NCBI GenBank assembly: GCA_017527945.1
Contig: JAFXPL010000111.1
Span: forward strand, 4,400-68,399
Source of the DNA: Bacteroidales bacterium
Lineage (GTDB): Bacteria > Bacteroidota > Bacteroidia > Bacteroidales > WCHB1-69
DNA length: 64,000 nt
Direction: 5' to 3'
The notes under the pieces were generated by a model that saw nothing but the letters and a program-made list of their open reading frames with translations, ran no database searches and had not been told where the DNA came from. This document shows positions 1 through 64,000 of this stretch, piece by piece. Position 1 is the stretch's first letter; every line of letters begins with the position of its first letter. A program made the translations under genes and the position numbers.

Positions 1-1
1 T

Positions 2-586
2 TACGAGCAGGCAGTGCCGATGCCGCTGCAGGACATGCTCCCCTTTGGGAAGGACTCTGTGAGGATAACCCTCCGCCACACCGAAAACAAATGGACTGCG
101 GAAACGTATGGCCAAGAGGGCATGAGTTCCTGTGACGACTATATCCCGTTCTACCGTTTCACCATCACGCCCGAGTCGGGAGTGGTCCCCACCGACTTGA
201 ACGAATGCCGTTGTATTGTTGATGGGGAAGGACGCTATGCTATTCGGACATACCAATATGCGGACAATGCCGATACGCCGGTGGAGATTCACAATTACTT
301 CACCTTCAGCTTGACCGAAGCAACCACGGAGAATTTTTTCCATTGGAAGAACGGCCTTTTGACCATACGTCTCAGTGCAGACATGAATGCGTACGAAGCC
401 GGTGCCACTAACCGCCTGCAATACGATAGCATTCTGATTCAGGACAGGCTTTCGGTCCGTAGCGGGGAGCAGTATGCCGAAATCACCATGCACGATGTGA
501 CGGAAACCTGGCCCATCGGACGGTTGAGGGAGGACCACTTTGAATGCGGGAACTTCTTCGCCGCGTTGCTGGGGCTCTTCTTCTGA
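2..586 (+). CDS. 3'-part of an unrecognised protein, cut by the window edge
   Basis: The frame is open from base 2, so this is the C-terminal 194 residues of a longer protein; the GTG at 14 is not convincing as a start. I do not recognise the family. The visible part is rich in Thr, Tyr and acidic residues in alternating hydrophobic/polar patterns, as expected of an extracellular or periplasmic beta-rich domain, and it ends with a hydrophobic tail (AALLGLFF). It converges with gltX, whose stop lies 22 bases away on the other strand, with no obvious terminator between them. A secreted or lipid-anchored protein is possible, but its N-terminus is not visible. Confidence 0.6.
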   Translation, partial: YEQAVPMPLQDMLPFGKDSVRITLRHTENKWTAETYGQEGMSSCDDYIPFYRFTITPESGVVPTDLNECRCIVDGEGRYAIRTYQYADNADTPVEIHNYFTFSLTEATTENFFHWKNGLLTIRLSADMNAYEAGATNRLQYDSILIQDRLSVRSGEQYAEITMHDVTETWPIGRLREDHFECGNFFAALLGLFF

Positions 587-608
587 AGAAAGGCGATTTG
601 CAAGGCGA

Positions 609-2126
609 CTAACACCCCTCCACGGCGGCTATCACCGCCTCAGTGCGCTTGTGCACCTCTTCCGTGCCGAGGATGTTGATCATCGTGAAGAGCTCAGGAC
701 CGCGTGCACAACCTACGATGCCGATTCTCAGACTGTTGAGTACGGCACCCATATTCCACTCGTTGGCTTTGATATGCTCCATCACACGGTCGTGGGCGGC
801 TTGCATGTCGAAAAACTCGTCCTGGCGCAGCAGCTGGTCGATGACCCGCAGCTTCTCGCCCGTGCCCTCCTTCCAGCGCTTCTTCAGATCCTGTGCGCTG
901 TACTCGGTCGGGGCTTCGAAAAAGAAACCGGCCTGATCCCAGAACTCGCTCGGGAACGTAAGCCGTTCCTTCATCAAGTCGATGACTTTCAGCAGGTAAT
1001 CCTCCTGATAGCGGACTCCCTTCTCATCTAAAATCTTGGCGAACGTCGGCAGCAGTTCCTGCGCGGACTTGAGTTGGATGTACTCGTGGTTGAACCATTT
1101 GGCCTTGTCCAACGAGAATTTCGCGCCCGACTTGCTGATCTTGTCCAGCGAGAAATGTTCCACCAGCTCGTCCAAGCTGAAAATTTCCTGCTCGGTACCG
1201 GGATTCCATCCCAGCAACGCCAACATATTCACCACAGCCTCAGGAAGATAGCCTGTTTCACGATAGCCTGAGGAAACTTCGCCGCTCTTGGGGTCGTGCC
1301 ACTCCAACGGGAATACGGGGAAGCCCAGACGGTCGCCGTCACGTTTGCTGAGCTTGCCGTTGCCGTCGGGCTTGAGCAGCAGCGGCAGGTGCGCGAACTG
1401 CGGGGCCTCCCAACCGAAAGCCTTGTAGAGCATCACATGCAGCGGGGCCGACGGCAGCCACTCCTCACCGCGAATCACATGCGTAATCTGCATCAGATGG
1501 TCATCAACAATGTTGGCCAAATGGTAGGTCGGCATTCCGTCAGATTTATACAACACCTTGTCGTCCAAAAGGTTGGAGTTAATCACCACTTCACCGCGAA
1601 TCAGGTCGTGAACATGGATTTCCGTGTTTTCGGGATATTTGAAACGCACCACGAACGGTGCGCCCGAAGCGATGCGCTCAGCCGTCTCTTCCGCGCTCAA
1701 TGTCAACGAGTTAACCATCGACATGCGCGTAGTGGCATCATACTGGAACGTCTTCTTCTGGCTTTCGGCCTCCTTGCGTTTGGCATCGAGGGCTTCCGGT
1801 GTGTCGAAGGCGTAGTAGGCCCAACCGTCGTTCACCAGCTGCTCGGCGTAGGGCTTGTAGAGGGCTTTGCGCTCCGACTGCTTGTAGGGTCCGAAGTCGC
1901 CGCCGATACCGACACCCTCGTCGAATTTCAGGCCCAACCACTGGAATGCTTCAACGATATACTCCTCAGCACCCGGCACAAAACGGGTCTGGTCGGTGTC
2001 CTCAATACGCAACAGGAAAGAGCCGCCGTGTTTCTTGGCGAACAGGTAGTTATACAATGCGGTGCGCACGCCTCCGATGTGGAGCGGTCCGGTGGGACTC
2101 GGCGCGAATCTTACTCTCGGTTTCAT
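609..2126 (-). CDS. gltX: Glutamyl-tRNA synthetase
   Basis: Charges tRNA-Glu with glutamate in the cytoplasm. The 505-residue protein starts [19 protein letters not shown], which contains the class I HIGH-type signature (residues 9-19, [11 protein letters not shown]). A KMSKS-type loop is visible as KLSKR at 258-262, and the length fits bacterial GltX. I chose the ATG at 2126 because it directly precedes the conserved N-terminus; in-frame ATGs at 2135 and 2144 are possible alternatives. A longer open frame to 2288 would run through the promoter and is not credible. A TATCTTTG promoter element lies at 2161-2168, about 35 bases upstream. The Mpv17-like gene diverges from it. Confidence 0.97.
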
Positions 2127-2160
2127 ATTATTCATATAAGTCATACTATCAAAAAGGGCG

Positions 2161-2168
2161 CAAAGATA
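2161..2168 (-). promoter_or_regulatory. -7 promoter element TATCTTTG for gltX
   Basis: Perfect match to the Bacteroidetes TAnnTTTG -7 consensus, followed on the minus strand by GCGCCC and then the gltX start about 35 bases on. Confidence 0.75.
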
Positions 2169-2230
2169 GACAATTTTCAAAGAAGAGCGCATCGGAATAT
2201 TTTTTTTCTTCGGAATCCCCTCATTTTTGC

Positions 2231-2238
2231 TAATTTTG
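2231..2238 (+). promoter_or_regulatory. -7 promoter element TAATTTTG for the Mpv17-like gene
   Basis: TAnnTTTG match followed by CCGCCGG, 65 bases before the ATG at 2303. It is divergent from the gltX promoter about 65 bases away. Confidence 0.65.
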
Positions 2239-2302
2239 CCGCCGGAAGCCGGGAGGCTCTTGAAACCGCCATCGTTTATAATAACCAAGCATATCAGTAA
2301 AT

Positions 2303-2992
2303 ATGAAAAAGTCTGACATCATCGTTATCGCAGCCGTCATCGCATGTCTGCTGCCCTTCTTCCTTTTCGACAGCGTATATGAAGCATATTGTGCTGCAAA
2401 CCAACGTTTTCCGTTATGGATGGCATTCCTGAAGTTCGGCATTTTGGCCACATTCGGGGAGATGCTCGGCAGCCGCGTCAAAACGGGGAAATACTATCAC
2501 AAAGGCTTCGGCCTCGCCCCGAAATTCGTGGTATGGGGTCTTCTGGGTATGTGGATAGCCCTGGCCATGAACGTGTTCCGGCTCGGCGTGCCGGCCTTCC
2601 TGGAACGCTACACCGCCTTTTCCGGCATCTCTGCCGCCATGTCCGAGCCGATGTCGTGGATGAAACTGCTCGGCGCCTTCTGCGTCAGCGCGATGATGAA
2701 CACCGCCTTCGCGCCCGTCTTCATGACCGTCCACAAAATCTCCGACATGCACATTGCCGAGCACGGCGGCGCCTTCTCGGCCCTCTTCAAGCCCGTGGCC
2801 GTAAAACGGCACATCTGCGAGATGGACTGGGGCGTGCAGTGGGGCTTCGTCTTCAAGAAGACCATCCCGCTGTTCTGGATTCCCGCCCACACGCTCACCT
2901 TCTGCCTGCCACAAGACCTACAGGTCCTCTTCGCCGCCTTCTGCAGCGTCATCCTCGGTCTTTTCCTTTCCATAGCAGCCAAAAGAGGTTGA
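2303..2992 (+). CDS. Mpv17/PMP22-like integral membrane protein
   Basis: A 229-residue membrane protein with about four hydrophobic segments (roughly 5-22, 75-92, 122-140 and 205-225). The C-terminal stretch [14 protein letters not shown] followed by a hydrophobic helix ending in LFLS resembles the Mpv17/PMP22 signature (W-x-P-A...NF-x-x-P...YLS). That family forms small channels in eukaryotic organelles, and bacterial relatives exist without a known role. The assignment is by eye; a generic conserved membrane protein is the fallback. The gene has its own promoter and is followed, after 112 bases and another promoter, by the YugP-type peptidase gene. GC-ending codons dominate, as in its neighbours. 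Confidence 0.65.
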
Positions 2993-3071
2993 TATTCAAG
3001 CAATTGCCTAATTATTAGCCAAACTGATTATTTCCGGCAAAGCCGGCCGCTGATTTATGGCATTATTTTTG

Positions 3072-3079
3072 TACTTTTG
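3072..3079 (+). promoter_or_regulatory. -7 promoter element TACTTTTG for the YugP-type peptidase
   Basis: TAnnTTTG match followed by CGC, 26 bases before the ATG at 3105. Confidence 0.75.
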
Positions 3080-3104
3080 CGCTTCAAAATAAATAAAGAA
3101 AAAA

Positions 3105-3800
3105 ATGGGATACTGGATTATCTTTATCGCTTTGATGGTCGTGAGCTTCATCGTGCAGCGAACCCTGACCTCACGTATTGAAAAATATTCGAAAACCCCG
3201 CTCAGCAGCGGGCTCTCCGGCAAGGAAGTAGCCGAGAAAATGCTGAGAGACAACGGGATATACGATGTGCAGGTCACCTGCACCAACGGTTACCTCACCG
3301 ACCATTACAACCCTGCCACGAAAACGGTGAACCTGAGCCAAGGCGTCTATCAGGGCCGCAACATCGCCTCCGCCGCCGTCGCCGCACACGAGTGCGGGCA
3401 CGCCGTGCAGCACGCCACCGCCTACCAGTGGCTCACCATGCGCTCCAAACTGGTGCCCGCCGTACAGTTCGGCTCCCAGTTCTCGCAATGGATCCTGCTG
3501 GCCGGCATCGTGCTGATGAGCATGCAGCTGCTCAACGTCGGCCGCTGGGTGCTGCTCGTCGGCATCGCCTTCTTCGCCCTCACCACCCTCTTCTCCGTCA
3601 TCACCCTGCCGGTAGAGTACAACGCCTCCGAACGCGCCGTGGAATGGCTCGACACGCACGCCATCACCACCGGCAACGAAACCTCCATGGCCAAGGATGC
3701 CCTCAAGTGGGCCGCCCGCACCTACCTCATCGCCGCCATCTCCTCGTTGGCAACATTGCTGTATTACGTCATGATTTTCTTGGGAGGCAGACGGGATTAA
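3105..3800 (+). CDS. YugP-type membrane zinc metallopeptidase
   Basis: A 231-residue membrane peptidase of the YugP family (neutral zinc metallopeptidase, Zn_peptidase_2). Residues 1-18 form a first membrane helix. The zinc motif HECGH is at 95-99 in the context AVAAHECGHAVQHA. Two further hydrophobic helices follow (about 121-160) and one sits at the C-terminus. The motif, topology and length match the family; physiological substrates are not known. It probably starts a plus-strand series with DUF4831, a lipoprotein and YhcC. Its stop codon TAA is the end of the first unit of a GAATTAA heptamer array that fills the whole gap to the next start codon. Confidence 0.9.
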   Translation: MGYWIIFIALMVVSFIVQRTLTSRIEKYSKTPLSSGLSGKEVAEKMLRDNGIYDVQVTCTNGYLTDHYNPATKTVNLSQGVYQGRNIASAAVAAHECGHAVQHATAYQWLTMRSKLVPAVQFGSQFSQWILLAGIVLMSMQLLNVGRWVLLVGIAFFALTTLFSVITLPVEYNASERAVEWLDTHAITTGNETSMAKDALKWAARTYLIAAISSLATLLYYVMIFLGGRRD

Positions 3801-3835
3801 GAATTAAGAATTAAAAATTAAGAATTAAGGGTTAA
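3794..3835 (+). repeat. Heptamer array A, six units ending in TAA, starting at a stop codon
   Basis: Units in order: GGATTAA, GAATTAA, GAATTAA, AAATTAA, GAATTAA, GGGTTAA. The TAA of the first unit is the stop codon of the peptidase gene. One base (A3836) separates the last unit from the ATG of the next gene. Because 7 is 1 modulo 3, any three consecutive units put a TAA in each reading frame. This is read directly from the sequence; no function is known to me. Confidence 0.9.
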
Positions 3836-3836
3836 A

Positions 3837-4931
3837 ATGATAAAGAAGACATTCGTATATTTGGTGATTTGTGCGCTTGCGGTGCAAATGTCGGCGCAGG
3901 TGCAGGTTTATCCGTTGGGCAATCTGCCCGAGAAGGTGAAATATACCGGATCCGTCACGTACGCGCTTCCGACCACCACGCTGAAGGTGACGGTCTCCGT
4001 CTCCAAAGTGCGGGAGGTGCGGGGCTATTTCGCGGACTATGCCGAAAGCCTGCTCGGCCTGACCAACATCATCAAGCAGAACCAGACCCGCTATGCGCTG
4101 AACTCGGTGAAGGTGGAGCCCCTGCGGACGCCCGACCTGACGAACGTCTATCGCGCCTACACAACCAACGCGGCGGTTGCGGATGCCTGGGAGGCCGGAC
4201 GGAAATCTTCCACAGTGTTCCTTCCCGACACCGGCTTGATCGTTTACCAAACCCATACCGCCTCGCTGCCTGAATTTTTCAAGAACTATGCAGACATCTC
4301 CTACACGCAACAATCGGAGGCGTTCGTCGATACGAAAATCATTGACGGCGTGGTGACCCAGGTACCCGCCAGCCACACGAAGACCGTCTCCAAGAGCTTC
4401 GATAGCAAGGCGCGAGAGGCCGCCGACGCCATCATGAAGAGCCGCAAGGACCAATACGCGCTGGCCGCCGGGGAACAGGAGACCCCCTACAGCGGCGAAG
4501 CCCTCCAAACCATGCTCGCGGAATTGAAAAACTGGGAAAGCAACTACATGAGCCTCTTCACTGGCGTAACCGTCGCGGACACCATTGAGTACGTGCTGTA
4601 TCTGACCCCCTCTGACAATCTGAATGAACCGATGACCGCTTTCTACTTAAGCCCGGAAAAGGGCTTTGATACGGAAAAAGGCGCGGCGGCAAACGCCTAC
4701 CAGCTTTCCTTCAAACGCATGTACCAGCACCCTATCGAGAAAGTGTCATTGCAATACCCGACATCTTCCTACCTCACCCGCACGGAAATGCCGGTCCGGA
4801 TCTCCCTCAACCAAAACGGCCGCAGCCTCCACGACTTCGGCATCATCAACATGTATCAAGCGGGCGCCACCGTCTTTTCCTCCGCCAAACAGCCTGTCGA
4901 TATGAATTCCATCGGTTTTGTGTTCGAATAA
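3837..4931 (+). CDS. DUF4831-family exported protein
   Basis: A 364-residue protein with an N-terminal signal peptide (hydrophobic core about residues 5-17, ending MSAQ). The mature part has the organisation I associate with DUF4831, a family found mostly in Bacteroidetes: a conserved VYPLGNLPEKVKYTGSVTYALP start, two long central alpha/beta stretches with an acidic linker, and a C-terminal region ending SIGFVFE. The function is unknown. The start codon lies one base after heptamer array A. The gene sits between the YugP-type peptidase and a small lipoprotein, all co-directional with short gaps, so they are probably co-transcribed. The envelope location is supported by the signal peptide; the family name is from memory. 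Confidence 0.8.
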   Translation: MIKKTFVYLVICALAVQMSAQVQVYPLGNLPEKVKYTGSVTYALPTTTLKVTVSVSKVREVRGYFADYAESLLGLTNIIKQNQTRYALNSVKVEPLRTPDLTNVYRAYTTNAAVADAWEAGRKSSTVFLPDTGLIVYQTHTASLPEFFKNYADISYTQQSEAFVDTKIIDGVVTQVPASHTKTVSKSFDSKAREAADAIMKSRKDQYALAAGEQETPYSGEALQTMLAELKNWESNYMSLFTGVTVADTIEYVLYLTPSDNLNEPMTAFYLSPEKGFDTEKGAAANAYQLSFKRMYQHPIEKVSLQYPTSSYLTRTEMPVRISLNQNGRSLHDFGIINMYQAGATVFSSAKQPVDMNSIGFVFE

Positions 4932-4956
4932 CCCCGCCAACCCATTGTCTTGACCT

Positions 4957-5457
4957 ATGAACAGGAATATCCTTATCCTCCTTGTCACCGCGCTGTTGCT
5001 CGCCGGCTGCCAGAACATGCAGCAAAAAAAACTGAACCGCCAAATGAAGAAGATGGCGAAAATCTATCTGCAACAGGAAGAAATCAAAGATTATAAAGAT
5101 CTTACGATCACCAGCGTGGACACGCTGACCGAATTCAGCTACGCAAAGCTGAACTCCGAGCTTTTGGGCAATATGGCGGACGCATACGAGCAGATGTACT
5201 GGGACGAAGAGGACAGTGCCAAGCGCGAAGTGATCGGACTCTCCTTCCGGGAAACCAAGCGCACGCAACGCGACATGGACGACCTGATTGACAACGGCGA
5301 CCTTCTCACGCAGGGTGTCTTGCTGTTCATGGTGACGGGGAATTACAAGAAAGATAATGAAAATCAGGAATTTATGTTCCTCGTAAATCCAGATAAGAAG
5401 TCGCTGCACTATCTGGATCCCTTCGGGAACAACCTCTTGTACCAAGACGAGGAGTGA
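4957..5457 (+). CDS. Small lipoprotein of unknown function
   Basis: A 166-residue protein with a lipoprotein signal: a short basic N-terminus, a hydrophobic core and the lipobox LLAGC, giving a lipidated Cys near residue 19. The mature part is charged and mostly helical at first (QKKLNRQMKKMAKIYLQQEE), then has a central segment rich in acidic residues and a C-terminal YLDPFGNNLLYQ. I recognise no family. Its TGA stop overlaps the ATG of the YhcC-like gene (TGATG), which suggests translational coupling. It is probably anchored in the envelope and co-expressed with the DUF4831 gene. Confidence 0.75.
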   Translation: MNRNILILLVTALLLAGCQNMQQKKLNRQMKKMAKIYLQQEEIKDYKDLTITSVDTLTEFSYAKLNSELLGNMADAYEQMYWDEEDSAKREVIGLSFRETKRTQRDMDDLIDNGDLLTQGVLLFMVTGNYKKDNENQEFMFLVNPDKKSLHYLDPFGNNLLYQDEE

Positions 5458-6395
5458 TGTTTCCGTGGGGTGACAACCGCCGTTTCAATGCCTATAGCCG
5501 GCATTGCAGGGAGAACTATGGCGGCAGAATCCAGAAATTGCCGGTGGATGCCGGTTTTTCCTGCCCGAACCGGGCGAGCCGGACGCTCGGCGGATGCACC
5601 TACTGCGCCAACGAGGCTTTTACGCCGGCCTACGTGTCGGCGAACGACGATGTGGCCGCACAGTTGGAGAACGGCAAACACTTCTTCCAAAAGCGGTATC
5701 CAGCCAACAACGGTTATTTTGCTTATTTCCAATCTTTTACAAACACCAATGCTTCAGTTGACATTCTTCGCAAAAAGTTTGAAGAAGCCTTGCAAGTGTC
5801 TGATATAAAAGGGCTTGTTATATCCACCCGCCCCGATTGCTTGCCCGATGCTGTGCTCGACTATCTTTCGGAACTGAATGCCCGTACACATTTGACGGTG
5901 GAATTAGGAGTGGAAAGCCTTCACGACGAGACACTTGCGCACATCCGGCGAGGGCACGACACGGCATGCACACGACAAGCCTTCCGGCAGTTGCGGGAGC
6001 GTGAAATACCTGTTTGCGCACACCTGATTCTCGGCCTGCCGAACGAAACGCCATCCATTTGGTTGAACGACATTCAGAAAATCAATCAGTTAGGGCCTCA
6101 ATTCATCAAGTTCCATCAGTTGCAAATCTTCAAAAAAACGGCTATGGAAACGGAATTTGAAGCCTTTCCCGAGCGTTTTCACACATTCACGGCCATTGAA
6201 TACGCCCGTTTTATGGCTGATTGCCTGGAACGATTGTTGCCGGAGATTGTGGTGGAACGATTTTCCGCAGAAGCCCCGCCCCGTTACTTAGCGGTCTCGC
6301 GCTGGCAGCTGCACCGCCATGACGCCTTAGTGCGCGACATTGAGACGGAACTGGCAAGCCGCAACAGCTGGCAAGGGAAAAACGCGGCACAATAG
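5457..6395 (+). CDS. YhcC-type radical SAM protein (TIGR01212 family)
   Basis: A 312-residue radical SAM protein of the YhcC family. The characteristic spaced cysteines are visible: C36 in SCPNRA, then C47 and C50 in GGCTYC. Further family hallmarks are VISTRPDCLPD, TVELGVESLHD and HLILGLPNETP. The family binds a 4Fe-4S cluster and cleaves S-adenosylmethionine; the reaction catalysed is not established as far as I know. I chose the ATG at 5457, which overlaps the upstream TGA; the GTG at 5454 is possible. The gene is followed by a strong hairpin terminator and then the oppositely oriented tRNA-Val. Confidence 0.9.
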   Translation: MFPWGDNRRFNAYSRHCRENYGGRIQKLPVDAGFSCPNRASRTLGGCTYCANEAFTPAYVSANDDVAAQLENGKHFFQKRYPANNGYFAYFQSFTNTNASVDILRKKFEEALQVSDIKGLVISTRPDCLPDAVLDYLSELNARTHLTVELGVESLHDETLAHIRRGHDTACTRQAFRQLREREIPVCAHLILGLPNETPSIWLNDIQKINQLGPQFIKFHQLQIFKKTAMETEFEAFPERFHTFTAIEYARFMADCLERLLPEIVVERFSAEAPPRYLAVSRWQLHRHDALVRDIETELASRNSWQGKNAAQ

Positions 6396-6405
6396 TCTAA
6401 AACAA

Positions 6406-6431
6406 AAAAGCATCCCGTTCAGGATGCTTTT
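6406..6431. terminator. Bidirectional terminator between yhcC-like gene and tRNA-Val
   Basis: Perfect 10-bp stem AAAAGCATCC / GGATGCTTTT with loop CGTTCA. It is A-rich on one flank and T-rich on the other, so it can end transcription of the radical SAM gene (plus) and of the tRNA/helicase unit (minus). Confidence 0.85.
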
Positions 6432-6439
6432 ACTGTTTG

Positions 6440-6514
6440 TGGGACGTACTGGACTCGAACCAGTGACCTCTGCCGTGTGAAGGCAGCGCTCTGAACCGAC
6501 TGGGCTAACGTCCC
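6440..6514 (-). tRNA. tRNA-Val (anticodon CAC)
   Basis: On the minus strand the RNA folds as a cloverleaf: acceptor stem GGGACGT/ACGTCCC, discriminator A, anticodon stem CTGCC/GGCAG around the loop TTCACAC (anticodon CAC, codon GUG, valine), and T-arm ACTGG-TTCGAGT-CCAGT. No CCA is encoded; the bases after the discriminator are CAA. The D-stem GCCC/GAGC contains one C-A mismatch (positions 12-23), where GCTC would be usual. It lies downstream of the helicase gene on the same strand, after heptamer array D. Confidence 0.93.
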
Positions 6515-6611
6515 TCATTTGCGGCTGCAAAAATACACTTTTTTCTTATACCTGCGCCTTGTTTGGAAAAAAATATTTTTCGGCCGCGCAAGAATTTGTG
6601 TTTCAATGATT

Positions 6612-6646
6612 TCAAGTTTCAGATTTCAGGATTCAAGTTTCAGGAT
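6612..6646 (-). repeat. Heptamer array D, five units ending in TGA, starting at a stop codon
   Basis: Minus-strand units in transcription order: ATCCTGA, AACTTGA, ATCCTGA, AATCTGA, AACTTGA, then a 9-base degenerate unit AATCATTGA. The TGA of the first unit is the stop codon of the helicase gene. It has the same architecture as arrays A, B and C, but with TGA as the repeated triplet. Confidence 0.85.
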
Positions 6647-8076
6647 TCGGGATCTGTCCCAAACATTTCATCGTTGAAGTTCAGCAGATAGACCTGTTCC
6701 GTGCCGCGCGTGACGGCGGTGTACATCCAACGGAGATACTCCTTGTCGGTGCTGTTGTCGGGCAGATAGCCCTGGTCGATGAGCACATGCTTCCACTGGC
6801 CGCCCTGGGTCTTATGGCAGGTCAGCGCGTAGGCGAACTTCACCTGCACGGCGTTCAGGAAGGGGTCTTCCTTCACCTTCATGAACCGCGCCCGAGGGTT
6901 GACAATATCCATATAGTCCTCAGCCACTGCATAGTAGAGTTTCTGATTCGCCTCGTGCGAGAGCGACGGTCCATCGCAGTCGAGGCTCTCCAAAATAATC
7001 TTCAAGTCCACATACGGATGCTCGGGATAGTCACACAGGCGCACGGTCACGTCCGCGAAATGGAAACCGTAGAGTTCCTCCTGCTTGTGTATGGACATAA
7101 TCTCCATGATGTCGCCGTTGGCCAAGAAGCCCGCCTCGGAGAGTTCGTCTAACCAATAGTAATTATTCTTCACCGCCATAATGTAATCGCCTGTGGCAAT
7201 GATATTTTCGCGGAAGAGCACGCGGCTTCGCACGGCATTGTTGAACTGGAAGGCACGCTTGTTGGAGCGCGTCACAATGACGATTTCGTCATGGTCGTGG
7301 TCATTGTAGAGGGTGTTGAGCAGCTCCTCCATCTCGCCGCCGCTGATGCGCCGGAAATCCTCGAACGGCCTTCCGCTGAACAACGGCGGAGTGTAGTCGC
7401 CAGCGTTGAGTTTGTCGCGCACCCGCGTGGCATTGTAGAGAATGCCCGAATCGAGCGACTGGCGCACCACATCGGTCAGCTTCGCCCCGAAAACTTCCAC
7501 ATTATAGGCACTTCTCAGATAATCGGCATCCAAAGCGGGACTCTCGTCCGCATGCACCGGCGGCAACTGCGCGTCATCGCCCACGAACAGCATCCGGTTG
7601 CTGTCGCCGAGAAACACAAACTCCATCAGGTCGTCCAACAAACTATTGCCCGTCAAGTCGTTGACGCTTCCCTGCGCCGAAATCATCGAGGCTTCATCAA
7701 CGATGAAAAGCGTGTGTGCGTCCTTGTTTTCACGCCGCACAAACCGACGAACCCCCTCCTTGCTATAGACCCGGTATATCCACTTGTGGATGGTGTAGGC
7801 CTTGCGTCCGGAATACTGCGAAAGCACCTTGGCGGCCCGGCCCGTGGGCGCGAGCATCACAATGTGCACGCCAATGCCGGACAGCGTCTTCACCAACGCG
7901 CTCACCAGACTGGTCTTGCCCGTGCCGGCATACCCCGACAACTGGAAGAGGAAGTTCTCTCCCTTGCCGTAGATGAAATCGGCAAGCCGGCCCATGGCCG
8001 ACGCCTGGCTGACGGTCGGCTCGAAGCCGAAATTCCGGCGCAGACTCTCTTCGAATGTGCCTCTGCTTCTGTCCAT
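6640..8076 (-). CDS. RecD/Dda-like superfamily 1 DNA helicase
   Basis: A 478-residue ATP-dependent helicase of the RecD2/Dda type. Walker A is GYAGTGKTS (48-56) and Walker B is FIVDEAS (124-130). A PTGRAAK motif (77-83) and the C-terminal UvrD-like motif ALTCHKTQGGQW followed by YTAVTRG are also present. These motifs in this order are diagnostic of SF1B 5'-3' helicases. The short form lacks the long RecD2 N-terminal region, and the likely role is in DNA repair or replication restart. The promoter TACCTTTG is at 8156-8163. Its TGA stop begins heptamer array D, and tRNA-Val follows on the same strand. Confidence 0.9.
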   Translation of the reverse strand: MDRSRGTFEESLRRNFGFEPTVSQASAMGRLADFIYGKGENFLFQLSGYAGTGKTSLVSALVKTLSGIGVHIVMLAPTGRAAKVLSQYSGRKAYTIHKWIYRVYSKEGVRRFVRRENKDAHTLFIVDEASMISAQGSVNDLTGNSLLDDLMEFVFLGDSNRMLFVGDDAQLPPVHADESPALDADYLRSAYNVEVFGAKLTDVVRQSLDSGILYNATRVRDKLNAGDYTPPLFSGRPFEDFRRISGGEMEELLNTLYNDHDHDEIVIVTRSNKRAFQFNNAVRSRVLFRENIIATGDYIMAVKNNYYWLDELSEAGFLANGDIMEIMSIHKQEELYGFHFADVTVRLCDYPEHPYVDLKIILESLDCDGPSLSHEANQKLYYAVAEDYMDIVNPRARFMKVKEDPFLNAVQVKFAYALTCHKTQGGQWKHVLIDQGYLPDNSTDKEYLRWMYTAVTRGTEQVYLLNFNDEMFGTDPES

Positions 8077-8085
8077 CTTTGGTGA

Positions 8086-8127
8086 GGGTTAATGGGTTAT
8101 TCGGTTAATGGATTAGGGATTAGGGGG
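8086..8127. repeat. Degenerate 7/8-mer array between divergent helicase and parC genes
   Basis: Plus-strand units GGGTTAAT, GGGTTATT, CGGTTAAT, GGATTAG, GGATTAG, followed by GGGGATG. This resembles the other heptamer arrays in composition but mixes 8- and 7-base units. It lies in the helicase leader between divergent genes rather than after a stop codon. Confidence 0.6.
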
Positions 8128-8155
8128 ATGACAGTGGTTTCTGCATTTCGAGGTG

Positions 8156-8163
8156 CAAAGGTA
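8156..8163 (-). promoter_or_regulatory. -7 promoter element TACCTTTG for the helicase gene
   Basis: Perfect TAnnTTTG match on the minus strand, 80 bases before the helicase ATG. The degenerate 7/8-mer array lies in the leader between them. Confidence 0.7.
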
Positions 8164-8208
8164 CACTTTCTTCATTCATCGCACGACATTCACCATTAAA
8201 AAAAATCG

Positions 8209-8216
8209 TATCTTCG
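8209..8216 (+). promoter_or_regulatory. -7 promoter element TATCTTCG for parC
   Basis: One mismatch to TAnnTTTG (TTCG instead of TTTG), followed by CGCC and the parC ATG 22 bases later. The position and flanks match the other promoters in the window. Confidence 0.6.
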
Positions 8217-8237
8217 CGCCTTAAAACCACCCCACCT

Positions 8238-11003
8238 ATGGCAGAAGATTTTGAAGATGAAGAAATGAATGAGGAAATGGATGAAAACGCATCGGAAGTC
8301 ATTATTCCTCAAGAAGATACAGACATTGAAACTCAAGACGAGTCGGGATTGCACAAAGTGATATTCGCCCAGTCGATGTACCGCGAATGGTATTTGGACT
8401 ACGCCTCCTACGTCATCCTGGACCGCGCCTTCCCCGACGTCTATGACGGACTGAAGCCCGTGCAGCGCCGCATCCTGCACTCCATGGACGAGCTGGAGGA
8501 CGGCCGTTTCAACAAGGTGGCCAACATCGTGGGCAACACCATGAAGTACCATCCGCACGGTGACGCTTCCATCGGCGCGGCCTTGGTGCAGCTGGGGCAG
8601 AAGCACCTGCTCATCGACACGCAGGGTAACTGGGGAAACATCCTCACCGGCGACGACGCGGCAGCCCCTCGTTACATCGAAGCACGCCTCACCCCGTTCG
8701 CCAAGGAGGTGGTCTTCAACCACAAAACCACCGAATGGCAGGTTTCCTACGACGGCCGTAACCGCGAGCCCATCGCGCTGCCCGTCAAGTTCCCGCTGCT
8801 GCTCGCCCAAGGCGTGAAGGGCATCGGCGTGGGCATGTCCACCCTCATCCTGCCCCACAACTTCAATGAGCTGATCGACGCCTCCGTACACATCCTCAAG
8901 GGCGAGGATTTCGAAATTTACCCTGATTTCCCCACCGGCGGCGCCATCGACGTGAGCCGCTACAACAACGGGGCGCAGGGCGGCAAAATCCGCAACCGCG
9001 CCAAAATCAGCATTGTCGATAACAAAACACTGGTAATCAACGAAATACCTTACGGCACCACCACCGAGGACCTCATCTCCGAATCCACCAACTCCATCAC
9101 CAAAGCCATTGACAACGGCAAACTGAAAATCAAAAAGATAGACGACAATACAGCGGCGCAGGCCGAAATTTACCTCCATCTGCAGCCCGGTGTCTCCCCC
9201 GACCAGACCATTGACGCGCTCTATGCCTTCACCGACTGCGAAATCACCTATTCCACCAACGCCTGCGTCATTTGGAACGGCAAGCCCGTCTTCACCAATG
9301 TCAAGGACATCCTGCGCATCAACACCGAGAACACCCTCAATCTGCTGCGCAAAGAGCTGGAAATCGAGCTCGACGAGCTGCGCCAGCAATGGCACAAGGT
9401 CTCCTTGGAGAAAATCTTCTTCGAAAAGCGTATCTATAAGGAATTGGAGAAGGATGCCGACTCCTGGGACGTGCAGATCGACCGCATCGAGCGCGCCTTC
9501 GACCCCTACCGCCCGCTCTTCCGCCAAGAAATCACCCGCGACGACGTGCTCGCGCTCTGCGAGAAGCCCGTGCGCAAAATCTCCAAATTCGACATCAAGG
9601 CCGCCATGGACAAGCTCGCCGAAATCGAGCTCAACATGGACGAAGTGCAGAACCATCTCGATCATCTCGTCGATTATGCCATCAACTACTTCTTGCAACT
9701 GAAGAAAAAATATGGTGCTGATTACAAGCGTCTTACCGAAATCAAAAGCTTCGACACCATCAGCGCAGTCACCGTGGCAGTAGCCAACCAGAAACTCTAC
9801 GTCAACAAGAAGGAGGGCTTCATCGGCACCAATCTCAAGAAAGACGACGACGTGGAGTTCGCCTGCCTCTGCTCCGACTTGGACGACATCATCGTCTTCC
9901 ACGAGAACGGCGAATGCTCCATCAGCAAGGTGGCTGACAAGCATTTCGTGGGCAAGCACATCATCCATGCGGAAGTGTTCCGGCGCGGCGACGAACGGCA
10001 GATCTACAACATGATCTACTCCGCCGGCGTGAACGGGCCCGTCTATGCGAAGCGATTCAATGTGGGCGGCGTCACCCGCGACAAGAAATACGACCTCGTG
10101 AAGGGTAACAAGAACGCCAAAGTGCTCTATTTTACCTCCAACCCGAACGGCGAGGCCGAGGTAGTGCGCGTGAAGCTCAAACCAAAACCCAAGCTCAAGA
10201 AGAAGGAATTCGACTTCGACTTCGGGACTCTTGCGGTAAAGAACCGCGCCGCGTTAGGCAACATCGTCACCCGCTACCCCATCTCCTCCATCACGCTGGC
10301 GCAAAAAGGCATCTCCACGCTCAGCGCCATCGACGTCTATTTCGAATCGGCCGTAATGCGCCTCAACACCGACGGCCGAGGTGAGTTAGTCGGCTCCTTC
10401 CACGAGGATGACAAGATCATAACCATTTACAAATCGGGAAATTACAGAATCACAGGCTACGAAACCTCTCTCCACTTCGAAGACGACCTCGACATCATCC
10501 GCAAGTGGAAACCCTCGATGATTATCACCGCCATTTATCAGCTCAAGAAGGAGAAGAAGTATTTCATCAAACGTTTCCAACCCGATGTGTTGATGAAGAA
10601 GGTCGATTTCTATCCCACCGACGGCACCGCCAAACTGGTCGCCTACTCCATCGACTATTTGCCGCAGATCGAAGTGGTCTATCATGCAAAGAAATCCGAC
10701 ACGGAAGACACCACGGAGGTGCTCGCCTGCGCCGAACTGGTGGAATTAGCCACCGCCCGAGCCAAGGGTAAACGACTTAGTTTCAACGACATCAAGTCTG
10801 TGAAGTTCATCGATCCGCTGCCATACGACGAACCCGAGGAGGAACCGGAAGAGGAGAGTCTGCCCGACGACGTCGAGCCGGTCACCTCCATGGATGAGGA
10901 AATCGCCAAGGAGGTCTTTGACTCCATTTCCGCTGACAGATCGGACATTCCGACCGACAGCGAAGGTGCTGGAACGCAATTGGGGCTGTTTGACGAAGAG
11001 TAA
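8238..11003 (+). CDS. parC: DNA topoisomerase IV subunit A
   Basis: The 921-residue subunit breaks and rejoins DNA to decatenate replicated chromosomes, together with ParE. The catalytic Tyr is Tyr146 in AAAPRYIEARLTP, and the quinolone-resistance region reads HPHGDASIGAA (105-115). The conserved start of the core is YASYVILDRAFPDVYDGLKP. About 40 acidic, low-complexity residues precede the core, and the C-terminus also has an acidic tail. The C-terminal DNA-wrapping domain appears divergent, as in Bacteroidetes ParC rather than GyrA. parE is not adjacent within this window. A structured inverted-repeat region follows the stop. Confidence 0.93.
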   Translation: MAEDFEDEEMNEEMDENASEVIIPQEDTDIETQDESGLHKVIFAQSMYREWYLDYASYVILDRAFPDVYDGLKPVQRRILHSMDELEDGRFNKVANIVGNTMKYHPHGDASIGAALVQLGQKHLLIDTQGNWGNILTGDDAAAPRYIEARLTPFAKEVVFNHKTTEWQVSYDGRNREPIALPVKFPLLLAQGVKGIGVGMSTLILPHNFNELIDASVHILKGEDFEIYPDFPTGGAIDVSRYNNGAQGGKIRNRAKISIVDNKTLVINEIPYGTTTEDLISESTNSITKAIDNGKLKIKKIDDNTAAQAEIYLHLQPGVSPDQTIDALYAFTDCEITYSTNACVIWNGKPVFTNVKDILRINTENTLNLLRKELEIELDELRQQWHKVSLEKIFFEKRIYKELEKDADSWDVQIDRIERAFDPYRPLFRQEITRDDVLALCEKPVRKISKFDIKAAMDKLAEIELNMDEVQNHLDHLVDYAINYFLQLKKKYGADYKRLTEIKSFDTISAVTVAVANQKLYVNKKEGFIGTNLKKDDDVEFACLCSDLDDIIVFHENGECSISKVADKHFVGKHIIHAEVFRRGDERQIYNMIYSAGVNGPVYAKRFNVGGVTRDKKYDLVKGNKNAKVLYFTSNPNGEAEVVRVKLKPKPKLKKKEFDFDFGTLAVKNRAALGNIVTRYPISSITLAQKGISTLSAIDVYFESAVMRLNTDGRGELVGSFHEDDKIITIYKSGNYRITGYETSLHFEDDLDIIRKWKPSMIITAIYQLKKEKKYFIKRFQPDVLMKKVDFYPTDGTAKLVAYSIDYLPQIEVVYHAKKSDTEDTTEVLACAELVELATARAKGKRLSFNDIKSVKFIDPLPYDEPEEEPEEESLPDDVEPVTSMDEEIAKEVFDSISADRSDIPTDSEGAGTQLGLFDEE

Positions 11004-11078
11004 TGCCAACTCAGGCATTGGCCATTGAAACAACAACCGCGAATCGCGGAATCTGCTGGCAATCTGGCCAGTGGTTGT
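11002..11078 (+). other. Cluster of three hairpins after parC
   Basis: Three potential stems in 77 bases: AATGCC/GGCATT (11003-11019), CCGCG-AAT-CGCGG (11037-11049) and CTGGC/GCCAG (11056-11071). An outer pairing ACAACC/GGTTGT (11033-11038 with 11073-11078) could close the last two into a three-way junction. There is no T-run, so it is not a simple intrinsic terminator. It could stabilise the parC 3' end or be part of a dispersed repeat. Confidence 0.45.
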
Positions 11079-11126
11079 CCATTTTCGATTTTCAGCTTAA
11101 CTTACCGTCCGAAATTCGGGATAAGT

Positions 11127-12134
11127 TCACCCTCCCGTCCTGAACTCGTCCAAATACACTGCAAGGTACACGGACGCACAGAGGATTAGGAAAATCAACG
11201 CAAACATAATGACAAAGCTCAATATGGTGTAGAGCGTTGTGCGCCACCAACTGTAGCCGGAAAACTGCTTCAGCGGAATCAGCGTGAGCAGGGAAGTGAA
11301 CGCAGCTATACGGGGCAGTGCAAGGAAATTCAACACAATTGAGTAGATGGAGTACATGTTGACGGAATATAGCAGCGCGATGAAAAGCTCGGCATAGCGA
11401 AGGTCGGGGATGTTGGGACAACGTCGGAAAAACAGGTAAAGGAATCCGGACACAAACATCATCAGCACCAAAGACCAGATATTCGGAAACTTCAGGCTGA
11501 ACCAAGTCATTTTTCTGGCTATTTCTTGAAAAACCAACGTCACATAGCGTGTGTACTTTCCCTCGTCGCTTTGCGGCTTGCCGGCTTCCTGCTGAGTGGA
11601 AGCGGTCTCGTCGTACGTGGCGGTGTCCTCCTGCGGCGGCGTGACCATCTCTTGCGTCACGGTCTCCGTCTTTTCTTCTTCATCCTTTTCGAGATCCTTC
11701 CCTTTGATATTGAACCCGTGGGTGACCAAGATGGAGAACGCGGCGAGTAGGAAGAACATCTTGAAGGGCGGGAAGTAGGCCATCTGCATGCCCGAGAGGT
11801 AATCGCGGATCATGTAACCGGGACGTAGAATGAGATCGCGGATGGTGCGGAACATGCCGCGATTGCCCAATCCCCAGACATCCATAAAGTTGAGTACACC
11901 CGTCTTGAAGGAGAAACGTCCGATGCGCGATGCCTGCCCACAACGCGGACAGTAGTTTCCCCTGAAGTGCGTGCCGCAGGTGGCGCAATCATGTTCCTCG
12001 TCCGACATCGGTGCCACTTGATGGGGCTGACGCCTCCAATCCTGGAATTGGCGCACCCGATTGTCCATTCGCGACAGATGCTTGCGGAGACGATGCAGCC
12101 GTTCCTTTTTCCGAATCATCCTTTCCCTTTTCAT
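11127..12134 (-). CDS. DUF3667-family membrane protein with zinc-ribbon start
   Basis: A 335-residue protein with an N-terminal basic segment and a four-cysteine zinc-ribbon-like motif (CATCGTHFRGNYCPRCGQ). The conserved stretch GNRGMFRTIRDLILRPGYMI follows, with YLSGMQMAYFPPFKMFFLL immediately after it. This order is typical of DUF3667. About four membrane helices follow, interrupted by an acidic Glu/Thr-rich linker. The function is unknown. I placed the start at the ATG 12134 because a TATTTTTG promoter sits at 12144-12151; the longer open frame to 12419 runs through that promoter and antisense to the next gene. The peroxidase gene diverges from it. Confidence 0.85.
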   Translation of the reverse strand: MKRERMIRKKERLHRLRKHLSRMDNRVRQFQDWRRQPHQVAPMSDEEHDCATCGTHFRGNYCPRCGQASRIGRFSFKTGVLNFMDVWGLGNRGMFRTIRDLILRPGYMIRDYLSGMQMAYFPPFKMFFLLAAFSILVTHGFNIKGKDLEKDEEEKTETVTQEMVTPPQEDTATYDETASTQQEAGKPQSDEGKYTRYVTLVFQEIARKMTWFSLKFPNIWSLVLMMFVSGFLYLFFRRCPNIPDLRYAELFIALLYSVNMYSIYSIVLNFLALPRIAAFTSLLTLIPLKQFSGYSWWRTTLYTILSFVIMFALIFLILCASVYLAVYLDEFRTGG

Positions 12135-12143
12135 AATACGGCG

Positions 12144-12151
12144 CAAAAATA
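12144..12151 (-). promoter_or_regulatory. -7 promoter element TATTTTTG for the DUF3667 gene
   Basis: TAnnTTTG match followed by CGCCG. It lies only 10 bases before the ATG, so the leader would be a few bases at most. Confidence 0.65.
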
Positions 12152-12196
12152 GGAAAAAACAAAATAGTGTGAGCGGTATAATGCGGAAAATTTCAT

Positions 12197-12204
12197 TATT
12201 TTTG
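12197..12204 (+). promoter_or_regulatory. -7 promoter element TATTTTTG for the di-haem peroxidase gene
   Basis: TAnnTTTG match followed by CGGCGG, 25 bases before the ATG at 12229 and 109 bases before the alternative ATG at 12313. Confidence 0.7.
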
Positions 12205-12228
12205 CGGCGGCATTTAAAACCAAGAACG

Positions 12229-13425
12229 ATGAACACCGCGACAAGCCGACACCCTGTCATCCATCTGGATTTGAGCGTGGCCAAGACTGAAACCACAGCG
12301 GGAAAAGCATCCATGCCTCGACAAAAGCCAAGCATCCGCACAAAATTAAAGTATCTCTGCGTTTTCCTCATCCTCCTGTTCCTTAGCGCCGCCTGCCGCG
12401 AACGCGTCGAACCGCCCACCCCCTACGACATTCCGGTTCCGAAGGGGTTTCCGACGGCGCTAAACATCCCCGCCGACAACCCGATGACGGTGGAAGGGGT
12501 GGAACTCGGAGAGCTGCTCTTCCACGACCCGCACCTCTGTGGCTACACCGGCACGGAGCCCGACTTGCTGATGTCGTGCGCCACCTGCCACCGCCGCGAA
12601 TGCAACTACGATCTCGGCAGTGACAACCCTCGTTTCCCCGACGGGAAGCCGCGCGGCCGCACCACAGGGAAAACCACCATCCACAATGCCATGCCACTGG
12701 TCAACCTCGTCTTCAACCACGAGGGTTATTTCTGGAACGGACTGATTTCCAAGGACAACCCGAATCCGAAGCAGCGCACTATCGAGGACATCGTGCTGAT
12801 GGCCATCACTGCGGACGACGAAATGTGCGGCACAGAGGCAGGTGCCGTGGCCGCCATCAAAGCCGACGGCAAATACCCTCCGCTTTTCAAGAAAGCCTTT
12901 GGCACTGAAGAAATCACGATGGAACGCATCCAAAAAGCCATCGCGCAGTACGTGCGCTCGCTCGTTTCCGGCGACACCAAATTCGACCGCTACCTGCGCG
13001 GCGAGGAGCAACTCACCGCCCAGGAGCTGCACGGCTATGTTCTCTTCACCACCGAAGAGGGTGCCGACTGTTTCCACTGTCATGGCAGCGGCGGAAGCCC
13101 GCTCTTCACCACAAACCTCTTCTATAACAACGGGTTGGATGCACAGCCGACAGATAATCACGACCGCGCCAACGTTACGGGTGACCCGCACGACAAAGGT
13201 GCTTACCGCGCCCCGTCGCTGCGGAACGTCACCAAATCTGCGCCCTACATGCACGACGGCCGCTTCAAAACCTTAGACGAAGTGCTGGCCTTTTACAATT
13301 CCGAAGTGCAGAATTCCCCGACCATCAGCCCATTAATGCACCACGTCAACGATGGCGGCGTACGCCTTACCCCCAGTGAGATTGCCGATTTGAAGGCGTT
13401 TTTGGAAACATTGACGGAAGATTAG
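12229..13425 (+). CDS. Di-haem cytochrome c peroxidase family lipoprotein
   Basis: Member of the CCP/MauG family, which reduces hydrogen peroxide or carries out related oxidations in the periplasm. Two CXXCH haem sites are visible: C117-C120-H121 (CATCH) and C281-C284-H285 (CFHCH). The C-terminal part contains the family stretch GAYRAPSLRNVTKSAPYMHDG. A lipobox (LSAAC, Cys56) indicates outer- or inner-membrane anchoring. The start is uncertain. ATG 12229 is close to the promoter but gives a 40-residue N-region before the hydrophobic core. ATG 12313 (residue 29 here) gives a textbook lipoprotein signal and may be the true start. It implies exposure to peroxide or microaerobic conditions. Confidence 0.9.
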   Translation: MNTATSRHPVIHLDLSVAKTETTAGKASMPRQKPSIRTKLKYLCVFLILLFLSAACRERVEPPTPYDIPVPKGFPTALNIPADNPMTVEGVELGELLFHDPHLCGYTGTEPDLLMSCATCHRRECNYDLGSDNPRFPDGKPRGRTTGKTTIHNAMPLVNLVFNHEGYFWNGLISKDNPNPKQRTIEDIVLMAITADDEMCGTEAGAVAAIKADGKYPPLFKKAFGTEEITMERIQKAIAQYVRSLVSGDTKFDRYLRGEEQLTAQELHGYVLFTTEEGADCFHCHGSGGSPLFTTNLFYNNGLDAQPTDNHDRANVTGDPHDKGAYRAPSLRNVTKSAPYMHDGRFKTLDEVLAFYNSEVQNSPTISPLMHHVNDGGVRLTPSEIADLKAFLETLTED

Positions 13426-13499
13426 AACGGAACCAGAAATTAAAACAACTGCTTTTTGAAAAATATTAAGCAATTTTGTTTTTCTATACAAAATTTATG

Positions 13500-13507
13500 T
13501 ACCTTTG
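13500..13507 (+). promoter_or_regulatory. Promoter TACCTTTG with upstream TTG for the C10 protease gene
   Basis: TAnnTTTG match followed by CGCCG, 24 bases before the ATG. A TTTTG at 13474-13478 lies 21 bases upstream, the spacing expected for the Bacteroidetes -33 element. Confidence 0.8.
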
Positions 13508-13530
13508 CGCCGTTTTTAAACATCTTTTAT

Positions 13531-16401
13531 ATGAAAATAGCACGCACATTACTGTTTTTAGGGACATACTTGTTCATCTTCAATTTCACGACATTCGCTT
13601 CGCCCGTTGACCGCGCCACTGCACAACAAATTGCTACAAATTTCTGGACCTCAGTCGCCCCAGGATTATCCGCACGATGGGCTGACATCACCCCAAACAC
13701 AGACTTTCACGAGTTCTACCTTTTCAAAAACACGGAAGGGAAAGGATTTGTCATCATCGCGGCCGACAACTGTGTCCAGCCCGTTTTAGGATACTCCACT
13801 ACCAACGAAGCCAGAACTCCCCTACCCGACCACATCCTCTTTTTCCTGCAAGAGTACGAACGGGAAATCGCCTTCCACAAAAGCCAACAAACACCCGCTA
13901 CAGAAACTATCGAGCAACTTTGGAGCTCACTTTTGCAAGGAAACTATGCCGCACTCGCCACCACGTCAGTCGCACCGCTATTAACCACTACCTGGGACCA
14001 AAGTCCTTACTACAACAATCTTTGTCCCGACTCAGCCGGCACCCATGCCGTGGCGGGATGCGTGGCCACCTCCGTCGCACAGCTGATGAAATACTGGAAC
14101 TGGCCGGTCACCGGCAACGGCTCGCACAACTATACGGACGCGACCTTCGGACCGCTGTCTGCCGATTTCGGCTCCACCACCTACGACTGGGCCAATATGC
14201 CAAATACACTGAACTTCGGCAGCACCGCCACGCAGGTAAACGCCGTGGCGACCCTGATCTACCACATCGGGGTGGCCGTGGAGATGCAATATGGCATCAA
14301 CGGCAGCGCCGCCACCCTCAATTCGTACGGGTTTCCGTTCCTGGCCTGCGGCGAGAACGCATTGAAGAACTACTTCCGCTATAAGGGTTCCCTACACGGG
14401 GTTTACAAAAGCCAGACATCAGATGCCAACTGGATCTCCACCCTCACCACCGAAATCGACGCTGGCCGGCCGGTGCTGGAACGCGGCGACGGCGATGGCG
14501 GCGGGCACGCTTTCGTGTGTGACGGCTACGACAACAATGGAATGTTCCACATCAACTGGGGTTGGAGCGGCTACATGGACGGCTACTTCGCCCACAATGC
14601 CCTGAACCCGGGCGCGGGCGGCACCGGCGGCAATAACGGCTACAATTTCAGCAGCAACATCGCCGTCATCGTGGGCATTGAGCCCAACGGCCTGCTCACC
14701 TGCTATCCCCATTCGCTCACATTCGAACAAGAAGGCGGAAGCACCTCCTTCCTTATCACGCCGAACAACGCCAACGCATCGAATTGGCTGGCCTCCTGCA
14801 ATGAACCCTGGCTGACCATCACCCCTACCTCTGGCAACCCGTCAACAGGCTCTGTCACCGTGACGGCCACAGCCGCCCCTAACAACACAGGCGGCATCCG
14901 GACAGCGGTCATCACTATCACCCAAGGCACGCAGACCGCATCCATTCAAGTGGTCCAGAATGAATGCGCCGTTTCTGACCAATGCACCGTCACCCTACAG
15001 ATGAACGACACCTACGGCGACGGCTGGAACGGAGCTTCGCTCTCCGTCAGCTCGGCAAGCGGCTATACGTATGGCACCTTCACTTGCACGGAAGGTTCCA
15101 CAACCCAAACGTTTGACGTATGTCCATCAGAGCTACTTATAACTTGGAATACAGGATCTTACGATCAAGAATGTGCTTTCATCCTCTATAACGACAGCGG
15201 CGACACACTGCTCAACATCGCCAACAATCCATCCGGTATCTACACGATTGCGCAACCCTGCGACACCACGCAGCCGCAAGGTCCATTCACCGTCACCGTG
15301 GTCTCTAACAGCAGCGTGATGGGGTCTGCCACCGGCGGCGGCGTGTTTGAGGACGGGACAAGCACCACGTTACAAGCAACGGCCAACAGCGGCTACCGAT
15401 TCACCGGCTGGAGCGACGGCAATACCCAAAACCCACGCCCCGTCACGGTGACCGCCAACATCCTCTACACCGCCCTGTTCGACAACCTCGGCGACTACGA
15501 GCGTCATTACGACAATGGAGAGATGGCCAACAGCATCGGCGCTGGCACCACCGTCTATTGGGGTGTCCGATTCCCCTCGGGAACCCTTTCTCCCTACGAC
15601 TCCATCACCGCCATCCGCCTTTGGGACAACGAGCCCGGCAACTATGAACTGCGCATCCACCAAGGCGGCACCTCATCGCCGGAAAACATAATTGTTTCGC
15701 AGACTTGCCAGTTTTACGGATCCGGCGACTGGCGGGAAATCGAACTGGACACTGCCGTCTTCATTGACCATACCCAGCCCCTGTGGGTCACCTTCAGCAC
15801 CAACGGTGTAGCGCACCCCGCCACGGGCAGCCACTACGCCGGCAACCCCGACGGCTCCTGGCTGTCCTCTAACGGCTCCTACTGGGGGTCGGCCAGGGAC
15901 TTCGGCTTCGACCTCACCTGGATGATACGAATCCTGCTGTCCAATACCGTCGAGCCTCCGCAACAGTACAGCGTCACGGTTTTGTCTGCCGACAACAACA
16001 TGGGCTACGCAACAGGCGGAGGCACCTACGACTTCGGCACGGAGGTCCGAATTGAGGCAATCCCCCGCCAAAACCACATTTTCACCCAATGGAACGACGG
16101 GGACACAAACAATCCGAGAGACATTATCGTTCTCAACGACATCACCTTTATCGCTGAATTCCAGTCCACCATCGGAATTGACGACCTGGCATTCCCACAA
16201 GTTCACGTTTATAGCCACGACCGCCAGATTGTGGTGGAGAACGCTGAGGGAATCAACGTAGAAATTATCGACCTCACTGGCAGAATCATCGCCTGCAAAA
16301 CGCAAGACCTCCACAGCCGCAATGTGTTCGAAGTAAGCTCTTCTGGTCTCTATTTTGTACGTCTTGGCAACCGAACTGTAAAGAAGGTAGTTATACGATA
16401 A
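13531..16401 (+). CDS. Secreted C10 (streptopain-like) cysteine protease with T9SS sorting domain
   Basis: A 956-residue secreted protease. Residues 1-24 are a signal peptide, followed by a pro-region with the Spi-like stretch EFYLFKNTEGKGFVIIAADN. The peptidase C10 domain has nucleophile Cys177 (HAVAGCVATSVAQLMKYW) and His326 (GGGHAFVCDGY). A BACON-type Ig-like domain spans about 388-478, then a Cys-containing beta domain. Two copies of a bacterial repeat (TGWSDGNTQNPR-like and TQWNDGDTNNPR) flank another beta domain. The C-terminal ~75 residues have the type A T9SS sorting pattern ending GLYFVRLGNRTVKKVVIR. The start is the ATG after the promoter. It is probably exported by the T9SS encoded at 29.7-35.7 kb. 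Confidence 0.92.
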   Translation: MKIARTLLFLGTYLFIFNFTTFASPVDRATAQQIATNFWTSVAPGLSARWADITPNTDFHEFYLFKNTEGKGFVIIAADNCVQPVLGYSTTNEARTPLPDHILFFLQEYEREIAFHKSQQTPATETIEQLWSSLLQGNYAALATTSVAPLLTTTWDQSPYYNNLCPDSAGTHAVAGCVATSVAQLMKYWNWPVTGNGSHNYTDATFGPLSADFGSTTYDWANMPNTLNFGSTATQVNAVATLIYHIGVAVEMQYGINGSAATLNSYGFPFLACGENALKNYFRYKGSLHGVYKSQTSDANWISTLTTEIDAGRPVLERGDGDGGGHAFVCDGYDNNGMFHINWGWSGYMDGYFAHNALNPGAGGTGGNNGYNFSSNIAVIVGIEPNGLLTCYPHSLTFEQEGGSTSFLITPNNANASNWLASCNEPWLTITPTSGNPSTGSVTVTATAAPNNTGGIRTAVITITQGTQTASIQVVQNECAVSDQCTVTLQMNDTYGDGWNGASLSVSSASGYTYGTFTCTEGSTTQTFDVCPSELLITWNTGSYDQECAFILYNDSGDTLLNIANNPSGIYTIAQPCDTTQPQGPFTVTVVSNSSVMGSATGGGVFEDGTSTTLQATANSGYRFTGWSDGNTQNPRPVTVTANILYTALFDNLGDYERHYDNGEMANSIGAGTTVYWGVRFPSGTLSPYDSITAIRLWDNEPGNYELRIHQGGTSSPENIIVSQTCQFYGSGDWREIELDTAVFIDHTQPLWVTFSTNGVAHPATGSHYAGNPDGSWLSSNGSYWGSARDFGFDLTWMIRILLSNTVEPPQQYSVTVLSADNNMGYATGGGTYDFGTEVRIEAIPRQNHIFTQWNDGDTNNPRDIIVLNDITFIAEFQSTIGIDDLAFPQVHVYSHDRQIVVENAEGINVEIIDLTGRIIACKTQDLHSRNVFEVSSSGLYFVRLGNRTVKKVVIR

Positions 16402-16409
16402 CATAAAAA

Positions 16410-17066
16410 ATGACAGATAATACGGCACGAAACACTGACGAGGCTCCCTTCATCGGCATTAGCCGCCACCGTATCGGGGTGGATGGCGAGGGTGTGACCA
16501 CGTTGGCGGCCTTCCACGGCTGTCCGTTGCGGTGCCACTACTGTCTTAACCCCGCTTGCCTAAATGCCGATGCCCCTGTCCATCGCTTCACACCGGAAAG
16601 CCTCTACCAGCAGCTACGCATCGACGACCTCTACTTTGTGGCCACAGGCGGCGGCGTTTGCTTCGGCGGCGGCGAACCGCTGCTCCGCCCCAAGTTCATC
16701 CGCCAATTCCACGCCCTTTGCGCCGAACGCTGGAAAATCACCGTGGAGACCTCGCTGAACGTACCACTAACTTCCCTGCAAACAATCGCATCCATCACCA
16801 ACGACTTCATCATCGACATCAAGGACGCTGACGACAGGATTTACACCGCCTACACGGGAAAATCGAACGCACAAGTGTGGGAAAACCTGAAGTGGCTCGC
16901 CACAAACTACGACCGCGAGCACGTCATCCTGCGCACCCCAATCATCCCGGATTTCAACACCGAAGAGGATGTGGAACGTAGTATGGAACGGCTTTCTATG
17001 TTGGAATTCAGAAAGTTCGACCGATTTACCTATCGAACCACACAATCGGCTACTCAGCCTTCATGA
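16410..17066 (+). CDS. Radical SAM protein, glycyl-radical activase-like
   Basis: A 218-residue protein with a canonical radical SAM cluster motif, C38-C42-C45 in HGCPLRCHYC. It also has GGGVCFGGGEPLL and FIIDIKDAD, as in pyruvate formate-lyase activating enzymes. It is shorter than PFL-AE (about 245-300 residues) and has no ferredoxin insert, so the target protein is unknown. It begins 8 bases after the C10 protease stop, suggesting co-transcription, although no glycyl-radical enzyme is present in the window. Its end overlaps by 17 bases the 3' end of the convergent beta-helix gene. Activation of a distant glycyl-radical enzyme is the simplest reading. Confidence 0.8.
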   Translation: MTDNTARNTDEAPFIGISRHRIGVDGEGVTTLAAFHGCPLRCHYCLNPACLNADAPVHRFTPESLYQQLRIDDLYFVATGGGVCFGGGEPLLRPKFIRQFHALCAERWKITVETSLNVPLTSLQTIASITNDFIIDIKDADDRIYTAYTGKSNAQVWENLKWLATNYDREHVILRTPIIPDFNTEEDVERSMERLSMLEFRKFDRFTYRTTQSATQPS

Positions 17067-19428
17067 GCTTCACCGTCACGGTCTGTCCGTCGGAAGAGCG
17101 CAGACGAAGGAAATACATCCCGGCAGGGAACGCTGACATGTCAACGACCGCATTGCTGTTATCCAAGCGACCAGACATAACATCCTTGCCATACATGTCG
17201 CAGACATGGAAATCCACATTCTCCATCGCCCCATCCACCTTGAAAATCGAATTCGACGGATTCGGCGAGACCGTCACCTGCAACGCATCGTACGTTTCGA
17301 CCCCTACCGGTTCCGTCACATTGAGAATCTTCATCACATTTTGTGCGGGGGCATACTCGTCGTTGCCTGGCTGCGAGGCCGTGATGATGGCCAAGCCCAC
17401 GCTGTGCATCGTCAAGATACTGCCGTTAACTGTGGCCACGCTCTCATCGCTGCTTGTGAACTGCACGGGCAGTCCGGAGGTGGCGGATGCGGCCAGCACT
17501 ACAGGCTCATCGCTCATCGGGAAGATGAGCTCCTGATTCCAGAGGATGCTTTGCGGCTGCAGGTCGGAAATGCTGCTTGTCACGGTGAGAATCTTTGAGA
17601 CATCCGCAGCGGCGTTCCAGGTGGCATTGCCTGGCTGCGAGGCAGTGACAATGGCATAGCCGGCACCATGAAACGTAAGCACATTGCCGTTCACAGTGGC
17701 GATGTCTTCGTTGTTACAGGTGTATGTTACGGGCAGTCCGGAGGTGGCCGTGGCGTTAAGGGTCAGTGTGCCGTCGGAGAGGTCGGCGGTGAGGTCCTGA
17801 TTCCACGTGATGCTCTGGTTGAAGGTGGTGTTGGAAAGCTCGTAAGCCCCGATGTCGGCACGGTTGTTGCCGATGCGCGGGTTGCCGTCCATGTCGGTGG
17901 CGGGCAGGTAGGTGATGAATGCCGTGTTCGGGTCGCCCGCGTCAATCAACGGCGAATTGGGCATCACGTGCCAGTCTGCGTTGAGGTTTGACAGATCCGT
18001 GGCAATGGAGGAGGCACCCACCATGAACGAAGGAGACACGAACTGCGGCAGAGTGGCCGTATCCAACACCATGTTGGTGCTGTCTAAAGCAAAGTCGCTG
18101 GCGGATACTGACTTACAAGCGCAGTATGTGTAAGGAAACGTATAATTCGTGGACCAATGCAAATCTTGGGAAGCATTGCCGTGCATATTGTTCCAGATCA
18201 CCGTGTTCTTGACGGTGGCGGCGGAAGTGGTGCGAATACCACCTGTGCCATCGGCATGGCTGGTCTGTGCCAGATTGTTGGCAACCACGCAGTTTGCCAT
18301 ATACATCCTTCCTACGGGGTTTCCGCTGGAAGGTCCTCCCGATGATGTAGCGTACGAATAGGTAACCACACCGCCGGTCACATCAATGCCTTCGGTAGAA
18401 ATGGCGCTGTTGTTGGCAATCACACAGCCGATAATGTGCGCGGGATGAGTGAAAACGCTGACACCTCCGGCGATATATGGCCGGCTGCCGCTTGTGCTGG
18501 CGGTGGTGGCGGTGGTGTAAACCGTGTTGTCAATGATACGCGAGTTGATAATCTGCCATTCGTTTCTCGTCGGATGATAAAGAAAATCGTTGGCTTGCGT
18601 CAGTATGCCGCCAGCCTTGGCATCCAAGCCCGAAGCAGTGTTCTTTGTGATGTCACAGTTTTTGACAATGACCGTATTGTACGGTGTCGTGTAGTCAGCA
18701 TTGAAACATATTCCACCGCATTGACTGCCCGTGTTTCCTGTAATTTCACAGTTGTTGAACTCGTAGGTGGCCCCATAACTTTGGCTGCCGCTGTACATCC
18801 GGACACCGCCGCTCAATGTGTTTCCATAAATCTTGCAGTCCGAAACTTGAAACGTGGCATTGTAGTATGAGTTGGAATATGACATTCCCAAATACAAACC
18901 GCAGGCATTTCCAGTCATGGTACAATTCGAAATCGTGTGGGTATTGTTTGCCTCGTCGCGGATACCGTACTGATTGCCGCCTGTCACATAGAAACCATCG
19001 AAAGTGTTTTCCCGGCAATGATAACTGCCGTTGTAGTGAAAGTAGCTGTTGATTTGTACGGCATAGTTGTTGTCGTGTTGTGCATCAATAATAGTACAGG
19101 AACTGTCAGCGGCGATGCCGTAAGTGAGCGATTGCCGCTCATAGAGATGGTTTTCCGTACCCGCGAAGCCGCCGTACACATGCGTGCCGTTCTTAATGGT
19201 GCAGGCCGGGTAGGTGCCCGTCGCCACGAACACCGAGTCGTCGTTAGGTGAGGTGACTAATGCCATCGCCCCGTTGATGGTGGCCTTGGCCGTGGCCCAC
19301 GACAGGCCGTCGTTGCTGTCGTTGCCGCTGTTGGAGACAAAATAGGTGGTCTGCGCGGAAAGCGAAACACACAGCATCATCAAAACCAATTGGATTGCAA
19401 TCTTTTTCATTATCATATTCATTTTCAT
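17050..19428 (-). CDS. Secreted right-handed beta-helix protein with T9SS sorting domain
   Basis: A 792-residue secreted protein. After a signal peptide ending SLSAQ comes YFVSNSGNDSNDGLSWATAK, the start of choice-of-anchor-Q/parallel beta-helix proteins. Repeated turns with Asn-rich rungs (NCEITGN, NCDITKN, NSRIIDN) indicate a parallel beta-helix up to about residue 500. Two homologous Ig-like domains follow, sharing ITWNQ/ILWNQ, ATSGLPV and ASQPGN. A type A T9SS sorting domain (VSPNPSNSIFKVDG ... GMYFLRLRSS) closes the protein. The ATG at 19428 is chosen from a run of ATGs (19428, 19422, 19416, 19410). Such proteins often bind or cleave polysaccharides, but no catalytic site is evident. Confidence 0.88.
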   Translation of the reverse strand: MKMNMIMKKIAIQLVLMMLCVSLSAQTTYFVSNSGNDSNDGLSWATAKATINGAMALVTSPNDDSVFVATGTYPACTIKNGTHVYGGFAGTENHLYERQSLTYGIAADSSCTIIDAQHDNNYAVQINSYFHYNGSYHCRENTFDGFYVTGGNQYGIRDEANNTHTISNCTMTGNACGLYLGMSYSNSYYNATFQVSDCKIYGNTLSGGVRMYSGSQSYGATYEFNNCEITGNTGSQCGGICFNADYTTPYNTVIVKNCDITKNTASGLDAKAGGILTQANDFLYHPTRNEWQIINSRIIDNTVYTTATTASTSGSRPYIAGGVSVFTHPAHIIGCVIANNSAISTEGIDVTGGVVTYSYATSSGGPSSGNPVGRMYMANCVVANNLAQTSHADGTGGIRTTSAATVKNTVIWNNMHGNASQDLHWSTNYTFPYTYCACKSVSASDFALDSTNMVLDTATLPQFVSPSFMVGASSIATDLSNLNADWHVMPNSPLIDAGDPNTAFITYLPATDMDGNPRIGNNRADIGAYELSNTTFNQSITWNQDLTADLSDGTLTLNATATSGLPVTYTCNNEDIATVNGNVLTFHGAGYAIVTASQPGNATWNAAADVSKILTVTSSISDLQPQSILWNQELIFPMSDEPVVLAASATSGLPVQFTSSDESVATVNGSILTMHSVGLAIITASQPGNDEYAPAQNVMKILNVTEPVGVETYDALQVTVSPNPSNSIFKVDGAMENVDFHVCDMYGKDVMSGRLDNSNAVVDMSAFPAGMYFLRLRSSDGQTVTVKLMKAE

Positions 19429-19474
19429 AACTTTACTCCGTAAACAAGCTACACAAACCTTAGATTTGCCGCCG

Positions 19475-19482
19475 CGAAAATA
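19475..19482 (-). promoter_or_regulatory. -7 promoter element TATTTTCG for the beta-helix gene
   Basis: One mismatch to TAnnTTTG (TTCG), the same variant as at parC, followed by CGGCGG and the gene start 47 bases on. Confidence 0.55.
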
Positions 19483-19543
19483 CACTTTTTTTAAATCATG
19501 ATAGATTTCGGAATTTCAGTAAGTTAAACCTCATCCTCCATTT

Positions 19544-20821
19544 TCACTTGCTTTTCCGAACCACTTTCTCCCCTATCGCACATCTGAGACACTGCTTTTT
19601 CGAGCAATAGCGATTCATAAGCTCAATCTGCGCTTGAGAATCGTACGCACTGCCACAAGGAAAAGAACTGTCACTGAATATGCGCGTGACACTATTGTCC
19701 TCGTATCCAACCCGTTCCAGCAGTTCCAGGGCATCTTCCTGCATGGCCTCATCCCCAGAGAAACGCGCGTAGCCGAACCGTATCGGCACTACCGTATTGA
19801 CAATCAGTGAATCGACCGTGGTAGAGCCCAATCCAGACGAATGCCTCACCGTCTCTTTCCCGAACTGATAATGGGTCTCCCAATAGCAGTCGGGAGCCAC
19901 CGACAACCATTGCCGCAAAACCGGATATGGCGACCTCAGCATATAATCCATCAGCGCATCCCCTGTTTCATAAAGCAACTGCGCGAACTGCGCGATACGC
20001 AGCGTTGGGAAGTTTTGCGGGCGCAGCCGAAGCCAATTCCACTGATGCGCCCCGATGGGATCCAACCGGTACTTGTAACGTAAATAGCTGTATTCGTACG
20101 ACAGTTTTTCTGCATACAGATCCCCTTCATGCACGTCCAACAGCCCTGACTGGCCGAACAGCAACGCATACAACTGCAACTGGGAGGCCTGGTGCAAACG
20201 AACCACCCGATAGGACAGGCTTTGCGCCAACAGTTCGAACGCAACACCGTTCTTCTTGCAACCAAAGGCCACTGCCAACATTCTATATATCAATTCTTTC
20301 CAATCCTTTTGGCACTTGTCTAAAATACGTGTCAACTCATCATGCCTGCGAATCATGCGCTCCACCAAAACACTGGAAACCTGATTCTGAACAACCATCG
20401 GATCAAAGTTCTCCAAATAGGAACGGCACAACAGCAAGTCTGGCTCTCCCAACAGACTATTGTAACGCTGGAACATTTCCTTAGGAATCTTGCCCTTAAG
20501 TTCAAATGTTGGAACAACCTCATTTCCAACAAGTTGAATTTCCATGTCGTGCTCATATACCACATGCAGAATCACCGAATGATACTTTTCGTCATACTGG
20601 TGCCCATGACGTAGCCAATCCGAACTGCGACAATGAATCTCCACACTGCCGACCCAGCGCATTCCGCCAATGACAACCACGGATTGTAAAAAATCCGGTC
20701 CCGCGTCATCATTATGCACACCGGGATGGACAATCTCCAGACTTTTTCCATCCGTCGTACTGGCATTCAAAAAATCAAAGTGGCGATGCTGCCACACATA
20801 ATGCAGAAATTCTTCCTTCAT
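19544..20821 (-). CDS. DUF2851-family protein
   Basis: A 425-residue cytoplasmic protein with no signal peptide or membrane segment. It begins MKEEFLHYVWQHRHFD and contains GVHNDDAGPDFLQ and VGSVEIHCRSSDWLRHGH, features I associate with DUF2851. It ends in a cysteine-containing segment (RYCSKKQCLRCAIG). The conserved Asp, Glu and His residues of the N-terminal part (DDAGPDF...EIH) resemble a nuclease-type active site, but this is my inference and the family has no established activity. The start at 20821 is supported by a TATATTTG promoter at 20878-20885. The gene stands alone between the beta-helix gene and the divergent YraN gene. Confidence 0.8.
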   Translation of the reverse strand: MKEEFLHYVWQHRHFDFLNASTTDGKSLEIVHPGVHNDDAGPDFLQSVVVIGGMRWVGSVEIHCRSSDWLRHGHQYDEKYHSVILHVVYEHDMEIQLVGNEVVPTFELKGKIPKEMFQRYNSLLGEPDLLLCRSYLENFDPMVVQNQVSSVLVERMIRRHDELTRILDKCQKDWKELIYRMLAVAFGCKKNGVAFELLAQSLSYRVVRLHQASQLQLYALLFGQSGLLDVHEGDLYAEKLSYEYSYLRYKYRLDPIGAHQWNWLRLRPQNFPTLRIAQFAQLLYETGDALMDYMLRSPYPVLRQWLSVAPDCYWETHYQFGKETVRHSSGLGSTTVDSLIVNTVVPIRFGYARFSGDEAMQEDALELLERVGYEDNSVTRIFSDSSFPCGSAYDSQAQIELMNRYCSKKQCLRCAIGEKVVRKSK

Positions 20822-20877
20822 ATTATATTTTGCTTTTTCATGATTACCCCATCCCCAAAACCTCCTCATTCCGACGG

Positions 20878-20885
20878 CAAATATA
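20878..20885 (-). promoter_or_regulatory. -7 promoter element TATATTTG for the DUF2851 gene
   Basis: TAnnTTTG match followed by CCG, 57 bases before the ATG. Confidence 0.7.
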
Positions 20886-21048
20886 CATCAAAAAGGAAGA
20901 TCTGTCAAGAGATTTGAATATTTTTTTTCTTCCTCAAAACCAATAAGATAACGATTTCAAATTAACAATTCAAACACGATTAGTAAATTTCCGAAGGATA
21001 TTTTCGCAGAAAAATCAAATCAGAATGCTTCCACAATTAGATTTTTTA

Positions 21049-21056
21049 TATATTTG
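21049..21056 (+). promoter_or_regulatory. -7 promoter element TATATTTG for the YraN-family gene
   Basis: TAnnTTTG match followed by CAGCGC, 32 bases before the ATG at 21088. Confidence 0.75.
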
Positions 21057-21087
21057 CAGCGCATTTTTATTCACTAAAATAAAAACA

Positions 21088-21453
21088 ATGAAAACGGAAA
21101 AACAACTACAAGGCATTTTAGGCGAAGACCTTGCCACAAACCTTTTACTACAGAAAGGGTATAGAATTTTAGAACGGAACTGGCGTTGCGGCCACCTTGA
21201 GGTGGACATCATCGCGGAAGACGACAAATACCTCGTCATCATCGAAGTAAAGACAAGAAAGGGTACCGCTTTCGGGAATCCGGAGCTATTTGTAGATTTA
21301 CAAAAACAGAAACGATTAATCCGGGCGGCAAAATACTATGCCCAATTCAAGAATGTCACGAAAGAAATTCGTTTTGACATCATTTCTGTGGTCAACAGTC
21401 CGGAGATGCAGGATGTCAGGCACATTGAAAATGCCTTCAAACCCAGGTGGTAA
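21088..21453 (+). CDS. YraN/UPF0102-family nuclease-like protein
   Basis: A 121-residue protein of the UPF0102 family. The fold is that of PD-(D/E)XK nucleases: GEDLATNLLLQKGYRIL, then ERNWRCGHLEVDIIAED, then YLVIIEVKTRK. Together these give the Glu/Asp-x-Lys core (EVD...IEVKT). The family is widespread; a role in DNA processing or repair is suspected but not shown. The ATG at 21088 is preferred over an open frame to 21025 because of the promoter at 21049-21056. It converges with the RNase P RNA gene six bases downstream. Confidence 0.9.
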   Translation: MKTEKQLQGILGEDLATNLLLQKGYRILERNWRCGHLEVDIIAEDDKYLVIIEVKTRKGTAFGNPELFVDLQKQKRLIRAAKYYAQFKNVTKEIRFDIISVVNSPEMQDVRHIENAFKPRW

Positions 21454-21459
21454 AAAAAA

Positions 21460-21789
21460 GGAAAACCCGTAAGCCGGGTTCTGTTCTATGTTGTCATTTA
21501 TCTCGAACATGCGTCACCGCATGCCTCTATCAACCTACCCTCCGGGTCGGACGAGCAGCCCTCAAGCCCCGGTTTATTTGGTCTTTCAACCCATAAGGTT
21601 TACCTCCGCCGGCATCACTGACGACGGCGTGAGCTCTTACCTCACGTTTTCACCCTTACCCGATGGACGGGCGGTATCCTTTCTGTGGCACTGTCTGTCA
21701 CGCTCGCGCGCGCCTTCCCGTTAGGAAGTATGGTGCTCTGCGTTGCCCGGACTTTCCTCAGCCTTGCGGCCGCGACAACTCGGTTTTCC
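21460..21789 (-). ncRNA. rnpB: RNase P RNA
   Basis: Catalytic RNA that matures the 5' ends of tRNAs. Read on the minus strand, the conserved core is plain: GAGGAAAGTCCGGGC near the 5' end (P4 strand and CR-I) and ACAGAACCCGGCTTACGG near the 3' end (complementary P4 strand). Between them is the conserved stretch AGGGTGAAAACGTGAGGTAAG. The 5' and 3' ends pair (GGAAAACC with GGTTTTCC), and the 3' end runs into a T-tract over the YraN stop codon. The ends are estimated to within about five bases. It is transcribed in the same direction as dnaN, which lies just upstream. Confidence 0.95.
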
Positions 21790-21815
21790 TTTTTGATTTG
21801 TGGTTTTCTACACCA

Positions 21816-22946
21816 CTAATTATTCAACATCACCGGCATAATCAACATCAGCACATCCTCGTTTTCGTCATGTTGAATGGCCGGAGAAATCAGCGCTGCT
21901 CTTTGTGCGGTAGAGAAAGACATCACAATCGTGTCAACGTCCAAATTCTCCACCATCTCGCGCAAGAAACGTGAGTTGAAGCCAATCTCCATCGGTTCTC
22001 CTTGATACTCACACTGAATATTCTCTGCTCCTTTGTAGGAAAAGTCCATATCCTCGGCGGTCATGTTCAAGCCAGTGTCGTTCAAAGTGAGGCGGACTTG
22101 GAATGTGGATTGGCTGGAGTAGTTACCCAAACGGCGGATGGACTTCAGAAACTCATCGCGACCGATGGTCAGGACATTCGGGTTCAATTTAGGTATGACT
22201 TGTTCATAATTAGGATATTTTCCCTCCTTCAGCGAAGAATAGAGCTCATAATTGCTGAATGAGAAGCGAATATGATGCGTTTCCTGGGAATAGTCAACCT
22301 GCACCATCTCGGAATGGTTCGCCAAAATGTTCTTAAGATGCGCCATGGGCTTTTTCGGCAGAATGAATGACGAGAAATCGTCAACATGCACCTCGGAATT
22401 GCGATAACGAACCAGTTTATGCGCATCAGTGGCCACAAACGTGACGTTTTCTGCGGACAACTCACAAAGCACCCCCATCATATTCGGGCGCAGCTCATCA
22501 TTGCCAGTAGCGAATATTGTCTTGCTGATGGCACGCTGGAGCACCGACGCACGGATATCAAAGCTTTGGGGATTCTCTATCGGCTTCACCTTCGGATACT
22601 CATCGCTCGGAAAACAAGGGGCACCATATTCGCCGTTCGCCGATGAAAACTTCAAGATGTTGTTTTCCGTGTCGATGGCGAACACCAACGGCATATCCGG
22701 CATCAGTTTCAGCGTCTCAAGCAAAATCTTTGCCGGGACGGCCACCGAGCCTTCGCCTTCCACATTTTCCAGCTCTATGACAGACGTCATCGTGGACTCC
22801 AGATCCGAGGCTGTGAGTTTCAACTGGTTACCTTCAATAGTGACTAAAAAATTTTCCAGGATGGGCATCGTGCTGTTCGTCCCCATCACGCCGTTGATGG
22901 CGCTTAAATTGCGATATAACAAGTCGCTCGATACGATGAATTTCAT
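21816..22946 (-). CDS. dnaN: DNA polymerase III subunit beta (sliding clamp)
   Basis: A 376-residue ring-forming clamp that tethers replicative polymerase to DNA. The family start MKFIVSSDLLYRNLSAINGV is clear, followed by PILENFLV, LTASDLESTM and the middle-domain ATDAHKLVRYR. The C-terminal segment ends LMLIMPVMLNN, as expected for the protein-binding cleft. Length is typical. The start is the ATG at 22946, with promoter TATCTTTG at 22974-22981. It lies about 28 kb from dnaA, so the classical dnaA-dnaN pair is broken, as is usual in Bacteroidetes. RNase P RNA follows within 30 bases and may share its transcript. Confidence 0.97.
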   Translation of the reverse strand: MKFIVSSDLLYRNLSAINGVMGTNSTMPILENFLVTIEGNQLKLTASDLESTMTSVIELENVEGEGSVAVPAKILLETLKLMPDMPLVFAIDTENNILKFSSANGEYGAPCFPSDEYPKVKPIENPQSFDIRASVLQRAISKTIFATGNDELRPNMMGVLCELSAENVTFVATDAHKLVRYRNSEVHVDDFSSFILPKKPMAHLKNILANHSEMVQVDYSQETHHIRFSFSNYELYSSLKEGKYPNYEQVIPKLNPNVLTIGRDEFLKSIRRLGNYSSQSTFQVRLTLNDTGLNMTAEDMDFSYKGAENIQCEYQGEPMEIGFNSRFLREMVENLDVDTIVMSFSTAQRAALISPAIQHDENEDVLMLIMPVMLNN

Positions 22947-22973
22947 ACTGTCTTTTCTTTTTATTTCAAACCG

Positions 22974-22981
22974 CAAAGATA
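22974..22981 (-). promoter_or_regulatory. -7 promoter element TATCTTTG for dnaN
   Basis: TAnnTTTG match followed by CGG, 28 bases before the dnaN ATG; a 17-base tandem repeat lies directly upstream. Confidence 0.75.
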
Positions 22982-22992
22982 TACTTTTTTTG

Positions 22993-23057
22993 GTTTAGAA
23001 AGTTTACGGGGTTAGAAAGTTTACGGGGTTAGAAAGTTTATGAGTTTAGAAGTTTAT
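22993..23057. repeat. 17-bp tandem repeat upstream of dnaN
   Basis: Two near-identical copies of a 17-base unit (GTTAGAAAGTTTACGGG on the plus strand) plus two decayed copies, covering the gap between the DUF3109 stop and the dnaN promoter. On the minus strand each unit contains TAAACTTTCTAA. Confidence 0.85.
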
Positions 23058-23071
23058 TCAAAGATTAACGC

Positions 23072-23644
23072 TCAAACCTTTGAACGAAGGGAGACCATCT
23101 CCTCCAATTCAGCGAACCATTCTGCGCCATACTTGGCAATCAGCGGCTCCTTCAGGAAACGATAGACAGGCAGCTTCAGGCGATTGCCGTTCTCCACGGC
23201 CGTCTTGCAAATCGACCAATGGTCATAGTTCAACGCCTCATACTCCCCCACCCTGCTGACCCGAATCGGGTACAGGTAACAGGAGATTGGCTTCCTGAAC
23301 GGAATTTCACCGAGGCGGAAGCACTTTTCAATGGCACATTTCGCGACCCCGTCTTCGAAAAAGGCGAAAGCGCACGCATCGTTGCTTTCCACTAACGGGG
23401 TTTCAAAGGAGTCGTCTCCATTGAAGACAAAGGTGCCGCCGTTTTCCACGACGGCGACACCTTCTTCTGTCATATATTTACTATAATCAGGATAAAAGTC
23501 CTCTAACTCAGCAACTTCCTCGGGCGACACTGGAGCGCCGATGTCACCCTCAACACAACAAATGCCTTTACATTGCGCAAGATCGCAACAGAAACATTTG
23601 TCAATCAGCTCTTCCGAGACAAGGACATTCCCTACTATCAGCAT
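23072..23644 (-). CDS. DUF3109-family cysteine-rich protein
   Basis: A 190-residue cytoplasmic protein with a conserved N-terminal cysteine cluster (CFCCDLAQCKGICCVEGDIGAP) and further Cys residues in CAFAF, KCAIEKC, SCYLYPIR and SICK. These fit DUF3109, a Bacteroidetes-enriched relative of the YkgJ/CxxCxxCC metal-binding proteins. A metal or Fe-S centre is likely; the function is unknown. The ATG at 23644 is 10 bases after the tryptophanase stop codon, so the two genes are probably co-transcribed. A TTG at 23653 is an alternative start. Confidence 0.85.
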   Translation of the reverse strand: MLIVGNVLVSEELIDKCFCCDLAQCKGICCVEGDIGAPVSPEEVAELEDFYPDYSKYMTEEGVAVVENGGTFVFNGDDSFETPLVESNDACAFAFFEDGVAKCAIEKCFRLGEIPFRKPISCYLYPIRVSRVGEYEALNYDHWSICKTAVENGNRLKLPVYRFLKEPLIAKYGAEWFAELEEMVSLRSKV

Positions 23645-23653
23645 CGTGTCCAA

Positions 23654-25033
23654 TTACTTGCCGAGACGTTTGAACTGACAGGTGAAGTGGCGCATCAGCT
23701 CGGCCTCCCAAGTGATTTCCAAACCGCGGGTAATCGTGTCGCGGCGGTCATACACATTCTTCAGGGCTGCGGCGATAACATCCATGTGGTTGTTCGTATA
23801 GACGCGGCGCGGGATGCACAGACGCACGAAATCGTTGCCTCCAAAGCGGTTCTCGCGAGTCACCGGATCGCGGTCGGCAAGCACGTAGCCAATCTCGCAG
23901 GCTCGAATGCCAGCTTCCAAGTAGAGCTCGCACGTAAGGGTCTGGGCCGGGAACTCCTCTTTCGGAATCTTGGTGAGCACCTTGTCGGCATCCACAAAAA
24001 TGGCGTGACCGCCGGCAGGGCGTTGATAAGGGATGCCGTATTCGTCCAGTCTGTCGGCCAGATACTGAACCTGCTTGATACGGGTCTCCACCATGTCGAA
24101 CTCAATGTTTTCTTTCAGACCAACGGCCAAAGCATCCATATCACGACCGTTCATGCCGCCATACGTCAGGAAGCCCTCGAACGGAATGCAGAAGAGCTTG
24201 GCGCCATCGTACCAATCCTTCTTGTTGGTGGCGATGAAACCGCCCATGTTGACCAGACCGTCCTTTTTGGCGCTCATCGTCATGCAGTCGGCATAGCTGA
24301 ACATCTCCAAGGCAATCTCTCTCAGGGTCTTGTCGGCATAGCCTTCCTCACGGGTCTTGATGAAGTAGCAGTTCTCGATGAAACGGGCGCTGTCGATGTT
24401 GACCGGCACGCCGTACTTGTGGCAAAGTTCGCAAGTCTCGCGAATATTCTTCATGCTGACCGGCTGACCGCCAACCGTGTTATTCGTGACCGTAAGCACC
24501 ATGAACGGGACGTTGCCCTTGTTCTCTTGAAGCACTTTCTCCAATTTCTCCAGGCTGACATTGCCTTTGAAGGGAACCTCCAACTGGGTGTCATAAGCCT
24601 CGGGAACCGTCACGTCGATCGCGAAGGCCTTGCGGCTTTCGATATGTCCTTTCGTAGTGTCGAAATGGGCGTTGCCAGGAATCACGTTACCGGGTTTCAC
24701 CAAATAGCTGAACAGCACATTTTCAGCCGCACGACCTTGGTGGGTCGGAATCACAAAGTTAAAGCCGGTCAGTTCAGTGATGGTGTCTTTCATGTGGTAG
24801 AAAGAACGGGCACCGCCATAGCTCTCGTCGCCCATCATCATCGCACTCCACTGGCGGTCGCTCTGCGCACCAGTACCAGAATCTGTCAGAAGGTCGATAT
24901 AGACATAATCGCTCTTCAGCATAAAAATGTTGTTGTAGGCTTCCTCAAGCCACTTTTCTCTTTCTTCTCTCGTGGACTTCTTGATGGGTTCCACCATCTT
25001 GATTTTCCACGCTTCTGCAAATGGTAATTCCAT
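23654..25033 (-). CDS. tnaA: Tryptophanase
   Basis: PLP-dependent lyase converting L-tryptophan to indole, pyruvate and ammonia. The 459-residue sequence has the beta-eliminating-lyase hallmarks YIDLLTDSGTGAQSD, PTHQGRAAEN and the PLP lysine region MSAKKDGLVNMGGF (KK at 256-257). Two details separate it from the close relative tyrosine phenol-lyase. The arginine of TPL's MERG motif is Ile here (CEIG). The C-terminal segment is RHFT with His449, as in E. coli TnaA, not RFFT as in TPL. The start MELPFAEAWKIKMVEPIK is typical. No tnaC-like leader peptide is seen in the 40-base gap upstream. It suggests growth on amino acids and indole production. Confidence 0.92.
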   Translation of the reverse strand: MELPFAEAWKIKMVEPIKKSTREEREKWLEEAYNNIFMLKSDYVYIDLLTDSGTGAQSDRQWSAMMMGDESYGGARSFYHMKDTITELTGFNFVIPTHQGRAAENVLFSYLVKPGNVIPGNAHFDTTKGHIESRKAFAIDVTVPEAYDTQLEVPFKGNVSLEKLEKVLQENKGNVPFMVLTVTNNTVGGQPVSMKNIRETCELCHKYGVPVNIDSARFIENCYFIKTREEGYADKTLREIALEMFSYADCMTMSAKKDGLVNMGGFIATNKKDWYDGAKLFCIPFEGFLTYGGMNGRDMDALAVGLKENIEFDMVETRIKQVQYLADRLDEYGIPYQRPAGGHAIFVDADKVLTKIPKEEFPAQTLTCELYLEAGIRACEIGYVLADRDPVTRENRFGGNDFVRLCIPRRVYTNNHMDVIAAALKNVYDRRDTITRGLEITWEAELMRHFTCQFKRLGK

Positions 25034-25073
25034 AATATCTCAGTTTTTAATTATTTGTTTGATAAGAGTATCG

Positions 25074-25658
25074 TTAGAAATTCTCCGTTCTCAGCAGGGT
25101 GCCGTCCTCGTTGTAGAATCTCCATTCTCCAGTACGCACACCCATGTTATACACACCTGTGTATCTTACGTTTCCATTTTGAAAATAAACCGTATATCGT
25201 CCGTTTTCCTTTCCATTCTCATAGTGGGCCATAGTCTGGACCGTGCCGTCGGGATAGTAGGCATACCACAAACCGTCTCGTTCCTTGTCGTTGCGGTTTC
25301 CGTCAATGTACTTTTGGTGATTCTCGTAGAAATGCGTCTCATGTGCGACTTCCTCTGTGGGATTGCCCACGCTGTCCAAGACGTAATACAGCACCACCTT
25401 CGGACTCTCGTCCTCATAGCGCTTCACTTCAACTCTGCCGTAAAGGGAGTCCACGAAGTCAATCGGAGGGAAGACGTGCAAACTGTCCATGAAAGCGTTT
25501 TCGACCTCCACGGCCTGTTGTTTCCGGTGGCTGTTGGACACGGCCAGAAATGCCAGGGCGGCCGCAAGAGCCCCGAAAGCTATACACAAAATCACAATAT
25601 GGACAGTCCCGAAAGAATGGAGTTCCGCTTTTTGTTCATTCAACTGATTGTCAGCCAT
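25074..25658 (-). CDS. Membrane-anchored MORN-like repeat protein
   Basis: A 194-residue protein with a short cytoplasmic N-terminus, one membrane helix (about 19-42, IVILCIAFGALAAALAFLAV) and an exported C-terminal part. The latter contains MORN-variant repeats of the form DGLWYAYYPDGTVQ, NGRYTVYFQNGNVR and TGEWRFYNEDGTL. Such repeats are common in Bacteroidetes and are often mislabelled as antitoxins; the function is unknown. The ATG at 25658 is preferred over GTG 25664. It sits between the OmpH-like gene (9 bases upstream) and tnaA, all on the minus strand. Confidence 0.8.
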   Translation of the reverse strand: MADNQLNEQKAELHSFGTVHIVILCIAFGALAAALAFLAVSNSHRKQQAVEVENAFMDSLHVFPPIDFVDSLYGRVEVKRYEDESPKVVLYYVLDSVGNPTEEVAHETHFYENHQKYIDGNRNDKERDGLWYAYYPDGTVQTMAHYENGKENGRYTVYFQNGNVRYTGVYNMGVRTGEWRFYNEDGTLLRTENF

Positions 25659-25667
25659 AGTCACACT

Positions 25668-26396
25668 TTATTTTTTCTTCTTGAAGGATCTGTTGAGTTC
25701 ATCCAAGACTTCATTCGTGATGTCATGGGCCGGATCGGCGTAAAGAAGCTGGCCGCCAGACTGATAACTGAAGATGTAGGATGCATTGTGTGCGGCATTA
25801 ACGCGCTGCGCAGCGGCATTCAGCGAGTCGGCCATCTGGGTCAAAGCCGCAGTATAACGGGCTTCCAGCGACTCCACGGCCTGCGCATAGTCGTTCTGCA
25901 AGCGCGTGCTCTCCTCCTGAAGGTTCTGCTGGGCATACTGGGCCTGCTGGGGCGTCAGCGAACCGGAACTGTAGTTCTTCTCGAAATTTGCAGCCTTCTG
26001 TTCCAATGCCTTCTGGCGGTTCTGGAACACCACTGCCTGCTTTTGCTTTTCCGAATCAATACTGTCCGTCAAAATCTTGACCAGCTCATAATGTTCATTG
26101 ATTGTGTCTATATTGATGAACACCACCTCTCCAGTGCCCTTCTCGGCAGGTTTTGCCACCACAGCCGTCTTTTTCCCTGCATTCCCGCAGCAGAAGTGCA
26201 GTATATACAGCACTATCACTGCGACCAAAAGCACTCCTTCTACAATCCAGTGCATCACAGAGGTCTTGTCCTTCGGAGCCTTTTCTTCCTCCGACACCGT
26301 CGTCGGTGCATCAACCACCACAAAACCTTTCTCATCCACGACCGTCGCATTGTTTTCAGCGACCCCATTCGTCATTTCATCGTTCATTTCTTCCAT
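25668..26396 (-). CDS. OmpH/Skp-like protein with an internal membrane anchor
   Basis: A 242-residue protein whose C-terminal two thirds match the OmpH/Skp pattern: FINIDTINEHYELVK, then a long coiled coil rich in Gln, Glu and Ala (about 115-200), and ending DITNEVLDELN. Skp-like proteins chaperone outer-membrane proteins in the periplasm. Unusually, there is no cleavable signal at the start. About 48 acidic, hydrophilic residues precede a single membrane helix (WIVEGVLLVAVIVLYILHF, about 50-68) ending in a CCG. The domain would therefore be tethered to the inner membrane, like the MORN-like protein that follows. The start lies 10 bases after heptamer array B. Confidence 0.85.
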   Translation of the reverse strand: MEEMNDEMTNGVAENNATVVDEKGFVVVDAPTTVSEEEKAPKDKTSVMHWIVEGVLLVAVIVLYILHFCCGNAGKKTAVVAKPAEKGTGEVVFINIDTINEHYELVKILTDSIDSEKQKQAVVFQNRQKALEQKAANFEKNYSSGSLTPQQAQYAQQNLQEESTRLQNDYAQAVESLEARYTAALTQMADSLNAAAQRVNAAHNASYIFSYQSGGQLLYADPAHDITNEVLDELNRSFKKKK

Positions 26397-26406
26397 ATTC
26401 CAATTT

Positions 26407-26476
26407 CTAAACTCTAAGTTCTAAATTCTAAGTTCTAAATTCTAAGTTCTAAGTTCTAAGTTCTAAATCCTAATTA
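26407..26476 (-). repeat. Heptamer array B, ten units ending in TAG, starting at the recQ stop codon
   Basis: Minus-strand units in transcription order: TAATTAG, GATTTAG, AACTTAG three times, AATTTAG, AACTTAG, AATTTAG, AACTTAG, AGTTTAG. The TAG of the first unit is the recQ stop codon. The array ends 10 bases before the ATG of the OmpH-like gene, filling the junction. Confidence 0.92.
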
Positions 26477-28671
26477 CCAACATCCGACAAGTATTTGATT
26501 CTCATGATTCGGATTTCCTCCAAAGTATATTCATCCTCACCAAGCACGCGCAGGGCCTCCTCGGCAGAATCTGTATCCGCATTGGCGAAATAATCGATGA
26601 TATCCTCCTGGTGATAAGGCTCGATTTCCTCGTCAATATAATAGGAGATGTCAATTTTAGCGCCGGAAGCCACAATATGCTCGATTTCCGTCAGCAACTC
26701 GTCCATATCCATGCCTTTGGCGATGGCGATGTCCTCAAAACTGATCTTATGGTCAATCCCTTGGATGATAAACAGCTTGTTGGCCGACTTCTTGGCGACC
26801 GTTTTCAGCACAAAATCCTGCGGGCGGTCGATCTCGTTCTCTTCAACATATTGTTTGATGAGTTCGATGAAACGTCGTCCGTATTTTTGTGCTTTTCCAG
26901 GGCCCACGCCCACCACCCGAGTCATCTCCTCCATAGTGATGGGATATTGGATGCACATGTCTTCCAACGAGGGGTCTTGGAAAATGACAAACGGCGGCAG
27001 GTTTTCCTCCTTGGAGATGGTTTTGCGCAAATCCTTCAGCAGACTGAACAGCACGGTGTCGAGGGCCTCCTCCACATTGCCGGCCACGGCATCCACTGCG
27101 GCATCCTCGTCCTCGTCCTCCTCCGATGCAGGTTTGATTGCCATAATCGGATATGGATTGTTCATGTATTTCTTGCCCTTGTCCGTAATTTTCAGCAGGC
27201 CATAATTCTCTATATCCTTGACAATCAAATTGTCGAAAATGGAAACGCGGACGATATTGGACCAGAATTTGGCATCATAGTCCATGCCTTCGCCAAACTG
27301 TTTCAGTTTCTCATGATGAAACTTCAGGATCGACGTGGTTTTGTTGCCACAGATGATATCGACGATCTGGTCTTCCTTGAACTGCTGTTTCACGGCCAGA
27401 ATCACCTCCAGCATCAACTGAATCTGCTCCGATGCGTCCATCTTGGGTTTCGGATGGTTGCAATTATCGCAGTTATGGCAGTTTTCTTCCGTGTAATTCT
27501 CGCCAAAATAGTGCAGAAGGTGCTTGCGGCGGCAATTCGTGGATTCGGCATACGCGGCAGTCTCGGCCAGCAGCTGCTTCACGATTTCCTGCTCTGACAC
27601 GGACTTCTTCGCCGAAAACTTCTCCAGTTTGTTCAGGTCTTTCTGGTCATAGAAAGCGATGCAAAGCCCTTCGCCGTCGTCACGACCCGCGCGACCCGTC
27701 TCCTGGTAATACCCTTCCAGGCTCTTGGGCATGTCATAGTGGATCACGAAACGTACATCGGGCTTGTCGATACCCATTCCGAAAGCGATGGTGGCCACAA
27801 TCACCTCGGCCTTTTCCATCAGGAAATCATCTTGGTTCTGCACACGGGTTTTGGAGTCAAGCCCCGCATGGTACGGCAATGCACGAATGCCGTTCTCCTG
27901 CAACAACACGGCCAGTTCCTCCACTTTCTTACGACTCAGGCAATAGATGATGCCTGATTTGCCGGGATGATTCTTGATAAATTTAACCACCTCCTTGTCA
28001 ACATCTTTCGTCTTCTCCCGAATTTCGTAATACAGATTCGGACGGTTAAACGAGGATATGAACACCTCCGCCTTGTCCATGCCGAGGTTTTTCTGAATGT
28101 CGCTTTGTACCTTCGGTGTTGCCGTGGCAGTAAGGGCTATCACCGGCACATCCTTGCCGATCTGCTGGATAATCTTTCGAATATTCCGATATTCGGGGCG
28201 GAAGTCATGCCCCCACTCCGAAATACAGTGCGCCTCGTCGATGGCGTAGAACGATATGTTGATGTCTTGAAAGAAGTTGACATTCTCTTCCTTTGTTAAG
28301 GACTCGGGTGCCACATACAGCAACTTTGTCTTCCCTGAAAGCAAATCTTTCCTGACTTCAGAAATCTCCGCCTTGTTCAGCGATGAGTTCAAGAAGTGCG
28401 CAATCCCGCGGTCGGTCCCGAACGTGCGGATCGCATCCACTTGGTTCTTCATCAAAGCAATCAAAGGCGAGATGACAATGGCCGTGCCATCGCTCATCAG
28501 CGCAGGCAACTGGTAGCACATTGACTTGCCTCCGCCTGTGGGCATTATCACAAAACAATCCTTCCCTTTCAACAATGTCTTGATGATTTTCAGTTGATCA
28601 CCCTTGAACGTGTCAAACCCGAAAACCGTTTTCAACGTCTGATAAATAGCCTTGTCCGTAATTCTCTTCAT
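26470..28671 (-). CDS. recQ: ATP-dependent DNA helicase RecQ
   Basis: A 733-residue 3'-5' DNA helicase for recombination repair. Walker A is PTGGGKS (44-50) and the DEAH box is at 145-148 in AIDEAHCISEWGHDFRPEY. The conserved helicase motif GMGIDKPDVRFVIHYDMP is followed by the four-cysteine zinc site (C-x-...CHNCDNC) and a winged-helix RQC domain. An HRDC domain appears around PPFVIFQDPSLEDMC, and a C-terminal extension of about 100 residues follows. The promoter TATCTTTG is at 28732-28739. The gene heads a minus-strand series with the OmpH-like, MORN-like, tnaA and DUF3109 genes. Its TAG stop starts heptamer array B. Confidence 0.96.
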   Translation of the reverse strand: MKRITDKAIYQTLKTVFGFDTFKGDQLKIIKTLLKGKDCFVIMPTGGGKSMCYQLPALMSDGTAIVISPLIALMKNQVDAIRTFGTDRGIAHFLNSSLNKAEISEVRKDLLSGKTKLLYVAPESLTKEENVNFFQDINISFYAIDEAHCISEWGHDFRPEYRNIRKIIQQIGKDVPVIALTATATPKVQSDIQKNLGMDKAEVFISSFNRPNLYYEIREKTKDVDKEVVKFIKNHPGKSGIIYCLSRKKVEELAVLLQENGIRALPYHAGLDSKTRVQNQDDFLMEKAEVIVATIAFGMGIDKPDVRFVIHYDMPKSLEGYYQETGRAGRDDGEGLCIAFYDQKDLNKLEKFSAKKSVSEQEIVKQLLAETAAYAESTNCRRKHLLHYFGENYTEENCHNCDNCNHPKPKMDASEQIQLMLEVILAVKQQFKEDQIVDIICGNKTTSILKFHHEKLKQFGEGMDYDAKFWSNIVRVSIFDNLIVKDIENYGLLKITDKGKKYMNNPYPIMAIKPASEEDEDEDAAVDAVAGNVEEALDTVLFSLLKDLRKTISKEENLPPFVIFQDPSLEDMCIQYPITMEEMTRVVGVGPGKAQKYGRRFIELIKQYVEENEIDRPQDFVLKTVAKKSANKLFIIQGIDHKISFEDIAIAKGMDMDELLTEIEHIVASGAKIDISYYIDEEIEPYHQEDIIDYFANADTDSAEEALRVLGEDEYTLEEIRIMRIKYLSDVGN

Positions 28672-28731
28672 GCAGAAAGATATAAAAATTCAACAAAAAA
28701 ACGAGCTTTTACACTCCTATAAAATTAAGTA

Positions 28732-28739
28732 CAAAGATA
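28732..28739 (-). promoter_or_regulatory. -7 promoter element TATCTTTG for recQ
   Basis: TAnnTTTG match 61 bases before the recQ ATG, in an AT-rich gap of about 140 bases. Confidence 0.7.
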
Positions 28740-28815
28740 TAAAATATTTGGAATACTGACACACTTTAAAAAAAACTTGGAAGATTTTTTTTCAACAAGC
28801 CATTATTCCCATGAT

Positions 28816-29625
28816 TTATTGAGACTTGAGATGGTTATATAGACACGTTTTCACCCCTCTTTCCAGGGAATAGAACGGCTTTTTATAGCCACATCTTCTC
28901 AAATAAGAGAGGTCAGTGTCGGCAATTTGCACAGCATACGACGAAGAATCATGCAAAAAATCGTCATACTTGATAACATCGGGAAGCCCGATTGCACGGA
29001 AAATCGCTTTCGCAACTGCCGTGTCAGTTCGGGGAAAACCAGACCCTATCTCATACCAGCCGTTCGCGGGATGGTGCACATACAACCAATACAACACACG
29101 CACAAGATCTTTCTCGTACAAAAAATCCGTTTCCCGTTCCCAGCATACGCCGTCCATACCCGAATACCGACGAACGGTCACTGAAGCTTTCTCAACCATT
29201 TCTCCGTAGCACTTCCATATACGGGAACCATTTTCCGAAGCACCATACACCTCCCCGGTAAGACATATATAATATGCGGGCGGTTTCCGAAATTGCTTTC
29301 CACACCAAGCATTGAATTTCCCGGCAAGGGTGTTAAAACTGAAATCAAGGTTGTATTTATAGAAAACAACCGTCAGAGGCACCCGTTCTTTTGCAGAAAG
29401 CGACCAAAGCGATTGCAGAAAGTCAAGATTCTGGCTTGATTCGTCACTTTGCATCTGCCTTTTGGCAAAATAGAATAGGGCATCCGTATCGGGCTTGTTC
29501 GATGCGAGCCGATCCATCAGCGACTTGTCATCGCCCAGTTCAACCACCGGGCCCAAATGCATGGCACCGAACTTCCCCGACAAAGAGGAAACCAGAAAAT
29601 CAGATTCTCCTGCAATCAGTATCAT
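28816..29625 (-). CDS. Epimerase-like (SDR/HldD-type) pseudoenzyme behind the T9SS operon
   Basis: A 269-residue protein that aligns by eye over its length with ADP-L-glycero-D-manno-heptose 6-epimerase-type SDRs. Matching segments are EVYGASENGSRI (NVYGPNEYHKGRM), RETDFLYEKDLVRV (RDFIYVKDVVDV) and YEIGSGFPRT (YNLGTGKART). Further matches are IADTDLSYLRRCGYKKPF and YSLERGV (EADMSKLR..GY.KPF.SLEEGV). The expected NAD motif GGxGFIGSxL is instead GESDFLVSSL, with three glycines lost. The catalytic Tyr-x3-Lys aligns to F97 and A101. An active epimerase is therefore unlikely; a binding or structural role is inferred. It follows gldN with its own promoter fused to the gldN terminator. Confidence 0.75.
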   Translation of the reverse strand: MILIAGESDFLVSSLSGKFGAMHLGPVVELGDDKSLMDRLASNKPDTDALFYFAKRQMQSDESSQNLDFLQSLWSLSAKERVPLTVVFYKYNLDFSFNTLAGKFNAWCGKQFRKPPAYYICLTGEVYGASENGSRIWKCYGEMVEKASVTVRRYSGMDGVCWERETDFLYEKDLVRVLYWLYVHHPANGWYEIGSGFPRTDTAVAKAIFRAIGLPDVIKYDDFLHDSSSYAVQIADTDLSYLRRCGYKKPFYSLERGVKTCLYNHLKSQ

Positions 29626-29638
29626 CTTGCTTTTTTTG

Positions 29639-29646
29639 CAAAAATA
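29639..29646 (-). promoter_or_regulatory. -7 promoter element TATTTTTG for the epimerase-like gene
   Basis: TAnnTTTG match lying directly in the T-rich tail of the gldN terminator, 14 bases before the ATG; a transcript from it would have a leader of only a few bases. Confidence 0.55.
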
Positions 29647-29649
29647 AAA

Positions 29650-29674
29650 AAAACGGACGAAAATCGTCCGTTTT
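29650..29674 (-). terminator. Intrinsic terminator of the porP-gldN operon
   Basis: Minus-strand hairpin with an 11-bp stem AAAACGGACGA / TCGTCCGTTTT and loop TTT, followed by a run of T. It lies 30 bases after the gldN stop. Confidence 0.85.
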
Positions 29675-29703
29675 CTTGAAAATTATGAAAAAGTCGTTGA
29701 AAA

Positions 29704-30639
29704 TTAAAATTCCCAGAGGTCGTGTTCGAAAACCCTCATCTTGTCGGTGATACGCTCCGACTCGATACGCTGATCGCGGGAATTAGCGATATAATCAGCA
29801 ATATCACGATCATACACATTCGACTCCTTGTAAATCAAGCTGGAGAAATCGCGCTTCCAGGTAATCAGGTCGTCGAAAGAGAGACGAGCGGCCTGGTTCT
29901 TCACATTGAAGACCTCCTGCTGAGCCAAGAACGGACGAAGTTCATTGTAGTAAATGTAGCCCAAACGTTTTTGCGTCATTTCGGCGGCCACATCTTCTTC
30001 GTCTTGCTCTTCATCATAGTACGAATTATTCGCAGTTTGACGTTCGTACTCGATGATCGGTTCAATCTCCAGAATCTGTACTCTAAAAGTCGAATACTGC
30101 TTGTCGAAATACCAAACCTCTTTCACACGATAATTGATGATTTCCTTCGGCTCGAATTGAATAATCAACTCCTGAGTTCCGATTTCCTCACCATCTTCGT
30201 TGATTTGGGGAATGGTCGTCACTTGTGAGATGAGACTTTGAAGTTCGTCACGCGAATAGGGAAGTGTGCACATCTCGTCGGAGTAGATAGGCAGCACACC
30301 TTCGGTGCGTTCCGGATTGGACATGTCGATGGCATCGAAAATCGTCTGTCCGAGGCTTCGCCACGTGCCGCGCACTTCCGTAGGGAAATAGAGCGGATGG
30401 TTGACTTTCTCGCGCAGATCGATAATGCGCCAAATAGTCCAATAGTACATCACATCAGCCTGGCGTACAGGCGGATAAGCTACCGTTTCGGTAAAATCTC
30501 CCGTATTCACCTGCTCCCACGGCATTTCCACCGGCGGGCGAACAGGTTGCTCCAGGGTACTGCCCTCGGTTTCATCTTCCTGAGCAAACGCGCAGGTGAA
30601 AGCGAGGAACATCATTGCTAATACTGTGAACTTTTTCAT
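29704..30639 (-). CDS. gldN: Type IX secretion system ring protein GldN/PorN
   Basis: A 311-residue periplasmic component of the T9SS that forms a ring with the GldK lipoprotein under the outer membrane. A signal peptide ends CAFAQ. The family features are the early MPWEQVNTGDFTETVAYPPVR region, YYWTIWRIIDLREKVNHPL and the C-terminal DRDIADYIANSRDQRIESERI. An acidic low-complexity patch (about 212-222, YYDEEQDEEDV) lies in the middle. It is the last gene of porP-gldK-gldL-gldM-gldN, 21 bases after gldM, and is followed by a terminator. Confidence 0.95.
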   Translation of the reverse strand: MKKFTVLAMMFLAFTCAFAQEDETEGSTLEQPVRPPVEMPWEQVNTGDFTETVAYPPVRQADVMYYWTIWRIIDLREKVNHPLYFPTEVRGTWRSLGQTIFDAIDMSNPERTEGVLPIYSDEMCTLPYSRDELQSLISQVTTIPQINEDGEEIGTQELIIQFEPKEIINYRVKEVWYFDKQYSTFRVQILEIEPIIEYERQTANNSYYDEEQDEEDVAAEMTQKRLGYIYYNELRPFLAQQEVFNVKNQAARLSFDDLITWKRDFSSLIYKESNVYDRDIADYIANSRDQRIESERITDKMRVFEHDLWEF

Positions 30640-30660
30640 AATTATGTTTTTTTTCAGTTA

Positions 30661-32289
30661 TTATCTGATACGGACGGAGAATTCGTCCAAAGTACGCGAA
30701 CCAGCCTCAGAGGAGACCTTGATATCGCTGAAATAGACAACCGTGTTGGCCGAAGCCTTCTGAATGGCAGACTTTGCTTTTTCGCTGAGTCCACCGCCTT
30801 GACAAACGATAGCGGGCTCTTCCATTCCCTTGCTCACGATAATCACGCGGAAAGAGTTGACCGACCATTTCAAGTCATAGACAAAGTCGTCGCCCATGGT
30901 GGCGCGCACCATCGGGTTGGCCAGGATTTCAGCCTTGGCACGCTTGCCGCCGCGGATATTGGCACCCAACACGGCACGCGGATCCGGAACACGTTTCACA
31001 CGGAAGGTCGTGTTACCCAGTGTTTTGGTAGATTCGCCCACCTTAGCAGCCACAGAAGCCTGCACGGTCTTGCCGATCAAAGAGGTAGGAACGCTCACAT
31101 TGAACTTGCCGCCACCTTGAGAGGTGAGGCTACAGCCAGGGAACGAAACGCTCAGCTTGTCGGCGGCAACAGGGCCGGAGACGGACACCGGGTTGGCAAT
31201 ACCGGCGTAAAGCACGTTCATCTTGTCAGCCGCGATAGTAGCCGACGGAGCCAGCACTGTGTATTTATCCTTGAAGCCATAGTATCTGGGCTGTCCGTTA
31301 GGATCCATAATCTTGATCAAACCGGCGTATTTCTGCTCACCCGTACCACTGGTACCGATTTTCAGTTTCACAAGACCATTTTCGCCTTCAATTTTGTTGG
31401 CACCGCCAAGACCGTCTTCTGTCAGCGTGTCAGCACCCATTTTGTACCAAACCTCAGGAGTGGATTTGCTGTCGTACGCAGCCACAATGATGTCAGCTTC
31501 GTAGGGATCACCGGAGAACACCATCTGGGATTTCGGGATGGAGCGACCGCTCACCTGGTCGAACTTGAAGTCATCGGCGCTGATGGAGGCCTTCAGGTAG
31601 TTAAGCATCATCGACTCGGCATTTTTCACTTCGCCAATCATCTTGTTCAACAGCGTGACCGACGCAGCGGTGATAATATGCTCAAAGTTATGTTGCTCCC
31701 AATCTTCCTTATGCGTGTCTTTCCAATAGGTGGCATCCACATTGAGACCCATACCTTCTTCCAGACGCTTCTGGTCTTCCTTCTTAGCCAACTTCAGGAT
31801 ATTCGCCTTATACTTTTTAACCGCTTCTTTCAGTTTCTTGGCGTTGCCTTGACGAATCATGAAGTCGGTGGGAATGTCGAAGTTATCTTTCTTGACGATT
31901 GTGGAAACCGTCTTCAGTTGCTTCACCTCCTTGCCGCTTTCGTCCTTGACCACTGCGAGGGAGTCGCCGTCAACTTCAAAAATAAGGTCATTGCGCATCT
32001 TTTCAATGAATTTCACCATGGCATCGGATTCTTTTTTCAGAATCTGCGCCTTGTTGTAGGCTTCGTCAACTTTCGCGCCGAGAATGGTTTTCTGACCAAT
32101 GAACCATTGGTAGTCGTTCGCATTCTGGTTAGCCGCGATATTGGTGGATGTCACCAGGGTCTCGTCCACAACCACGAAGGCATTCAAAATTTCCGCAGAA
32201 ACGTTCAAAGCCAACATGGCGGTGTACACCAGGTACATCATCTGAATCATTTTCTGTCTCGGGGTTTCCGGACAATTTGTTGCACCCAT
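30661..32289 (-). CDS. gldM: Type IX secretion/gliding motor protein GldM/PorM
   Basis: A 542-residue inner-membrane protein that, with GldL, forms the proton-driven T9SS motor and spans the periplasm to contact the GldK/N ring. The start NCPETPRQKMIQMMYLVYTA contains the single N-terminal membrane helix (about 14-36). A helical D1-like domain follows, and then three beta-rich domains from about 230 onward. Length and order match the family. It is preceded by gldL (45-base gap) and followed by gldN. The protein lacks a cleavable signal, as expected. Confidence 0.96.
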   Translation of the reverse strand: MGATNCPETPRQKMIQMMYLVYTAMLALNVSAEILNAFVVVDETLVTSTNIAANQNANDYQWFIGQKTILGAKVDEAYNKAQILKKESDAMVKFIEKMRNDLIFEVDGDSLAVVKDESGKEVKQLKTVSTIVKKDNFDIPTDFMIRQGNAKKLKEAVKKYKANILKLAKKEDQKRLEEGMGLNVDATYWKDTHKEDWEQHNFEHIITAASVTLLNKMIGEVKNAESMMLNYLKASISADDFKFDQVSGRSIPKSQMVFSGDPYEADIIVAAYDSKSTPEVWYKMGADTLTEDGLGGANKIEGENGLVKLKIGTSGTGEQKYAGLIKIMDPNGQPRYYGFKDKYTVLAPSATIAADKMNVLYAGIANPVSVSGPVAADKLSVSFPGCSLTSQGGGKFNVSVPTSLIGKTVQASVAAKVGESTKTLGNTTFRVKRVPDPRAVLGANIRGGKRAKAEILANPMVRATMGDDFVYDLKWSVNSFRVIIVSKGMEEPAIVCQGGGLSEKAKSAIQKASANTVVYFSDIKVSSEAGSRTLDEFSVRIR

Positions 32290-32334
32290 ATCTCTGTTAC
32301 TTTAGTTAATGAATGGTTTTGAACTAAGAGAATA

Positions 32335-33081
32335 CTACTTCATTGCGGCAAGCATATTGCCGTAAACATTACTGAGTTTTGAGATATTGGCGGTCAATTT
32401 GTCCATTTCGGACTTGAAGCTACCAGCCTGTTCCATGGACTTAGCCGTTTGGTCGTAAGCGACGGCCAGTTGGGAGACAGCGGCGGTGGCTCTCTTCACG
32501 CTTTCGATATAGGCTGCGGTGGCTCCGCCATCGGTATCGAGGTTGGAAGCAACCTTGTCATACTTCAGCGTCAGGTTACGCACCGATTCGGAAGCTTTCT
32601 GCAAGCTGCTGGTGTAGTTGTCGGTGGAGACGACGGCGTCGGAGACTCCGGCGAGCTTCTGGGCATTGTCGCTCAAATTACGCATACCCGTAGCGAGGCT
32701 TTCCATCAATTCGGGACCGATCTTAGCTTCCTCCAGCATTTTATCCAATGCTTGGGTCGTAGAGAGTGCGCTGTTCTTCACTTGTTGCTTTTTCTCGCGG
32801 CGAGACATTTTCTCGCTTTGCTCGATCTCAATGTCCGTGCCTGTGGCCAATTCAGGATAGACCAGAGCCCAGTTGTACTCAACGTGCAGCGGCTCGAAGG
32901 CGGAGAAGAAGAAGATGATAGCCTCGATGGACATACCCAAGATCAGCATGATGTCGGCACCCGGCAAGTGCAAAATCTTGAACAAGGCACCGATGATGAC
33001 GACTGATGCACCCCAGCCGTACAGTTTTGCCATACTGTTTTTGTAAGCTTTCGATCTGACGATTTGATCAATTTTACCCAT
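32335..33081 (-). CDS. gldL: Type IX secretion/gliding motor protein GldL/PorL
   Basis: A 248-residue partner of GldM in the T9SS motor. The N-terminus KAYKNSMAKLYGWGASVVII leads into two closely spaced membrane helices (about 20-40 and 43-63), with the conserved ILHLPGADIMLILGM between and within them. The acidic FFFSAFEPLHVEYNWALVYPEL follows. The remaining part is a cytoplasmic helical region rich in Ala, Ser and Lys. This is the expected GldL organisation. The gene lies between gldK and gldM. Confidence 0.95.
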   Translation of the reverse strand: MGKIDQIVRSKAYKNSMAKLYGWGASVVIIGALFKILHLPGADIMLILGMSIEAIIFFFSAFEPLHVEYNWALVYPELATGTDIEIEQSEKMSRREKKQQVKNSALSTTQALDKMLEEAKIGPELMESLATGMRNLSDNAQKLAGVSDAVVSTDNYTSSLQKASESVRNLTLKYDKVASNLDTDGGATAAYIESVKRATAAVSQLAVAYDQTAKSMEQAGSFKSEMDKLTANISKLSNVYGNMLAAMK

Positions 33082-33133
33082 TTGTTTGTTTTTTTTAAGT
33101 TAATGATTTATGTTTTATTGAAATTTCCAACTA

Positions 33134-34564
33134 TTAATAAACATGTGAGGCGCTCTTGCTGTTATTGTCGCCTCTCTGGCGGCCCATGTAAGACTGGACG
33201 TTACGGAATCCAACGTAAGACTTACAGGTATCCTGATATTCGTAGGTTCTCGCATAGACTGTGGTATAGTAGCTGACATCCTTCCAAGAACCGCCGCGGA
33301 TTACCTTTCTCTTCTTGACAGGAGAGTCATCCTTGGTAGCATAATAGACATAGGCCGGGTTCATGTCGTGGGTGAAGTTGGTGGCGGACTCGTCGAAAGC
33401 GTCCTCGCACCATTCGGCGACATTGCCGCTCATGTCAAAGAGTCTCCAGTCGTTGGGATGATAGTGTGCCACGATGCCGGGATAGAGATTGTCATCGGCG
33501 ATATAGTTACCGCGCTGCGGTTTGAAGTTGCTCAAGAAGCAGCCGTTGCGGTTGGTCGTGTACGGACCGCCCCACGGATAGGGGACGAGTTCCTTACCGC
33601 CGCGGGCACCCCATTCCCATTCAGCCTCAAGAGGCAGACGGAACTCCTGCTCGTTCGCATATTCCTTGCCAGCCAACCAGGACATGCGCAATTGGGTTCT
33701 CCAACTGGAGAAAGCCTTGGCTTGACGCCAGCTGACACCCACGACCGGGTAATTGTCGTATTGCGGATTATTGAAGTAGTTCAAAATCATCGGCTCATTG
33801 TAGGAATAGACAAAATCGTGCGCCCAGCAGAGGGTGTCGGGATAGATGTTGACCACCTCGTGCTTGATGAAGCGCTGCCAGCCGTTGCCCATGCTGCTGG
33901 GACGGTTCGCATAGATACCGCCGAAATCGTTGCCTTCCTTGTCGAACTCCTTGGTTGCGGCACCGAACTCGTCAGGATTTTTCGGGTTCCTGTAGTTGCG
34001 GTAATCGAGCCACCAGTACTCATAATTCAACATGGAGATATTCATGCGGTTTTGGCTATAGTGATAGAAGCGGGTGTTGAGTTTGCTGAACATCGGGGAA
34101 AGGGCGGACTGGACCTCCTCGTTGTCAGAATCCCACGGGATTTTCTCCTTCCAGTTAATCACCTTGGGCTCAATGACTTCGCCTTCATTCTCGCCTTTAT
34201 CGTATTTCTTATAATGGCCATATTTCTCGGCATCGGTGATTTCAGCGTCGCCGAGGAGCGTATGGGCGATGGAGTCGCGAACCCAATAGACGAACTGGCG
34301 GTACTCGTTATTGGTGATTTCCGTCTCGTCCATCCAAAAGGCCGCCACCGTCACATTCTTCGACTGCTGAGTGAGAGCGAAGGGGACATCCTGGTCGCCG
34401 CCGCCCATCAAATAATGGCCGGTGGGAACATAGACCATGCCGTAGGGCTCCAGTTCGGAGAATTCCGGACGATCCTTCACGCCGACGAGCTGGCCGTCGC
34501 CGCCGTTTTGGCAGGACACCAGTAACACGAATGCCGCTGCAAGAGAAATGATTACCCGTTTCAT
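33134..34564 (-). CDS. gldK: Type IX secretion system lipoprotein GldK/PorK
   Basis: A 476-residue outer-membrane lipoprotein that forms the T9SS ring with GldN. The signal MKRVIISLAAAFVLLVSC has the lipobox LLVSC (Cys18). The rest is a formylglycine-generating-enzyme/SUMF1-like fold: GMVYVPTGHYLMGGGDQD near the start, WMDETEITNNEYRQF, VVGVSWRQAKAFSSW, LPLEAEWEWGARGG and VIRGGSWKD. The ATG at 34564 gives the lipoprotein signal; the open frame to 34717 overlaps porP and is rejected. It follows porP by 52 bases. Confidence 0.96.
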   Translation of the reverse strand: MKRVIISLAAAFVLLVSCQNGGDGQLVGVKDRPEFSELEPYGMVYVPTGHYLMGGGDQDVPFALTQQSKNVTVAAFWMDETEITNNEYRQFVYWVRDSIAHTLLGDAEITDAEKYGHYKKYDKGENEGEVIEPKVINWKEKIPWDSDNEEVQSALSPMFSKLNTRFYHYSQNRMNISMLNYEYWWLDYRNYRNPKNPDEFGAATKEFDKEGNDFGGIYANRPSSMGNGWQRFIKHEVVNIYPDTLCWAHDFVYSYNEPMILNYFNNPQYDNYPVVGVSWRQAKAFSSWRTQLRMSWLAGKEYANEQEFRLPLEAEWEWGARGGKELVPYPWGGPYTTNRNGCFLSNFKPQRGNYIADDNLYPGIVAHYHPNDWRLFDMSGNVAEWCEDAFDESATNFTHDMNPAYVYYATKDDSPVKKRKVIRGGSWKDVSYYTTVYARTYEYQDTCKSYVGFRNVQSYMGRQRGDNNSKSASHVY

Positions 34565-34616
34565 ATCGTTCAATTTTATAATTTCAAATATGGTTATTAA
34601 CGCAACAATGTTAATT

Positions 34617-35657
34617 TTAGTATCTGTTCTTGTAAATATATCTCGAGTTGCCGTAGCCAGAGAAGACTTCAGGTTTATAGACATCGAAGCAGTAGCGCAC
34701 CACGACTTCCACATCACCGAAGCTGCGGTGTTTCTTGTAGCCTAAGGAATTGGTCGTGAAGCTGTAAGAGACACCGAGGTCAAGTCCTTTCAGATAGATG
34801 TTCGAGGAGTTGTAGAATGGGCGGGCACCGAAAGCCAGCGAGACGGCATCCTGGAAACGATATCCGAGGCCGCCCCAATAGACTCCGTTGTAACGAGCCA
34901 AGGCGAGGATCTCCCATTGATAAGTCTTCAGGTCCGTTTTGACAAGTGCCTGCGGTATCAGTTCCCAATTCGGGTTGGCCGGAATCACCCAAGTGTAACC
35001 GCCGTGCACATAGAACTGGGAGGAACGTCTCGCACCGTTCAGACCTGAGACGCGCAACTTCTGATCCTTGTCAAACAAGGCCGCCATCTGCGTCCAACCC
35101 AAACCGACATACCATTGATCTGTCTTATAGAGAACACCGAAGTTGAAGTCGAGGTCCAACGTGGATTCAGAGAGTTCCTCCAAGATAGGGTCGCCCTGCT
35201 GAATAGGGGTAAAGCCCCCCGCATCGATAGTCTGGTTAAACAAGGAAACTTGGGCACCGATGCCTAAATGACCGCCGCCAACACGCATCTTGTACGCATA
35301 ACCGAGCTTGACACCCGTGTTTTTGTAAAAACCGAGGCGGTCATGCACCAACGTGACACCGATGGAGCCATGCAGCTTCTTCAGGTAAGATTCGATGCTG
35401 AAAAGGAAATCTTGTGGTGCCGTGCGGTTGACCGAGTCGTTATTAATGGCTTTCACATCACCCCAACCCAAATACTTGTTATTATAATCCGCTGTGAAAC
35501 AGAGAGTGTTATTCTGCTCTCCGATACCGCCTGCGTTATAATAGGATGTCACCCAAGGGAAAAAGGTAAATTGTGCGTCATCCTGGGCAAAACCTGCCAT
35601 CATCGCAGACATTGCCACAAGCACCAACAGACCAACTTTTTGTATATGTTTCCTCAT
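34617..35657 (-). CDS. porP: Type IX secretion system outer-membrane protein PorP/SprF family
   Basis: A 346-residue outer-membrane beta-barrel of the PorP/SprF family, required for or linked to T9SS cargo handling. A signal peptide ends AGFAQD. The mature start FFPWVTSYYNAGGIGEQNN and the alternating beta-strand pattern (e.g. WYVGLGWTQMAAL, VYWGGLGYRFQDAVSLAFGA) are typical. It leads the T9SS operon, and a TATTTTTG element lies 152 bases upstream. The order porP-K-L-M-N matches that known from Porphyromonas and relatives. Confidence 0.93.
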   Translation of the reverse strand: MRKHIQKVGLLVLVAMSAMMAGFAQDDAQFTFFPWVTSYYNAGGIGEQNNTLCFTADYNNKYLGWGDVKAINNDSVNRTAPQDFLFSIESYLKKLHGSIGVTLVHDRLGFYKNTGVKLGYAYKMRVGGGHLGIGAQVSLFNQTIDAGGFTPIQQGDPILEELSESTLDLDFNFGVLYKTDQWYVGLGWTQMAALFDKDQKLRVSGLNGARRSSQFYVHGGYTWVIPANPNWELIPQALVKTDLKTYQWEILALARYNGVYWGGLGYRFQDAVSLAFGARPFYNSSNIYLKGLDLGVSYSFTTNSLGYKKHRSFGDVEVVVRYCFDVYKPEVFSGYGNSRYIYKNRY

Positions 35658-35808
35658 ATTCTCTATGAATTGTTTTATACACTAATCAATTATCAATCAA
35701 TGTATTACGCAATCTTTTTGACATCCGATTCTTAGTTTTTCAGTATATATACGACCCCTCGAATCAAAAAGTTACACAACACATTTTCCTTCAAAAAATT
35801 TGAAGTGC

Positions 35809-35816
35809 CAAAAATA
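35809..35816 (-). promoter_or_regulatory. Possible -7 promoter element TATTTTTG for the T9SS operon
   Basis: TAnnTTTG match in the AT-rich 291-base gap before porP. The 152-base distance to the ATG is larger than for the other promoters here. Nothing else is recognised in that gap. Confidence 0.45.
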
Positions 35817-35948
35817 GCATATTTTTTTAAACCTTTCCACTTGAAAAAACAATTTTCTAAAAATAATACTGAACATATAAACAATAATCTGTATTTCAAT
35901 TATTTACAGAAAGATTTCGTTATATCTCACTTATCTTCAGTCGTTTGG

Positions 35949-38900
35949 CTAAAAAACAGCACTAACCGTTACATTGCCTGTGTGAATGACAGAATGCCCC
36001 TGCATGGCACGCCCTTGATACTGCAGGGCGAGTTGAAGGAACTGCGTCACGGAAAACTGTCCTGTTACGGTCCATAACAAATTCTGGCCCAAAGACATGC
36101 CATCCAACATAAAATACGACACGGTGGAATTTTGTCCTACATCGCCTTTCATGAACACATATTCTGTTGATACAGAAATCGTTCCTCGATTCAACGCACG
36201 ATAAAGGAACGACAAATCCGCATGGCAATGGGTCAGCATCTCGCCTCCAAAACGATTTCGCTTGTGTCCAAGAAGGCCTTTCAAGGAGGCTGTGTAACGG
36301 TTTTGGAATTGAAAGCGGAACTCCTGCGCCACAGAATAAGCCTCTACATCATACCGGCGACTCTCAAAGCAGGTGGAACTGTTCCGGGTGATTTTGTGCA
36401 ACAACGACGTTTGAAGATAAAGCAGTTCTATTGGTGTACTTTTTAATACAACCTCTTGATAATCAATATCATTCGTTTCAAGTCCATAATATAGGAACTG
36501 CGTGTTAGCGTTTTTCTGAACCAGCAGGTCGAAAGCGAACGGCGAATTGCCGTTATTGAACGAAAACGTGTTAGCAATGTTCAGCCGATTGGCCACGAGA
36601 TTAGTATCTTCGCGAGAGGAGGCAAAAGGTACGAACATACGCGTTTTATGCTTCACGGATGCATTGATTGTCAATATGTTGGTGAATCGAGACAGAAATT
36701 TTCTGAACCCTGTCTTGTTTCCCCAGACGGCTGCGGGACGAAGTTGCACACTCTGCGTCCACTGACTCAGCCACGCATTCACATAATCCGTGCCGGCAAT
36801 CCAAACCTTGACATACTCCGCCTGGTCAGGAAAAGGGGAGACCTCGAACTCGTCGAGTTCTTCAATGCCGTTGCCGTTATAATCATTCCAAACGTGCGTA
36901 CCCTGCCCTTTCGCCACCTTGATGAACGTAAAAGTCTTCCTCAGTTCCATACCACTTCCAGTTTCATAATACGTATTGATTACCAATGCATTACGAAAAA
37001 ACCGCCCGGTATATTGAACATTTCCAACAAAATAGTGTTCCGGCGTCCCTTCCCCCACCGAATCAGCCAGCGACTGATTTCGATAAGTCGCATTCAATGA
37101 AAACGACTGGTTCTGAATCTGGGCAAAACGGTACTGCGCTTTCACTTCGTGAATCGTCAAATGATGCCGCAACCGCATCGAATCGGGGGTGAATTCAACC
37201 CGGTTTTTGTAACCCAGCATAAACTGGTGAAAGGCTTTCTCCGCACTTTTCATGGCGAAGTTCACTTCATTGAAAGCAAAGCTGTTCAGTCTCAGCGAAT
37301 CCGTAAGAGCATCCCTGAACACATTATATTCCAACAAGTTATCTAAACTAAACGACAGGTGCTTCATCGGTTTGGCCACCTGAACGCGTGACACGGCATA
37401 GCGGCTTTTCTGCACCGAGTCGTGCGCAAAGAGGTAACTGTTTTTCGACTGGAGGCGCCATCCATTCCAACGGTTGTCCGTCAGAAGTTCATTCCGCAGC
37501 GCTCGATTCTCTCCCGTGCGATTGAAAAAATCCAGACCGAAACGGAGATCATGGCGCTGGGTCTTCTTCAAGGAGACACCTGCCGAAGCCATCCACTCCG
37601 AACGGCCAGCAGCATAGTCTGACGACAAATTGAACTGACGAGCAAATTCCACCTCGCGAAACGACTCGAATGGGGCAAAATTTTTGTGTAAAAACTGCAT
37701 CCGAGCCCAACTCTCCAACAGCCACGGAAGAGAATCCGACTTCGAGGCAAATCTCTCAACATCACTGATATTCAACAGATAAGCAAAACCGACATCGTCA
37801 CTTCTATCTTTCTTTGAAAAAGTATTCTTGTCGAAATGCGACAACGCAACCTCGGTCTGGACGCGCGTGTTCTTGCGAGCTTGAAAATCAAGCCCAAAAG
37901 TGACCATCTGTTGGGAGACCGGAGCCGTGAGCTGCACAACCGGCTCGTAATCACCTTGCATAACACCATCTTCAGGCGCAACCCACGCGAAAACACGCCC
38001 ATTTGCCGTGCTACTGACCAAACGGTAATTTCCTTTCCCCGGACCCATGTACGTGAAATCAGGACTGTATAAAACAGAATCTCTATTTAAAGAAAATATA
38101 AATATTGTATATATATTATTATTGTATAAAGTATCGACTTTCTCATAAAGAACGCGATCTGGAGAAAAAGCAACAGAATCAAAATAGGGGAACAAGGCAT
38201 TACCACCCGCATCACCAAGACTCGACAAAAAGCGAATTTGATCCACGGAAAGCTCCGGCTGGATAGAACGATTTTTCATATCTTGTTCATGAAAAACATC
38301 CAAATACAGTTTCAAAGGGGCTTTCCCTTTAATTTCTAACTCATTATGGGTAAACAGATTATACCGGGAATAGTGTCGATTGGAATATTCGAATTCAACC
38401 AAATAACGTTGTTCCGCCGAGACGAGCCGCTTGGGCGTGAAGGTAATTTCGGCCGTATTGTAATCGATCGTGTAGTCGTTTTCCGCGCCTCGCACAAGCA
38501 ACTGTCCATCCAGATAGACGCGCTCCGACCCCGCCACCATGAGGATGGAAATCTCGCCGTCGGAGCCATAGAGTTTGTACGGTCCCTGCACACCAGTCTG
38601 AACCGCCAGCGCTTGCCGGGCGAACTTGCCTTTGGCGATGCCACCGCCCGCCTGGTTGAACATGCGCAGTTTCGCAGAGGGTTCCGACCGCACCAAAGCA
38701 TTCAATCCCAACATGTTGCGCGACACGCGGAGGAAGTTGCCGCTATCGGCGCGCCATATTACATCACCAGCATTCACCACAGCCATCTGCTTGATTTTCA
38801 ATGTTATAAAAATACTGCTAATGTCTTGCAGATACTGGGTGTTGCCCTCTGGCAAGACTGGGATGTTGCGGTCGGTGACCGAGGCCATCACCTCCACATC

Positions 38901-39395
38901 ATCCGAAAGTTTACCTGAGAGCTGCAAATTCAGCGACGAGTTCAGCACCAAATCCTGGTTATTTCCCACAGAAACGCCGCGTGAAACGGAACCATTTGTA
39001 TATAATTCGCTACTGTTCAACACATCCGAAACCGACGGAACGGGATACTCGACCATTTGATGCTCAAAGCGGCGCGGCTCGATGTGTTGCGGCGACTTAT
39101 GCGCCACCGGCTTGGACAAGTCGAAGGGATAGACCTCGTACTGAAAGAACAACCGCCGTCCGAGCAGGGAAGAATCCACCAGGCGGATGGTGGCCGTGAG
39201 CGGGTCAAGACGAAACTGCGCAGGATCAACCCCCTGGATGCTAAAAGAGCTCGGGACGACCGAAAAAGTGTCTATTCGAAAAGAAAGCGAGTCGGCGGTC
39301 AGGTGTTTCACCCTCCACACAGTGCTCTGCGCCGGCAACCGGACGGCAGCGCACAGGAGGAGAATTGACAAGAAACAGAGCAGTCTTTTTTCCAT
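35949..39395 (-). CDS. Large conserved outer-membrane beta-barrel protein of unknown function
   Basis: A 1148-residue exported protein with a signal peptide (MEKRLLCFLSILLLCAAVRLPAQ region). A beta-rich N-terminal domain (about 25-140) is followed by NGSVSRGVSVGNNQDLVLNS and LNLQLSGKLSDDVEVMASVTD. Long alternating-hydrophobic strands run to a C-terminal Phe (NVTVSAVF), as in BAM-inserted barrels. An EF-hand-like segment, DYNGNGIEELDEFE, lies around 860. The style (sgKLsDdveV, aGDV, VYLDGQLL...DYTIDYNTAEITF) recalls SprA, the much larger T9SS translocon protein, but this is only a resemblance. ATG 39395 follows a promoter by 27 bases. It is upstream of and co-directional with porP. Confidence 0.8.
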   Translation of the reverse strand: MEKRLLCFLSILLLCAAVRLPAQSTVWRVKHLTADSLSFRIDTFSVVPSSFSIQGVDPAQFRLDPLTATIRLVDSSLLGRRLFFQYEVYPFDLSKPVAHKSPQHIEPRRFEHQMVEYPVPSVSDVLNSSELYTNGSVSRGVSVGNNQDLVLNSSLNLQLSGKLSDDVEVMASVTDRNIPVLPEGNTQYLQDISSIFITLKIKQMAVVNAGDVIWRADSGNFLRVSRNMLGLNALVRSEPSAKLRMFNQAGGGIAKGKFARQALAVQTGVQGPYKLYGSDGEISILMVAGSERVYLDGQLLVRGAENDYTIDYNTAEITFTPKRLVSAEQRYLVEFEYSNRHYSRYNLFTHNELEIKGKAPLKLYLDVFHEQDMKNRSIQPELSVDQIRFLSSLGDAGGNALFPYFDSVAFSPDRVLYEKVDTLYNNNIYTIFIFSLNRDSVLYSPDFTYMGPGKGNYRLVSSTANGRVFAWVAPEDGVMQGDYEPVVQLTAPVSQQMVTFGLDFQARKNTRVQTEVALSHFDKNTFSKKDRSDDVGFAYLLNISDVERFASKSDSLPWLLESWARMQFLHKNFAPFESFREVEFARQFNLSSDYAAGRSEWMASAGVSLKKTQRHDLRFGLDFFNRTGENRALRNELLTDNRWNGWRLQSKNSYLFAHDSVQKSRYAVSRVQVAKPMKHLSFSLDNLLEYNVFRDALTDSLRLNSFAFNEVNFAMKSAEKAFHQFMLGYKNRVEFTPDSMRLRHHLTIHEVKAQYRFAQIQNQSFSLNATYRNQSLADSVGEGTPEHYFVGNVQYTGRFFRNALVINTYYETGSGMELRKTFTFIKVAKGQGTHVWNDYNGNGIEELDEFEVSPFPDQAEYVKVWIAGTDYVNAWLSQWTQSVQLRPAAVWGNKTGFRKFLSRFTNILTINASVKHKTRMFVPFASSREDTNLVANRLNIANTFSFNNGNSPFAFDLLVQKNANTQFLYYGLETNDIDYQEVVLKSTPIELLYLQTSLLHKITRNSSTCFESRRYDVEAYSVAQEFRFQFQNRYTASLKGLLGHKRNRFGGEMLTHCHADLSFLYRALNRGTISVSTEYVFMKGDVGQNSTVSYFMLDGMSLGQNLLWTVTGQFSVTQFLQLALQYQGRAMQGHSVIHTGNVTVSAVF

Positions 39396-39421
39396 CAAAA
39401 ATATTCCGCAAATAAATGCGG

Positions 39422-39429
39422 CAAAGATA
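39422..39429 (-). promoter_or_regulatory. -7 promoter element TATCTTTG for the large outer-membrane protein gene
   Basis: TAnnTTTG match followed by CCGCAT, 27 bases before the ATG at 39395. It is divergent from the transketolase promoter 22 bases away. Confidence 0.75.
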
Positions 39430-39450
39430 ACTCTCTTTTCCCAAATTTCG

Positions 39451-39458
39451 TATTTTTG
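39451..39458 (+). promoter_or_regulatory. -7 promoter element TATTTTTG for the transketolase-half gene
   Basis: TAnnTTTG match followed by CCGC, 17 bases before the ATG at 39475. Confidence 0.75.
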
Positions 39459-39474
39459 CCGCAAATTTTTTGGC

Positions 39475-40428
39475 ATGGAGAAAATTGAGAATTACACGAA
39501 GAAAGACACCCGTTCGGGGTTCGGAGCCGGCTTAATGGAAGCCGCACAACGCAATGAGAACATTTTCGCCTTGACGGCGGACGTCACGGGAAGCGTGAAA
39601 ATGGGCGACTTCAAGGCCGCCTATCCGGAGCGTTTCATCCAGTGCGGCATCGCAGAGGCCAACATGATCGGCATTTCCGCCGGTTTGGCCCTGAGCGGCA
39701 AGGTTCCCTTCGCCAGCGCATTCGCCGGATTCATCTCCGGGCGTGTCTATGACCAGATTCGCATGACGGTGGCCTACTCGAACCTGAACGTCAAGATCGG
39801 CGCGTCGCACTCCGGCATTACCGTGGGCGAAGACGGTGCCACACACCAAATGATGGAGGACCTCGGGCTGATGAAGATGCTGCCGAACATGGTGGTGCTC
39901 AACCCCTGCGACTACAACCAGACCAAGATGGCGACCATTGCGGCGGCCGAGTACAACGGTCCTGTCTATATCCGCTTCGGCCGCCCGGCAGTGCCAAACT
40001 TCACCGAGGAGAACAAGCCGTTCGTCATCGGGAAGGCGGAAGTGATGCAGGAAGGGACGGATGTGACCATCTTCGCCACTGGCCATCTGGTGTTCCCCGC
40101 GCTTCAGGCTGCCGACATGCTGCGCGAAAAGGGCATCTCCGCAGAGGTTGTCAACATCGCGACCATCAAGCCGTTAGACGAGGAGACGATTCTGAACAGC
40201 GTCCGCAAGACCGGTTGCGCCGTCACCGCCGAGGAGCATTTCCTCAACGGCGGCATGGGCGACTCCGTCTGCCAGTGCTTGAGCCGCAACCTGCCCGCGC
40301 CCGTGGAGATGATCGGCGTTGACGACCATTTCGGCGAAAGCGGCACCCCCGATGAACTGCTGGCTCACTTCGGCTTGGACAAAGAGCACATTGCCGAGGC
40401 CTGCCAAAAGGCCATATCACGTAAATAA
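39475..40428 (+). CDS. Transketolase C-terminal half (split-type subunit)
   Basis: A 317-residue protein equal to the pyrimidine-binding plus C-terminal domains of transketolase. The first residues are ENYTKKDTRSGFGAGLMEAA, and DVTGSVKMGDF, FIQCGIAEANMIGISAGLA (catalytic Glu region) and GASHSGITVGEDGATHQ are recognisable. The N-terminal TPP-diphosphate-binding half (GDG motif) is absent. In split transketolases the two halves are usually adjacent, but here the upstream gene is divergent and unrelated, and no N-half exists anywhere in the window. The start is fixed by the promoter 17 bases upstream. The sigma-factor gene follows 15 bases later and may be co-transcribed. Confidence 0.9.
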   Translation: MEKIENYTKKDTRSGFGAGLMEAAQRNENIFALTADVTGSVKMGDFKAAYPERFIQCGIAEANMIGISAGLALSGKVPFASAFAGFISGRVYDQIRMTVAYSNLNVKIGASHSGITVGEDGATHQMMEDLGLMKMLPNMVVLNPCDYNQTKMATIAAAEYNGPVYIRFGRPAVPNFTEENKPFVIGKAEVMQEGTDVTIFATGHLVFPALQAADMLREKGISAEVVNIATIKPLDEETILNSVRKTGCAVTAEEHFLNGGMGDSVCQCLSRNLPAPVEMIGVDDHFGESGTPDELLAHFGLDKEHIAEACQKAISRK

Positions 40429-40443
40429 CCTAAAACCAATAAG

Positions 40444-41001
40444 ATGCCGGAAATCACCGACGAATTCATCCTGTCGCTTTTCAGCAATGAGAAGACCAAG
40501 GAGAAAGCTTTCGAGATGCTGCTGAAAAAATATCAGAAGCACATCTACTACAACGCGCGGCGCATCACGACCATCCACGAGGACGCGGACGACGTGACGC
40601 AGAACGTGTGCATCAAAATATGGAAAAACCTGGACAAATTCCGCAATGAATCGAGCTTGAAGACTTGGATTACCAGAATTTGCGTCAACGAGGCGCTCAC
40701 CTACATCGAAAAGAAGAAACGGTTGCTGAACTTGGACGACGACAACTACACCGACTTCCTCTTAGTGAGCCAGGCGGACACCAGCACGATGACCCCGAGC
40801 CAGATCGAACAGTTCCTTCAGGAGGAAATCACGAAACTTCCTCCGAAGCAACGCGCTGTCTTCACGATGCGCTACTACGATGAAACGCCCTACGCGGAAA
40901 TGTCGAAGATTTTCGACACTTCCGAGAGCGCGTTGAAAGCTTCCTATCATTTCGCCGCAGAAAAAATCAAAAAAAATATTTCCGAGCGTTTAACCTTTTA
41001 G
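40444..41001 (+). CDS. ECF-type RNA polymerase sigma factor
   Basis: A 185-residue sigma-70-family factor of the extracytoplasmic-function type. Region 2 is at about 40-85 (EDADDVTQNVCIKIWKNLDK, then TWITRICVNEALTYIEKKKR). Region 4 is at about 125-175 (LPPKQRAVFTMRYYDETPYAEMS, ending ALKASYHFAAEKIKKNI). It likely directs transcription of an envelope-stress regulon. It is followed by a small membrane protein and a Spy-like protein, with gaps of 38 and 17 bases, forming a three-gene unit. The start is 15 bases after the transketolase-half stop. Confidence 0.92.
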   Translation: MPEITDEFILSLFSNEKTKEKAFEMLLKKYQKHIYYNARRITTIHEDADDVTQNVCIKIWKNLDKFRNESSLKTWITRICVNEALTYIEKKKRLLNLDDDNYTDFLLVSQADTSTMTPSQIEQFLQEEITKLPPKQRAVFTMRYYDETPYAEMSKIFDTSESALKASYHFAAEKIKKNISERLTF

Positions 41002-41039
41002 CGATCCCAAAGTCATAGAATCGTAATTTCATTAGCGTT

Positions 41040-41369
41040 ATGATTGACTTAGAGAATATAGACAAGACAGAACATTATCAGATTCCCGAAAACTATTTCG
41101 AGGAACTGCCTGGTCGGGTGATGGCCAACATCAAACACGACCAGCACAAGCGCAGAACCATCATCTCCTCGGCCGTAGCCGCCGTGGCTGTGGTCGCCAT
41201 TGCCGCCGGTATCTTTTTTACCGTCAACACGCCCGAAAAAGAACCCGCCGTCACGCAGACCCAGCAAATCGCCGCCACAGACGTGGAGGAGGAAGCCTTG
41301 GAGACCGTAGCCACCGACTACTATAGTGAGGAGTTGGCCATGATGGACTACTATCAATACGTTTATTAA
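41040..41369 (+). CDS. Small single-span membrane protein, probable sigma-factor partner
   Basis: A 109-residue protein with a cytoplasmic N-terminus containing HYQIPENYFEELPGRVMANI. Then come a basic stretch (DQHKRR), one membrane helix (about 40-60) and an acidic exported C-terminus. The YxIPxxYFExLPxxVMxxI motif is one I have seen in small Bacteroidetes proteins encoded after ECF sigma factors. It has no zinc anti-sigma motif (HxxxCxxC). Control of the upstream sigma factor is inferred from position and topology only. Confidence 0.75.
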   Translation: MIDLENIDKTEHYQIPENYFEELPGRVMANIKHDQHKRRTIISSAVAAVAVVAIAAGIFFTVNTPEKEPAVTQTQQIAATDVEEEALETVATDYYSEELAMMDYYQYVY

Positions 41370-41386
41370 CCTAAAAAGTGAATATT

Positions 41387-41893
41387 ATGAAAAGACTATG
41401 GATCACACTGGTTGTCATCGTTATGGGAGCAACCTCAGCACTCTTCGCACAAGAAAAGAGTCCTGCCGTTATGGTAAAAGAACGTCTCAACTACATGCGG
41501 ACGAACCTCACGCTGAGCGGTTCGGAGAACCAAAATTTCTGGAAAGTGTATGAGGAATACCTGAACGCGGAACTGAAGGCGATGGACACCTACCGCAAGA
41601 ACCTGGAGAAACAGGGCATCAAGTTAGGCGCGTCGGGAACCAACAAGGAAATCATCGACAAGCTGAACGACAAGCAGCTCACCTATCTGCAAGACCAGAA
41701 GTTCGAACTGCGCAAGAATTTGCTCAATCTCGAAAATTCCTACTACAAAAAATACAAAGCCATTCTCAGCCCGAAGACCATCCAGAACTTTTACAACTTG
41801 GAGTATAGGTATAAAAAGACTCTGACGAGTAAGAAGAAAGAGGTGAAAAAAGAGGATGCGGGTCCTGTGAACACCGGCAAGAAAAAACGCTAA
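41387..41893 (+). CDS. Spy/CpxP-like periplasmic protein
   Basis: A 168-residue protein with a signal peptide (MKRLWITLVVIVMGATSALFAQ) and an all-helical, charged mature part. Elements such as RLNYMRTNLTLSGSENQNFWKVYEEY and LNDKQLTYLQDQKFELRKNL recall the Spy/CpxP LTxxQ-type helical chaperones and stress sensors. It ends in a Lys-rich tail. It is the last gene of the sigma-factor unit and is followed by a terminator. A periplasmic stress sensor or chaperone under the sigma factor's control is plausible but unproven. I preferred the ATG at 41387; 41378 is also possible. Confidence 0.75.
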   Translation: MKRLWITLVVIVMGATSALFAQEKSPAVMVKERLNYMRTNLTLSGSENQNFWKVYEEYLNAELKAMDTYRKNLEKQGIKLGASGTNKEIIDKLNDKQLTYLQDQKFELRKNLLNLENSYYKKYKAILSPKTIQNFYNLEYRYKKTLTSKKKEVKKEDAGPVNTGKKKR

Positions 41894-41896
41894 AAG

Positions 41897-41923
41897 AAAG
41901 TGCCCCAACGGCACTTTTTTTTT
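41897..41923 (+). terminator. Intrinsic terminator after the Spy-like gene
   Basis: 8-bp stem AAAGTGCC/GGCACTTT, loop CCAAC, followed by a run of T. The next promoter (TATTTTTG at 41925) begins two bases after the T-run. Confidence 0.9.
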
Positions 41924-41924
41924 G

Positions 41925-41932
41925 TATTTTTG
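41925..41932 (+). promoter_or_regulatory. -7 promoter element TATTTTTG for the crotonase gene
   Basis: TAnnTTTG match followed by CCCC, 23 bases before the ATG at 41956, immediately after the preceding terminator. Confidence 0.75.
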
Positions 41933-41955
41933 CCCCACCTTAAAATCGGAAAAAA

Positions 41956-42735
41956 ATGAAGCAGTACAATTTCCTGAAAATAGAACTTAACGAGCAAGTA
42001 TGCATCCTGACCATTTCTGCACCGAAGTCGCTGAATGCCTTAAATTCCAGCATTTTGGGAGAGATGGACGATTTTCTGTCCACTCTTGACAAAGACATCC
42101 GCGCACTGGTCATCACCGGCGACGGGGAGAAGTCGTTCGTGGCGGGTGCCGACATTTCGGAGATGCAGCCGCTGAACGCATCGGAAGGCGAGCGCTTCGG
42201 CGCTTTCGGAGCCGCTGTTTTCCGCAAAATCGAGACGCTGCCGGTACCGGTCATCGCGGCGGTGAACGGTTTCGCGCTCGGCGGCGGATGCGAACTGGCC
42301 TTGGCCTGCGACATCCGCATCGCCTCCACCCGCGCCAAGTTCGGCCAACCCGAGGTCGGGCTCGGCATCATCCCGGGGTTTTCCGGAACCTACCGCTTAG
42401 CCAAGATTGCCGGCATGGGTGTCGCCAAGGAGCTCATCTTCACTGGCCGCGCCATCAAAGCCGACGAGGCGTTGCGCATCGGTCTGGTCAACGCCGTCTA
42501 TGAGCCCGAGCAGCTCATGGAAGAGGCCATGACCCTCGCCAAGCGCATCGTCAAAAACGCCCCCATCGCCGTGCGCTACGCCAAGGAGTGCATCAACGAA
42601 GAATACGACCTGCCCGCCGACGAGGCCATCGCCTTCGAGAGCCGCATGTTCGGCAAATGCTTCGACACCAAGGACCAGAAGGCCGGCATGACGGCATTCC
42701 TCACCAAACAGGAGGCGCATTTCACCAACGAATAA
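41956..42735 (+). CDS. crt: Enoyl-CoA hydratase (crotonase)
   Basis: A 259-residue enoyl-CoA hydratase/isomerase family protein. The CoA-binding and oxyanion-hole segment SFVAGADISEM is present, as are both catalytic glutamates: in LGGGCELALACDIR and in KFGQPEVGLGIIPGFSGTYRL. This gives a functional crotonase fold of normal length. With the hbd gene 33 bases downstream it can interconvert crotonyl-CoA, 3-hydroxybutyryl-CoA and acetoacetyl-CoA, in butyrate-type or amino-acid fermentation. No acyl-CoA dehydrogenase or thiolase is present in the window. Confidence 0.9.
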   Translation: MKQYNFLKIELNEQVCILTISAPKSLNALNSSILGEMDDFLSTLDKDIRALVITGDGEKSFVAGADISEMQPLNASEGERFGAFGAAVFRKIETLPVPVIAAVNGFALGGGCELALACDIRIASTRAKFGQPEVGLGIIPGFSGTYRLAKIAGMGVAKELIFTGRAIKADEALRIGLVNAVYEPEQLMEEAMTLAKRIVKNAPIAVRYAKECINEEYDLPADEAIAFESRMFGKCFDTKDQKAGMTAFLTKQEAHFTNE

Positions 42736-42768
42736 TCATTTCTAACCCCATTTTAAACCACATCTATT

Positions 42769-43605
42769 ATGAAAATTTGTGTTATAGGTACAGGTACCAT
42801 GGCCAAAGGCATTGTGAAGGCTTTCGCCGCCAAGATGCCCGTGGTTATGAAGAGCAGAACCCAGGCCAGCCTCGACAAGGCGATGGGTTCCATTTCCAAA
42901 TCGTACGCCAAACTCGTGGAGAAAGGCAAGATTACGGAGGATGCCATGAACGCTATCCTCGGCAACATCACCACCACCACTGACTATGCCACTTTCGCCG
43001 ATGCCGACCTCGTGATTGAGGCCGCCGTGGAGGACATGCAGCTCAAGAAGGATGTCTTCATGGAACTGGACAAGATTTGCAAGCCGGAGACGATTTTCGC
43101 CACCAACTCTTCCTCGCTCTCCATCACGGAGATTGCCGCTTGCACTAACCGTCCCGCACAGTTCATCGGCTGCCACTTCTTCAACCCCGCCGACCGCATG
43201 GCATTAGTGGAGGTCATCAAGGGCCAGCTCACCTCCGATGAGACCGCCAAGTGCATCGTCGATCTGACCACCGAAATTGGCAAGACCCCTGTTCCGGTGA
43301 ACGAGGCCCCCGGCTTCGTGGTCAACCGCATCCTCATCCCGATGATCAACGAGGCTGTGGGCATCCTGGCCGACGGCATCGCCTCCGCCGAGGACATCGA
43401 CAAGTGCATGATGCTCGGCGCCAACCACCCCATGGGCCCGCTCGCCTTGGCCGACCTCATCGGCAACGATGTGAACCTCGCCATCATGGAGGTACTCTAC
43501 AAGGAGTTCGGCGACCCGAAGTATCGTCCCCACCCGCTGTTGCGCAAGATGGTTCGCGCCGGACTGCTCGGCCGCAAGACGGGCGAAGGCTTCTACAAAT
43601 ACTAA
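42769..43605 (+). CDS. hbd: 3-hydroxybutyryl-CoA dehydrogenase
   Basis: A 278-residue NAD(P)-dependent dehydrogenase. The Rossmann start [20 protein letters not shown] has Ala where most family members have the third glycine. The catalytic His lies in [17 protein letters not shown] with the adjacent Glu, and the C-terminal domain ends [12 protein letters not shown], a family hallmark. The early part (residues 20-40) is slightly shorter than in clostridial Hbd. It follows crt by 33 bases and is probably co-transcribed. A terminator follows that overlaps the stop codon of the convergent hydE gene. Confidence 0.93.
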
Positions 43606-43615
43606 TCGAGAATCA

Positions 43616-43646
43616 AGGGTGTGTCTGCAAAGGCACACCTTTTTTT
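43616..43646 (+). terminator. Intrinsic terminator after hbd
   Basis: Stem GGTGTGTC/GGCACACC (one G-T pair), loop TGCAAA, followed by seven T. The T-run overlaps the stop codon of hydE on the opposite strand. Confidence 0.88.
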
Positions 43647-44700
43647 ATCGTGTCCAGCCCGGCGCATCGCCTCGACTCAACTTTATTTTATAGCCCGTCG
43701 CGGCAATCCTGATTTCCAAGCAGTTGACACACTGAGCTGACTCATCCCCCGTACAGATTTTGTTGTCATAGAGGTCGTATTTCTTGCGAACCGACACAGG
43801 GGAGAGGTTTGGCATCACCACATTGGCACCGGCCATGAGCCCTTTCTCACGACCCGTTTTGTCGATGGTTCCCAACGCCGTAGTGGAAGGAAGCAAAAGG
43901 TCCGGTTTCATCAAACGAAGCAATCCCAACATGAAAAGAGTCTGCGCTGCCGTGCCGCCAGTCTCGTTTGCAAACGGCGTAGCATGGTGTGGCACAAACG
44001 GGCCAATTCCCACCATCTGCGGCTGCAACTTTTTGATAAACAGCATATCCTCAGCCAAATATTCCGCTGTTTGATGCGGTGTGCCCACCATAAAGCCAGT
44101 GCCCACTTGGTAACCAATCTCCTTCAAGTCCCAAAGACACTGAATCCTTCGCTCATACGACATCCAAGCAGGATGCAACATCGCGTAGTGCTGTGCATTC
44201 GCCGTCTCGTGCCGCAGCAGATAGCGGTCAGCTCCCGCATCAAAATACTTTTGGTAACGTTCTTTCGTGCGCTCGCCCAGCGACAAAGTGACCGCACAAT
44301 CCGGAAAACGTGCCTTAATGTTGCGAATCAGGCGCACCAACACTTCATCGGTGAAATGCCCGTCTTCCCCACCCTGCATCACAAAAGTCCTGAATCCCAA
44401 GCGGTAGCCTTCTTCGCAACACTCAAGAATGTCCTCTTCGCTTAAACGATACCGCTCCGCACTGGAATTGCTGTGGCGAATGCCGCAGTAATAGCAGTCG
44501 TTGGCGCAATAGTTGGTGATTTCAATCAATCCTCGAAGGAAAACCGACTTTCCGAAAACTTGTTCGCGCACCGCACGCGCCCGTTCGAACAGGAACTGCG
44601 CATCCTCTTCTGTATGTCGTGAAATCAATTCGACAAATTCCGCTTTTTCGAGAACTTGCAATTCTTCCAACTTGGAAATCAATGTTTTGCAATCTGACAT
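43645..44700 (-). CDS. hydE: [FeFe]-hydrogenase H-cluster maturase HydE
   Basis: A 351-residue radical SAM enzyme that acts with HydF and HydG to build the H-cluster of [FeFe]-hydrogenases. The cluster motif C65-C69-C72 (NYCANDCYYCG) and the family stretches IRHSNSSAERYRLSEEDIL and VMQGGEDGHFTDE are present, as are RYLLRHETANAQHY and GTGFMVGTPHQT. A second set of Cys near the C-terminus (CTGDESAQCVNCLEIR) is present, as in HydE proteins with an auxiliary cluster site. The start at 44700 agrees with the promoter at 44721-44728. The hydrogenase, hydF and hydG are not in the window. Confidence 0.93.
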   Translation of the reverse strand: MSDCKTLISKLEELQVLEKAEFVELISRHTEEDAQFLFERARAVREQVFGKSVFLRGLIEITNYCANDCYYCGIRHSNSSAERYRLSEEDILECCEEGYRLGFRTFVMQGGEDGHFTDEVLVRLIRNIKARFPDCAVTLSLGERTKERYQKYFDAGADRYLLRHETANAQHYAMLHPAWMSYERRIQCLWDLKEIGYQVGTGFMVGTPHQTAEYLAEDMLFIKKLQPQMVGIGPFVPHHATPFANETGGTAAQTLFMLGLLRLMKPDLLLPSTTALGTIDKTGREKGLMAGANVVMPNLSPVSVRKKYDLYDNKICTGDESAQCVNCLEIRIAATGYKIKLSRGDAPGWTR

Positions 44701-44720
44701 AACGCCTTTTTTTTCGGCAA

Positions 44721-44728
44721 CAAAAATA
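44721..44728 (-). promoter_or_regulatory. -7 promoter element TATTTTTG for hydE
   Basis: TAnnTTTG match followed by TTGCCG, 21 bases before the hydE ATG. Confidence 0.7.
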
Positions 44729-44784
44729 TATTTTTTTAAGATGCAAAAGCGGAAAGAAGGCTCGTCAGCAATCAAAAATATGTG

Positions 44785-44792
44785 TACTTTTG
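44785..44792 (+). promoter_or_regulatory. -7 promoter element TACTTTTG for hemW
   Basis: TAnnTTTG match followed by CGCCC, 21 bases before the hemW ATG; divergent from the hydE promoter. Confidence 0.75.
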
Positions 44793-44812
44793 CGCCCTAA
44801 TTCCAACAAAAG

Positions 44813-45937
44813 ATGGCCGGACTCTATATCCATATCCCTTTCTGCAAGTCAAAATGCGTCTATTGCGGATTCTACTCCACCGTGAACAGCAAGGGCTTAG
44901 ACGATTTCTTGGATGCCCTGACAAAAGAGATGGATTTGCAATGCAAAGGATCAGGTTCCGAAAATTTCCAAACAATCTACTTCGGCGGGGGGACCCCTTC
45001 ATTCCTGCAACCATTCCAGCTTCAACGAATCATAGACGGCATCAGGAACCATTTCGACATAGCCGACAATGCAGAAATCACCATCGAAGCCAACCCCGAA
45101 CAACTCACTGCGGATTACTGCACAAAACTCAAAACATTGGGATTCAATCGTTTAAGCATAGGTATTCAATCTTTTCACGATGAAATCCTCCGTTTCTTAG
45201 GTCGTAGGCACAGCGCAAAAGAGGCACTCTTAGCCGTGGAGAACGCTCATGCAGCCGGATTCGACAAACTCTCCATCGACCTCATCTATGGAGTCAACGA
45301 GCGAGACAATGATTTGTGGGAAAAGGAGTTGAACATAGCTTTCTCCTTGCCGATACGGCATTTTTCCGCCTACGCGCTCACCGTGGAGGAGAATTCGCTG
45401 CTCTATAAGCACATCCAGCATCACCGGAAAGTGGAACCCGACGAAGAGTTGGCCGCCAACCAATACGACATTCTGTGCGAGTCGGTAGCGAAATCCCGCT
45501 TTTCACAGTACGAAGTCTCCAATTTTGCCGTCCCGGGCGGGGAATCGAAACACAATTCCGCCTACTGGATGCGGATTCCGTATCTCGGTCTTGGTCCGGC
45601 GGCGCACTCTTTTGACGGCCTCCACCGATCCTGGAACGCCCCTACCCTATCCGCCTACTTCTCTCAAATCACGGAGAGGAGAACCTTTTTCGAGCGCGAG
45701 ACGCTGACCGACACCGACCGCTACAACGAGTACCTGCTGTTGCGACTGCGCACCCGCGAAGGCATCGACTTGCAGGAAATGTCCCGCATGTTCGGGCCAG
45801 AGCGCACCGCCTCGCTGCTCTGCCATTTCAAGACAGAAGTTCCGAATGAATTTTACGAACACACAGACGAAAAAATACATCTGACCTCGAAAGGTCTTTG
45901 GTTCGCTGACGGGATTGCGGGCGATGCCTTCCTATAG
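44813..45937 (+). CDS. hemW: Radical SAM haem chaperone HemW
   Basis: A 374-residue radical SAM protein of the HemN-like group. The cluster motif CKSKCVYC (Cys 11, 15, 18) sits in the HemW start AGLYIHIPF. The stretches IYFGGGTPSFL, ITIEANPEQLT, NRLSIGIQSFHDEILRFLGR and the C-terminal YNEYLLLRLRTREGID are typical. HemW proteins insert haem into respiratory proteins rather than oxidise coproporphyrinogen, so older HemN annotations are misleading. The length fits HemW. Haem use is consistent with the di-haem peroxidase in this window. Confidence 0.92.
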   Translation: MAGLYIHIPFCKSKCVYCGFYSTVNSKGLDDFLDALTKEMDLQCKGSGSENFQTIYFGGGTPSFLQPFQLQRIIDGIRNHFDIADNAEITIEANPEQLTADYCTKLKTLGFNRLSIGIQSFHDEILRFLGRRHSAKEALLAVENAHAAGFDKLSIDLIYGVNERDNDLWEKELNIAFSLPIRHFSAYALTVEENSLLYKHIQHHRKVEPDEELAANQYDILCESVAKSRFSQYEVSNFAVPGGESKHNSAYWMRIPYLGLGPAAHSFDGLHRSWNAPTLSAYFSQITERRTFFERETLTDTDRYNEYLLLRLRTREGIDLQEMSRMFGPERTASLLCHFKTEVPNEFYEHTDEKIHLTSKGLWFADGIAGDAFL

Positions 45938-46209
45938 CCGCAGAAAAGCGTAGGCTCCCGTCGCCGAAACCTTTTGAGCTCAACCGTTGCGCGAACCTCC
46001 GCATCGCAGCATTAGGACGTCCTTTCCACAGAATCCCTCGCGCGTCATCGGTTCAATCCAGAATCGGTTTCGTTTCAAGTAGTTCATCTCTAATGAATTA
46101 TGCCGATAAAGATAAAAAATTAACACTTCGTTGTAAACATTCAACAATGAATGCAGCATAGAGACGTAAAAGAAAATATGTATTTTTGCCGCACCAAAAC
46201 CAAACCATT
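45938..46209. other. 272-base gap before murG with only a promoter recognised
   Basis: Between hemW and murG I find no credible reading frame, RNA or repeat. The first 130 bases have coding-like base composition and could be a decayed gene fragment. The last 110 bases are AT-rich and contain the murG promoter at 46181-46188. Confidence 0.4.
46181..46188 (+). promoter_or_regulatory. -7 promoter element TATTTTTG for murG
   Basis: TAnnTTTG match followed by CCGC, 22 bases before the ATG at 46210. Confidence 0.75.
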
Positions 46210-47316
46210 ATGGAAAAGAGATACATCATCAGCGGCGGCGGCACCGGCGGCCACATTTTTCCGGCCTTATCCATCGCCAACAAAATCAAGGCAGAAAACC
46301 CAGACGCGAAGATATTGTTCATCGGGGCAAGCGACAAAATGGAGATGCGCCGTGTGCCCGAGGCCGGCTATCCTATTGAAGGGCTGGAAATTTACGGCAT
46401 CCACCGAGAGAAGTCGCTCAGCGGGATGATGTGCAACCTGCGCCTGCCTCTGGTGATGTTGCAGGCCATGCGCAAGGCCAAGAAAATCATGCGCGATTTC
46501 AAGCCGGACCTCGCCATCGGGGTCGGAGGGTTTGCCAGCGGTCCCGCACTGAAAGCTGCCAGCCAACTCGGCATCCCGACTTTGCTGCAGGAACAGAACT
46601 CCTATCCCGGCATCACCAACAAGATGCTGGCCAAAAAAGCCAAGACCATTTGCGTGGCTTACGACGGCCTCGAACGCTTCTTCCCGCCGGAAAAAATCAT
46701 CAAGACCGGCAACCCCATCCGCAAGGAAATCCTGCAAATGGAGCGCAAGACAGAAGCAGCCTACCGATACTTCAACTTCTCCTCTGAAAAAAGGACCGTC
46801 CTCGTGGTCGGAGGCAGCCTCGGCGCCCGCACCCTCAACCAAACCATGGCCGCCCATCTCGACGAATTCCGCAAGGCCGACCTGCAACTGCTATGGCAGA
46901 CCGGCGAGCAATTTTACCAAAACATCGACCCTGAACTGTTGAAACAACAGGACGAACATATACGCATCGTGCCTTTCATCAAGAACATGAACGACGCTTA
47001 CAGCATAGCGGATGTCATCGTGTCGAGAGCCGGTGCTCTGGCCCTCGCAGAACTGGCCATCGTGGGTGCGCCCACCATTCTCGTGCCGTTCCCTTATGCC
47101 GCCGAAGACCACCAGACATCCAACGCCAAGGCCCTGTCCAGCAAAGACGCCGCCTTGCTCATCCCCGACAAAGAGGCAGCCGAAAAGCTGATTCCCACGC
47201 TCATGCAGCTAACCGAAGACCCGCACCGCATGCAAGTTCTCGGCAACAACATCCGGCAATTCGCCCTTCCCGATGCCATCGACCGAATCTACGAAGAAAT
47301 CGTGAAATTAGCCTAA
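46210..47316 (+). CDS. murG: Lipid II synthase MurG
   Basis: A 368-residue GT28 glycosyltransferase that adds GlcNAc from UDP-GlcNAc to lipid I, making lipid II at the cytoplasmic membrane face. The N-terminal ISGGGTGGHIFPALSIA loop is plain, as are DLAIGVGGFASGPAL, LQEQNSYPGITNK, VVGGSLGARTLNQ and SRAGALALAELA. The start MEKRYIIS follows the promoter. The gene stands outside a division/cell-wall cluster: its neighbours are hemW and the PurF-like gene. Confidence 0.96.
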   Translation: MEKRYIISGGGTGGHIFPALSIANKIKAENPDAKILFIGASDKMEMRRVPEAGYPIEGLEIYGIHREKSLSGMMCNLRLPLVMLQAMRKAKKIMRDFKPDLAIGVGGFASGPALKAASQLGIPTLLQEQNSYPGITNKMLAKKAKTICVAYDGLERFFPPEKIIKTGNPIRKEILQMERKTEAAYRYFNFSSEKRTVLVVGGSLGARTLNQTMAAHLDEFRKADLQLLWQTGEQFYQNIDPELLKQQDEHIRIVPFIKNMNDAYSIADVIVSRAGALALAELAIVGAPTILVPFPYAAEDHQTSNAKALSSKDAALLIPDKEAAEKLIPTLMQLTEDPHRMQVLGNNIRQFALPDAIDRIYEEIVKLA

Positions 47317-47356
47317 ACGATTGGCTGTTCAATTTTTGTTCATAAAAACTATCGCC

Positions 47357-47425
47357 ACGGGAGGGCACCTCAACGGAAAAAAAAGTATAATTGCAACCCG
47401 TTGGGAGCAACGGGGTTCCCTCCTC
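47357..47425 (+). promoter_or_regulatory. Structured leader with two competing hairpins before the PurF-like gene
   Basis: Form 1: GGAGGG (47360-47365) pairs with CCCTCC (47418-47423), extended by ACC/GGT, enclosing CAACGG (47371-47376) paired with CCGTTG (47398-47403). Form 2: CCCGTTG (47397-47403) pairs with CAACGGG (47408-47414) across a GGAG loop. The two use the same CCGTTG strand, so they exclude each other. No T-run follows. A TATAATTG at 47385-47392 could instead be a weak promoter inside the region. A riboswitch-like or translational control is a hypothesis only. Confidence 0.4.
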
Positions 47426-47459
47426 TAAATTATTAGTAATCAAATAAAACCGCAAAATT

Positions 47460-48872
47460 ATGGGTGGATTTTTTGGAATTGTATCGAACGAACCTTGCAT
47501 TACGGATTTGTTCTACGGAGTGGACTATCATTCGCATCTCGGAACGAGGCGCGCCGGAATCGTGACCTACCAACAGGAAGGGAAACTGTTCCGCCGTTCC
47601 ATCCACAACATCGAGAACTCCTATTTCCGGACCAAGTTCGGGGACGACCTCGGCAAATTCACGGGCAATTCCGGCATCGGTGTCATCAGCGACACGGACG
47701 CCCAACCCATTGTGGTAAATTCCCACTTGGGGCGATTCGCCATCAGCACCGTAGCTAAAATCAACAATATCAGCGAGTTGGAACAGGAATGTCTCGACTG
47801 CAACCAGCAATTCACCGAGCTCAGCTCCGGCACCACCAATCCCACCGAACTCATCGCGCTGATGATCACCCGCAAACACGATTTCGTGGAAGGCATACAA
47901 TATGTATATAATAAAGTAAAGGGTTCTTGCTCCATCCTCATACTCACCGAAGACGGCATCATCGCCGCCCGCGACTATTATGGGCGCACCCCCATCGTCA
48001 TCGGCAAGAAGGATTCCGGTTTCGCGTTGGCCTCCGAGAACCACAGCTTCGCCAACCTGAACTACGAGACCGTCCACTACGTCGGGCCCGGCGAAATCGT
48101 GAAAGTCACCGCCGACGGATTCCAACAACTGCTTGCCCCCAACCCCAAAATGCAGATCTGCTCCTTCCTGTGGATTTATTACGGCTATCCGTCCGTAAAC
48201 TACGAAGACATCAACGTGGAGGACACACGCTACCGTTACGGTTATGCCATGGGCAAAAACGACGATGTGGATGCCGACTTCGTGTCAGCCATCCCCGATT
48301 CCGGCATCGGCATGGCGCTGGGCTACGCCACCGGCAAAGGCATCCCCTACCAGCGCGCCATGGTCAAATACACCCCCACCTGGTCGCGCAGCTTCATGCC
48401 TTCCAACCAGGCGATGCGCGAACATGTGGCCAAGATGAAACTGCTGCCCAACCGCGACTTGCTGCGGGGCAAGCGTATCGTTTTCTGCGACGACTCCATC
48501 GTGCGCGGCACACAACTGCGCGACAACGTGCGCAAAATGTACGAGTACGGCGCCAAAGAGGTGCATATCCGCATCAGCTGCCCGCCTTTGCTCTACGGCT
48601 GCGAGTTCCTCAACTTTTCCGCCTCCAAAACCCAAATGGAGCTCATCACCCGCCGCGTCATCAAGGAACTTGAGGGCGATGACAGCAAAAACCTCCATCT
48701 CTTCCTCGACAGCACCACCAAAGAATACGCCAACATGGTGGAAATCATCCGCAAGCACCTCGGCGTGGACACCCTGAAATTCAGCACGCTGGATATGATC
48801 ACCGATGCTATCGGACTGCCCAAAGACCGACTCTGCACCCACTGCTTCGACGGTTCCTCCTACGGATTCTAA
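47460..48872 (+). CDS. PurF-like amidophosphoribosyltransferase paralogue lacking the glutaminase cysteine
   Basis: A 470-residue protein with the two-domain layout of glutamine PRPP amidotransferase (PurF). The phosphoribosyltransferase loop VFCDDSIVRGTQ (341-352) is intact. Cysteines matching the Fe-S ligands of Bacillus-type PurF are visible (C234, C374 or C381, C459, C462). The Ntn-glutaminase domain looks dead: PurF begins M-C-G with Cys as nucleophile, but this starts MGGFFGIV, and the oxyanion-hole AHNGN is replaced by STVAK (96-100). It could use free ammonia, bind PRPP as a regulator, or act on another substrate. An unusual structured leader precedes it. pcm follows within 5 bases. 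Confidence 0.85.
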   Translation: MGGFFGIVSNEPCITDLFYGVDYHSHLGTRRAGIVTYQQEGKLFRRSIHNIENSYFRTKFGDDLGKFTGNSGIGVISDTDAQPIVVNSHLGRFAISTVAKINNISELEQECLDCNQQFTELSSGTTNPTELIALMITRKHDFVEGIQYVYNKVKGSCSILILTEDGIIAARDYYGRTPIVIGKKDSGFALASENHSFANLNYETVHYVGPGEIVKVTADGFQQLLAPNPKMQICSFLWIYYGYPSVNYEDINVEDTRYRYGYAMGKNDDVDADFVSAIPDSGIGMALGYATGKGIPYQRAMVKYTPTWSRSFMPSNQAMREHVAKMKLLPNRDLLRGKRIVFCDDSIVRGTQLRDNVRKMYEYGAKEVHIRISCPPLLYGCEFLNFSASKTQMELITRRVIKELEGDDSKNLHLFLDSTTKEYANMVEIIRKHLGVDTLKFSTLDMITDAIGLPKDRLCTHCFDGSSYGF

Positions 48873-48877
48873 TCTAT

Positions 48878-49525
48878 ATGCCAACCGAGAACTACCTTCT
48901 TCTGGGACAAAAAAGACGCCTCATCGAGTCGCTCCGGCAAAAGGGCATTACCGATGAAAATGTGCTCAACGCCTTCGACAAAATGGAACGGCACCGTTTT
49001 TTGGAATCGGTATTGTGGCCACGCGCATACGATGACGAAGCGCTGAAGCTGACTACCGACCAGACCATCTCGAAGCCCTCCACCGTTGCATTCCAATCGC
49101 AGCTGTTGGAGGTGAAGCGCGGGATGAAGGTGTTGGAGATAGGTACCGGATCCGGGTTCCAGGCCGCCATCCTGTACGCCATGGGGGCGAAGGTTTTCAC
49201 AGTGGAACGGCAGATTGCGCTGTTCAAACGCACCAAGCCGCTGTTAGACAAGCTTGCGCCATCGGTGGTGACCTACTACGGCGACGGGTTCAAGGGGTAT
49301 CCCCAATTCGCCCCCTACGATCGGGTCATCGTCACCTGCGGCGCACCGAACGTCCCGCAAGCGCTCCTCGACCAGTTAGTCACAGGAGGAATTATGGTGA
49401 TTCCCGTGGGTGTGGAATCCCAGACCATGAAGAAAATCGTAAAAATCAGCGAAACGGAATACGAGGAAGAAGATTTCGGGAACTTTCTCTTTGTCCCGAT
49501 GCTGAAGGAGCGAGTGCGACGATAG
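48878..49525 (+). CDS. pcm: Protein-L-isoaspartate O-methyltransferase
   Basis: A 215-residue SAM-dependent enzyme that repairs isoaspartate damage in proteins. The signature ISKPSTVAFQSQLLEV corresponds to the PIMT motif around (I/L)SqPy(i/m)va. The SAM loop VLEIGTGSGFQAA is followed by VERQIALF, the acidic motif after the second strand. The later YYGDGFKGYP, DRVIVTCGAPNVP and LVTGGIMVIPVG are also standard. Length is normal. The start ATG is 5 bases after the PurF-like stop, so the two are probably translated from one transcript. Confidence 0.93.
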   Translation: MPTENYLLLGQKRRLIESLRQKGITDENVLNAFDKMERHRFLESVLWPRAYDDEALKLTTDQTISKPSTVAFQSQLLEVKRGMKVLEIGTGSGFQAAILYAMGAKVFTVERQIALFKRTKPLLDKLAPSVVTYYGDGFKGYPQFAPYDRVIVTCGAPNVPQALLDQLVTGGIMVIPVGVESQTMKKIVKISETEYEEEDFGNFLFVPMLKERVRR

Positions 49526-49530
49526 ACGAC

Positions 49531-49929
49531 CTACCGAGACACTTCCTCCGTACCGCCAGAGTGAAACTTCATCGCTTTGACAAAGCGGTATGTGCCGCTG
49601 GCGTTAAGCGTGGCGATGCCGTAGATGAAATAGTCGGAGCTTTTCAGCAGGCCACAGACGTATGCCGTGTCAATTTTTGCCAGCTGACTGTTGCACAACG
49701 ACTTAGCCTGCGCATCGTTCTCTGCCAAAGAGGTTCCTTCAAAGGTGACCAGTTTGTTGTATTCCACATTATCCGCAAAATAACGTTCCAACTCTTGCCA
49801 TTGCGAAGCCTCAACGGAACCGGACTGGTGCCCAAGGCAACCGATGGTGTATTGTGTGGAGACCTTTTCCGTGCATGCGGCGAAGATAAGGGCGAGGCAA
49901 GCGACCGCTATATATACCTTTCTTTTCAT
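49531..49929 (-). CDS. Small lipoprotein of unknown function
   Basis: A 132-residue lipoprotein with signal MKRKVYIAVACLALIFAAC and lipobox FAAC. The mature part contains QYTIGCLGHQSGSVEASQW and a beta-rich C-terminus (YGIATLNASGTYRFVKAM). I recognise no family; the sequence hints at one globular alpha/beta domain. An upstream ATG at 49935 is equally possible. It converges with pcm (5 bases between stops), and a promoter lies at 49955-49962. Confidence 0.75.
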   Translation of the reverse strand: MKRKVYIAVACLALIFAACTEKVSTQYTIGCLGHQSGSVEASQWQELERYFADNVEYNKLVTFEGTSLAENDAQAKSLCNSQLAKIDTAYVCGLLKSSDYFIYGIATLNASGTYRFVKAMKFHSGGTEEVSR

Positions 49930-49954
49930 AATCATTCATTCTACAATTAACTTG

Positions 49955-49962
49955 CAAAAATA
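49955..49962 (-). promoter_or_regulatory. -7 promoter element TATTTTTG for the small lipoprotein gene
   Basis: TAnnTTTG match followed by CAAG, 26 bases before the ATG at 49929. Confidence 0.7.
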
Positions 49963-50018
49963 ACACATTTCGAGATAAAAAAAAGGGAGCTGGGAATATA
50001 TAATCAACATCTTTTTGT

Positions 50019-50026
50019 TACTTTTG
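50019..50026 (+). promoter_or_regulatory. -7 promoter element TACTTTTG for the nucleotidyltransferase gene
   Basis: TAnnTTTG match followed by CGGC, 21 bases before the ATG at 50047. Confidence 0.75.
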
Positions 50027-50046
50027 CGGCCCGAAATCAAATCAAA

Positions 50047-50760
50047 ATGAAAATCACCGGATTCATATTCGCCGCAGGGTTGGGCACGCGCCTGTATCCT
50101 CTCACCGCAAGCAAGCCGAAAGCATTGGTCAGATACAACGGGCGGACGTTGTTAGACCACGCCATCGGGAAGCTCTTTGCCAGCGGCATCACAGACATCA
50201 TCGTGAACGTCCACCATTTTCCTGACCTGATGATTGACGCGCTTCGGCAGCATCCTCAGGCAGAGCATCTCCATGTCTCCGACGAGCGAGCCTATCTCCG
50301 CGACACGGCCGGAGGGCTCAAATTCGCAGAACCGCTGTGGGGAGGAAGCGACCTGCTGCTACTCTACAATGTGGACATTATATCCAATATCGACCTCAAC
50401 AAAGTGATTAACAGGCATATAGAAACAAATGCCGAAGCCACACTTGCCGTCAGGCACCGCACCACCCAACGCTACCTGCTTTTCGACGAGGCGGACGGAC
50501 AGCTTTGCGGATGGCGCAACGTGAAAACGGGCGAGGAACTCATCTCCAACCCCTGCCCAAATCCTGACGCACTGGCTTTCAGCGGGATTCATATCCTGAA
50601 CGCGAAGTTTGCCCGCGAAATCCCCTCCGTCGAGAAGCAGTCCATCACCCAGTTCTATCTCCAACAGTCGGCGACGCACCGCATCTGCGCGCACATACAC
50701 GACGAGGACGAATGGATGGATGTCGGTAAATTTGAGGAGTTCCATAACTTGTTGTCATAG
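50047..50760 (+). CDS. Sugar-1-phosphate nucleotidyltransferase (MurU-like)
   Basis: A 237-residue NTP transferase. The nucleotide-binding signature FAAGLGTRLYPLTASKPKAL, DTAGGLKFA and the metal-binding LLLYNVDIISNIDL are present (Asp in NVD; most family members have NGD or NAD). Length and motif order fit short nucleotidyltransferases such as MurU (MurNAc-1-P uridylyltransferase) and related mannose-1-P or HddC-type enzymes. The sugar substrate cannot be decided from sequence alone. The gene has its own promoter and a terminator. Confidence 0.85.
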   Translation: MKITGFIFAAGLGTRLYPLTASKPKALVRYNGRTLLDHAIGKLFASGITDIIVNVHHFPDLMIDALRQHPQAEHLHVSDERAYLRDTAGGLKFAEPLWGGSDLLLLYNVDIISNIDLNKVINRHIETNAEATLAVRHRTTQRYLLFDEADGQLCGWRNVKTGEELISNPCPNPDALAFSGIHILNAKFAREIPSVEKQSITQFYLQQSATHRICAHIHDEDEWMDVGKFEEFHNLLS

Positions 50761-50802
50761 CCGTGCTTATACACTGACCGCACGGCTTTACACTTTTTTT
50801 TC
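50759..50802 (+). terminator. Terminator after the nucleotidyltransferase gene
   Basis: 8-bp stem AGCCGTGC/GCACGGCT with a 13-base loop, followed after 6 bases by a T-run. The stem overlaps the stop codon. Confidence 0.7.
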
Positions 50803-50847
50803 AAAAAATCAAGAGGCTAATTGTATTTTTTTGAACTTTTTTTTTGT

Positions 50848-50855
50848 TAATTTTG
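50848..50855 (+). promoter_or_regulatory. -7 promoter element TAATTTTG for dnaA
   Basis: TAnnTTTG match followed by CGAG, 86 bases before the dnaA ATG; the leader is AT-rich. I see no cluster of DnaA boxes here. Confidence 0.65.
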
Positions 50856-50940
50856 CGAGATGAAAATTTGATTTCATATTTGACTATAACGTATTAAGAT
50901 TTAGAGAAATAGCGATAAAATAAAGAAACTTAAACTGCAA

Positions 50941-52398
50941 ATGGAAAAAGAGCTACCCTCACATACTACAGTTTGGAATCAGTGTCTGGAGATTATACGG
51001 GACACAGTGTCGCCGGAAGTGTATTCGACCATATTCGAACCCATCAACGCCGTAGCTTTGGATGACAAGCTGCTCACCTTGGAGCTTCCGAGCCTCTGGT
51101 ACAAGGAAATTCTGGAAGAGCATTATGTCAGTCTGCTGCGAACCGTCATCCGGAAATTGCTGGGCAACGACGCAAAGCTGCGCTACAAAGTGTTGGTGGA
51201 GCGCGGCCGAACGCCTTCCCAGTCCACCTCAATGACCATCGCCCCTTCGGAGCGCCCGGCCGTCAAGAATCCGCCCATAATGCCCCCGTTAGACGTCAAC
51301 AGCATGGACAACAAGGACATACCCGGGCCTTTCATCGTCCCCGGCATCAAGAAAACGCCCATTCCGTCCAACCTGTCGGAAACTCTGACTTTCGACAACT
51401 ACGTGGTCGGAGACTGCAACCGGCTGGCCTACGCCGCTGGCATGTCCATCGCCAAGGCCCCGGGACAGACTCCCTTCAATCCGCTCTTCATTTATTCCGA
51501 AGTGGGGCTCGGCAAAACGCACCTGGTCAACGCCATCGGCATCCAGACCAAGATCAACTTCCCCGACAAAATCGTCATCTACGTGAGCGCCGACACTTTC
51601 TACCAACAGTACATGGAGGCCGTGAAAAGCGACAATCTCAACGACTTTTACTGGTTCTACCAGGCGGTTGACATGCTCATCATCGACGACATCCAGTTCA
51701 TTTCCGGCAGCAAGACGAAGACCCAAGAAGCCTTCTTCCAGATTTTCAATCACTTGCACCAGCTCAAGAAGCAGATCATCATGACCTCCGACAAGTCGCC
51801 GGTCGATATCACAGGCTTCGAGCCTCGTCTGTTGAACCGTTTCAAATGGGGGTTGGCCACCGACCTGCAGGTGCCCGACCTGGAGACACGTACTGCCATC
51901 ATCACCAAGAAGCTGGAGAACAACGGCATCGAGTTCTCGAAAGAGGTCATCGACTATCTGGCACTGCGCATCACCTCCAACACCCGCGAACTGGAAGGCG
52001 CCATGATCGCCATCCTCGCGCAGGCCTCGCTCAACCACCGCGACATCACGCTCGACCTTGCCCGCGAAATGGTCGATAAATACGTGAAATCCACCGCCAA
52101 GGAGATCTCCATTGAGTACATCCAGAAAATTGTGTGCGACTACTTTGGCATCTCCGTGGAGGCCATCAACGCCAAGACACGCAAACGCGAAATCGTGCAG
52201 GTTCGCCAAATCAGCATGTATTTCGCCAAAAAATACACCCACCTGCCCCTCTCCGTCATCGGCGCGTACTGCGGAAACAAAGACCACGCGACAGTTTTGC
52301 ATGCATGTCGCACCATACGGAACCTCAGCGAAACCGACAAGAAAATGAAGCAGTATATTTCCGACATTGACAAAAAAATGAAAATCGGAAATATTTAG
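50941..52398 (+). CDS. dnaA: Chromosomal replication initiator protein DnaA
   Basis: The 485-residue initiator binds DnaA boxes and opens the origin. Domain I is at about 1-85, followed by a low-complexity linker. The AAA+ core has Walker A SEVGLGKTH (186-194), where the first residue is Ser instead of the usual Gly, and Walker B LIIDDIQFISG. The C-terminal DNA-binding helix-turn-helix contains the family signature GNKDHATVLHACRTI. The start and length are normal. dnaN is 28 kb away, and recJ follows after 57 bases with its own promoter. Confidence 0.97.
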   Translation: MEKELPSHTTVWNQCLEIIRDTVSPEVYSTIFEPINAVALDDKLLTLELPSLWYKEILEEHYVSLLRTVIRKLLGNDAKLRYKVLVERGRTPSQSTSMTIAPSERPAVKNPPIMPPLDVNSMDNKDIPGPFIVPGIKKTPIPSNLSETLTFDNYVVGDCNRLAYAAGMSIAKAPGQTPFNPLFIYSEVGLGKTHLVNAIGIQTKINFPDKIVIYVSADTFYQQYMEAVKSDNLNDFYWFYQAVDMLIIDDIQFISGSKTKTQEAFFQIFNHLHQLKKQIIMTSDKSPVDITGFEPRLLNRFKWGLATDLQVPDLETRTAIITKKLENNGIEFSKEVIDYLALRITSNTRELEGAMIAILAQASLNHRDITLDLAREMVDKYVKSTAKEISIEYIQKIVCDYFGISVEAINAKTRKREIVQVRQISMYFAKKYTHLPLSVIGAYCGNKDHATVLHACRTIRNLSETDKKMKQYISDIDKKMKIGNI

Positions 52399-52422
52399 TG
52401 GACAATATTAAAAAATAAACAT

Positions 52423-52430
52423 TATATTTG
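52423..52430 (+). promoter_or_regulatory. -7 promoter element TATATTTG for recJ
   Basis: TAnnTTTG match followed by CGGCGCG, 25 bases before the recJ ATG. Confidence 0.75.
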
Positions 52431-52455
52431 CGGCGCGTTTTTTTGAGAGACTAAA

Positions 52456-54318
52456 ATGAAAAAACATTGGGTAAAAAAAGAGCTTCCTGACGAGGCAGTT
52501 GTATCACAACTATGTGAGCATCTGCATCTTGAGCGTCCGTTGGCCACGCTTTTGGCACAACGCGGCATCGCCAACGTGCAGGATGCGCGCGACTTTTTTG
52601 AGCCCAACATCGAGAAACTTCATGACCCGTTCCTGATGAAAGACATGAACGTCGCCGTGGAACGTCTCTCCAAAGCCATTGTCCATGACGAACGAATAAT
52701 GGTCTATGGCGACTACGACGTGGACGGAACCTCGGCCGTCGCGTTGCTCTACTCTTTCCTCTGCAAAATCCATGGGTCCGATGCCCACGAATACATCAAA
52801 TACTACATCCCCGACCGCTATACCGAAGGTTACGGCATCACCGAGAAGGGCATCCAATACTGCCGCGACAACGGCATTAACCTGCTGATTTCCCTTGACT
52901 GCGGCATCAAGGCCAACGACATGGTCGATTTGGCCAACCAATACGGCATCGACGTCATCATCACCGACCACCACTTGGAGGGCGAAACCCTGCCCAACGC
53001 CGTCGCCATCCTCGACCCCAAGCGCAAGGACTGCCCATACCCCTACAAGGAACTCTCCGGCTGTGGAGTCGGGTTCAAGTTGGTGCAAGGCTACTGCCAA
53101 CGCAACGGGCTTCCCGACGAGCTTTGGTTAGAACGCATGGACCTCGTGGCCGTGAGCATTGCCTGCGACATCGTGGCCATCACCGGCGAGAACCGCATCT
53201 TCGCCCATTTCGGCCTGGAAATGATCAACAAGATTCCACGCATGGGCATCCGCTCCATCCTCGACCAGGCTGGCATCAAAATGAGAACCTATCCCCCATT
53301 CAGCGAGGACACCATCTTCACAAGAGTCATATCCATCTCTGACTTAGTATTTTACGTCGGACCTCGTATCAACGCTGCAGGGCGCATCAAAAGTGCCAAG
53401 GAGTCTGTCCGCCTTTTTATTGTAGAAGACGAAGACAAGTCCATGGAAATCAGCACCCGCATCAACAAACAGAACAACGAACGAAAGCAAAAAGACAAGA
53501 ACGCCACTGAAGAGGCGATGGACATGATCCGCAACTCCCACGAGTTCGAGAACCGCAAAAGCATCGTCATCTACAACCCGCAGTGGGAAAAAGGCATCAT
53601 CGGCATCGTGGCTTCCCGCCTCGTGGAGGAGTTCTACAAGCCCACCATCGTGCTTATGAGCTCCGATGACGGCCTCATCACCGGATCCGCCCGGTCCGTC
53701 AAAGAATTTAACATTTACGACGGCATCGACTCCTGCGCCGACCTGCTGGAGCACTTCGGAGGGCACAAGTACGCCGCTGGACTGACCATGAAGCAGGAAA
53801 ACTTGGAGGAATTTTCCCAACGCTTTGAAGAATACGTGAAAGAGAATTTGGATGAATCCGCCTACGAGCCCGAAATCACGGTGGACATGTCCTTGAAACT
53901 CTCCGAAATCACCCCACATTTCTTGAAAAACCTTAAAAAATTCGCCCCTTTTGGACCAGGGAACATGGAGCCCATCTTTGAAACCGACAACGTGGTGGAT
54001 GAAGGCAATGCCCGCATTGTGGGCGACAAGCACTTGAAATGCAGAGTGTTAAGTCCTTTCGAGCGCGGAAACTCCTTTGATGGCATCGCGTTTAACCAAA
54101 AATCGCAACTTCACGTCATCAGCAACTCCAAACCTTTCAATGTGCTCTACCACGTGGAGGAAAACCGTTGGAACAACACCGTAACCACACAGCTGAACAT
54201 CAAGGACATAGAGCCTGCTTCGGCGGAAAAGTCACAAGACACGCCTCAAAAAACCGACCCGATAGATGACTATGCCTACCGAACCAGCAGTGACAGAAAA
54301 AAGGATTTTCCCGCCTAA
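52456..54318 (+). CDS. recJ: Single-stranded-DNA exonuclease RecJ
   Basis: A 620-residue 5'-3' exonuclease used in recombination and mismatch repair. It belongs to the DHH phosphoesterase family: motif I VYGDYDVDGTSA, motif III VIITDHHLEGETLP, and the DHHA1 segment GGHKYAAGLTM near 440. The OB-fold domain follows at about 480-570. The length is on the long side but normal for Bacteroidetes RecJ, with a polar C-terminal tail ending in a Lys/Asp-rich stretch. The glycosyltransferase gene follows 24 bases downstream. Confidence 0.96.
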   Translation: MKKHWVKKELPDEAVVSQLCEHLHLERPLATLLAQRGIANVQDARDFFEPNIEKLHDPFLMKDMNVAVERLSKAIVHDERIMVYGDYDVDGTSAVALLYSFLCKIHGSDAHEYIKYYIPDRYTEGYGITEKGIQYCRDNGINLLISLDCGIKANDMVDLANQYGIDVIITDHHLEGETLPNAVAILDPKRKDCPYPYKELSGCGVGFKLVQGYCQRNGLPDELWLERMDLVAVSIACDIVAITGENRIFAHFGLEMINKIPRMGIRSILDQAGIKMRTYPPFSEDTIFTRVISISDLVFYVGPRINAAGRIKSAKESVRLFIVEDEDKSMEISTRINKQNNERKQKDKNATEEAMDMIRNSHEFENRKSIVIYNPQWEKGIIGIVASRLVEEFYKPTIVLMSSDDGLITGSARSVKEFNIYDGIDSCADLLEHFGGHKYAAGLTMKQENLEEFSQRFEEYVKENLDESAYEPEITVDMSLKLSEITPHFLKNLKKFAPFGPGNMEPIFETDNVVDEGNARIVGDKHLKCRVLSPFERGNSFDGIAFNQKSQLHVISNSKPFNVLYHVEENRWNNTVTTQLNIKDIEPASAEKSQDTPQKTDPIDDYAYRTSSDRKKDFPA

Positions 54319-54342
54319 AAACATCGCAAATAGCTTGACTCA

Positions 54343-55467
54343 ATGAAGATAGCTGTAAATACACGCCTGCTGCTGAAAAACAGATTGGAAGGCATCGGTA
54401 TTTTCACACGCGAAACGCTCCAGCGAATCACAAAAGCACACCCGGAGCACCAATTTTACTTCCTCTTCGACCGTCCATACGACGAGTCATTTCTTTTCTG
54501 CGACAACATCAGCCCGATAGTCGCTTATCCGCAAGCGCGGCACCCCTATCTATGGTATCTTTTTTTCGAATATGGCATCCCGTTGAAGCTCAGGTCGATA
54601 CGACCGGACTTATTCCTTTCCACCGACGGTTGGATTCCAACAAAATTGAACATTCCCGTGGTCAACGTCATTCACGACCTCAACTTCAAGCACCATCCCG
54701 AATTTGTACCGCCCGTAGTTCGACGCTACTACGACCGTTTCTTTCCGAAATTCGCCCGCAACAGCACCCGGATAGCCACCGTTTCCGAGTTCAGCAAACA
54801 GGACATTCACGACAGCTACCAGGTCCCGACAGACAAAATTGACGTGGTTTATAACGGGACAAATCCAGCCTACAAGCCCCTTTCTGAGGAACAAAAGAGA
54901 ACCATCCGGCAGCAATACACCAATGGTTGCGACTATTTTTTGTTCGTCGGTCTCATACATAAGCGGAAGAACCTTGACAATATTTTCCGTGCTTTCGATC
55001 GATTCAAAGAACAGACCGGAGCAGCCACAAAATTAGTGGTGGTGGGAGACAAAAAATGGTGGGCTGGCGAGATTGAGAACACATACCTCCAAATGCGCTA
55101 CCGGGAAGACGTAATCATGCTTGGCCGTCAGCAAACGGATGTGCTGAGTGCTCTTACCGCGTCCGCCACAGCGCTGGTCTATGCCTCCCTGTTTGAAGGC
55201 TTCGGGCAGCCGATTGTGGATGCCTTCAACGCACACACGCCCGTCATCACCTCCAACCTATCCTCCATGCCCGAAGTGGCCGGAGACGCCGCCCTGCTCG
55301 TCAATCCCTACCGCGAAGAGGAGATTGCCGATGCCATGTGCCAACTGCAACAAAACCCTGCTTTATGTCACGCATTGGTCGAAAGAGGGATGGCCCGGAA
55401 AGATCTTTTCACCTGGGACCGAACAGCGGAATTGCTTTGGGAGACCCTTGAAAAGGCCCTGCCGTGA
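54343..55467 (+). CDS. GT4-family glycosyltransferase
   Basis: A 374-residue GT-B fold glycosyltransferase. The N-terminal part has INTR-like NTRLLLKNRLEGIGIF, a mannosyltransferase-type acceptor loop. The C-terminal nucleotide-sugar domain shows YFLFVGLIHKRKNLDNI and the E-x7-E motif region SLFEGFGQPIVDAF. The resemblance is to mannosyl/glucosyl-transferases of surface-polysaccharide synthesis. Donor and acceptor are not known. It is likely co-transcribed with recJ. A minus-strand terminator lies just downstream. Confidence 0.88.
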   Translation: MKIAVNTRLLLKNRLEGIGIFTRETLQRITKAHPEHQFYFLFDRPYDESFLFCDNISPIVAYPQARHPYLWYLFFEYGIPLKLRSIRPDLFLSTDGWIPTKLNIPVVNVIHDLNFKHHPEFVPPVVRRYYDRFFPKFARNSTRIATVSEFSKQDIHDSYQVPTDKIDVVYNGTNPAYKPLSEEQKRTIRQQYTNGCDYFLFVGLIHKRKNLDNIFRAFDRFKEQTGAATKLVVVGDKKWWAGEIENTYLQMRYREDVIMLGRQQTDVLSALTASATALVYASLFEGFGQPIVDAFNAHTPVITSNLSSMPEVAGDAALLVNPYREEEIADAMCQLQQNPALCHALVERGMARKDLFTWDRTAELLWETLEKALP

Positions 55468-55473
55468 AGCTGG

Positions 55474-55505
55474 CAAAAAAAAGACAGGGTTGAAACAACC
55501 CCGTC
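55474..55505 (-). terminator. Intrinsic terminator of the DUF4328-like gene
   Basis: On the minus strand: stem GACGGGGTTG/CAACCCTGTC (one mismatch), loop TTT, followed by seven T. Confidence 0.85.
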
Positions 55506-55548
55506 TCATCAAAACACAACAAATTATGATAGCGTCTAATCCAAAAGA

Positions 55549-56493
55549 TTAGAACTTGCTTTCGTTTTCCAAGAGCATTTTGTTCTTCTTATTGTATTGA
55601 AGAATCAACATCGCTTCCAGACAAATACAGACCGCCATGATGACGATGGCCACCACCACCATGGAACCGTGTCCAGCCTTGGTGAAGAAAGCCCCTTCGC
55701 GGAAGAACGTGAAGAAGAGTACAATGTTCATCAACCAGACACTCACCAGCAGGAAGCCCCACCAAATGGACATCACAAGACCGGAATTATCGACTTTGTT
55801 TTCATCTCTTGCCACAATGCCGGCGTTTTCGAGCGCATAGTCCGTTTCACCCCAAACTTCCTTGAAGAAGGAGAGAGGTTTAATAAGATTATAGATAGGA
55901 ACGAACCATGCCACGTAAGACATCCAGGGCTTCATGCCGTCTTTCATCCAAGGCGCAATCTCATGCAGGTTCTTGTTGTTCTTGGCGCCCCACAAAGCGA
56001 AAAGAAGGGTTTTCAGCAGGAACGCGACAATGGTGATACAGGCCAACACCCAGAATTTCTTCTTGGCGGCATCATTGTCAGCATTCAGCTGTTCCCAATT
56101 CTTTTGTACAGGGCCGTACTCCTTTTCCAGCTCGGCCACTTTCACCAAATTGTCCTCACGCTGTTTTTTCTTATCGGCCAAGGTCTGCTTGGTCACCTCA
56201 ATACTTTCACTAAGCGCTTTCTTTTCATCCTTCGTAGTGGCGGTCTTTTGCTGAAGAGTATCTAATTTGTACTGATAATAAGCGACTTCCGCACTGTCTT
56301 GTTTCAACGGATGCTGTGCTGTGGCATACGCCTCATACAACTTGTTGTAATGATTACGCTCTTGAACCACGGCCGCGTTGGTCTTGTCAAATTTCATCAA
56401 AAAAAGCATGGCGATGACAAAGAGAGCCAAAACAACCACGTTGCAAAGCAGAATAAGCTTGCCCAAAGAGGTGTTGTCTGTCAATTTTTTCAT
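55549..56493 (-). CDS. Membrane protein with periplasmic coiled coil and DUF4328-like domain
   Basis: A 314-residue membrane protein. Residue 13 onward forms a first helix (LILLCNVVVLALFVIAMLFLM). Then comes a coiled coil of about 110 residues (ERNHYNKLYEAYA through VAELEKEYGPV). Three to four further helices follow, with the loop MSYVAWFVPIYNLIKPLSFF, characteristic of DUF4328 proteins, between helices two and three. The family has no known function. The ATG 56493 is preferred; a TTG lies at 56499. The promoter is at 56563-56570 and the terminator at 55474-55505, so this is a single-gene unit. Confidence 0.8.
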   Translation of the reverse strand: MKKLTDNTSLGKLILLCNVVVLALFVIAMLFLMKFDKTNAAVVQERNHYNKLYEAYATAQHPLKQDSAEVAYYQYKLDTLQQKTATTKDEKKALSESIEVTKQTLADKKKQREDNLVKVAELEKEYGPVQKNWEQLNADNDAAKKKFWVLACITIVAFLLKTLLFALWGAKNNKNLHEIAPWMKDGMKPWMSYVAWFVPIYNLIKPLSFFKEVWGETDYALENAGIVARDENKVDNSGLVMSIWWGFLLVSVWLMNIVLFFTFFREGAFFTKAGHGSMVVVAIVIMAVCICLEAMLILQYNKKNKMLLENESKF

Positions 56494-56562
56494 ATTCAAA
56501 CTTATTTTATATTACTAATTTTCAATAACTTATGAAACAAAACAACTTTTTTCAAAGCGTAG

Positions 56563-56570
56563 CAAAAGTA
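56563..56570 (-). promoter_or_regulatory. -7 promoter element TACTTTTG for the DUF4328-like gene
   Basis: TAnnTTTG match followed by CTACGC, 70 bases before the ATG. Confidence 0.7.
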
Positions 56571-56627
56571 ATAAAAAAATCAATACCTTTACGGTTCTTC
56601 AAAAAAAAGCCGCCAAAGGTGCCGATA

Positions 56628-58763
56628 TCACTCTTTTTCCAGAGCCAGACTGATTCTTTTACGTTCCACCTCAACCCCTTCCACTTTCACCATAACTTTC
56701 TGGTTGAGATGAACCACCTCAGACGGGTCGGAGATTCGGCGGTCGCTCAAACGACTGATGTGGATCAAGCCATCTTGGTGGACTCCGATGTCCACAAAAC
56801 AGCCGAAATTGGTGATATTGGTGATGATTCCGGGCAGCACCATGCCGACAGTCAAGTCGTGAATGGTGTGCACATTCTTGTCGAACTCGAACATCTCGAA
56901 CTGCGTGCGCGGGTCGCGGCCCGGTTTCGCCAGTTCCTTCATAATGTCCTCTAACGTGGGCATTCCAACCTTGTCTGTTATATAGTTCTGCAAGACAATC
57001 TGTTGCCGTAAATCCTTGTTTTTAATCAGGTCAGAAACGGAGCAGTGCAGGTCGTCAGCCATACGTTGCACGATCTTGTAGCTTTCCGGGTGCACGGCAC
57101 TACCGTCGAGCGGGTTTTCAGCCTCGCGGATGCGCAGGAAACCGGCGGCCTGCTGGAAAGCTTTCGCTCCGAAGCGTGGCACCTTTTTCAAGGCTTCGCG
57201 GGAGGCGAACGGTCCGTTCTCGTTCCGGTAGTCGATGATGTTCTGCGCCAAGGCAGGACCGACCCCCGAAACGTACGACAGCAGTTGCTTGCTCGCCGTG
57301 TTCAATTCAACGCCCACATAGTTGACGCAGCTTTCCACCGTCGTCTGCAGACTCTCCTGCAGCATCTTCTGGTTCACATCGTGCTGATACTGCCCCACCC
57401 CGATGGATTTCGGGTCGATTTTGACCAATTCGGCAAGCGGGTCCATGAGACGGCGCCCAATGGAGACGGCACCGCGCACCGTCACGTCGTAGTCAGGGAA
57501 CTCCTCGCGGGCCACCGGCGAGGCCGAATAGACCGACGCGCCGCTTTCGTTGACCATAAAGGCCTTGACCTCGCGTTCAAAGGGAATGTGACGCACGAAG
57601 TTCTCCGTTTCGCGCCCTGCAGTGCCGTTTCCGATGGCGATGGCATCCACTTTATACTGAAGGACCAACCGCTTCAGCTTGTCGGAGGCCAGCTTGTACT
57701 GCGCCACCGGCGGATGCGGGTAAATCGTCTCGTTGTAGAGCAGCTTGCCCTGCGGGTCAAGGATAACGACCTTGCAACCCGTTCGGAAGCCAGGGTCGAT
57801 GGCCAGCGTGGTGACCTGTCCCAAAGGGGCTGCCAGCAGGAGCTGCCGGGCGTTTTTCGTGAACACGGAGATGGCTTCCTTGTCAGCCTTTTCCTTGTAG
57901 AATTTGCGCATTTCTGTCTCCATCTGGGGTTGGAGGAGCCGTTTGTAGGAGTCAACGGCAGCCTGCCAGACCTGTTGGGCGCAGTTGCTGTTGTTCCTTA
58001 TAACACGATGCTTCAAATCGGCGAGCGTCCGCTCTTCGTCGGGAGCGATGTGCACACGCAGGATGCCCTCCTCCTCGCCGCGCAGCATGGCCAAGATGCG
58101 ATGCGACGGGGCTTTGGCAAGCAATTCCTCCGCCTTGTAATAGATACGGTACTTTTCGTCCTCATCGACTTTGTCAGGAATCAGACGAGTGGAGATACGG
58201 CTGTAGCGGAGGAACGTACCGCGCAAGCGGTTCCGGACTCCGACATTTTCGCTAATCAGCTCAGCAATAATGTCGCGAGCTCCAGCGATGGCCTCCTCTT
58301 CGGAAGCCACGCCTTTTTCCTCGCTGACATACTTCGCCGCTTCGCGCTGCAGGTCAACCGGGCGTTGCTGCCAAAGCAGTTTCGCCAGCGGCTGCAGCCC
58401 TTTCTCCACAGCGACCGACGCACGGGTCTTGCGTTTGGGGCGATACGGGAGGTAGAGATCCTCCAAGACAGCCATCGTCTCCGCCTGCTCGATTTTCTCA
58501 CGCAGTTCAGGGGTAAGCTTGCCTTGCTCAGAAATAGAGTCTAAGATAGCTGCGCGACGCTTGTCAAGCTCCAACCACTTGATATAAAGCTCTTTGATGT
58601 TTCCAATCTGCACCTCATCCAACGACCCCGTCGCCTCCTTACGATAACGGGAGATGAACGGGATGGTGGCACCGGTCTCCATCAAGTCAAGCGTGTTCCG
58701 CACCTGCTCCTCGGAAAGGTTCAGTGCCTGCGCAATCCGTAACGCATAATTCTGTTCCGACAT
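56628..58763 (-). CDS. tex: Transcription accessory protein Tex
   Basis: A 711-residue RNA/DNA-binding protein related to eukaryotic Spt6. Recognisable parts are the Tex N-terminal helical region (IPFISRYRKEATGSLDE, LYLPYRPKRKTRA) and the YqgF/RuvC-like domain (LAIDPGFRTGCKVVILD). The helix-hairpin-helix segment with YVGVELNTAS and LLSYVSGVGPALAQNI follows. The C-terminal S1 domain reads ITNFGCFVDIGVHQDGLIHIS. It is about 60 residues shorter than E. coli YhgF, as in other Bacteroidetes. Heptamer array C sits between it and the FKBP gene upstream. Confidence 0.95.
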   Translation of the reverse strand: MSEQNYALRIAQALNLSEEQVRNTLDLMETGATIPFISRYRKEATGSLDEVQIGNIKELYIKWLELDKRRAAILDSISEQGKLTPELREKIEQAETMAVLEDLYLPYRPKRKTRASVAVEKGLQPLAKLLWQQRPVDLQREAAKYVSEEKGVASEEEAIAGARDIIAELISENVGVRNRLRGTFLRYSRISTRLIPDKVDEDEKYRIYYKAEELLAKAPSHRILAMLRGEEEGILRVHIAPDEERTLADLKHRVIRNNSNCAQQVWQAAVDSYKRLLQPQMETEMRKFYKEKADKEAISVFTKNARQLLLAAPLGQVTTLAIDPGFRTGCKVVILDPQGKLLYNETIYPHPPVAQYKLASDKLKRLVLQYKVDAIAIGNGTAGRETENFVRHIPFEREVKAFMVNESGASVYSASPVAREEFPDYDVTVRGAVSIGRRLMDPLAELVKIDPKSIGVGQYQHDVNQKMLQESLQTTVESCVNYVGVELNTASKQLLSYVSGVGPALAQNIIDYRNENGPFASREALKKVPRFGAKAFQQAAGFLRIREAENPLDGSAVHPESYKIVQRMADDLHCSVSDLIKNKDLRQQIVLQNYITDKVGMPTLEDIMKELAKPGRDPRTQFEMFEFDKNVHTIHDLTVGMVLPGIITNITNFGCFVDIGVHQDGLIHISRLSDRRISDPSEVVHLNQKVMVKVEGVEVERKRISLALEKE

Positions 58764-58788
58764 TCTTTTGCTTTTTTACATTTTTAGC

Positions 58789-58851
58789 TAACCAGCCAAC
58801 AGCTAACAGCTAACAGCTAACAGCCAACAGCTAACAGCCAACAACTACTTC
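58789..58851 (-). repeat. Heptamer array C, CTGTTAG-type, starting at an FKBP stop codon
   Basis: Minus-strand units in transcription order: GAAGTAG, TTGTTGG, CTGTTAG, CTGTTGG, CTGTTAG three times, CTGTTGG, then an 8-base variant CTGGTTAG. The TAG of the first unit is the FKBP stop codon. The array ends about 25 bases before the tex ATG. It has the same design as arrays A, B and D. Confidence 0.92.
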
Positions 58852-59696
58852 ACAATCTCCAGCAACTCGATGTCAAACACCAGCGGAGAATACGGGGGGA
58901 TAGCGCCTCTACCCTCGCGGTATGCCATTTCAGAAGGGATAAGGACCGTCACCTTGTCACCCACTTTCATCGTGGAAACGACGGCGTCCCAACCGGGGAT
59001 CACCTGGCCAGCGCCCACGGTGAACTTGAACGGTTCGTCATCATCGGAGCTGTCGAAAACGGTTCCGTCAACGAAACGGCCAATATAATTCACTTTCACC
59101 GTCTGCAGGGGCTCGACCTTGTCGCCGTTTCCTTTCTTGACCGTTTTCACATAGACGCCGGTGGGCTGCAATTTCAGACCAGGATTCTTTTCCAAATACT
59201 CATCGATTTTCCCTTTTTCCTCATCTCTGCTGACCTCGAGTTTCGCGTCGTATTCGGCTTTCTTTTTCTCAAATTCGGCTTTCGGCATCACGCCATAGAG
59301 CAACACTTCCAGGTAAAGCGGGTCTTCGCCGAAGGGGTATTCCTGCTCCATCATCGTCTCAAAGAACTTCGGCCCATCAAAAATAAAAGTGGCAGTGTCT
59401 TCCACATGCATCATGCGGAGAGCTTCGAACATATCGCCTTCATAGAGAGAATCCATGAGCATCTCATTGGGAAGGGGCCCGAACAGCGTCGAGTCGCCAG
59501 CGCGCAAAGTGAGGAGAACGCCCACCAGATCGCCGGTTCGGGGAGAAATGGCGGTATCGTGAATATCTCCATAGAACTTGTAATAGATTCCGGATTTGGT
59601 TTTCTTGAATCCTTTGTACTTGCTACATGCGCCAAAAGCCAAAACGGTGGCCACAGCCAACCCGATCAATGCTAATTTCGTGAAATTTTTCTTCAT
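58845..59696 (-). CDS. FKBP-type peptidyl-prolyl isomerase lipoprotein (283 residues)
   Basis: A lipoprotein (signal ending VLAFGAC) with two FKBP-like halves. The first (about 38-130, GDLVGVLLTLRAGDS ... ATFIFDGPKFF) is degenerate. A helical linker rich in Glu/Lys follows (about 145-170). The C-terminal FKBP domain (190-283) is canonical: VKVNYIGRFVDGTVFDSS, GAGQVIPGWDAVVSTM and PSEMAYREGRG. It is probably a periplasmic foldase. It is the third of three consecutive FKBP genes, 27 bases after the second, and its TAG stop begins heptamer array C before tex. Confidence 0.9.
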   Translation of the reverse strand: MKKNFTKLALIGLAVATVLAFGACSKYKGFKKTKSGIYYKFYGDIHDTAISPRTGDLVGVLLTLRAGDSTLFGPLPNEMLMDSLYEGDMFEALRMMHVEDTATFIFDGPKFFETMMEQEYPFGEDPLYLEVLLYGVMPKAEFEKKKAEYDAKLEVSRDEEKGKIDEYLEKNPGLKLQPTGVYVKTVKKGNGDKVEPLQTVKVNYIGRFVDGTVFDSSDDDEPFKFTVGAGQVIPGWDAVVSTMKVGDKVTVLIPSEMAYREGRGAIPPYSPLVFDIELLEIVK

Positions 59697-59722
59697 TTTC
59701 GTTTTTTTTCGATTTATAACTA

Positions 59723-60580
59723 TTATTTCAAAACTTTCAACAATTCGATGTCATACACTACCGGGGTGAACGGCGGAATGTTGTAAACTTCACTTCCGTT
59801 GTCTCCAAAAACAAGCGAGGAAGGCAAAATCACGGTTATCTGGTCGCCTTCATTCATTTCTTGCACCATAATATCGATGCCGCGCGACATCTCACCGGTG
59901 CCAATTGTGAACGAGAGGGGATGTGACGGATCCAATCTGCTTTCAAACACGGTATTGTCCAACCGTCTGGCGCGAAACAGGATTTCCACCGTCTTGTTTT
60001 TCTTGGCTTTGGCCCCGTTACCTCTCTTGGTGTAAGTATAGTATATGCCCTTGTGAACGGTATTGAGATGATATTGGTTGGCATACGCGTGAATCAGGGA
60101 ATCCTCGCGCTGGCGTTGCCGTTTACGCTGCGCCCGAAACTGATCCTCGGCATTCTCTATTTTCTTCTTTGACAAAATTTTAAGGAGTTTTATGTCTGCA
60201 TAAATGGGTGTCTTGCCGTACGGATAGTCACCCATTCCGAGAAACTCTTCATAGAATTTCTTCCCTCCGAAAATGAACGTGGCGCTGTCACCGAGGTGCA
60301 TTTGGCGCAAGGCGGAATAGATGTCGCCTCGATACAGCTCGTCAATCAGCATGTTGTTTTGGGTCATGGGAGAGAGCACGGAATCGCCGATCCGGAGCCC
60401 CATATTCACCATCACAAAATCGCCGACTTCCGGCTGCGCATTATCCTTGTTCAAGACGTGGTATTGGTAATAGAAGCCCGACGAGCGTTTGAATCCGCTG
60501 GGTTTCCGGCAGGAGACGGCTGTAAAACACAGCAAGGCAAGAATCATCCAAATCAGACAGTCTTTCCTCATTTCAATCAT
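59723..60580 (-). CDS. FKBP-type peptidyl-prolyl isomerase lipoprotein (285 residues)
   Basis: Paralogue of the next gene with the same layout: lipobox TAVSC, a degenerate N-terminal FKBP-like half (GDFVMVNMGLRIGDS ... SATFIFGGKKFYEE), a basic helical linker (RAQRKRQRQRED) and a C-terminal FKBP domain. In the C-terminal domain the active-site pattern is weaker (VEILFRARRLDNTVFESR, GTGEMSRGIDIMVQEM), with several aromatic pocket residues changed, so catalytic activity is doubtful. The ATG at 60580 overlaps the TGA of the upstream FKBP gene (ATGA), indicating translational coupling. Confidence 0.88.
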   Translation of the reverse strand: MIEMRKDCLIWMILALLCFTAVSCRKPSGFKRSSGFYYQYHVLNKDNAQPEVGDFVMVNMGLRIGDSVLSPMTQNNMLIDELYRGDIYSALRQMHLGDSATFIFGGKKFYEEFLGMGDYPYGKTPIYADIKLLKILSKKKIENAEDQFRAQRKRQRQREDSLIHAYANQYHLNTVHKGIYYTYTKRGNGAKAKKNKTVEILFRARRLDNTVFESRLDPSHPLSFTIGTGEMSRGIDIMVQEMNEGDQITVILPSSLVFGDNGSEVYNIPPFTPVVYDIELLKVLK

Positions 60581-61161
60581 TCATTATATGGGTTCGGTAT
60601 ATAGGTTTCCGGTATTTTTTCGTTTCTATCTAACACTCTGATTTCCATCATAAAAGGTTGGAGGCCCTGAATGCGGTCGCCGTCACCGGCCACGCCATAG
60701 CCAAGATACGAAGGAATCACGAGCCGTGCCTTCGCCCCGGGTCTCAGCATTTGCGACACTTCGTGCAGTGCATCGATTTCCTCGGAACGGTTCACCACGA
60801 AGACTTTCACGCCACTGCTGTCGGAACTATAGACCTGTTCTCCGGACAGCAGGAACGTGCGGTACTCCATCGCCACGCGGTCTCCCTCCTTGAAGGGTTC
60901 CCCGGAGCCCGACTCCAGCACCTGCACATACAGTCCCGTGGGAGTGCGCTGCATATTCCAGCCGTAACGCCGGATGAACATTTGCATCTCATCGTTCTCG
61001 CGCCGCATGATGTTCTTATTGCCCTCCACGTAAGGCGCGTCCTTGTCCTCTTTCGGGGCCTCCGACGAAGACACCACGCTGCCCGTAGCCTTGCGGTCGC
61101 GACAAGCGGAAAAGCTGCCTAAGAGCAGGCACATCATTATGATTACAAGGACTTTACGCAT
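60577..61161 (-). CDS. GldI-like FKBP lipoprotein
   Basis: A 194-residue lipoprotein with signal MRKVLVIIMMCLLLGSFSAC and one FKBP domain. After MQMFIRRYGWNMQRTPTGLY the domain reads EPFKEGDRVAMEYRTFLLSG and then EQVYSS, with VIPSYLGYGVAGDGDRIQGL later. This is the style of GldI, the FKBP lipoprotein linked to gliding/T9SS in Flavobacterium, and unlike the two FKBPs that follow. A role in folding T9SS or other outer-membrane proteins is inferred. The ATG at 61161 lies 4 bases after the nrnA stop. The upstream ATG at 61185 would overlap nrnA. Confidence 0.87.
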   Translation of the reverse strand: MRKVLVIIMMCLLLGSFSACRDRKATGSVVSSSEAPKEDKDAPYVEGNKNIMRRENDEMQMFIRRYGWNMQRTPTGLYVQVLESGSGEPFKEGDRVAMEYRTFLLSGEQVYSSDSSGVKVFVVNRSEEIDALHEVSQMLRPGAKARLVIPSYLGYGVAGDGDRIQGLQPFMMEIRVLDRNEKIPETYIPNPYNE

Positions 61162-61165
61162 ATTT

Positions 61166-62182
61166 TTATCCTTGCACCGAAGCATTGTCTATCACGGCTT
61201 TCTCGAAATGGGCGATGGCCTCTTCCATGGTGCCGTGGTAGAAAGCACCGGCGGCGTTGGCATGCCCCCCGCCCTCGAAATACTTGCGGGCGAACTTGTT
61301 CACATCGACCACCCCCTTCGAGCGGAACGACACACGGATGCGATTGTCACGCTCTGTGAAGAAAGCCGTATAGTGCACCGATGCCAGCGACAGGCCGTAG
61401 TTCACGAAGCCTTCCGTGTCACCAATCTGGAAACCATTGTCTATCAGGTCCTTTTTAGTCAAATACATGTAGGAAGCCCCGTACTCCGGCATCACCACCA
61501 GTCGCTGCGAAAGGGCAAGGCCAAGCAGTTTCATCCTGCTTTCCGTATAGTTATCATAGACCTTGCGATGGATTTCCTCGCCATTGACCCCCGTTTCGAT
61601 GAGATGGCGCAACACATCGTAGGATTCCGGGTAGTCGCAGGTATAGGACATCGAGCCCGTGTCGGTGATAATGCCTACATAGAGGCACTCGGCTACTGGC
61701 TGCGAAACAGGTTTTCCCGGGGTGAGATATTTGTACAAGAAATTGTAAACCAGTTCCGAGGCAGACGTGGTGAGATGAGTGGAGTACATCACGTCGCACT
61801 TGATGTCGGGCTGGACGTGATGGTCGATGAGGACTTTGAACGCCGGGGATTTGGGGATCGAGTTCTGGAGATCCTGTCCGGCGCGGTGCGGCGCGTTCAT
61901 ATCGACCACAAAGAGGATGTCGGCCTCCTTAATGCGTTTGCGGGCCTCCACGAGATGTTCCTGCGCCACGATTATATGTTCAGCACCGGGCATCCATTTC
62001 AGGAAACCGGGAAAAGGGTTGGGGGAGATGACCGAGACCTCGTATCCCGCGTCACCAAAATAGTGGTACAATGCCAAAGCACTGCCCAGCGCGTCGCCGT
62101 CTGGGTTGAAATGGAAGACAATCGCGATGGTCTTCGCACCCTGCAACGCGGCCTGAATTTTCTGTATATCCTGTTCTTCCAA
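61166..62182 (-). CDS. nrnA: DHH-family oligoribonuclease / pAp phosphatase NrnA
   Basis: A 338-residue phosphoesterase that degrades nanoRNA and dephosphorylates 3'-phosphoadenosine phosphates. The DHH motifs are HFNPDGDALGSALA, FVVDMNAPHRAG, VLIDHHVQPD and ITDTGSMSYT, and the DHHA1 tail FEGGGHANAAGAFY is complete. There is no ATG or GTG before the conserved start. I place the start at TTG 62182 because the TATTTTTG promoter at 62203-62210 leaves about 15 leader bases; the longer open frame crosses that promoter. The three FKBP genes follow in tight spacing (4-base gap, ATGA overlap, 26 bases) and are probably in the same operon. Confidence 0.9.
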   Translation of the reverse strand: MEEQDIQKIQAALQGAKTIAIVFHFNPDGDALGSALALYHYFGDAGYEVSVISPNPFPGFLKWMPGAEHIIVAQEHLVEARKRIKEADILFVVDMNAPHRAGQDLQNSIPKSPAFKVLIDHHVQPDIKCDVMYSTHLTTSASELVYNFLYKYLTPGKPVSQPVAECLYVGIITDTGSMSYTCDYPESYDVLRHLIETGVNGEEIHRKVYDNYTESRMKLLGLALSQRLVVMPEYGASYMYLTKKDLIDNGFQIGDTEGFVNYGLSLASVHYTAFFTERDNRIRVSFRSKGVVDVNKFARKYFEGGGHANAAGAFYHGTMEEAIAHFEKAVIDNASVQG

Positions 62183-62202
62183 CGTTTCAGATTTTGAATC
62201 GG

Positions 62203-62210
62203 CAAAAATA
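62203..62210 (-). promoter_or_regulatory. -7 promoter element TATTTTTG for the nrnA-FKBP operon
   Basis: TAnnTTTG match followed by CCGATTC, 20 bases before the TTG start of nrnA. The rest of the 289-base gap up to 62471 holds only the terminator at 62413-62441. Confidence 0.75.
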
Positions 62211-62412
62211 ATAAAAATTCGATAAAATGTTGAATGTAAAATACGCGGTGCCTGACCGGGACAACCCAACCCGCCAATCACGCGATTCCGACCCGCCCGA
62301 CACAGCCGCGTTTTGCGGAATAGTACACCAGAGACACACTGCTACGATTATCCTACATCCGGGAATCATCCCTACATAACTCCAATTTCCCTTCGATTTC
62401 AAAGCAAGAAAT

Positions 62413-62441
62413 ACAAAAAAAACGCCCACAGACTGCGGGCG
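62413..62441 (-). terminator. Intrinsic terminator after the 191-residue lipoprotein gene
   Basis: On the minus strand: stem CGCCCGCA/TGTGGGCG (one G-T pair), loop GTC, followed by eight T. Confidence 0.88.
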
Positions 62442-62471
62442 CTTTAATGATTGTACTTGTTTTAACAAACC

Positions 62472-63047
62472 TTATGCAACCACGGTATCGCGTTGGAACA
62501 CCATCGGGAAAGTAATGACAGTGTCATTCTCATCCGTGAACTGGAAGTTGATGGTGATCGTGTCATCGCTGTCGCTGTAGGTGAAGTTGATCTGATAGTT
62601 GATGGGATCGCCGTTCTCATCGGTGCCGACAGCGGTCAGGGTGCCGGTGTGGGTAGAAGCGTCATAAACGTAAGCAAGATCCATCTGCTCAATCTCTTCC
62701 ATCGTGTATTCGCCATTCATTTCCATGGCATTGAGGATGACCACATTGTCGCTGAAAGTGATGTGCGCATACTGGTTGTCGAAATTGATTTGGATACCCA
62801 TGGCCTCAGCGTCGAGATCATTAGAATCACTGCAAACAATACCGCTAAGATCAACACCCATGCTTGTGAGCAGGTCGTTGAGGGTAAGGGAAGCGGTCCA
62901 GTCAGTGCCAATAAGGTCGGAAGTAGCCGTCACCTTGGGTTGAACGCCGGCGTTTCCACCGTTTTCAAGGGTAATGTCCTCATGTTGACAAGAAGCCAGA
63001 CAGAGCGCGAAAGCAGCGATTGCGATAACGAAAATGTTCTTTTTCAT
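62472..63047 (-). CDS. Exported lipoprotein with a beta-rich (lipocalin-like) domain
   Basis: A 191-residue lipoprotein: signal MKKNIFVIAIAAFALCLASC, lipobox LASC, then QHEDITLENGG. The mature part starts ATSDLIGTDWTASLTL, which resembles the opening of Bacteroidetes lipocalin-like domains (IxGTW). An acidic beta-strand pattern follows (NYQINFTYSDSDDTITINFQ). The function is unknown. It is separated from the next lipoprotein gene upstream by about 100 bases, and a strong terminator follows it. Confidence 0.8.
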   Translation of the reverse strand: MKKNIFVIAIAAFALCLASCQHEDITLENGGNAGVQPKVTATSDLIGTDWTASLTLNDLLTSMGVDLSGIVCSDSNDLDAEAMGIQINFDNQYAHITFSDNVVILNAMEMNGEYTMEEIEQMDLAYVYDASTHTGTLTAVGTDENGDPINYQINFTYSDSDDTITINFQFTDENDTVITFPMVFQRDTVVA

Positions 63048-63148
63048 ACTTTTTGATTTTTACTTTGATTGATTATTGATTAATTTTGATTGTTTCTACC
63101 ATAAGAACGTAACGAAACTTCTAAAAACTACAGACAAGAAAATTTTTT

Positions 63149-63949
63149 TTATTGCCGGTCAAACTGCAGTTGATAGAGGAAATCACCATCCTCGCTTCCG
63201 AAGTCGGGACGGGAGAGCACCATGGTATTGCCGGAGATCCAATTGACATCCCAACAACCTCCGCCATTCGGAAGCAATTCGCTGCACAACTTACCCTCGT
63301 CCGAGAGACTCCAGCTGGAGTTGTCGGCGAACGAGCTTCCGTCAACATTAGTGACTGTCACGGTCATAGTGCCATCTTCTAAAAAAGAATAGTTCATGAA
63401 TCCGCCATCGATATCCGGAATGAAGGTTTCCCCATCCAGCAGTTGGCCATCAGCGTCTATCGCCTTCACTACCACGCAGTTGAAATGCCAAGTACCGATG
63501 ATGTTCGCAGCAGTGACAGCCGGCGGTGCCGAAGCGTAGGCCATTCCATTCCAGGTGCCGTTACTGTAGGTGACCACAACGGTGCGCCCCTCCTTCTCCA
63601 TCTCCTTCATCCAAGCCTTCATCTCTTCACGACTGGCTGTACTGAACGTCTTGGCCGCTTTGGCACCAGACCGTACTTTGTTCTGGTGGTAAGTGCTTGG
63701 TTTCATATTATAGAAGGTAACTTCGCTGCCCTGCTTTGCCTGATTGCAGAGCACGTCCAACAGGGCATCCCATTCGCCCTCCGTTGCCAGCGACTGACGA
63801 CTTTCGTTTTGCCCGACCTTGTAAACGACAACACGCTCTTTCGGGGTATTGTCCACTTCGGGAGTCGGTTTTTTGTTCGGGTCCTCGCACGCCGCAAAGG
63901 CGAGCACCAGCACCGCCATCAGGACGGTGAATCTCAATGTCGTTTTCAT
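63149..63949 (-). CDS. Exported lipoprotein with a lipocalin-like C-terminal domain
   Basis: A 266-residue lipoprotein with signal MKTTLRFTVLMAVLVLAFAAC and lipobox FAAC. An N-terminal alpha/beta part (about 40-125, VVVYKVGQNESRQSLATEGE ... TVVVTYSNGTW) is followed by a C-terminal beta-barrel-like region beginning AANIIGTWHFN, the same IxGTW opening as in the neighbouring lipoprotein. The ATG at 63949 is preferred over 63967 because it gives a normal signal length. I see no promoter matching TAnnTTTG closely. The function is unknown. Confidence 0.8.
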   Translation of the reverse strand: MKTTLRFTVLMAVLVLAFAACEDPNKKPTPEVDNTPKERVVVYKVGQNESRQSLATEGEWDALLDVLCNQAKQGSEVTFYNMKPSTYHQNKVRSGAKAAKTFSTASREEMKAWMKEMEKEGRTVVVTYSNGTWNGMAYASAPPAVTAANIIGTWHFNCVVVKAIDADGQLLDGETFIPDIDGGFMNYSFLEDGTMTVTVTNVDGSSFADNSSWSLSDEGKLCSELLPNGGGCWDVNWISGNTMVLSRPDFGSEDGDFLYQLQFDRQ

Positions 63950-64000
63950 AACATCTATCTTTTTCATTTCTCTTTCATATTATTCAGTTGATAATCCAAG

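Follow-up and report, generated by a model that had tools for sequence, protein, structure and literature searches.

Stop Triplets in Phase with the Gene End in Heptamer Arrays of a Gut-Bacterial Group Look More Like a Trace of Origin Than a Special Device

Tandem arrays of seven-nucleotide units in a near-clade sample of Bacteroidales begin preferentially at the stop codon of the preceding gene, and a minority of them share both the phase and the triplet of that stop codon. These observations turn a positional preference of bacterial heptamers into a testable rule. The chances seem somewhat better than even that the arrays are intergenic heptanucleotide satellites, which arise and turn over by 7-bp tandem duplication and slippage and tend to nucleate at the stop codon or immediately behind it. 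About a quarter of the arrays abutting a gene end in this gut-bacterial group bear stop triplets in step with that of the gene, a feature that resembles a trace of their origin more than a special device. The rule provides a handle on where and how bacterial short tandem repeats are born and on why a length of seven is favored. It also brings a caution, as the stop codon content of such arrays is a poor ground for inferring regulatory function.

Sample and Detection of Arrays

The sample consisted of the window, a 64,000-nucleotide stretch of a Bacteroidales genome, together with draft genomes of 16 Bacteroidales relatives, whose titles describe them as MAGs or uncultured isolates; the total was 1,578,955 bp (1.58 Mb). 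Genes were called by our own codon-model script and used uncurated (1,096 genes, 81% of the sequence coding); their stops are firmer than their starts. The score cut for period-7 arrays was 12. Positional counts were based on 198 arrays with 222 stop flanks, a convergent array having two flanks; these were left of 214 after 11 without a flanking gene and five in gaps of more than 1500 bp had been dropped. The supply of arrays is uneven: of the 203 that have both flanks, 75 come from the genome G016 and 41 from the genome G006. In the null model for position, each array was placed uniformly within its own junction.

Four Arrays of the Window

Array A1 (3794..3835, plus strand, score 21.8, unit GAATTAA) lies behind the gene for a YugP-type zinc metallopeptidase (3105..3800, plus strand, Pfam Zn_peptidase_2), whose TAA stop codon at 3798-3800 closes the first unit. 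It reads GAT TAA, then GAATTAA, GAATTAA, AAATTAA, GAATTAA, and GGGTTAA, followed by AATG; the ATG of the next gene, encoding a DUF4831 protein (3837..4931, plus strand), is found 1 nt past its end. Array A2 (6610..6653, minus strand) lies behind a helicase gene (6640..8076, minus strand, Pfam AAA_30 and UvrD_C_2) whose tail varies among species and whose TGA stop codon is at 6640-6642. Its units all end in TGA (AACTTGA, ATCCTGA, AATCTGA), and it reads TCC TGA, then AACTTGA, ATCCTGA, AATCTGA, and AACTTGA. It is the weakest of the four, with a score of 11.8, slightly below the cut of 12, and its periodicity extends 11 nt into the coding sequence. Because its co-directional downstream neighbor is the gene for tRNA-Val (cac) (6439..6514, minus strand), about 95 nt away, A2 does not extend to a start codon.

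Array A3 (26391..26473, minus strand, score 39.6, unit AACTTAG with AATTTAG) follows recQ (26470..28671, minus strand; TAG stop codon at 26470-26472). It reads AAT TAG, then GATTTAG, AACTTAG, and so on for nine post-stop units up to the start codon of the gene for an OmpH-like protein (25668..26396, minus strand), and its detected periodicity overlaps that ORF by 6 nt. Array A4 (58793..58847, minus strand, score 32.8, units CTGTTAG and CTGTTGG) follows the gene for an FKBP-type peptidyl-prolyl isomerase (58845..59696, minus strand; TAG stop codon at 58845-58847). It reads AAG TAG, then TTGTTGG, CTGTTAG, and so on, with TGG and not TAG in the first post-stop unit; the start of tex (56628..58763, minus strand) is 29 nt beyond its end. 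In one relative (L081), the same junction has units as in A4, and the distance from the stop codon to tex is 15 nt shorter, corresponding to two units plus one base. At scores of at least 8, the window contains three more period-7 stretches of about two copies each (at 8110, 17505, and 63068).

The sequence thus bears out the four arrays, with their period of seven and their stop phase, that the first-pass annotation had described at these places. Its statement that three of the arrays nearly fill their junctions holds for A1 (1 nt short) and A3, which reaches the next start; A2 has no start codon ahead of it, and A4 falls 29 nt short. All four do lie between co-directional genes as it had claimed, with the qualification that the downstream neighbor of A2 is the tRNA-Val gene.

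Excess of Period 7 and Types of Junction

In the window and its 16 relatives, 214 intergenic arrays of period 7 were found, and periods 5, 6, 8, 9, 10, 11, and 13 gave 0, 17, 17, 3, 6, 8, and 19, respectively. Only 14 period-7 arrays were coding, although 81% of the sequence is coding, and block-shuffled sequence (one shuffle for each of three sequence groups) contained no period-7 array. The 198 arrays used for position comprise 152 at co-directional, 35 at convergent, and 11 at divergent junctions. Array density is 1.26 per kb at convergent junctions (35 in 27.7 kb) versus 1.23 per kb at co-directional ones (152 in 123.8 kb), and divergent junctions are array-poor (11 in 30.4 kb). The units are varied, with 74 strandless units among the 198 arrays, and the G content of co-directional sense units is 0.18.

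Anchoring at Stop Codons

The start of the array falls within -3 to +3 of the stop codon end at 60 of the 222 flanks versus 17.4 expected, a count reached by none of 2000 random placements. For co-directional junctions, this stop-side peak contains 46 arrays versus 13.2, about 3.5 times the null. A milder pile-up, about 2 times the null, is seen on the start side, where 16 arrays versus 7.7 expected lie at 0 to 3 nt. Among the 152 co-directional arrays, these 16 are joined by 18 at 4-10 nt from the called start, so that gaps of 0-10 nt account for 34 versus 19.6 expected; five further arrays overlap the start. The stop codons overlapped by arrays are rich in TAG (28/62, versus 28% across all genes). 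Coding bases at positions -1 to -3 match the array at 0.35-0.39 versus 0.26-0.32 in permutations, which is slightly above the control and suggests that few seeds carried coding bases. The match is at the permutation level at -4 and -5 and is 0.44 and 0.37 versus 0.29 and 0.25 at -6 and -7, indicating that the coding edge is imperfectly clean.

Register and Stop Codon Identity

Register was counted on the 95 of 222 flanks where the array starts at -14 to +10 and covers 21 nt or more past the stop codon. The triplet in phase with the stop codon is itself a stop codon at 26 of these 95 flanks, and the other six offsets gave 7, 10, 6, 11, 9, and 8. In 20 of the 26, the in-phase triplet is identical to the gene's own stop codon, compared with 10.4 in permutations, and none of 5000 permutations reached 20. 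The result was similar for score cuts of 8 to 18. When the sample was split, the window and G016 yielded 12 versus 1-7, and the other 15 genomes yielded 14 versus 3-8. Restriction to a single flank for each family of upstream genes (151 clusters) gave 18.2 versus 6.1. A scan for period-7 repeats in register with stop codons had been named beforehand as the test by which the proposal could be refuted. Run on the near clade, it did not refute the proposal and gave an excess over the controls.

The remaining 69 of the 95 stop-abutting flanks are out of register, and register is a minority feature clade-wide. With 26 of 95 flanks in register (about 8.5 expected), the four of four found in the window are an unusually neat draw. 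Arrays starting 0-10 nt past the stop codon are without register (4/43 versus 1-7); register is therefore limited to arrays overlapping the stop codon, in part by construction. Six genomes from farther away in the order, in two of which gene calling was poor (coding 0.50 in G210 and G090), contributed 33 stop flanks, six of them abutting and two in register versus 0-2 at other offsets. These genomes yield too few arrays, and the pattern is unreplicated beyond the near clade.

Turnover at Orthologous Junctions

The junctions behind the four genes, which were selected for the in-register arrays of the window, were followed in 63 sequences including the window (17 recQ, 17 FKBP, 13 helicase, and 16 YugP). 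Four more distant FKBP sequences (L097-L100), a truncated helicase (L122), and a duplicate (L124) were left out of this set. A stop-abutting array is present in 41 of the 63 sequences, with one recQ sequence (L059), mis-framed by a frameshift in the record, counted as array-less even though its junction shows TTAATGG units. Register was found in 20 versus 1-5 at other offsets, and in 16 of 37 after removal of the window's own four. The seven in-register YugP relatives have one unit in common and may represent one event. Several unrelated units occur at each orthologous junction, in agreement with the first-pass annotation that the four arrays are not copies of one element, and copying of a single mobile element was rejected on the same grounds.

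Nineteen in-register genes have orthologs in other genomes, and 16 of these 19 share the position of their last codon with one ortholog or more. The idea that genes ran on into arrays as far as the first stop codon was rejected for most cases on account of these unmoved gene ends; it may still apply behind the helicase gene, whose tail is variable. Orthologs that use another stop codon were found for 28 of 38 genes not in register versus 12 of 16 in register, and stop codon switching is thus not tied to register.

Origin of the Arrays

How an array might nucleate at a stop codon can be outlined as follows. A 7-mer including the stop codon would be duplicated, an event that would be tolerated because it disturbs neither the reading frame nor the first copy, and growth in the upstream direction would be vetoed as 7 is not divisible by 3. 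The stop codon would then be the first of a series of identical in-phase triplets, and loss of a unit would restore an identical stop codon in place, so that stop-phased arrays could slip without damage to the gene. Stops in all frames would be a by-product of satellite growth. One candidate cause of the hot spot is the bare nascent RNA behind the last ribosome, together with R-loops. The suggestion that arrays grow from the gene end, made in the first-pass annotation, gains support from the sharp peak of array starts at stop codons, the 26 of 95 flanks in register versus about 8.5, the same triplet in 20 of them, and the 16 of 19 fixed gene ends. A stronger version appears unlikely. In it, heptamer satellites are born at stop codons, where a process linked to the end of translation duplicates the stop heptamer, and later homogenization of the array can rewrite the stop codon of the gene. 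Its rewriting half is weakened by stop codon switching being equally common without register; if it were true, stop codon identity at a fixed codon would track the local satellite.

Another explanation, improbable in our view, is that ready-made heptamer arrays were copied into gene ends through microhomology of their own TAG, TAA, or TGA with the stop codon, which would produce both register and the same triplet. Unit families that look genome-specific (AACAGCC in 9, AAGAATT in 8, and AACTGCT in 7 of the 75 arrays of G016; AACCCAT in 6 of the 41 of G006) and the TAG-rich stop codons under arrays speak for such spread. Same-unit pairs also point this way (159/4072 within genomes versus 181/15889 between genomes), but this is only a hint, because the imperfect orthology filter, a shared 15-mer, can be tripped by the arrays themselves (by this filter, the unit is the same in 79 of 431 orthologous pairs). 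Palindromic TAGAGACG elements starting exactly at the stop codon in the same genomes (9 of 32 sense-proximal copies, a count that ignores orthology) offer a parallel. Against copying, 74 strandless units among 198 arrays are too varied for a few cassettes, and the arrays just behind stop codons are without register. It is quite doubtful that stop codons merely mark a boundary of constraint, with arrays arising anywhere between genes, spreading until they meet coding sequence, and including the stop codon where the unit fits. The drop of the match to the control level at coding positions -4 and -5 (with -6 and -7 above it), the poverty of divergent junctions, the milder pile-up at starts, and stop codon switching outside register are all consistent with a boundary. 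It leaves unaccounted for the own-stop identity of in-register arrays (20 versus 10.4) and the stop-side peak, which is about 3.5 times the null where its start-side counterpart is about twice the null.

The functional readings are not supported. The arrays are very unlikely to be spacers that tune translational coupling or unstructured leaders for the next gene, although A1 and A3 extend to the next ATG and gaps of 0-10 nt to the start are in excess. Expandable coupling spacers, as proposed in the first-pass annotation, should be rare between convergent genes, where there is no next start, and the density there (1.26 versus 1.23 per kb) contradicts this; the FKBP-tex junction, moreover, folds more strongly than its shuffles in 13 of 17 sequences (z < -2), which argues against an unstructured leader. 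The same annotation's suggestion of frame-independent translation stops, selected to block read-through, is barely credible. A stop-bearing unit of period 7 does close all frames within 21 nt, a sense stop is present in 103 of 152 co-directional units versus 76 expected from shuffled units, and a five-TAG period-7 pattern outnumbers its reversed control in G016 (281 versus 33), G210 (260 versus 0), and G087 (227 versus 11). Antisense stops are nearly as common, however (95 of 152), and in other genomes of the order the reversed GAT pattern prevails instead, namely in G097 (0 versus 111), G114 (1 versus 129), and G213 (11 versus 169), where other stop codons are possible. A selected device should show a sense bias independent of position, and beyond 10 nt from the stop codon the sense and antisense strands carry stops in 42 and 41 of 73 arrays.

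Relation to Known Heptameric Repeats

Stop-proximal heptamers are already known from Xanthomonas and Beggiatoaceae, and a lock of both phase and identity was not seen in the portions of those reports available to us. Xanthomonas and Nostoc carry GGGAATC / GGGGA(C/T)T heptameric repeats (Rehm et al. 2015, PMC4692102). According to the available part of that paper, these heptamers are one G-rich, quadruplex-forming unit type with a strand preference set by the ORF side; those of Xanthomonas are 16% convergent and 7-8% divergent and include some inverted pairs. The present arrays resemble them, as far as they are described there, in being intergenic and depleted from coding sequence (214 versus 14), in lying mostly between aligned ORFs with few divergent cases (35 convergent and 11 divergent of 198), in a strong bias to adjoin or overlap a stop codon (60/222 versus 17.4), and in their mostly shared gene junctions between two species, at which length and sequence vary. 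They thus behave like intergenic heptameric repeats of the Xanthomonas type but, with 74 strandless units that are not G-rich (G 0.18), lie outside the GGGAATC family described in that text.

Heptanucleotides are over-represented among long simple sequence repeats of prokaryotes, and slippage tied to the DNA stretch contacted by the polymerase has been proposed (Mrazek et al. 2007, as described in PMC4679880 and PMC4692102); stop codon anchoring was not seen in these secondary descriptions. The tandem repeats of archaeal Borgs are likewise recent and independently arising, some with first units within or partly within the gene end. They differ in having perfect, A-enriched units, and the part of the report available contained no statement on period 7 or stop register (PMC9879509).

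Palindromic TAGAGACG repeats, whose sequence is unrelated to the heptamers, also begin at stop codons in these genomes, with a TAG of their own.

TAACTGA direct repeats have been described in Beggiatoaceae and in some Cyanobacteria and Bacteroidetes (MacGregor 2015, PMC4679880). Like the present arrays, they are heptamers that yield stops in all three frames; in the text available, they are one unit located mostly just upstream of starts, in contrast to the varied, stop-anchored units here, of which 16 of 152 arrays lie within 0-3 nt of a called start. TAACTGA is absent from the four units of the window, and its rotation AACTGAT is absent among the 40 of 74 units listed; two arrays of AACTGAT units occur in the distant genome G097.

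Occurrence and position of the heptamer arrays

The sample of relatives was started from 80 RecQ loci, of which the 16 with RecQ 95–97% identical form the near clade, and 60 stretches of 20 kb taken from 11 near-clade genomes were added to the latter. Including the window, 1,578,955 bp were scanned. At a detection score of at least 12, period-7 arrays numbered 214 in intergenic and 14 in coding DNA, compared to 0, 17, 17, 3, 6, 8, and 19 intergenic arrays at periods 5, 6, 8, 9, 10, 11, and 13, respectively. No period-7 array was found after block shuffling (one shuffle per sequence group). The check that the first-pass annotation had suggested, run in the window and near clade, returned a clear excess of period 7, with intergenic arrays at a density of about 135 per Mb. 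In an initial pass with another gene model, 24 arrays were found in 379 kb of the near clade, 26 in 853 kb around the next 44 RecQ loci, and 3 in 395 kb around the 20 most distant loci, which include Bacteroides. Stop-anchored heptamer arrays are real and statistically supported.

The four arrays of the window (A1–A4) continue gene stop codons as originally described. Written in the sense direction of the gene before it, with that gene's stop as the middle triplet, A1 reads GAT-TAA-GAATTAA... between the YugP-type peptidase and DUF4831 genes; A2 reads TCC-TGA-AACTTGA... between the AAA_30/UvrD_C_2 helicase gene and tRNA-Val; A3 reads AAT-TAG-GATTTAG AACTTAG... between the RecQ and OmpH-like genes; and A4 reads AAG-TAG-TTGTTGG CTGTTAG... 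between the FKBP and Tex genes. The claim that three of them fill the junction nearly to the next start codon holds only in part: it fails for A2, where a tRNA rather than a start codon follows, about 95 nt off, and for A4, which stops 29 nt short.

Among 198 arrays with both neighbouring genes in view, 152 were in co-directional, 35 in convergent, and 11 in divergent junctions, which corresponds to 1.23, 1.26, and 0.36 arrays per kb of such DNA. Array starts fell at –3 to +3 of the stop codon end in 60 of 222 cases (17.4 under uniform placement) and at –7 to +3 in 79 of 222 (29.3), and none of 2000 placements reached either count. A weaker excess was found on the start side of co-directional junctions (16 at 0 to 3, compared to 7.7).

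Register and stop identity

An array is in register when its triplet in phase with the gene's stop is itself a stop. With the array consensus taken only from bases past the stop codon, this was so in 26 of 95 stop-abutting flanks, whereas the six other offsets gave 7, 10, 6, 11, 9, and 8. The gene's own stop was repeated in 20 of the 26, a number reached by none of 5000 permutations (10.4 expected). The proposed sharing of both phase and triplet therefore exceeds its controls in the window and near clade. The result was similar across score cuts from 8 to 18, recurred in two sample halves (12 versus 1–7 and 14 versus 3–8 at other offsets), and persisted when each upstream gene family contributed a single flank (18.2 versus 6.1); by junction type, 22 of 70 co-directional and 4 of 25 convergent flanks were in register. 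Register was absent from arrays starting 0–10 nt past the stop (offset 0: 4 of 43; other offsets: 1–7), indicating that the effect belongs to arrays overlapping the stop, for which register is in part true by construction. Upstream of the stop, the match between coding bases and array exceeds that of permuted arrays slightly at –1 to –3, not at –4 and –5, and clearly at –6 and –7, so that the coding edge is sharp, yet not perfectly clean.

Array units at orthologous junctions

A stop-abutting array is present in 41 of the 63 sequences compared at the recQ, FKBP, helicase, and YugP junctions (the window counted among them), and each junction holds several mutually unrelated units. Twenty of the 41 are in register (1–5 at other offsets), 16 with the identical stop; minus the window's own four arrays, 16 of 37 are in register. 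The unit TTCATAA is common to seven in-register YugP relatives, which may represent one event. Compared to G016, a relative's draft genome, the window keeps the A4 units with a length difference of 15 nt (FKBP 98–99% identical), and the units differ at the recQ, helicase, and YugP junctions, where protein identity is lower (97%, 87%, and 86%). The near-clade C-termini are Gly-Asn for RecQ (the draft sequence of L059 shows an apparent frameshift close to the recQ 3′ end and was read past it) and Arg-Asp for YugP; these constant ends imply that the arrays did not shift these gene ends. Among the 19 in-register genes for which a second genome supplied an ortholog, 16 end at the codon position where an ortholog ends.

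In many relatives, the FKBP–tex junction holds an array followed by its own reverse complement. Folding there was stronger than in shuffles (z below –2) in 13 of 17 sequences, and the remaining three junctions gave 2 of 16, 1 of 13, and 1 of 16. Inverted copies make up 10 of 55 neighbouring array pairs, where about 2.5 are expected from random pairs. In many of the loci L082–L096 the inverted arrays are predicted to form long hairpins, with a perfect predicted stem in L087 and one arm seemingly expanded into an array in L091.

Possible functions and origin

Two functions had been proposed for the arrays. Frame-independent translation stops are not supported, as co-directional units contain a stop about equally often on the sense (103 of 152) and antisense (95 of 152) strands, compared to 76 for shuffled units, and the same holds once arrays within 10 nt of the stop are set aside (42 and 41 of 73); these strand counts give no indication that stops on the sense strand are selected for in themselves. 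The equal density in convergent junctions counts against expandable coupling spacers. Runs of five TAG at period 7 are present in 78 of 198 genomes of the order. The reversed control, GAT, was commoner than TAG in G097 (111 versus 0) and G213 (169 versus 11) and rarer in G016 (33 versus 281) and G210 (0 versus 260); other stops may be present within GAT-type units, so the scan carries little weight as evidence. Whether period-7 runs contain TAG or GAT divides the order sharply, with G097, G114, G119, and G213 against G016, G087, and G210.

The point to be explained is the large number of arrays beginning at the stop. The likeliest account, which we consider somewhat probable, is that heptamer satellites are born there: a satellite would arise at the stop codon or directly behind it, and in-phase stop triplets would arise as a by-product, making slippage of the array harmless. 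A version in which these birth sites are tied to the end of translation and array homogenisation rewrites the gene's stop appears unlikely. Stop codons differ from an ortholog's at the same position in 12 of 16 in-register genes and in 28 of 38 others, so that switching of the stop shows no link with register. This control lowers confidence in both birth at the stop and stop rewriting, and raises that in a mere boundary of constraint, by which arrays arise anywhere between genes and spread until coding halts them; we nevertheless regard the latter as quite improbable.

Stop-anchored heptamer arrays are a known kind of repeat with a new twist. Heptamer repeats of Xanthomonas tend strongly to lie close to the stop codon or across it (Rehm et al. 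2015, PMC4692102), resembling the present arrays in this bias and in their profile of neighbouring genes. TAACTGA repeats supply stops in all frames, and 13 sets of them, in forward orientation, run over an upstream stop (MacGregor 2015, PMC4679880); the first unit of Borg repeats may sit within gene ends (PMC9879509). A 2025 survey names Bacteroidota among phyla of high repeat density (PMC12699852), and heptamer-derived families figure in a survey of satellites in prokaryotes (PMC6749651). In the accessible literature, which covers few subscription journals, we found neither a match of phase and triplet to the gene's own stop nor a replacement of units between orthologous stop junctions described.

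Other repeats at gene ends

Heptamers are perhaps not the sole case of anchoring at stop codons, as palindromic TAGAGACG elements, unrelated to them in sequence, also begin there. Of 32 copies, orthologous ones included, within –10 to 60 nt of a sense stop, 9 begin exactly at the stop codon, the element's own TAG being the gene's stop. Palindromic elements (TAGAGACG... / TAGGGGCG...-like) begin exactly at the stop, with their TAG as the stop codon, behind the orthologs of window genes 23072–23644 (in loci L004 and L006) and 19544–20821 (L003 and L004); diverged forms lie behind the former in L005, L007, and L008. In the window itself, a 17-bp tandem repeat, TTAGAAAGTTTACGGGG, of 3.7 copies lies at 22995–23056 behind gene 23072–23644 (minus strand). 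In locus L053, AATGAAT-type arrays occur four times in the roughly 5 kb from 15582 to 20728, and the flanks before them resemble one another, ending in AATTAGCA or TATTAGCA.
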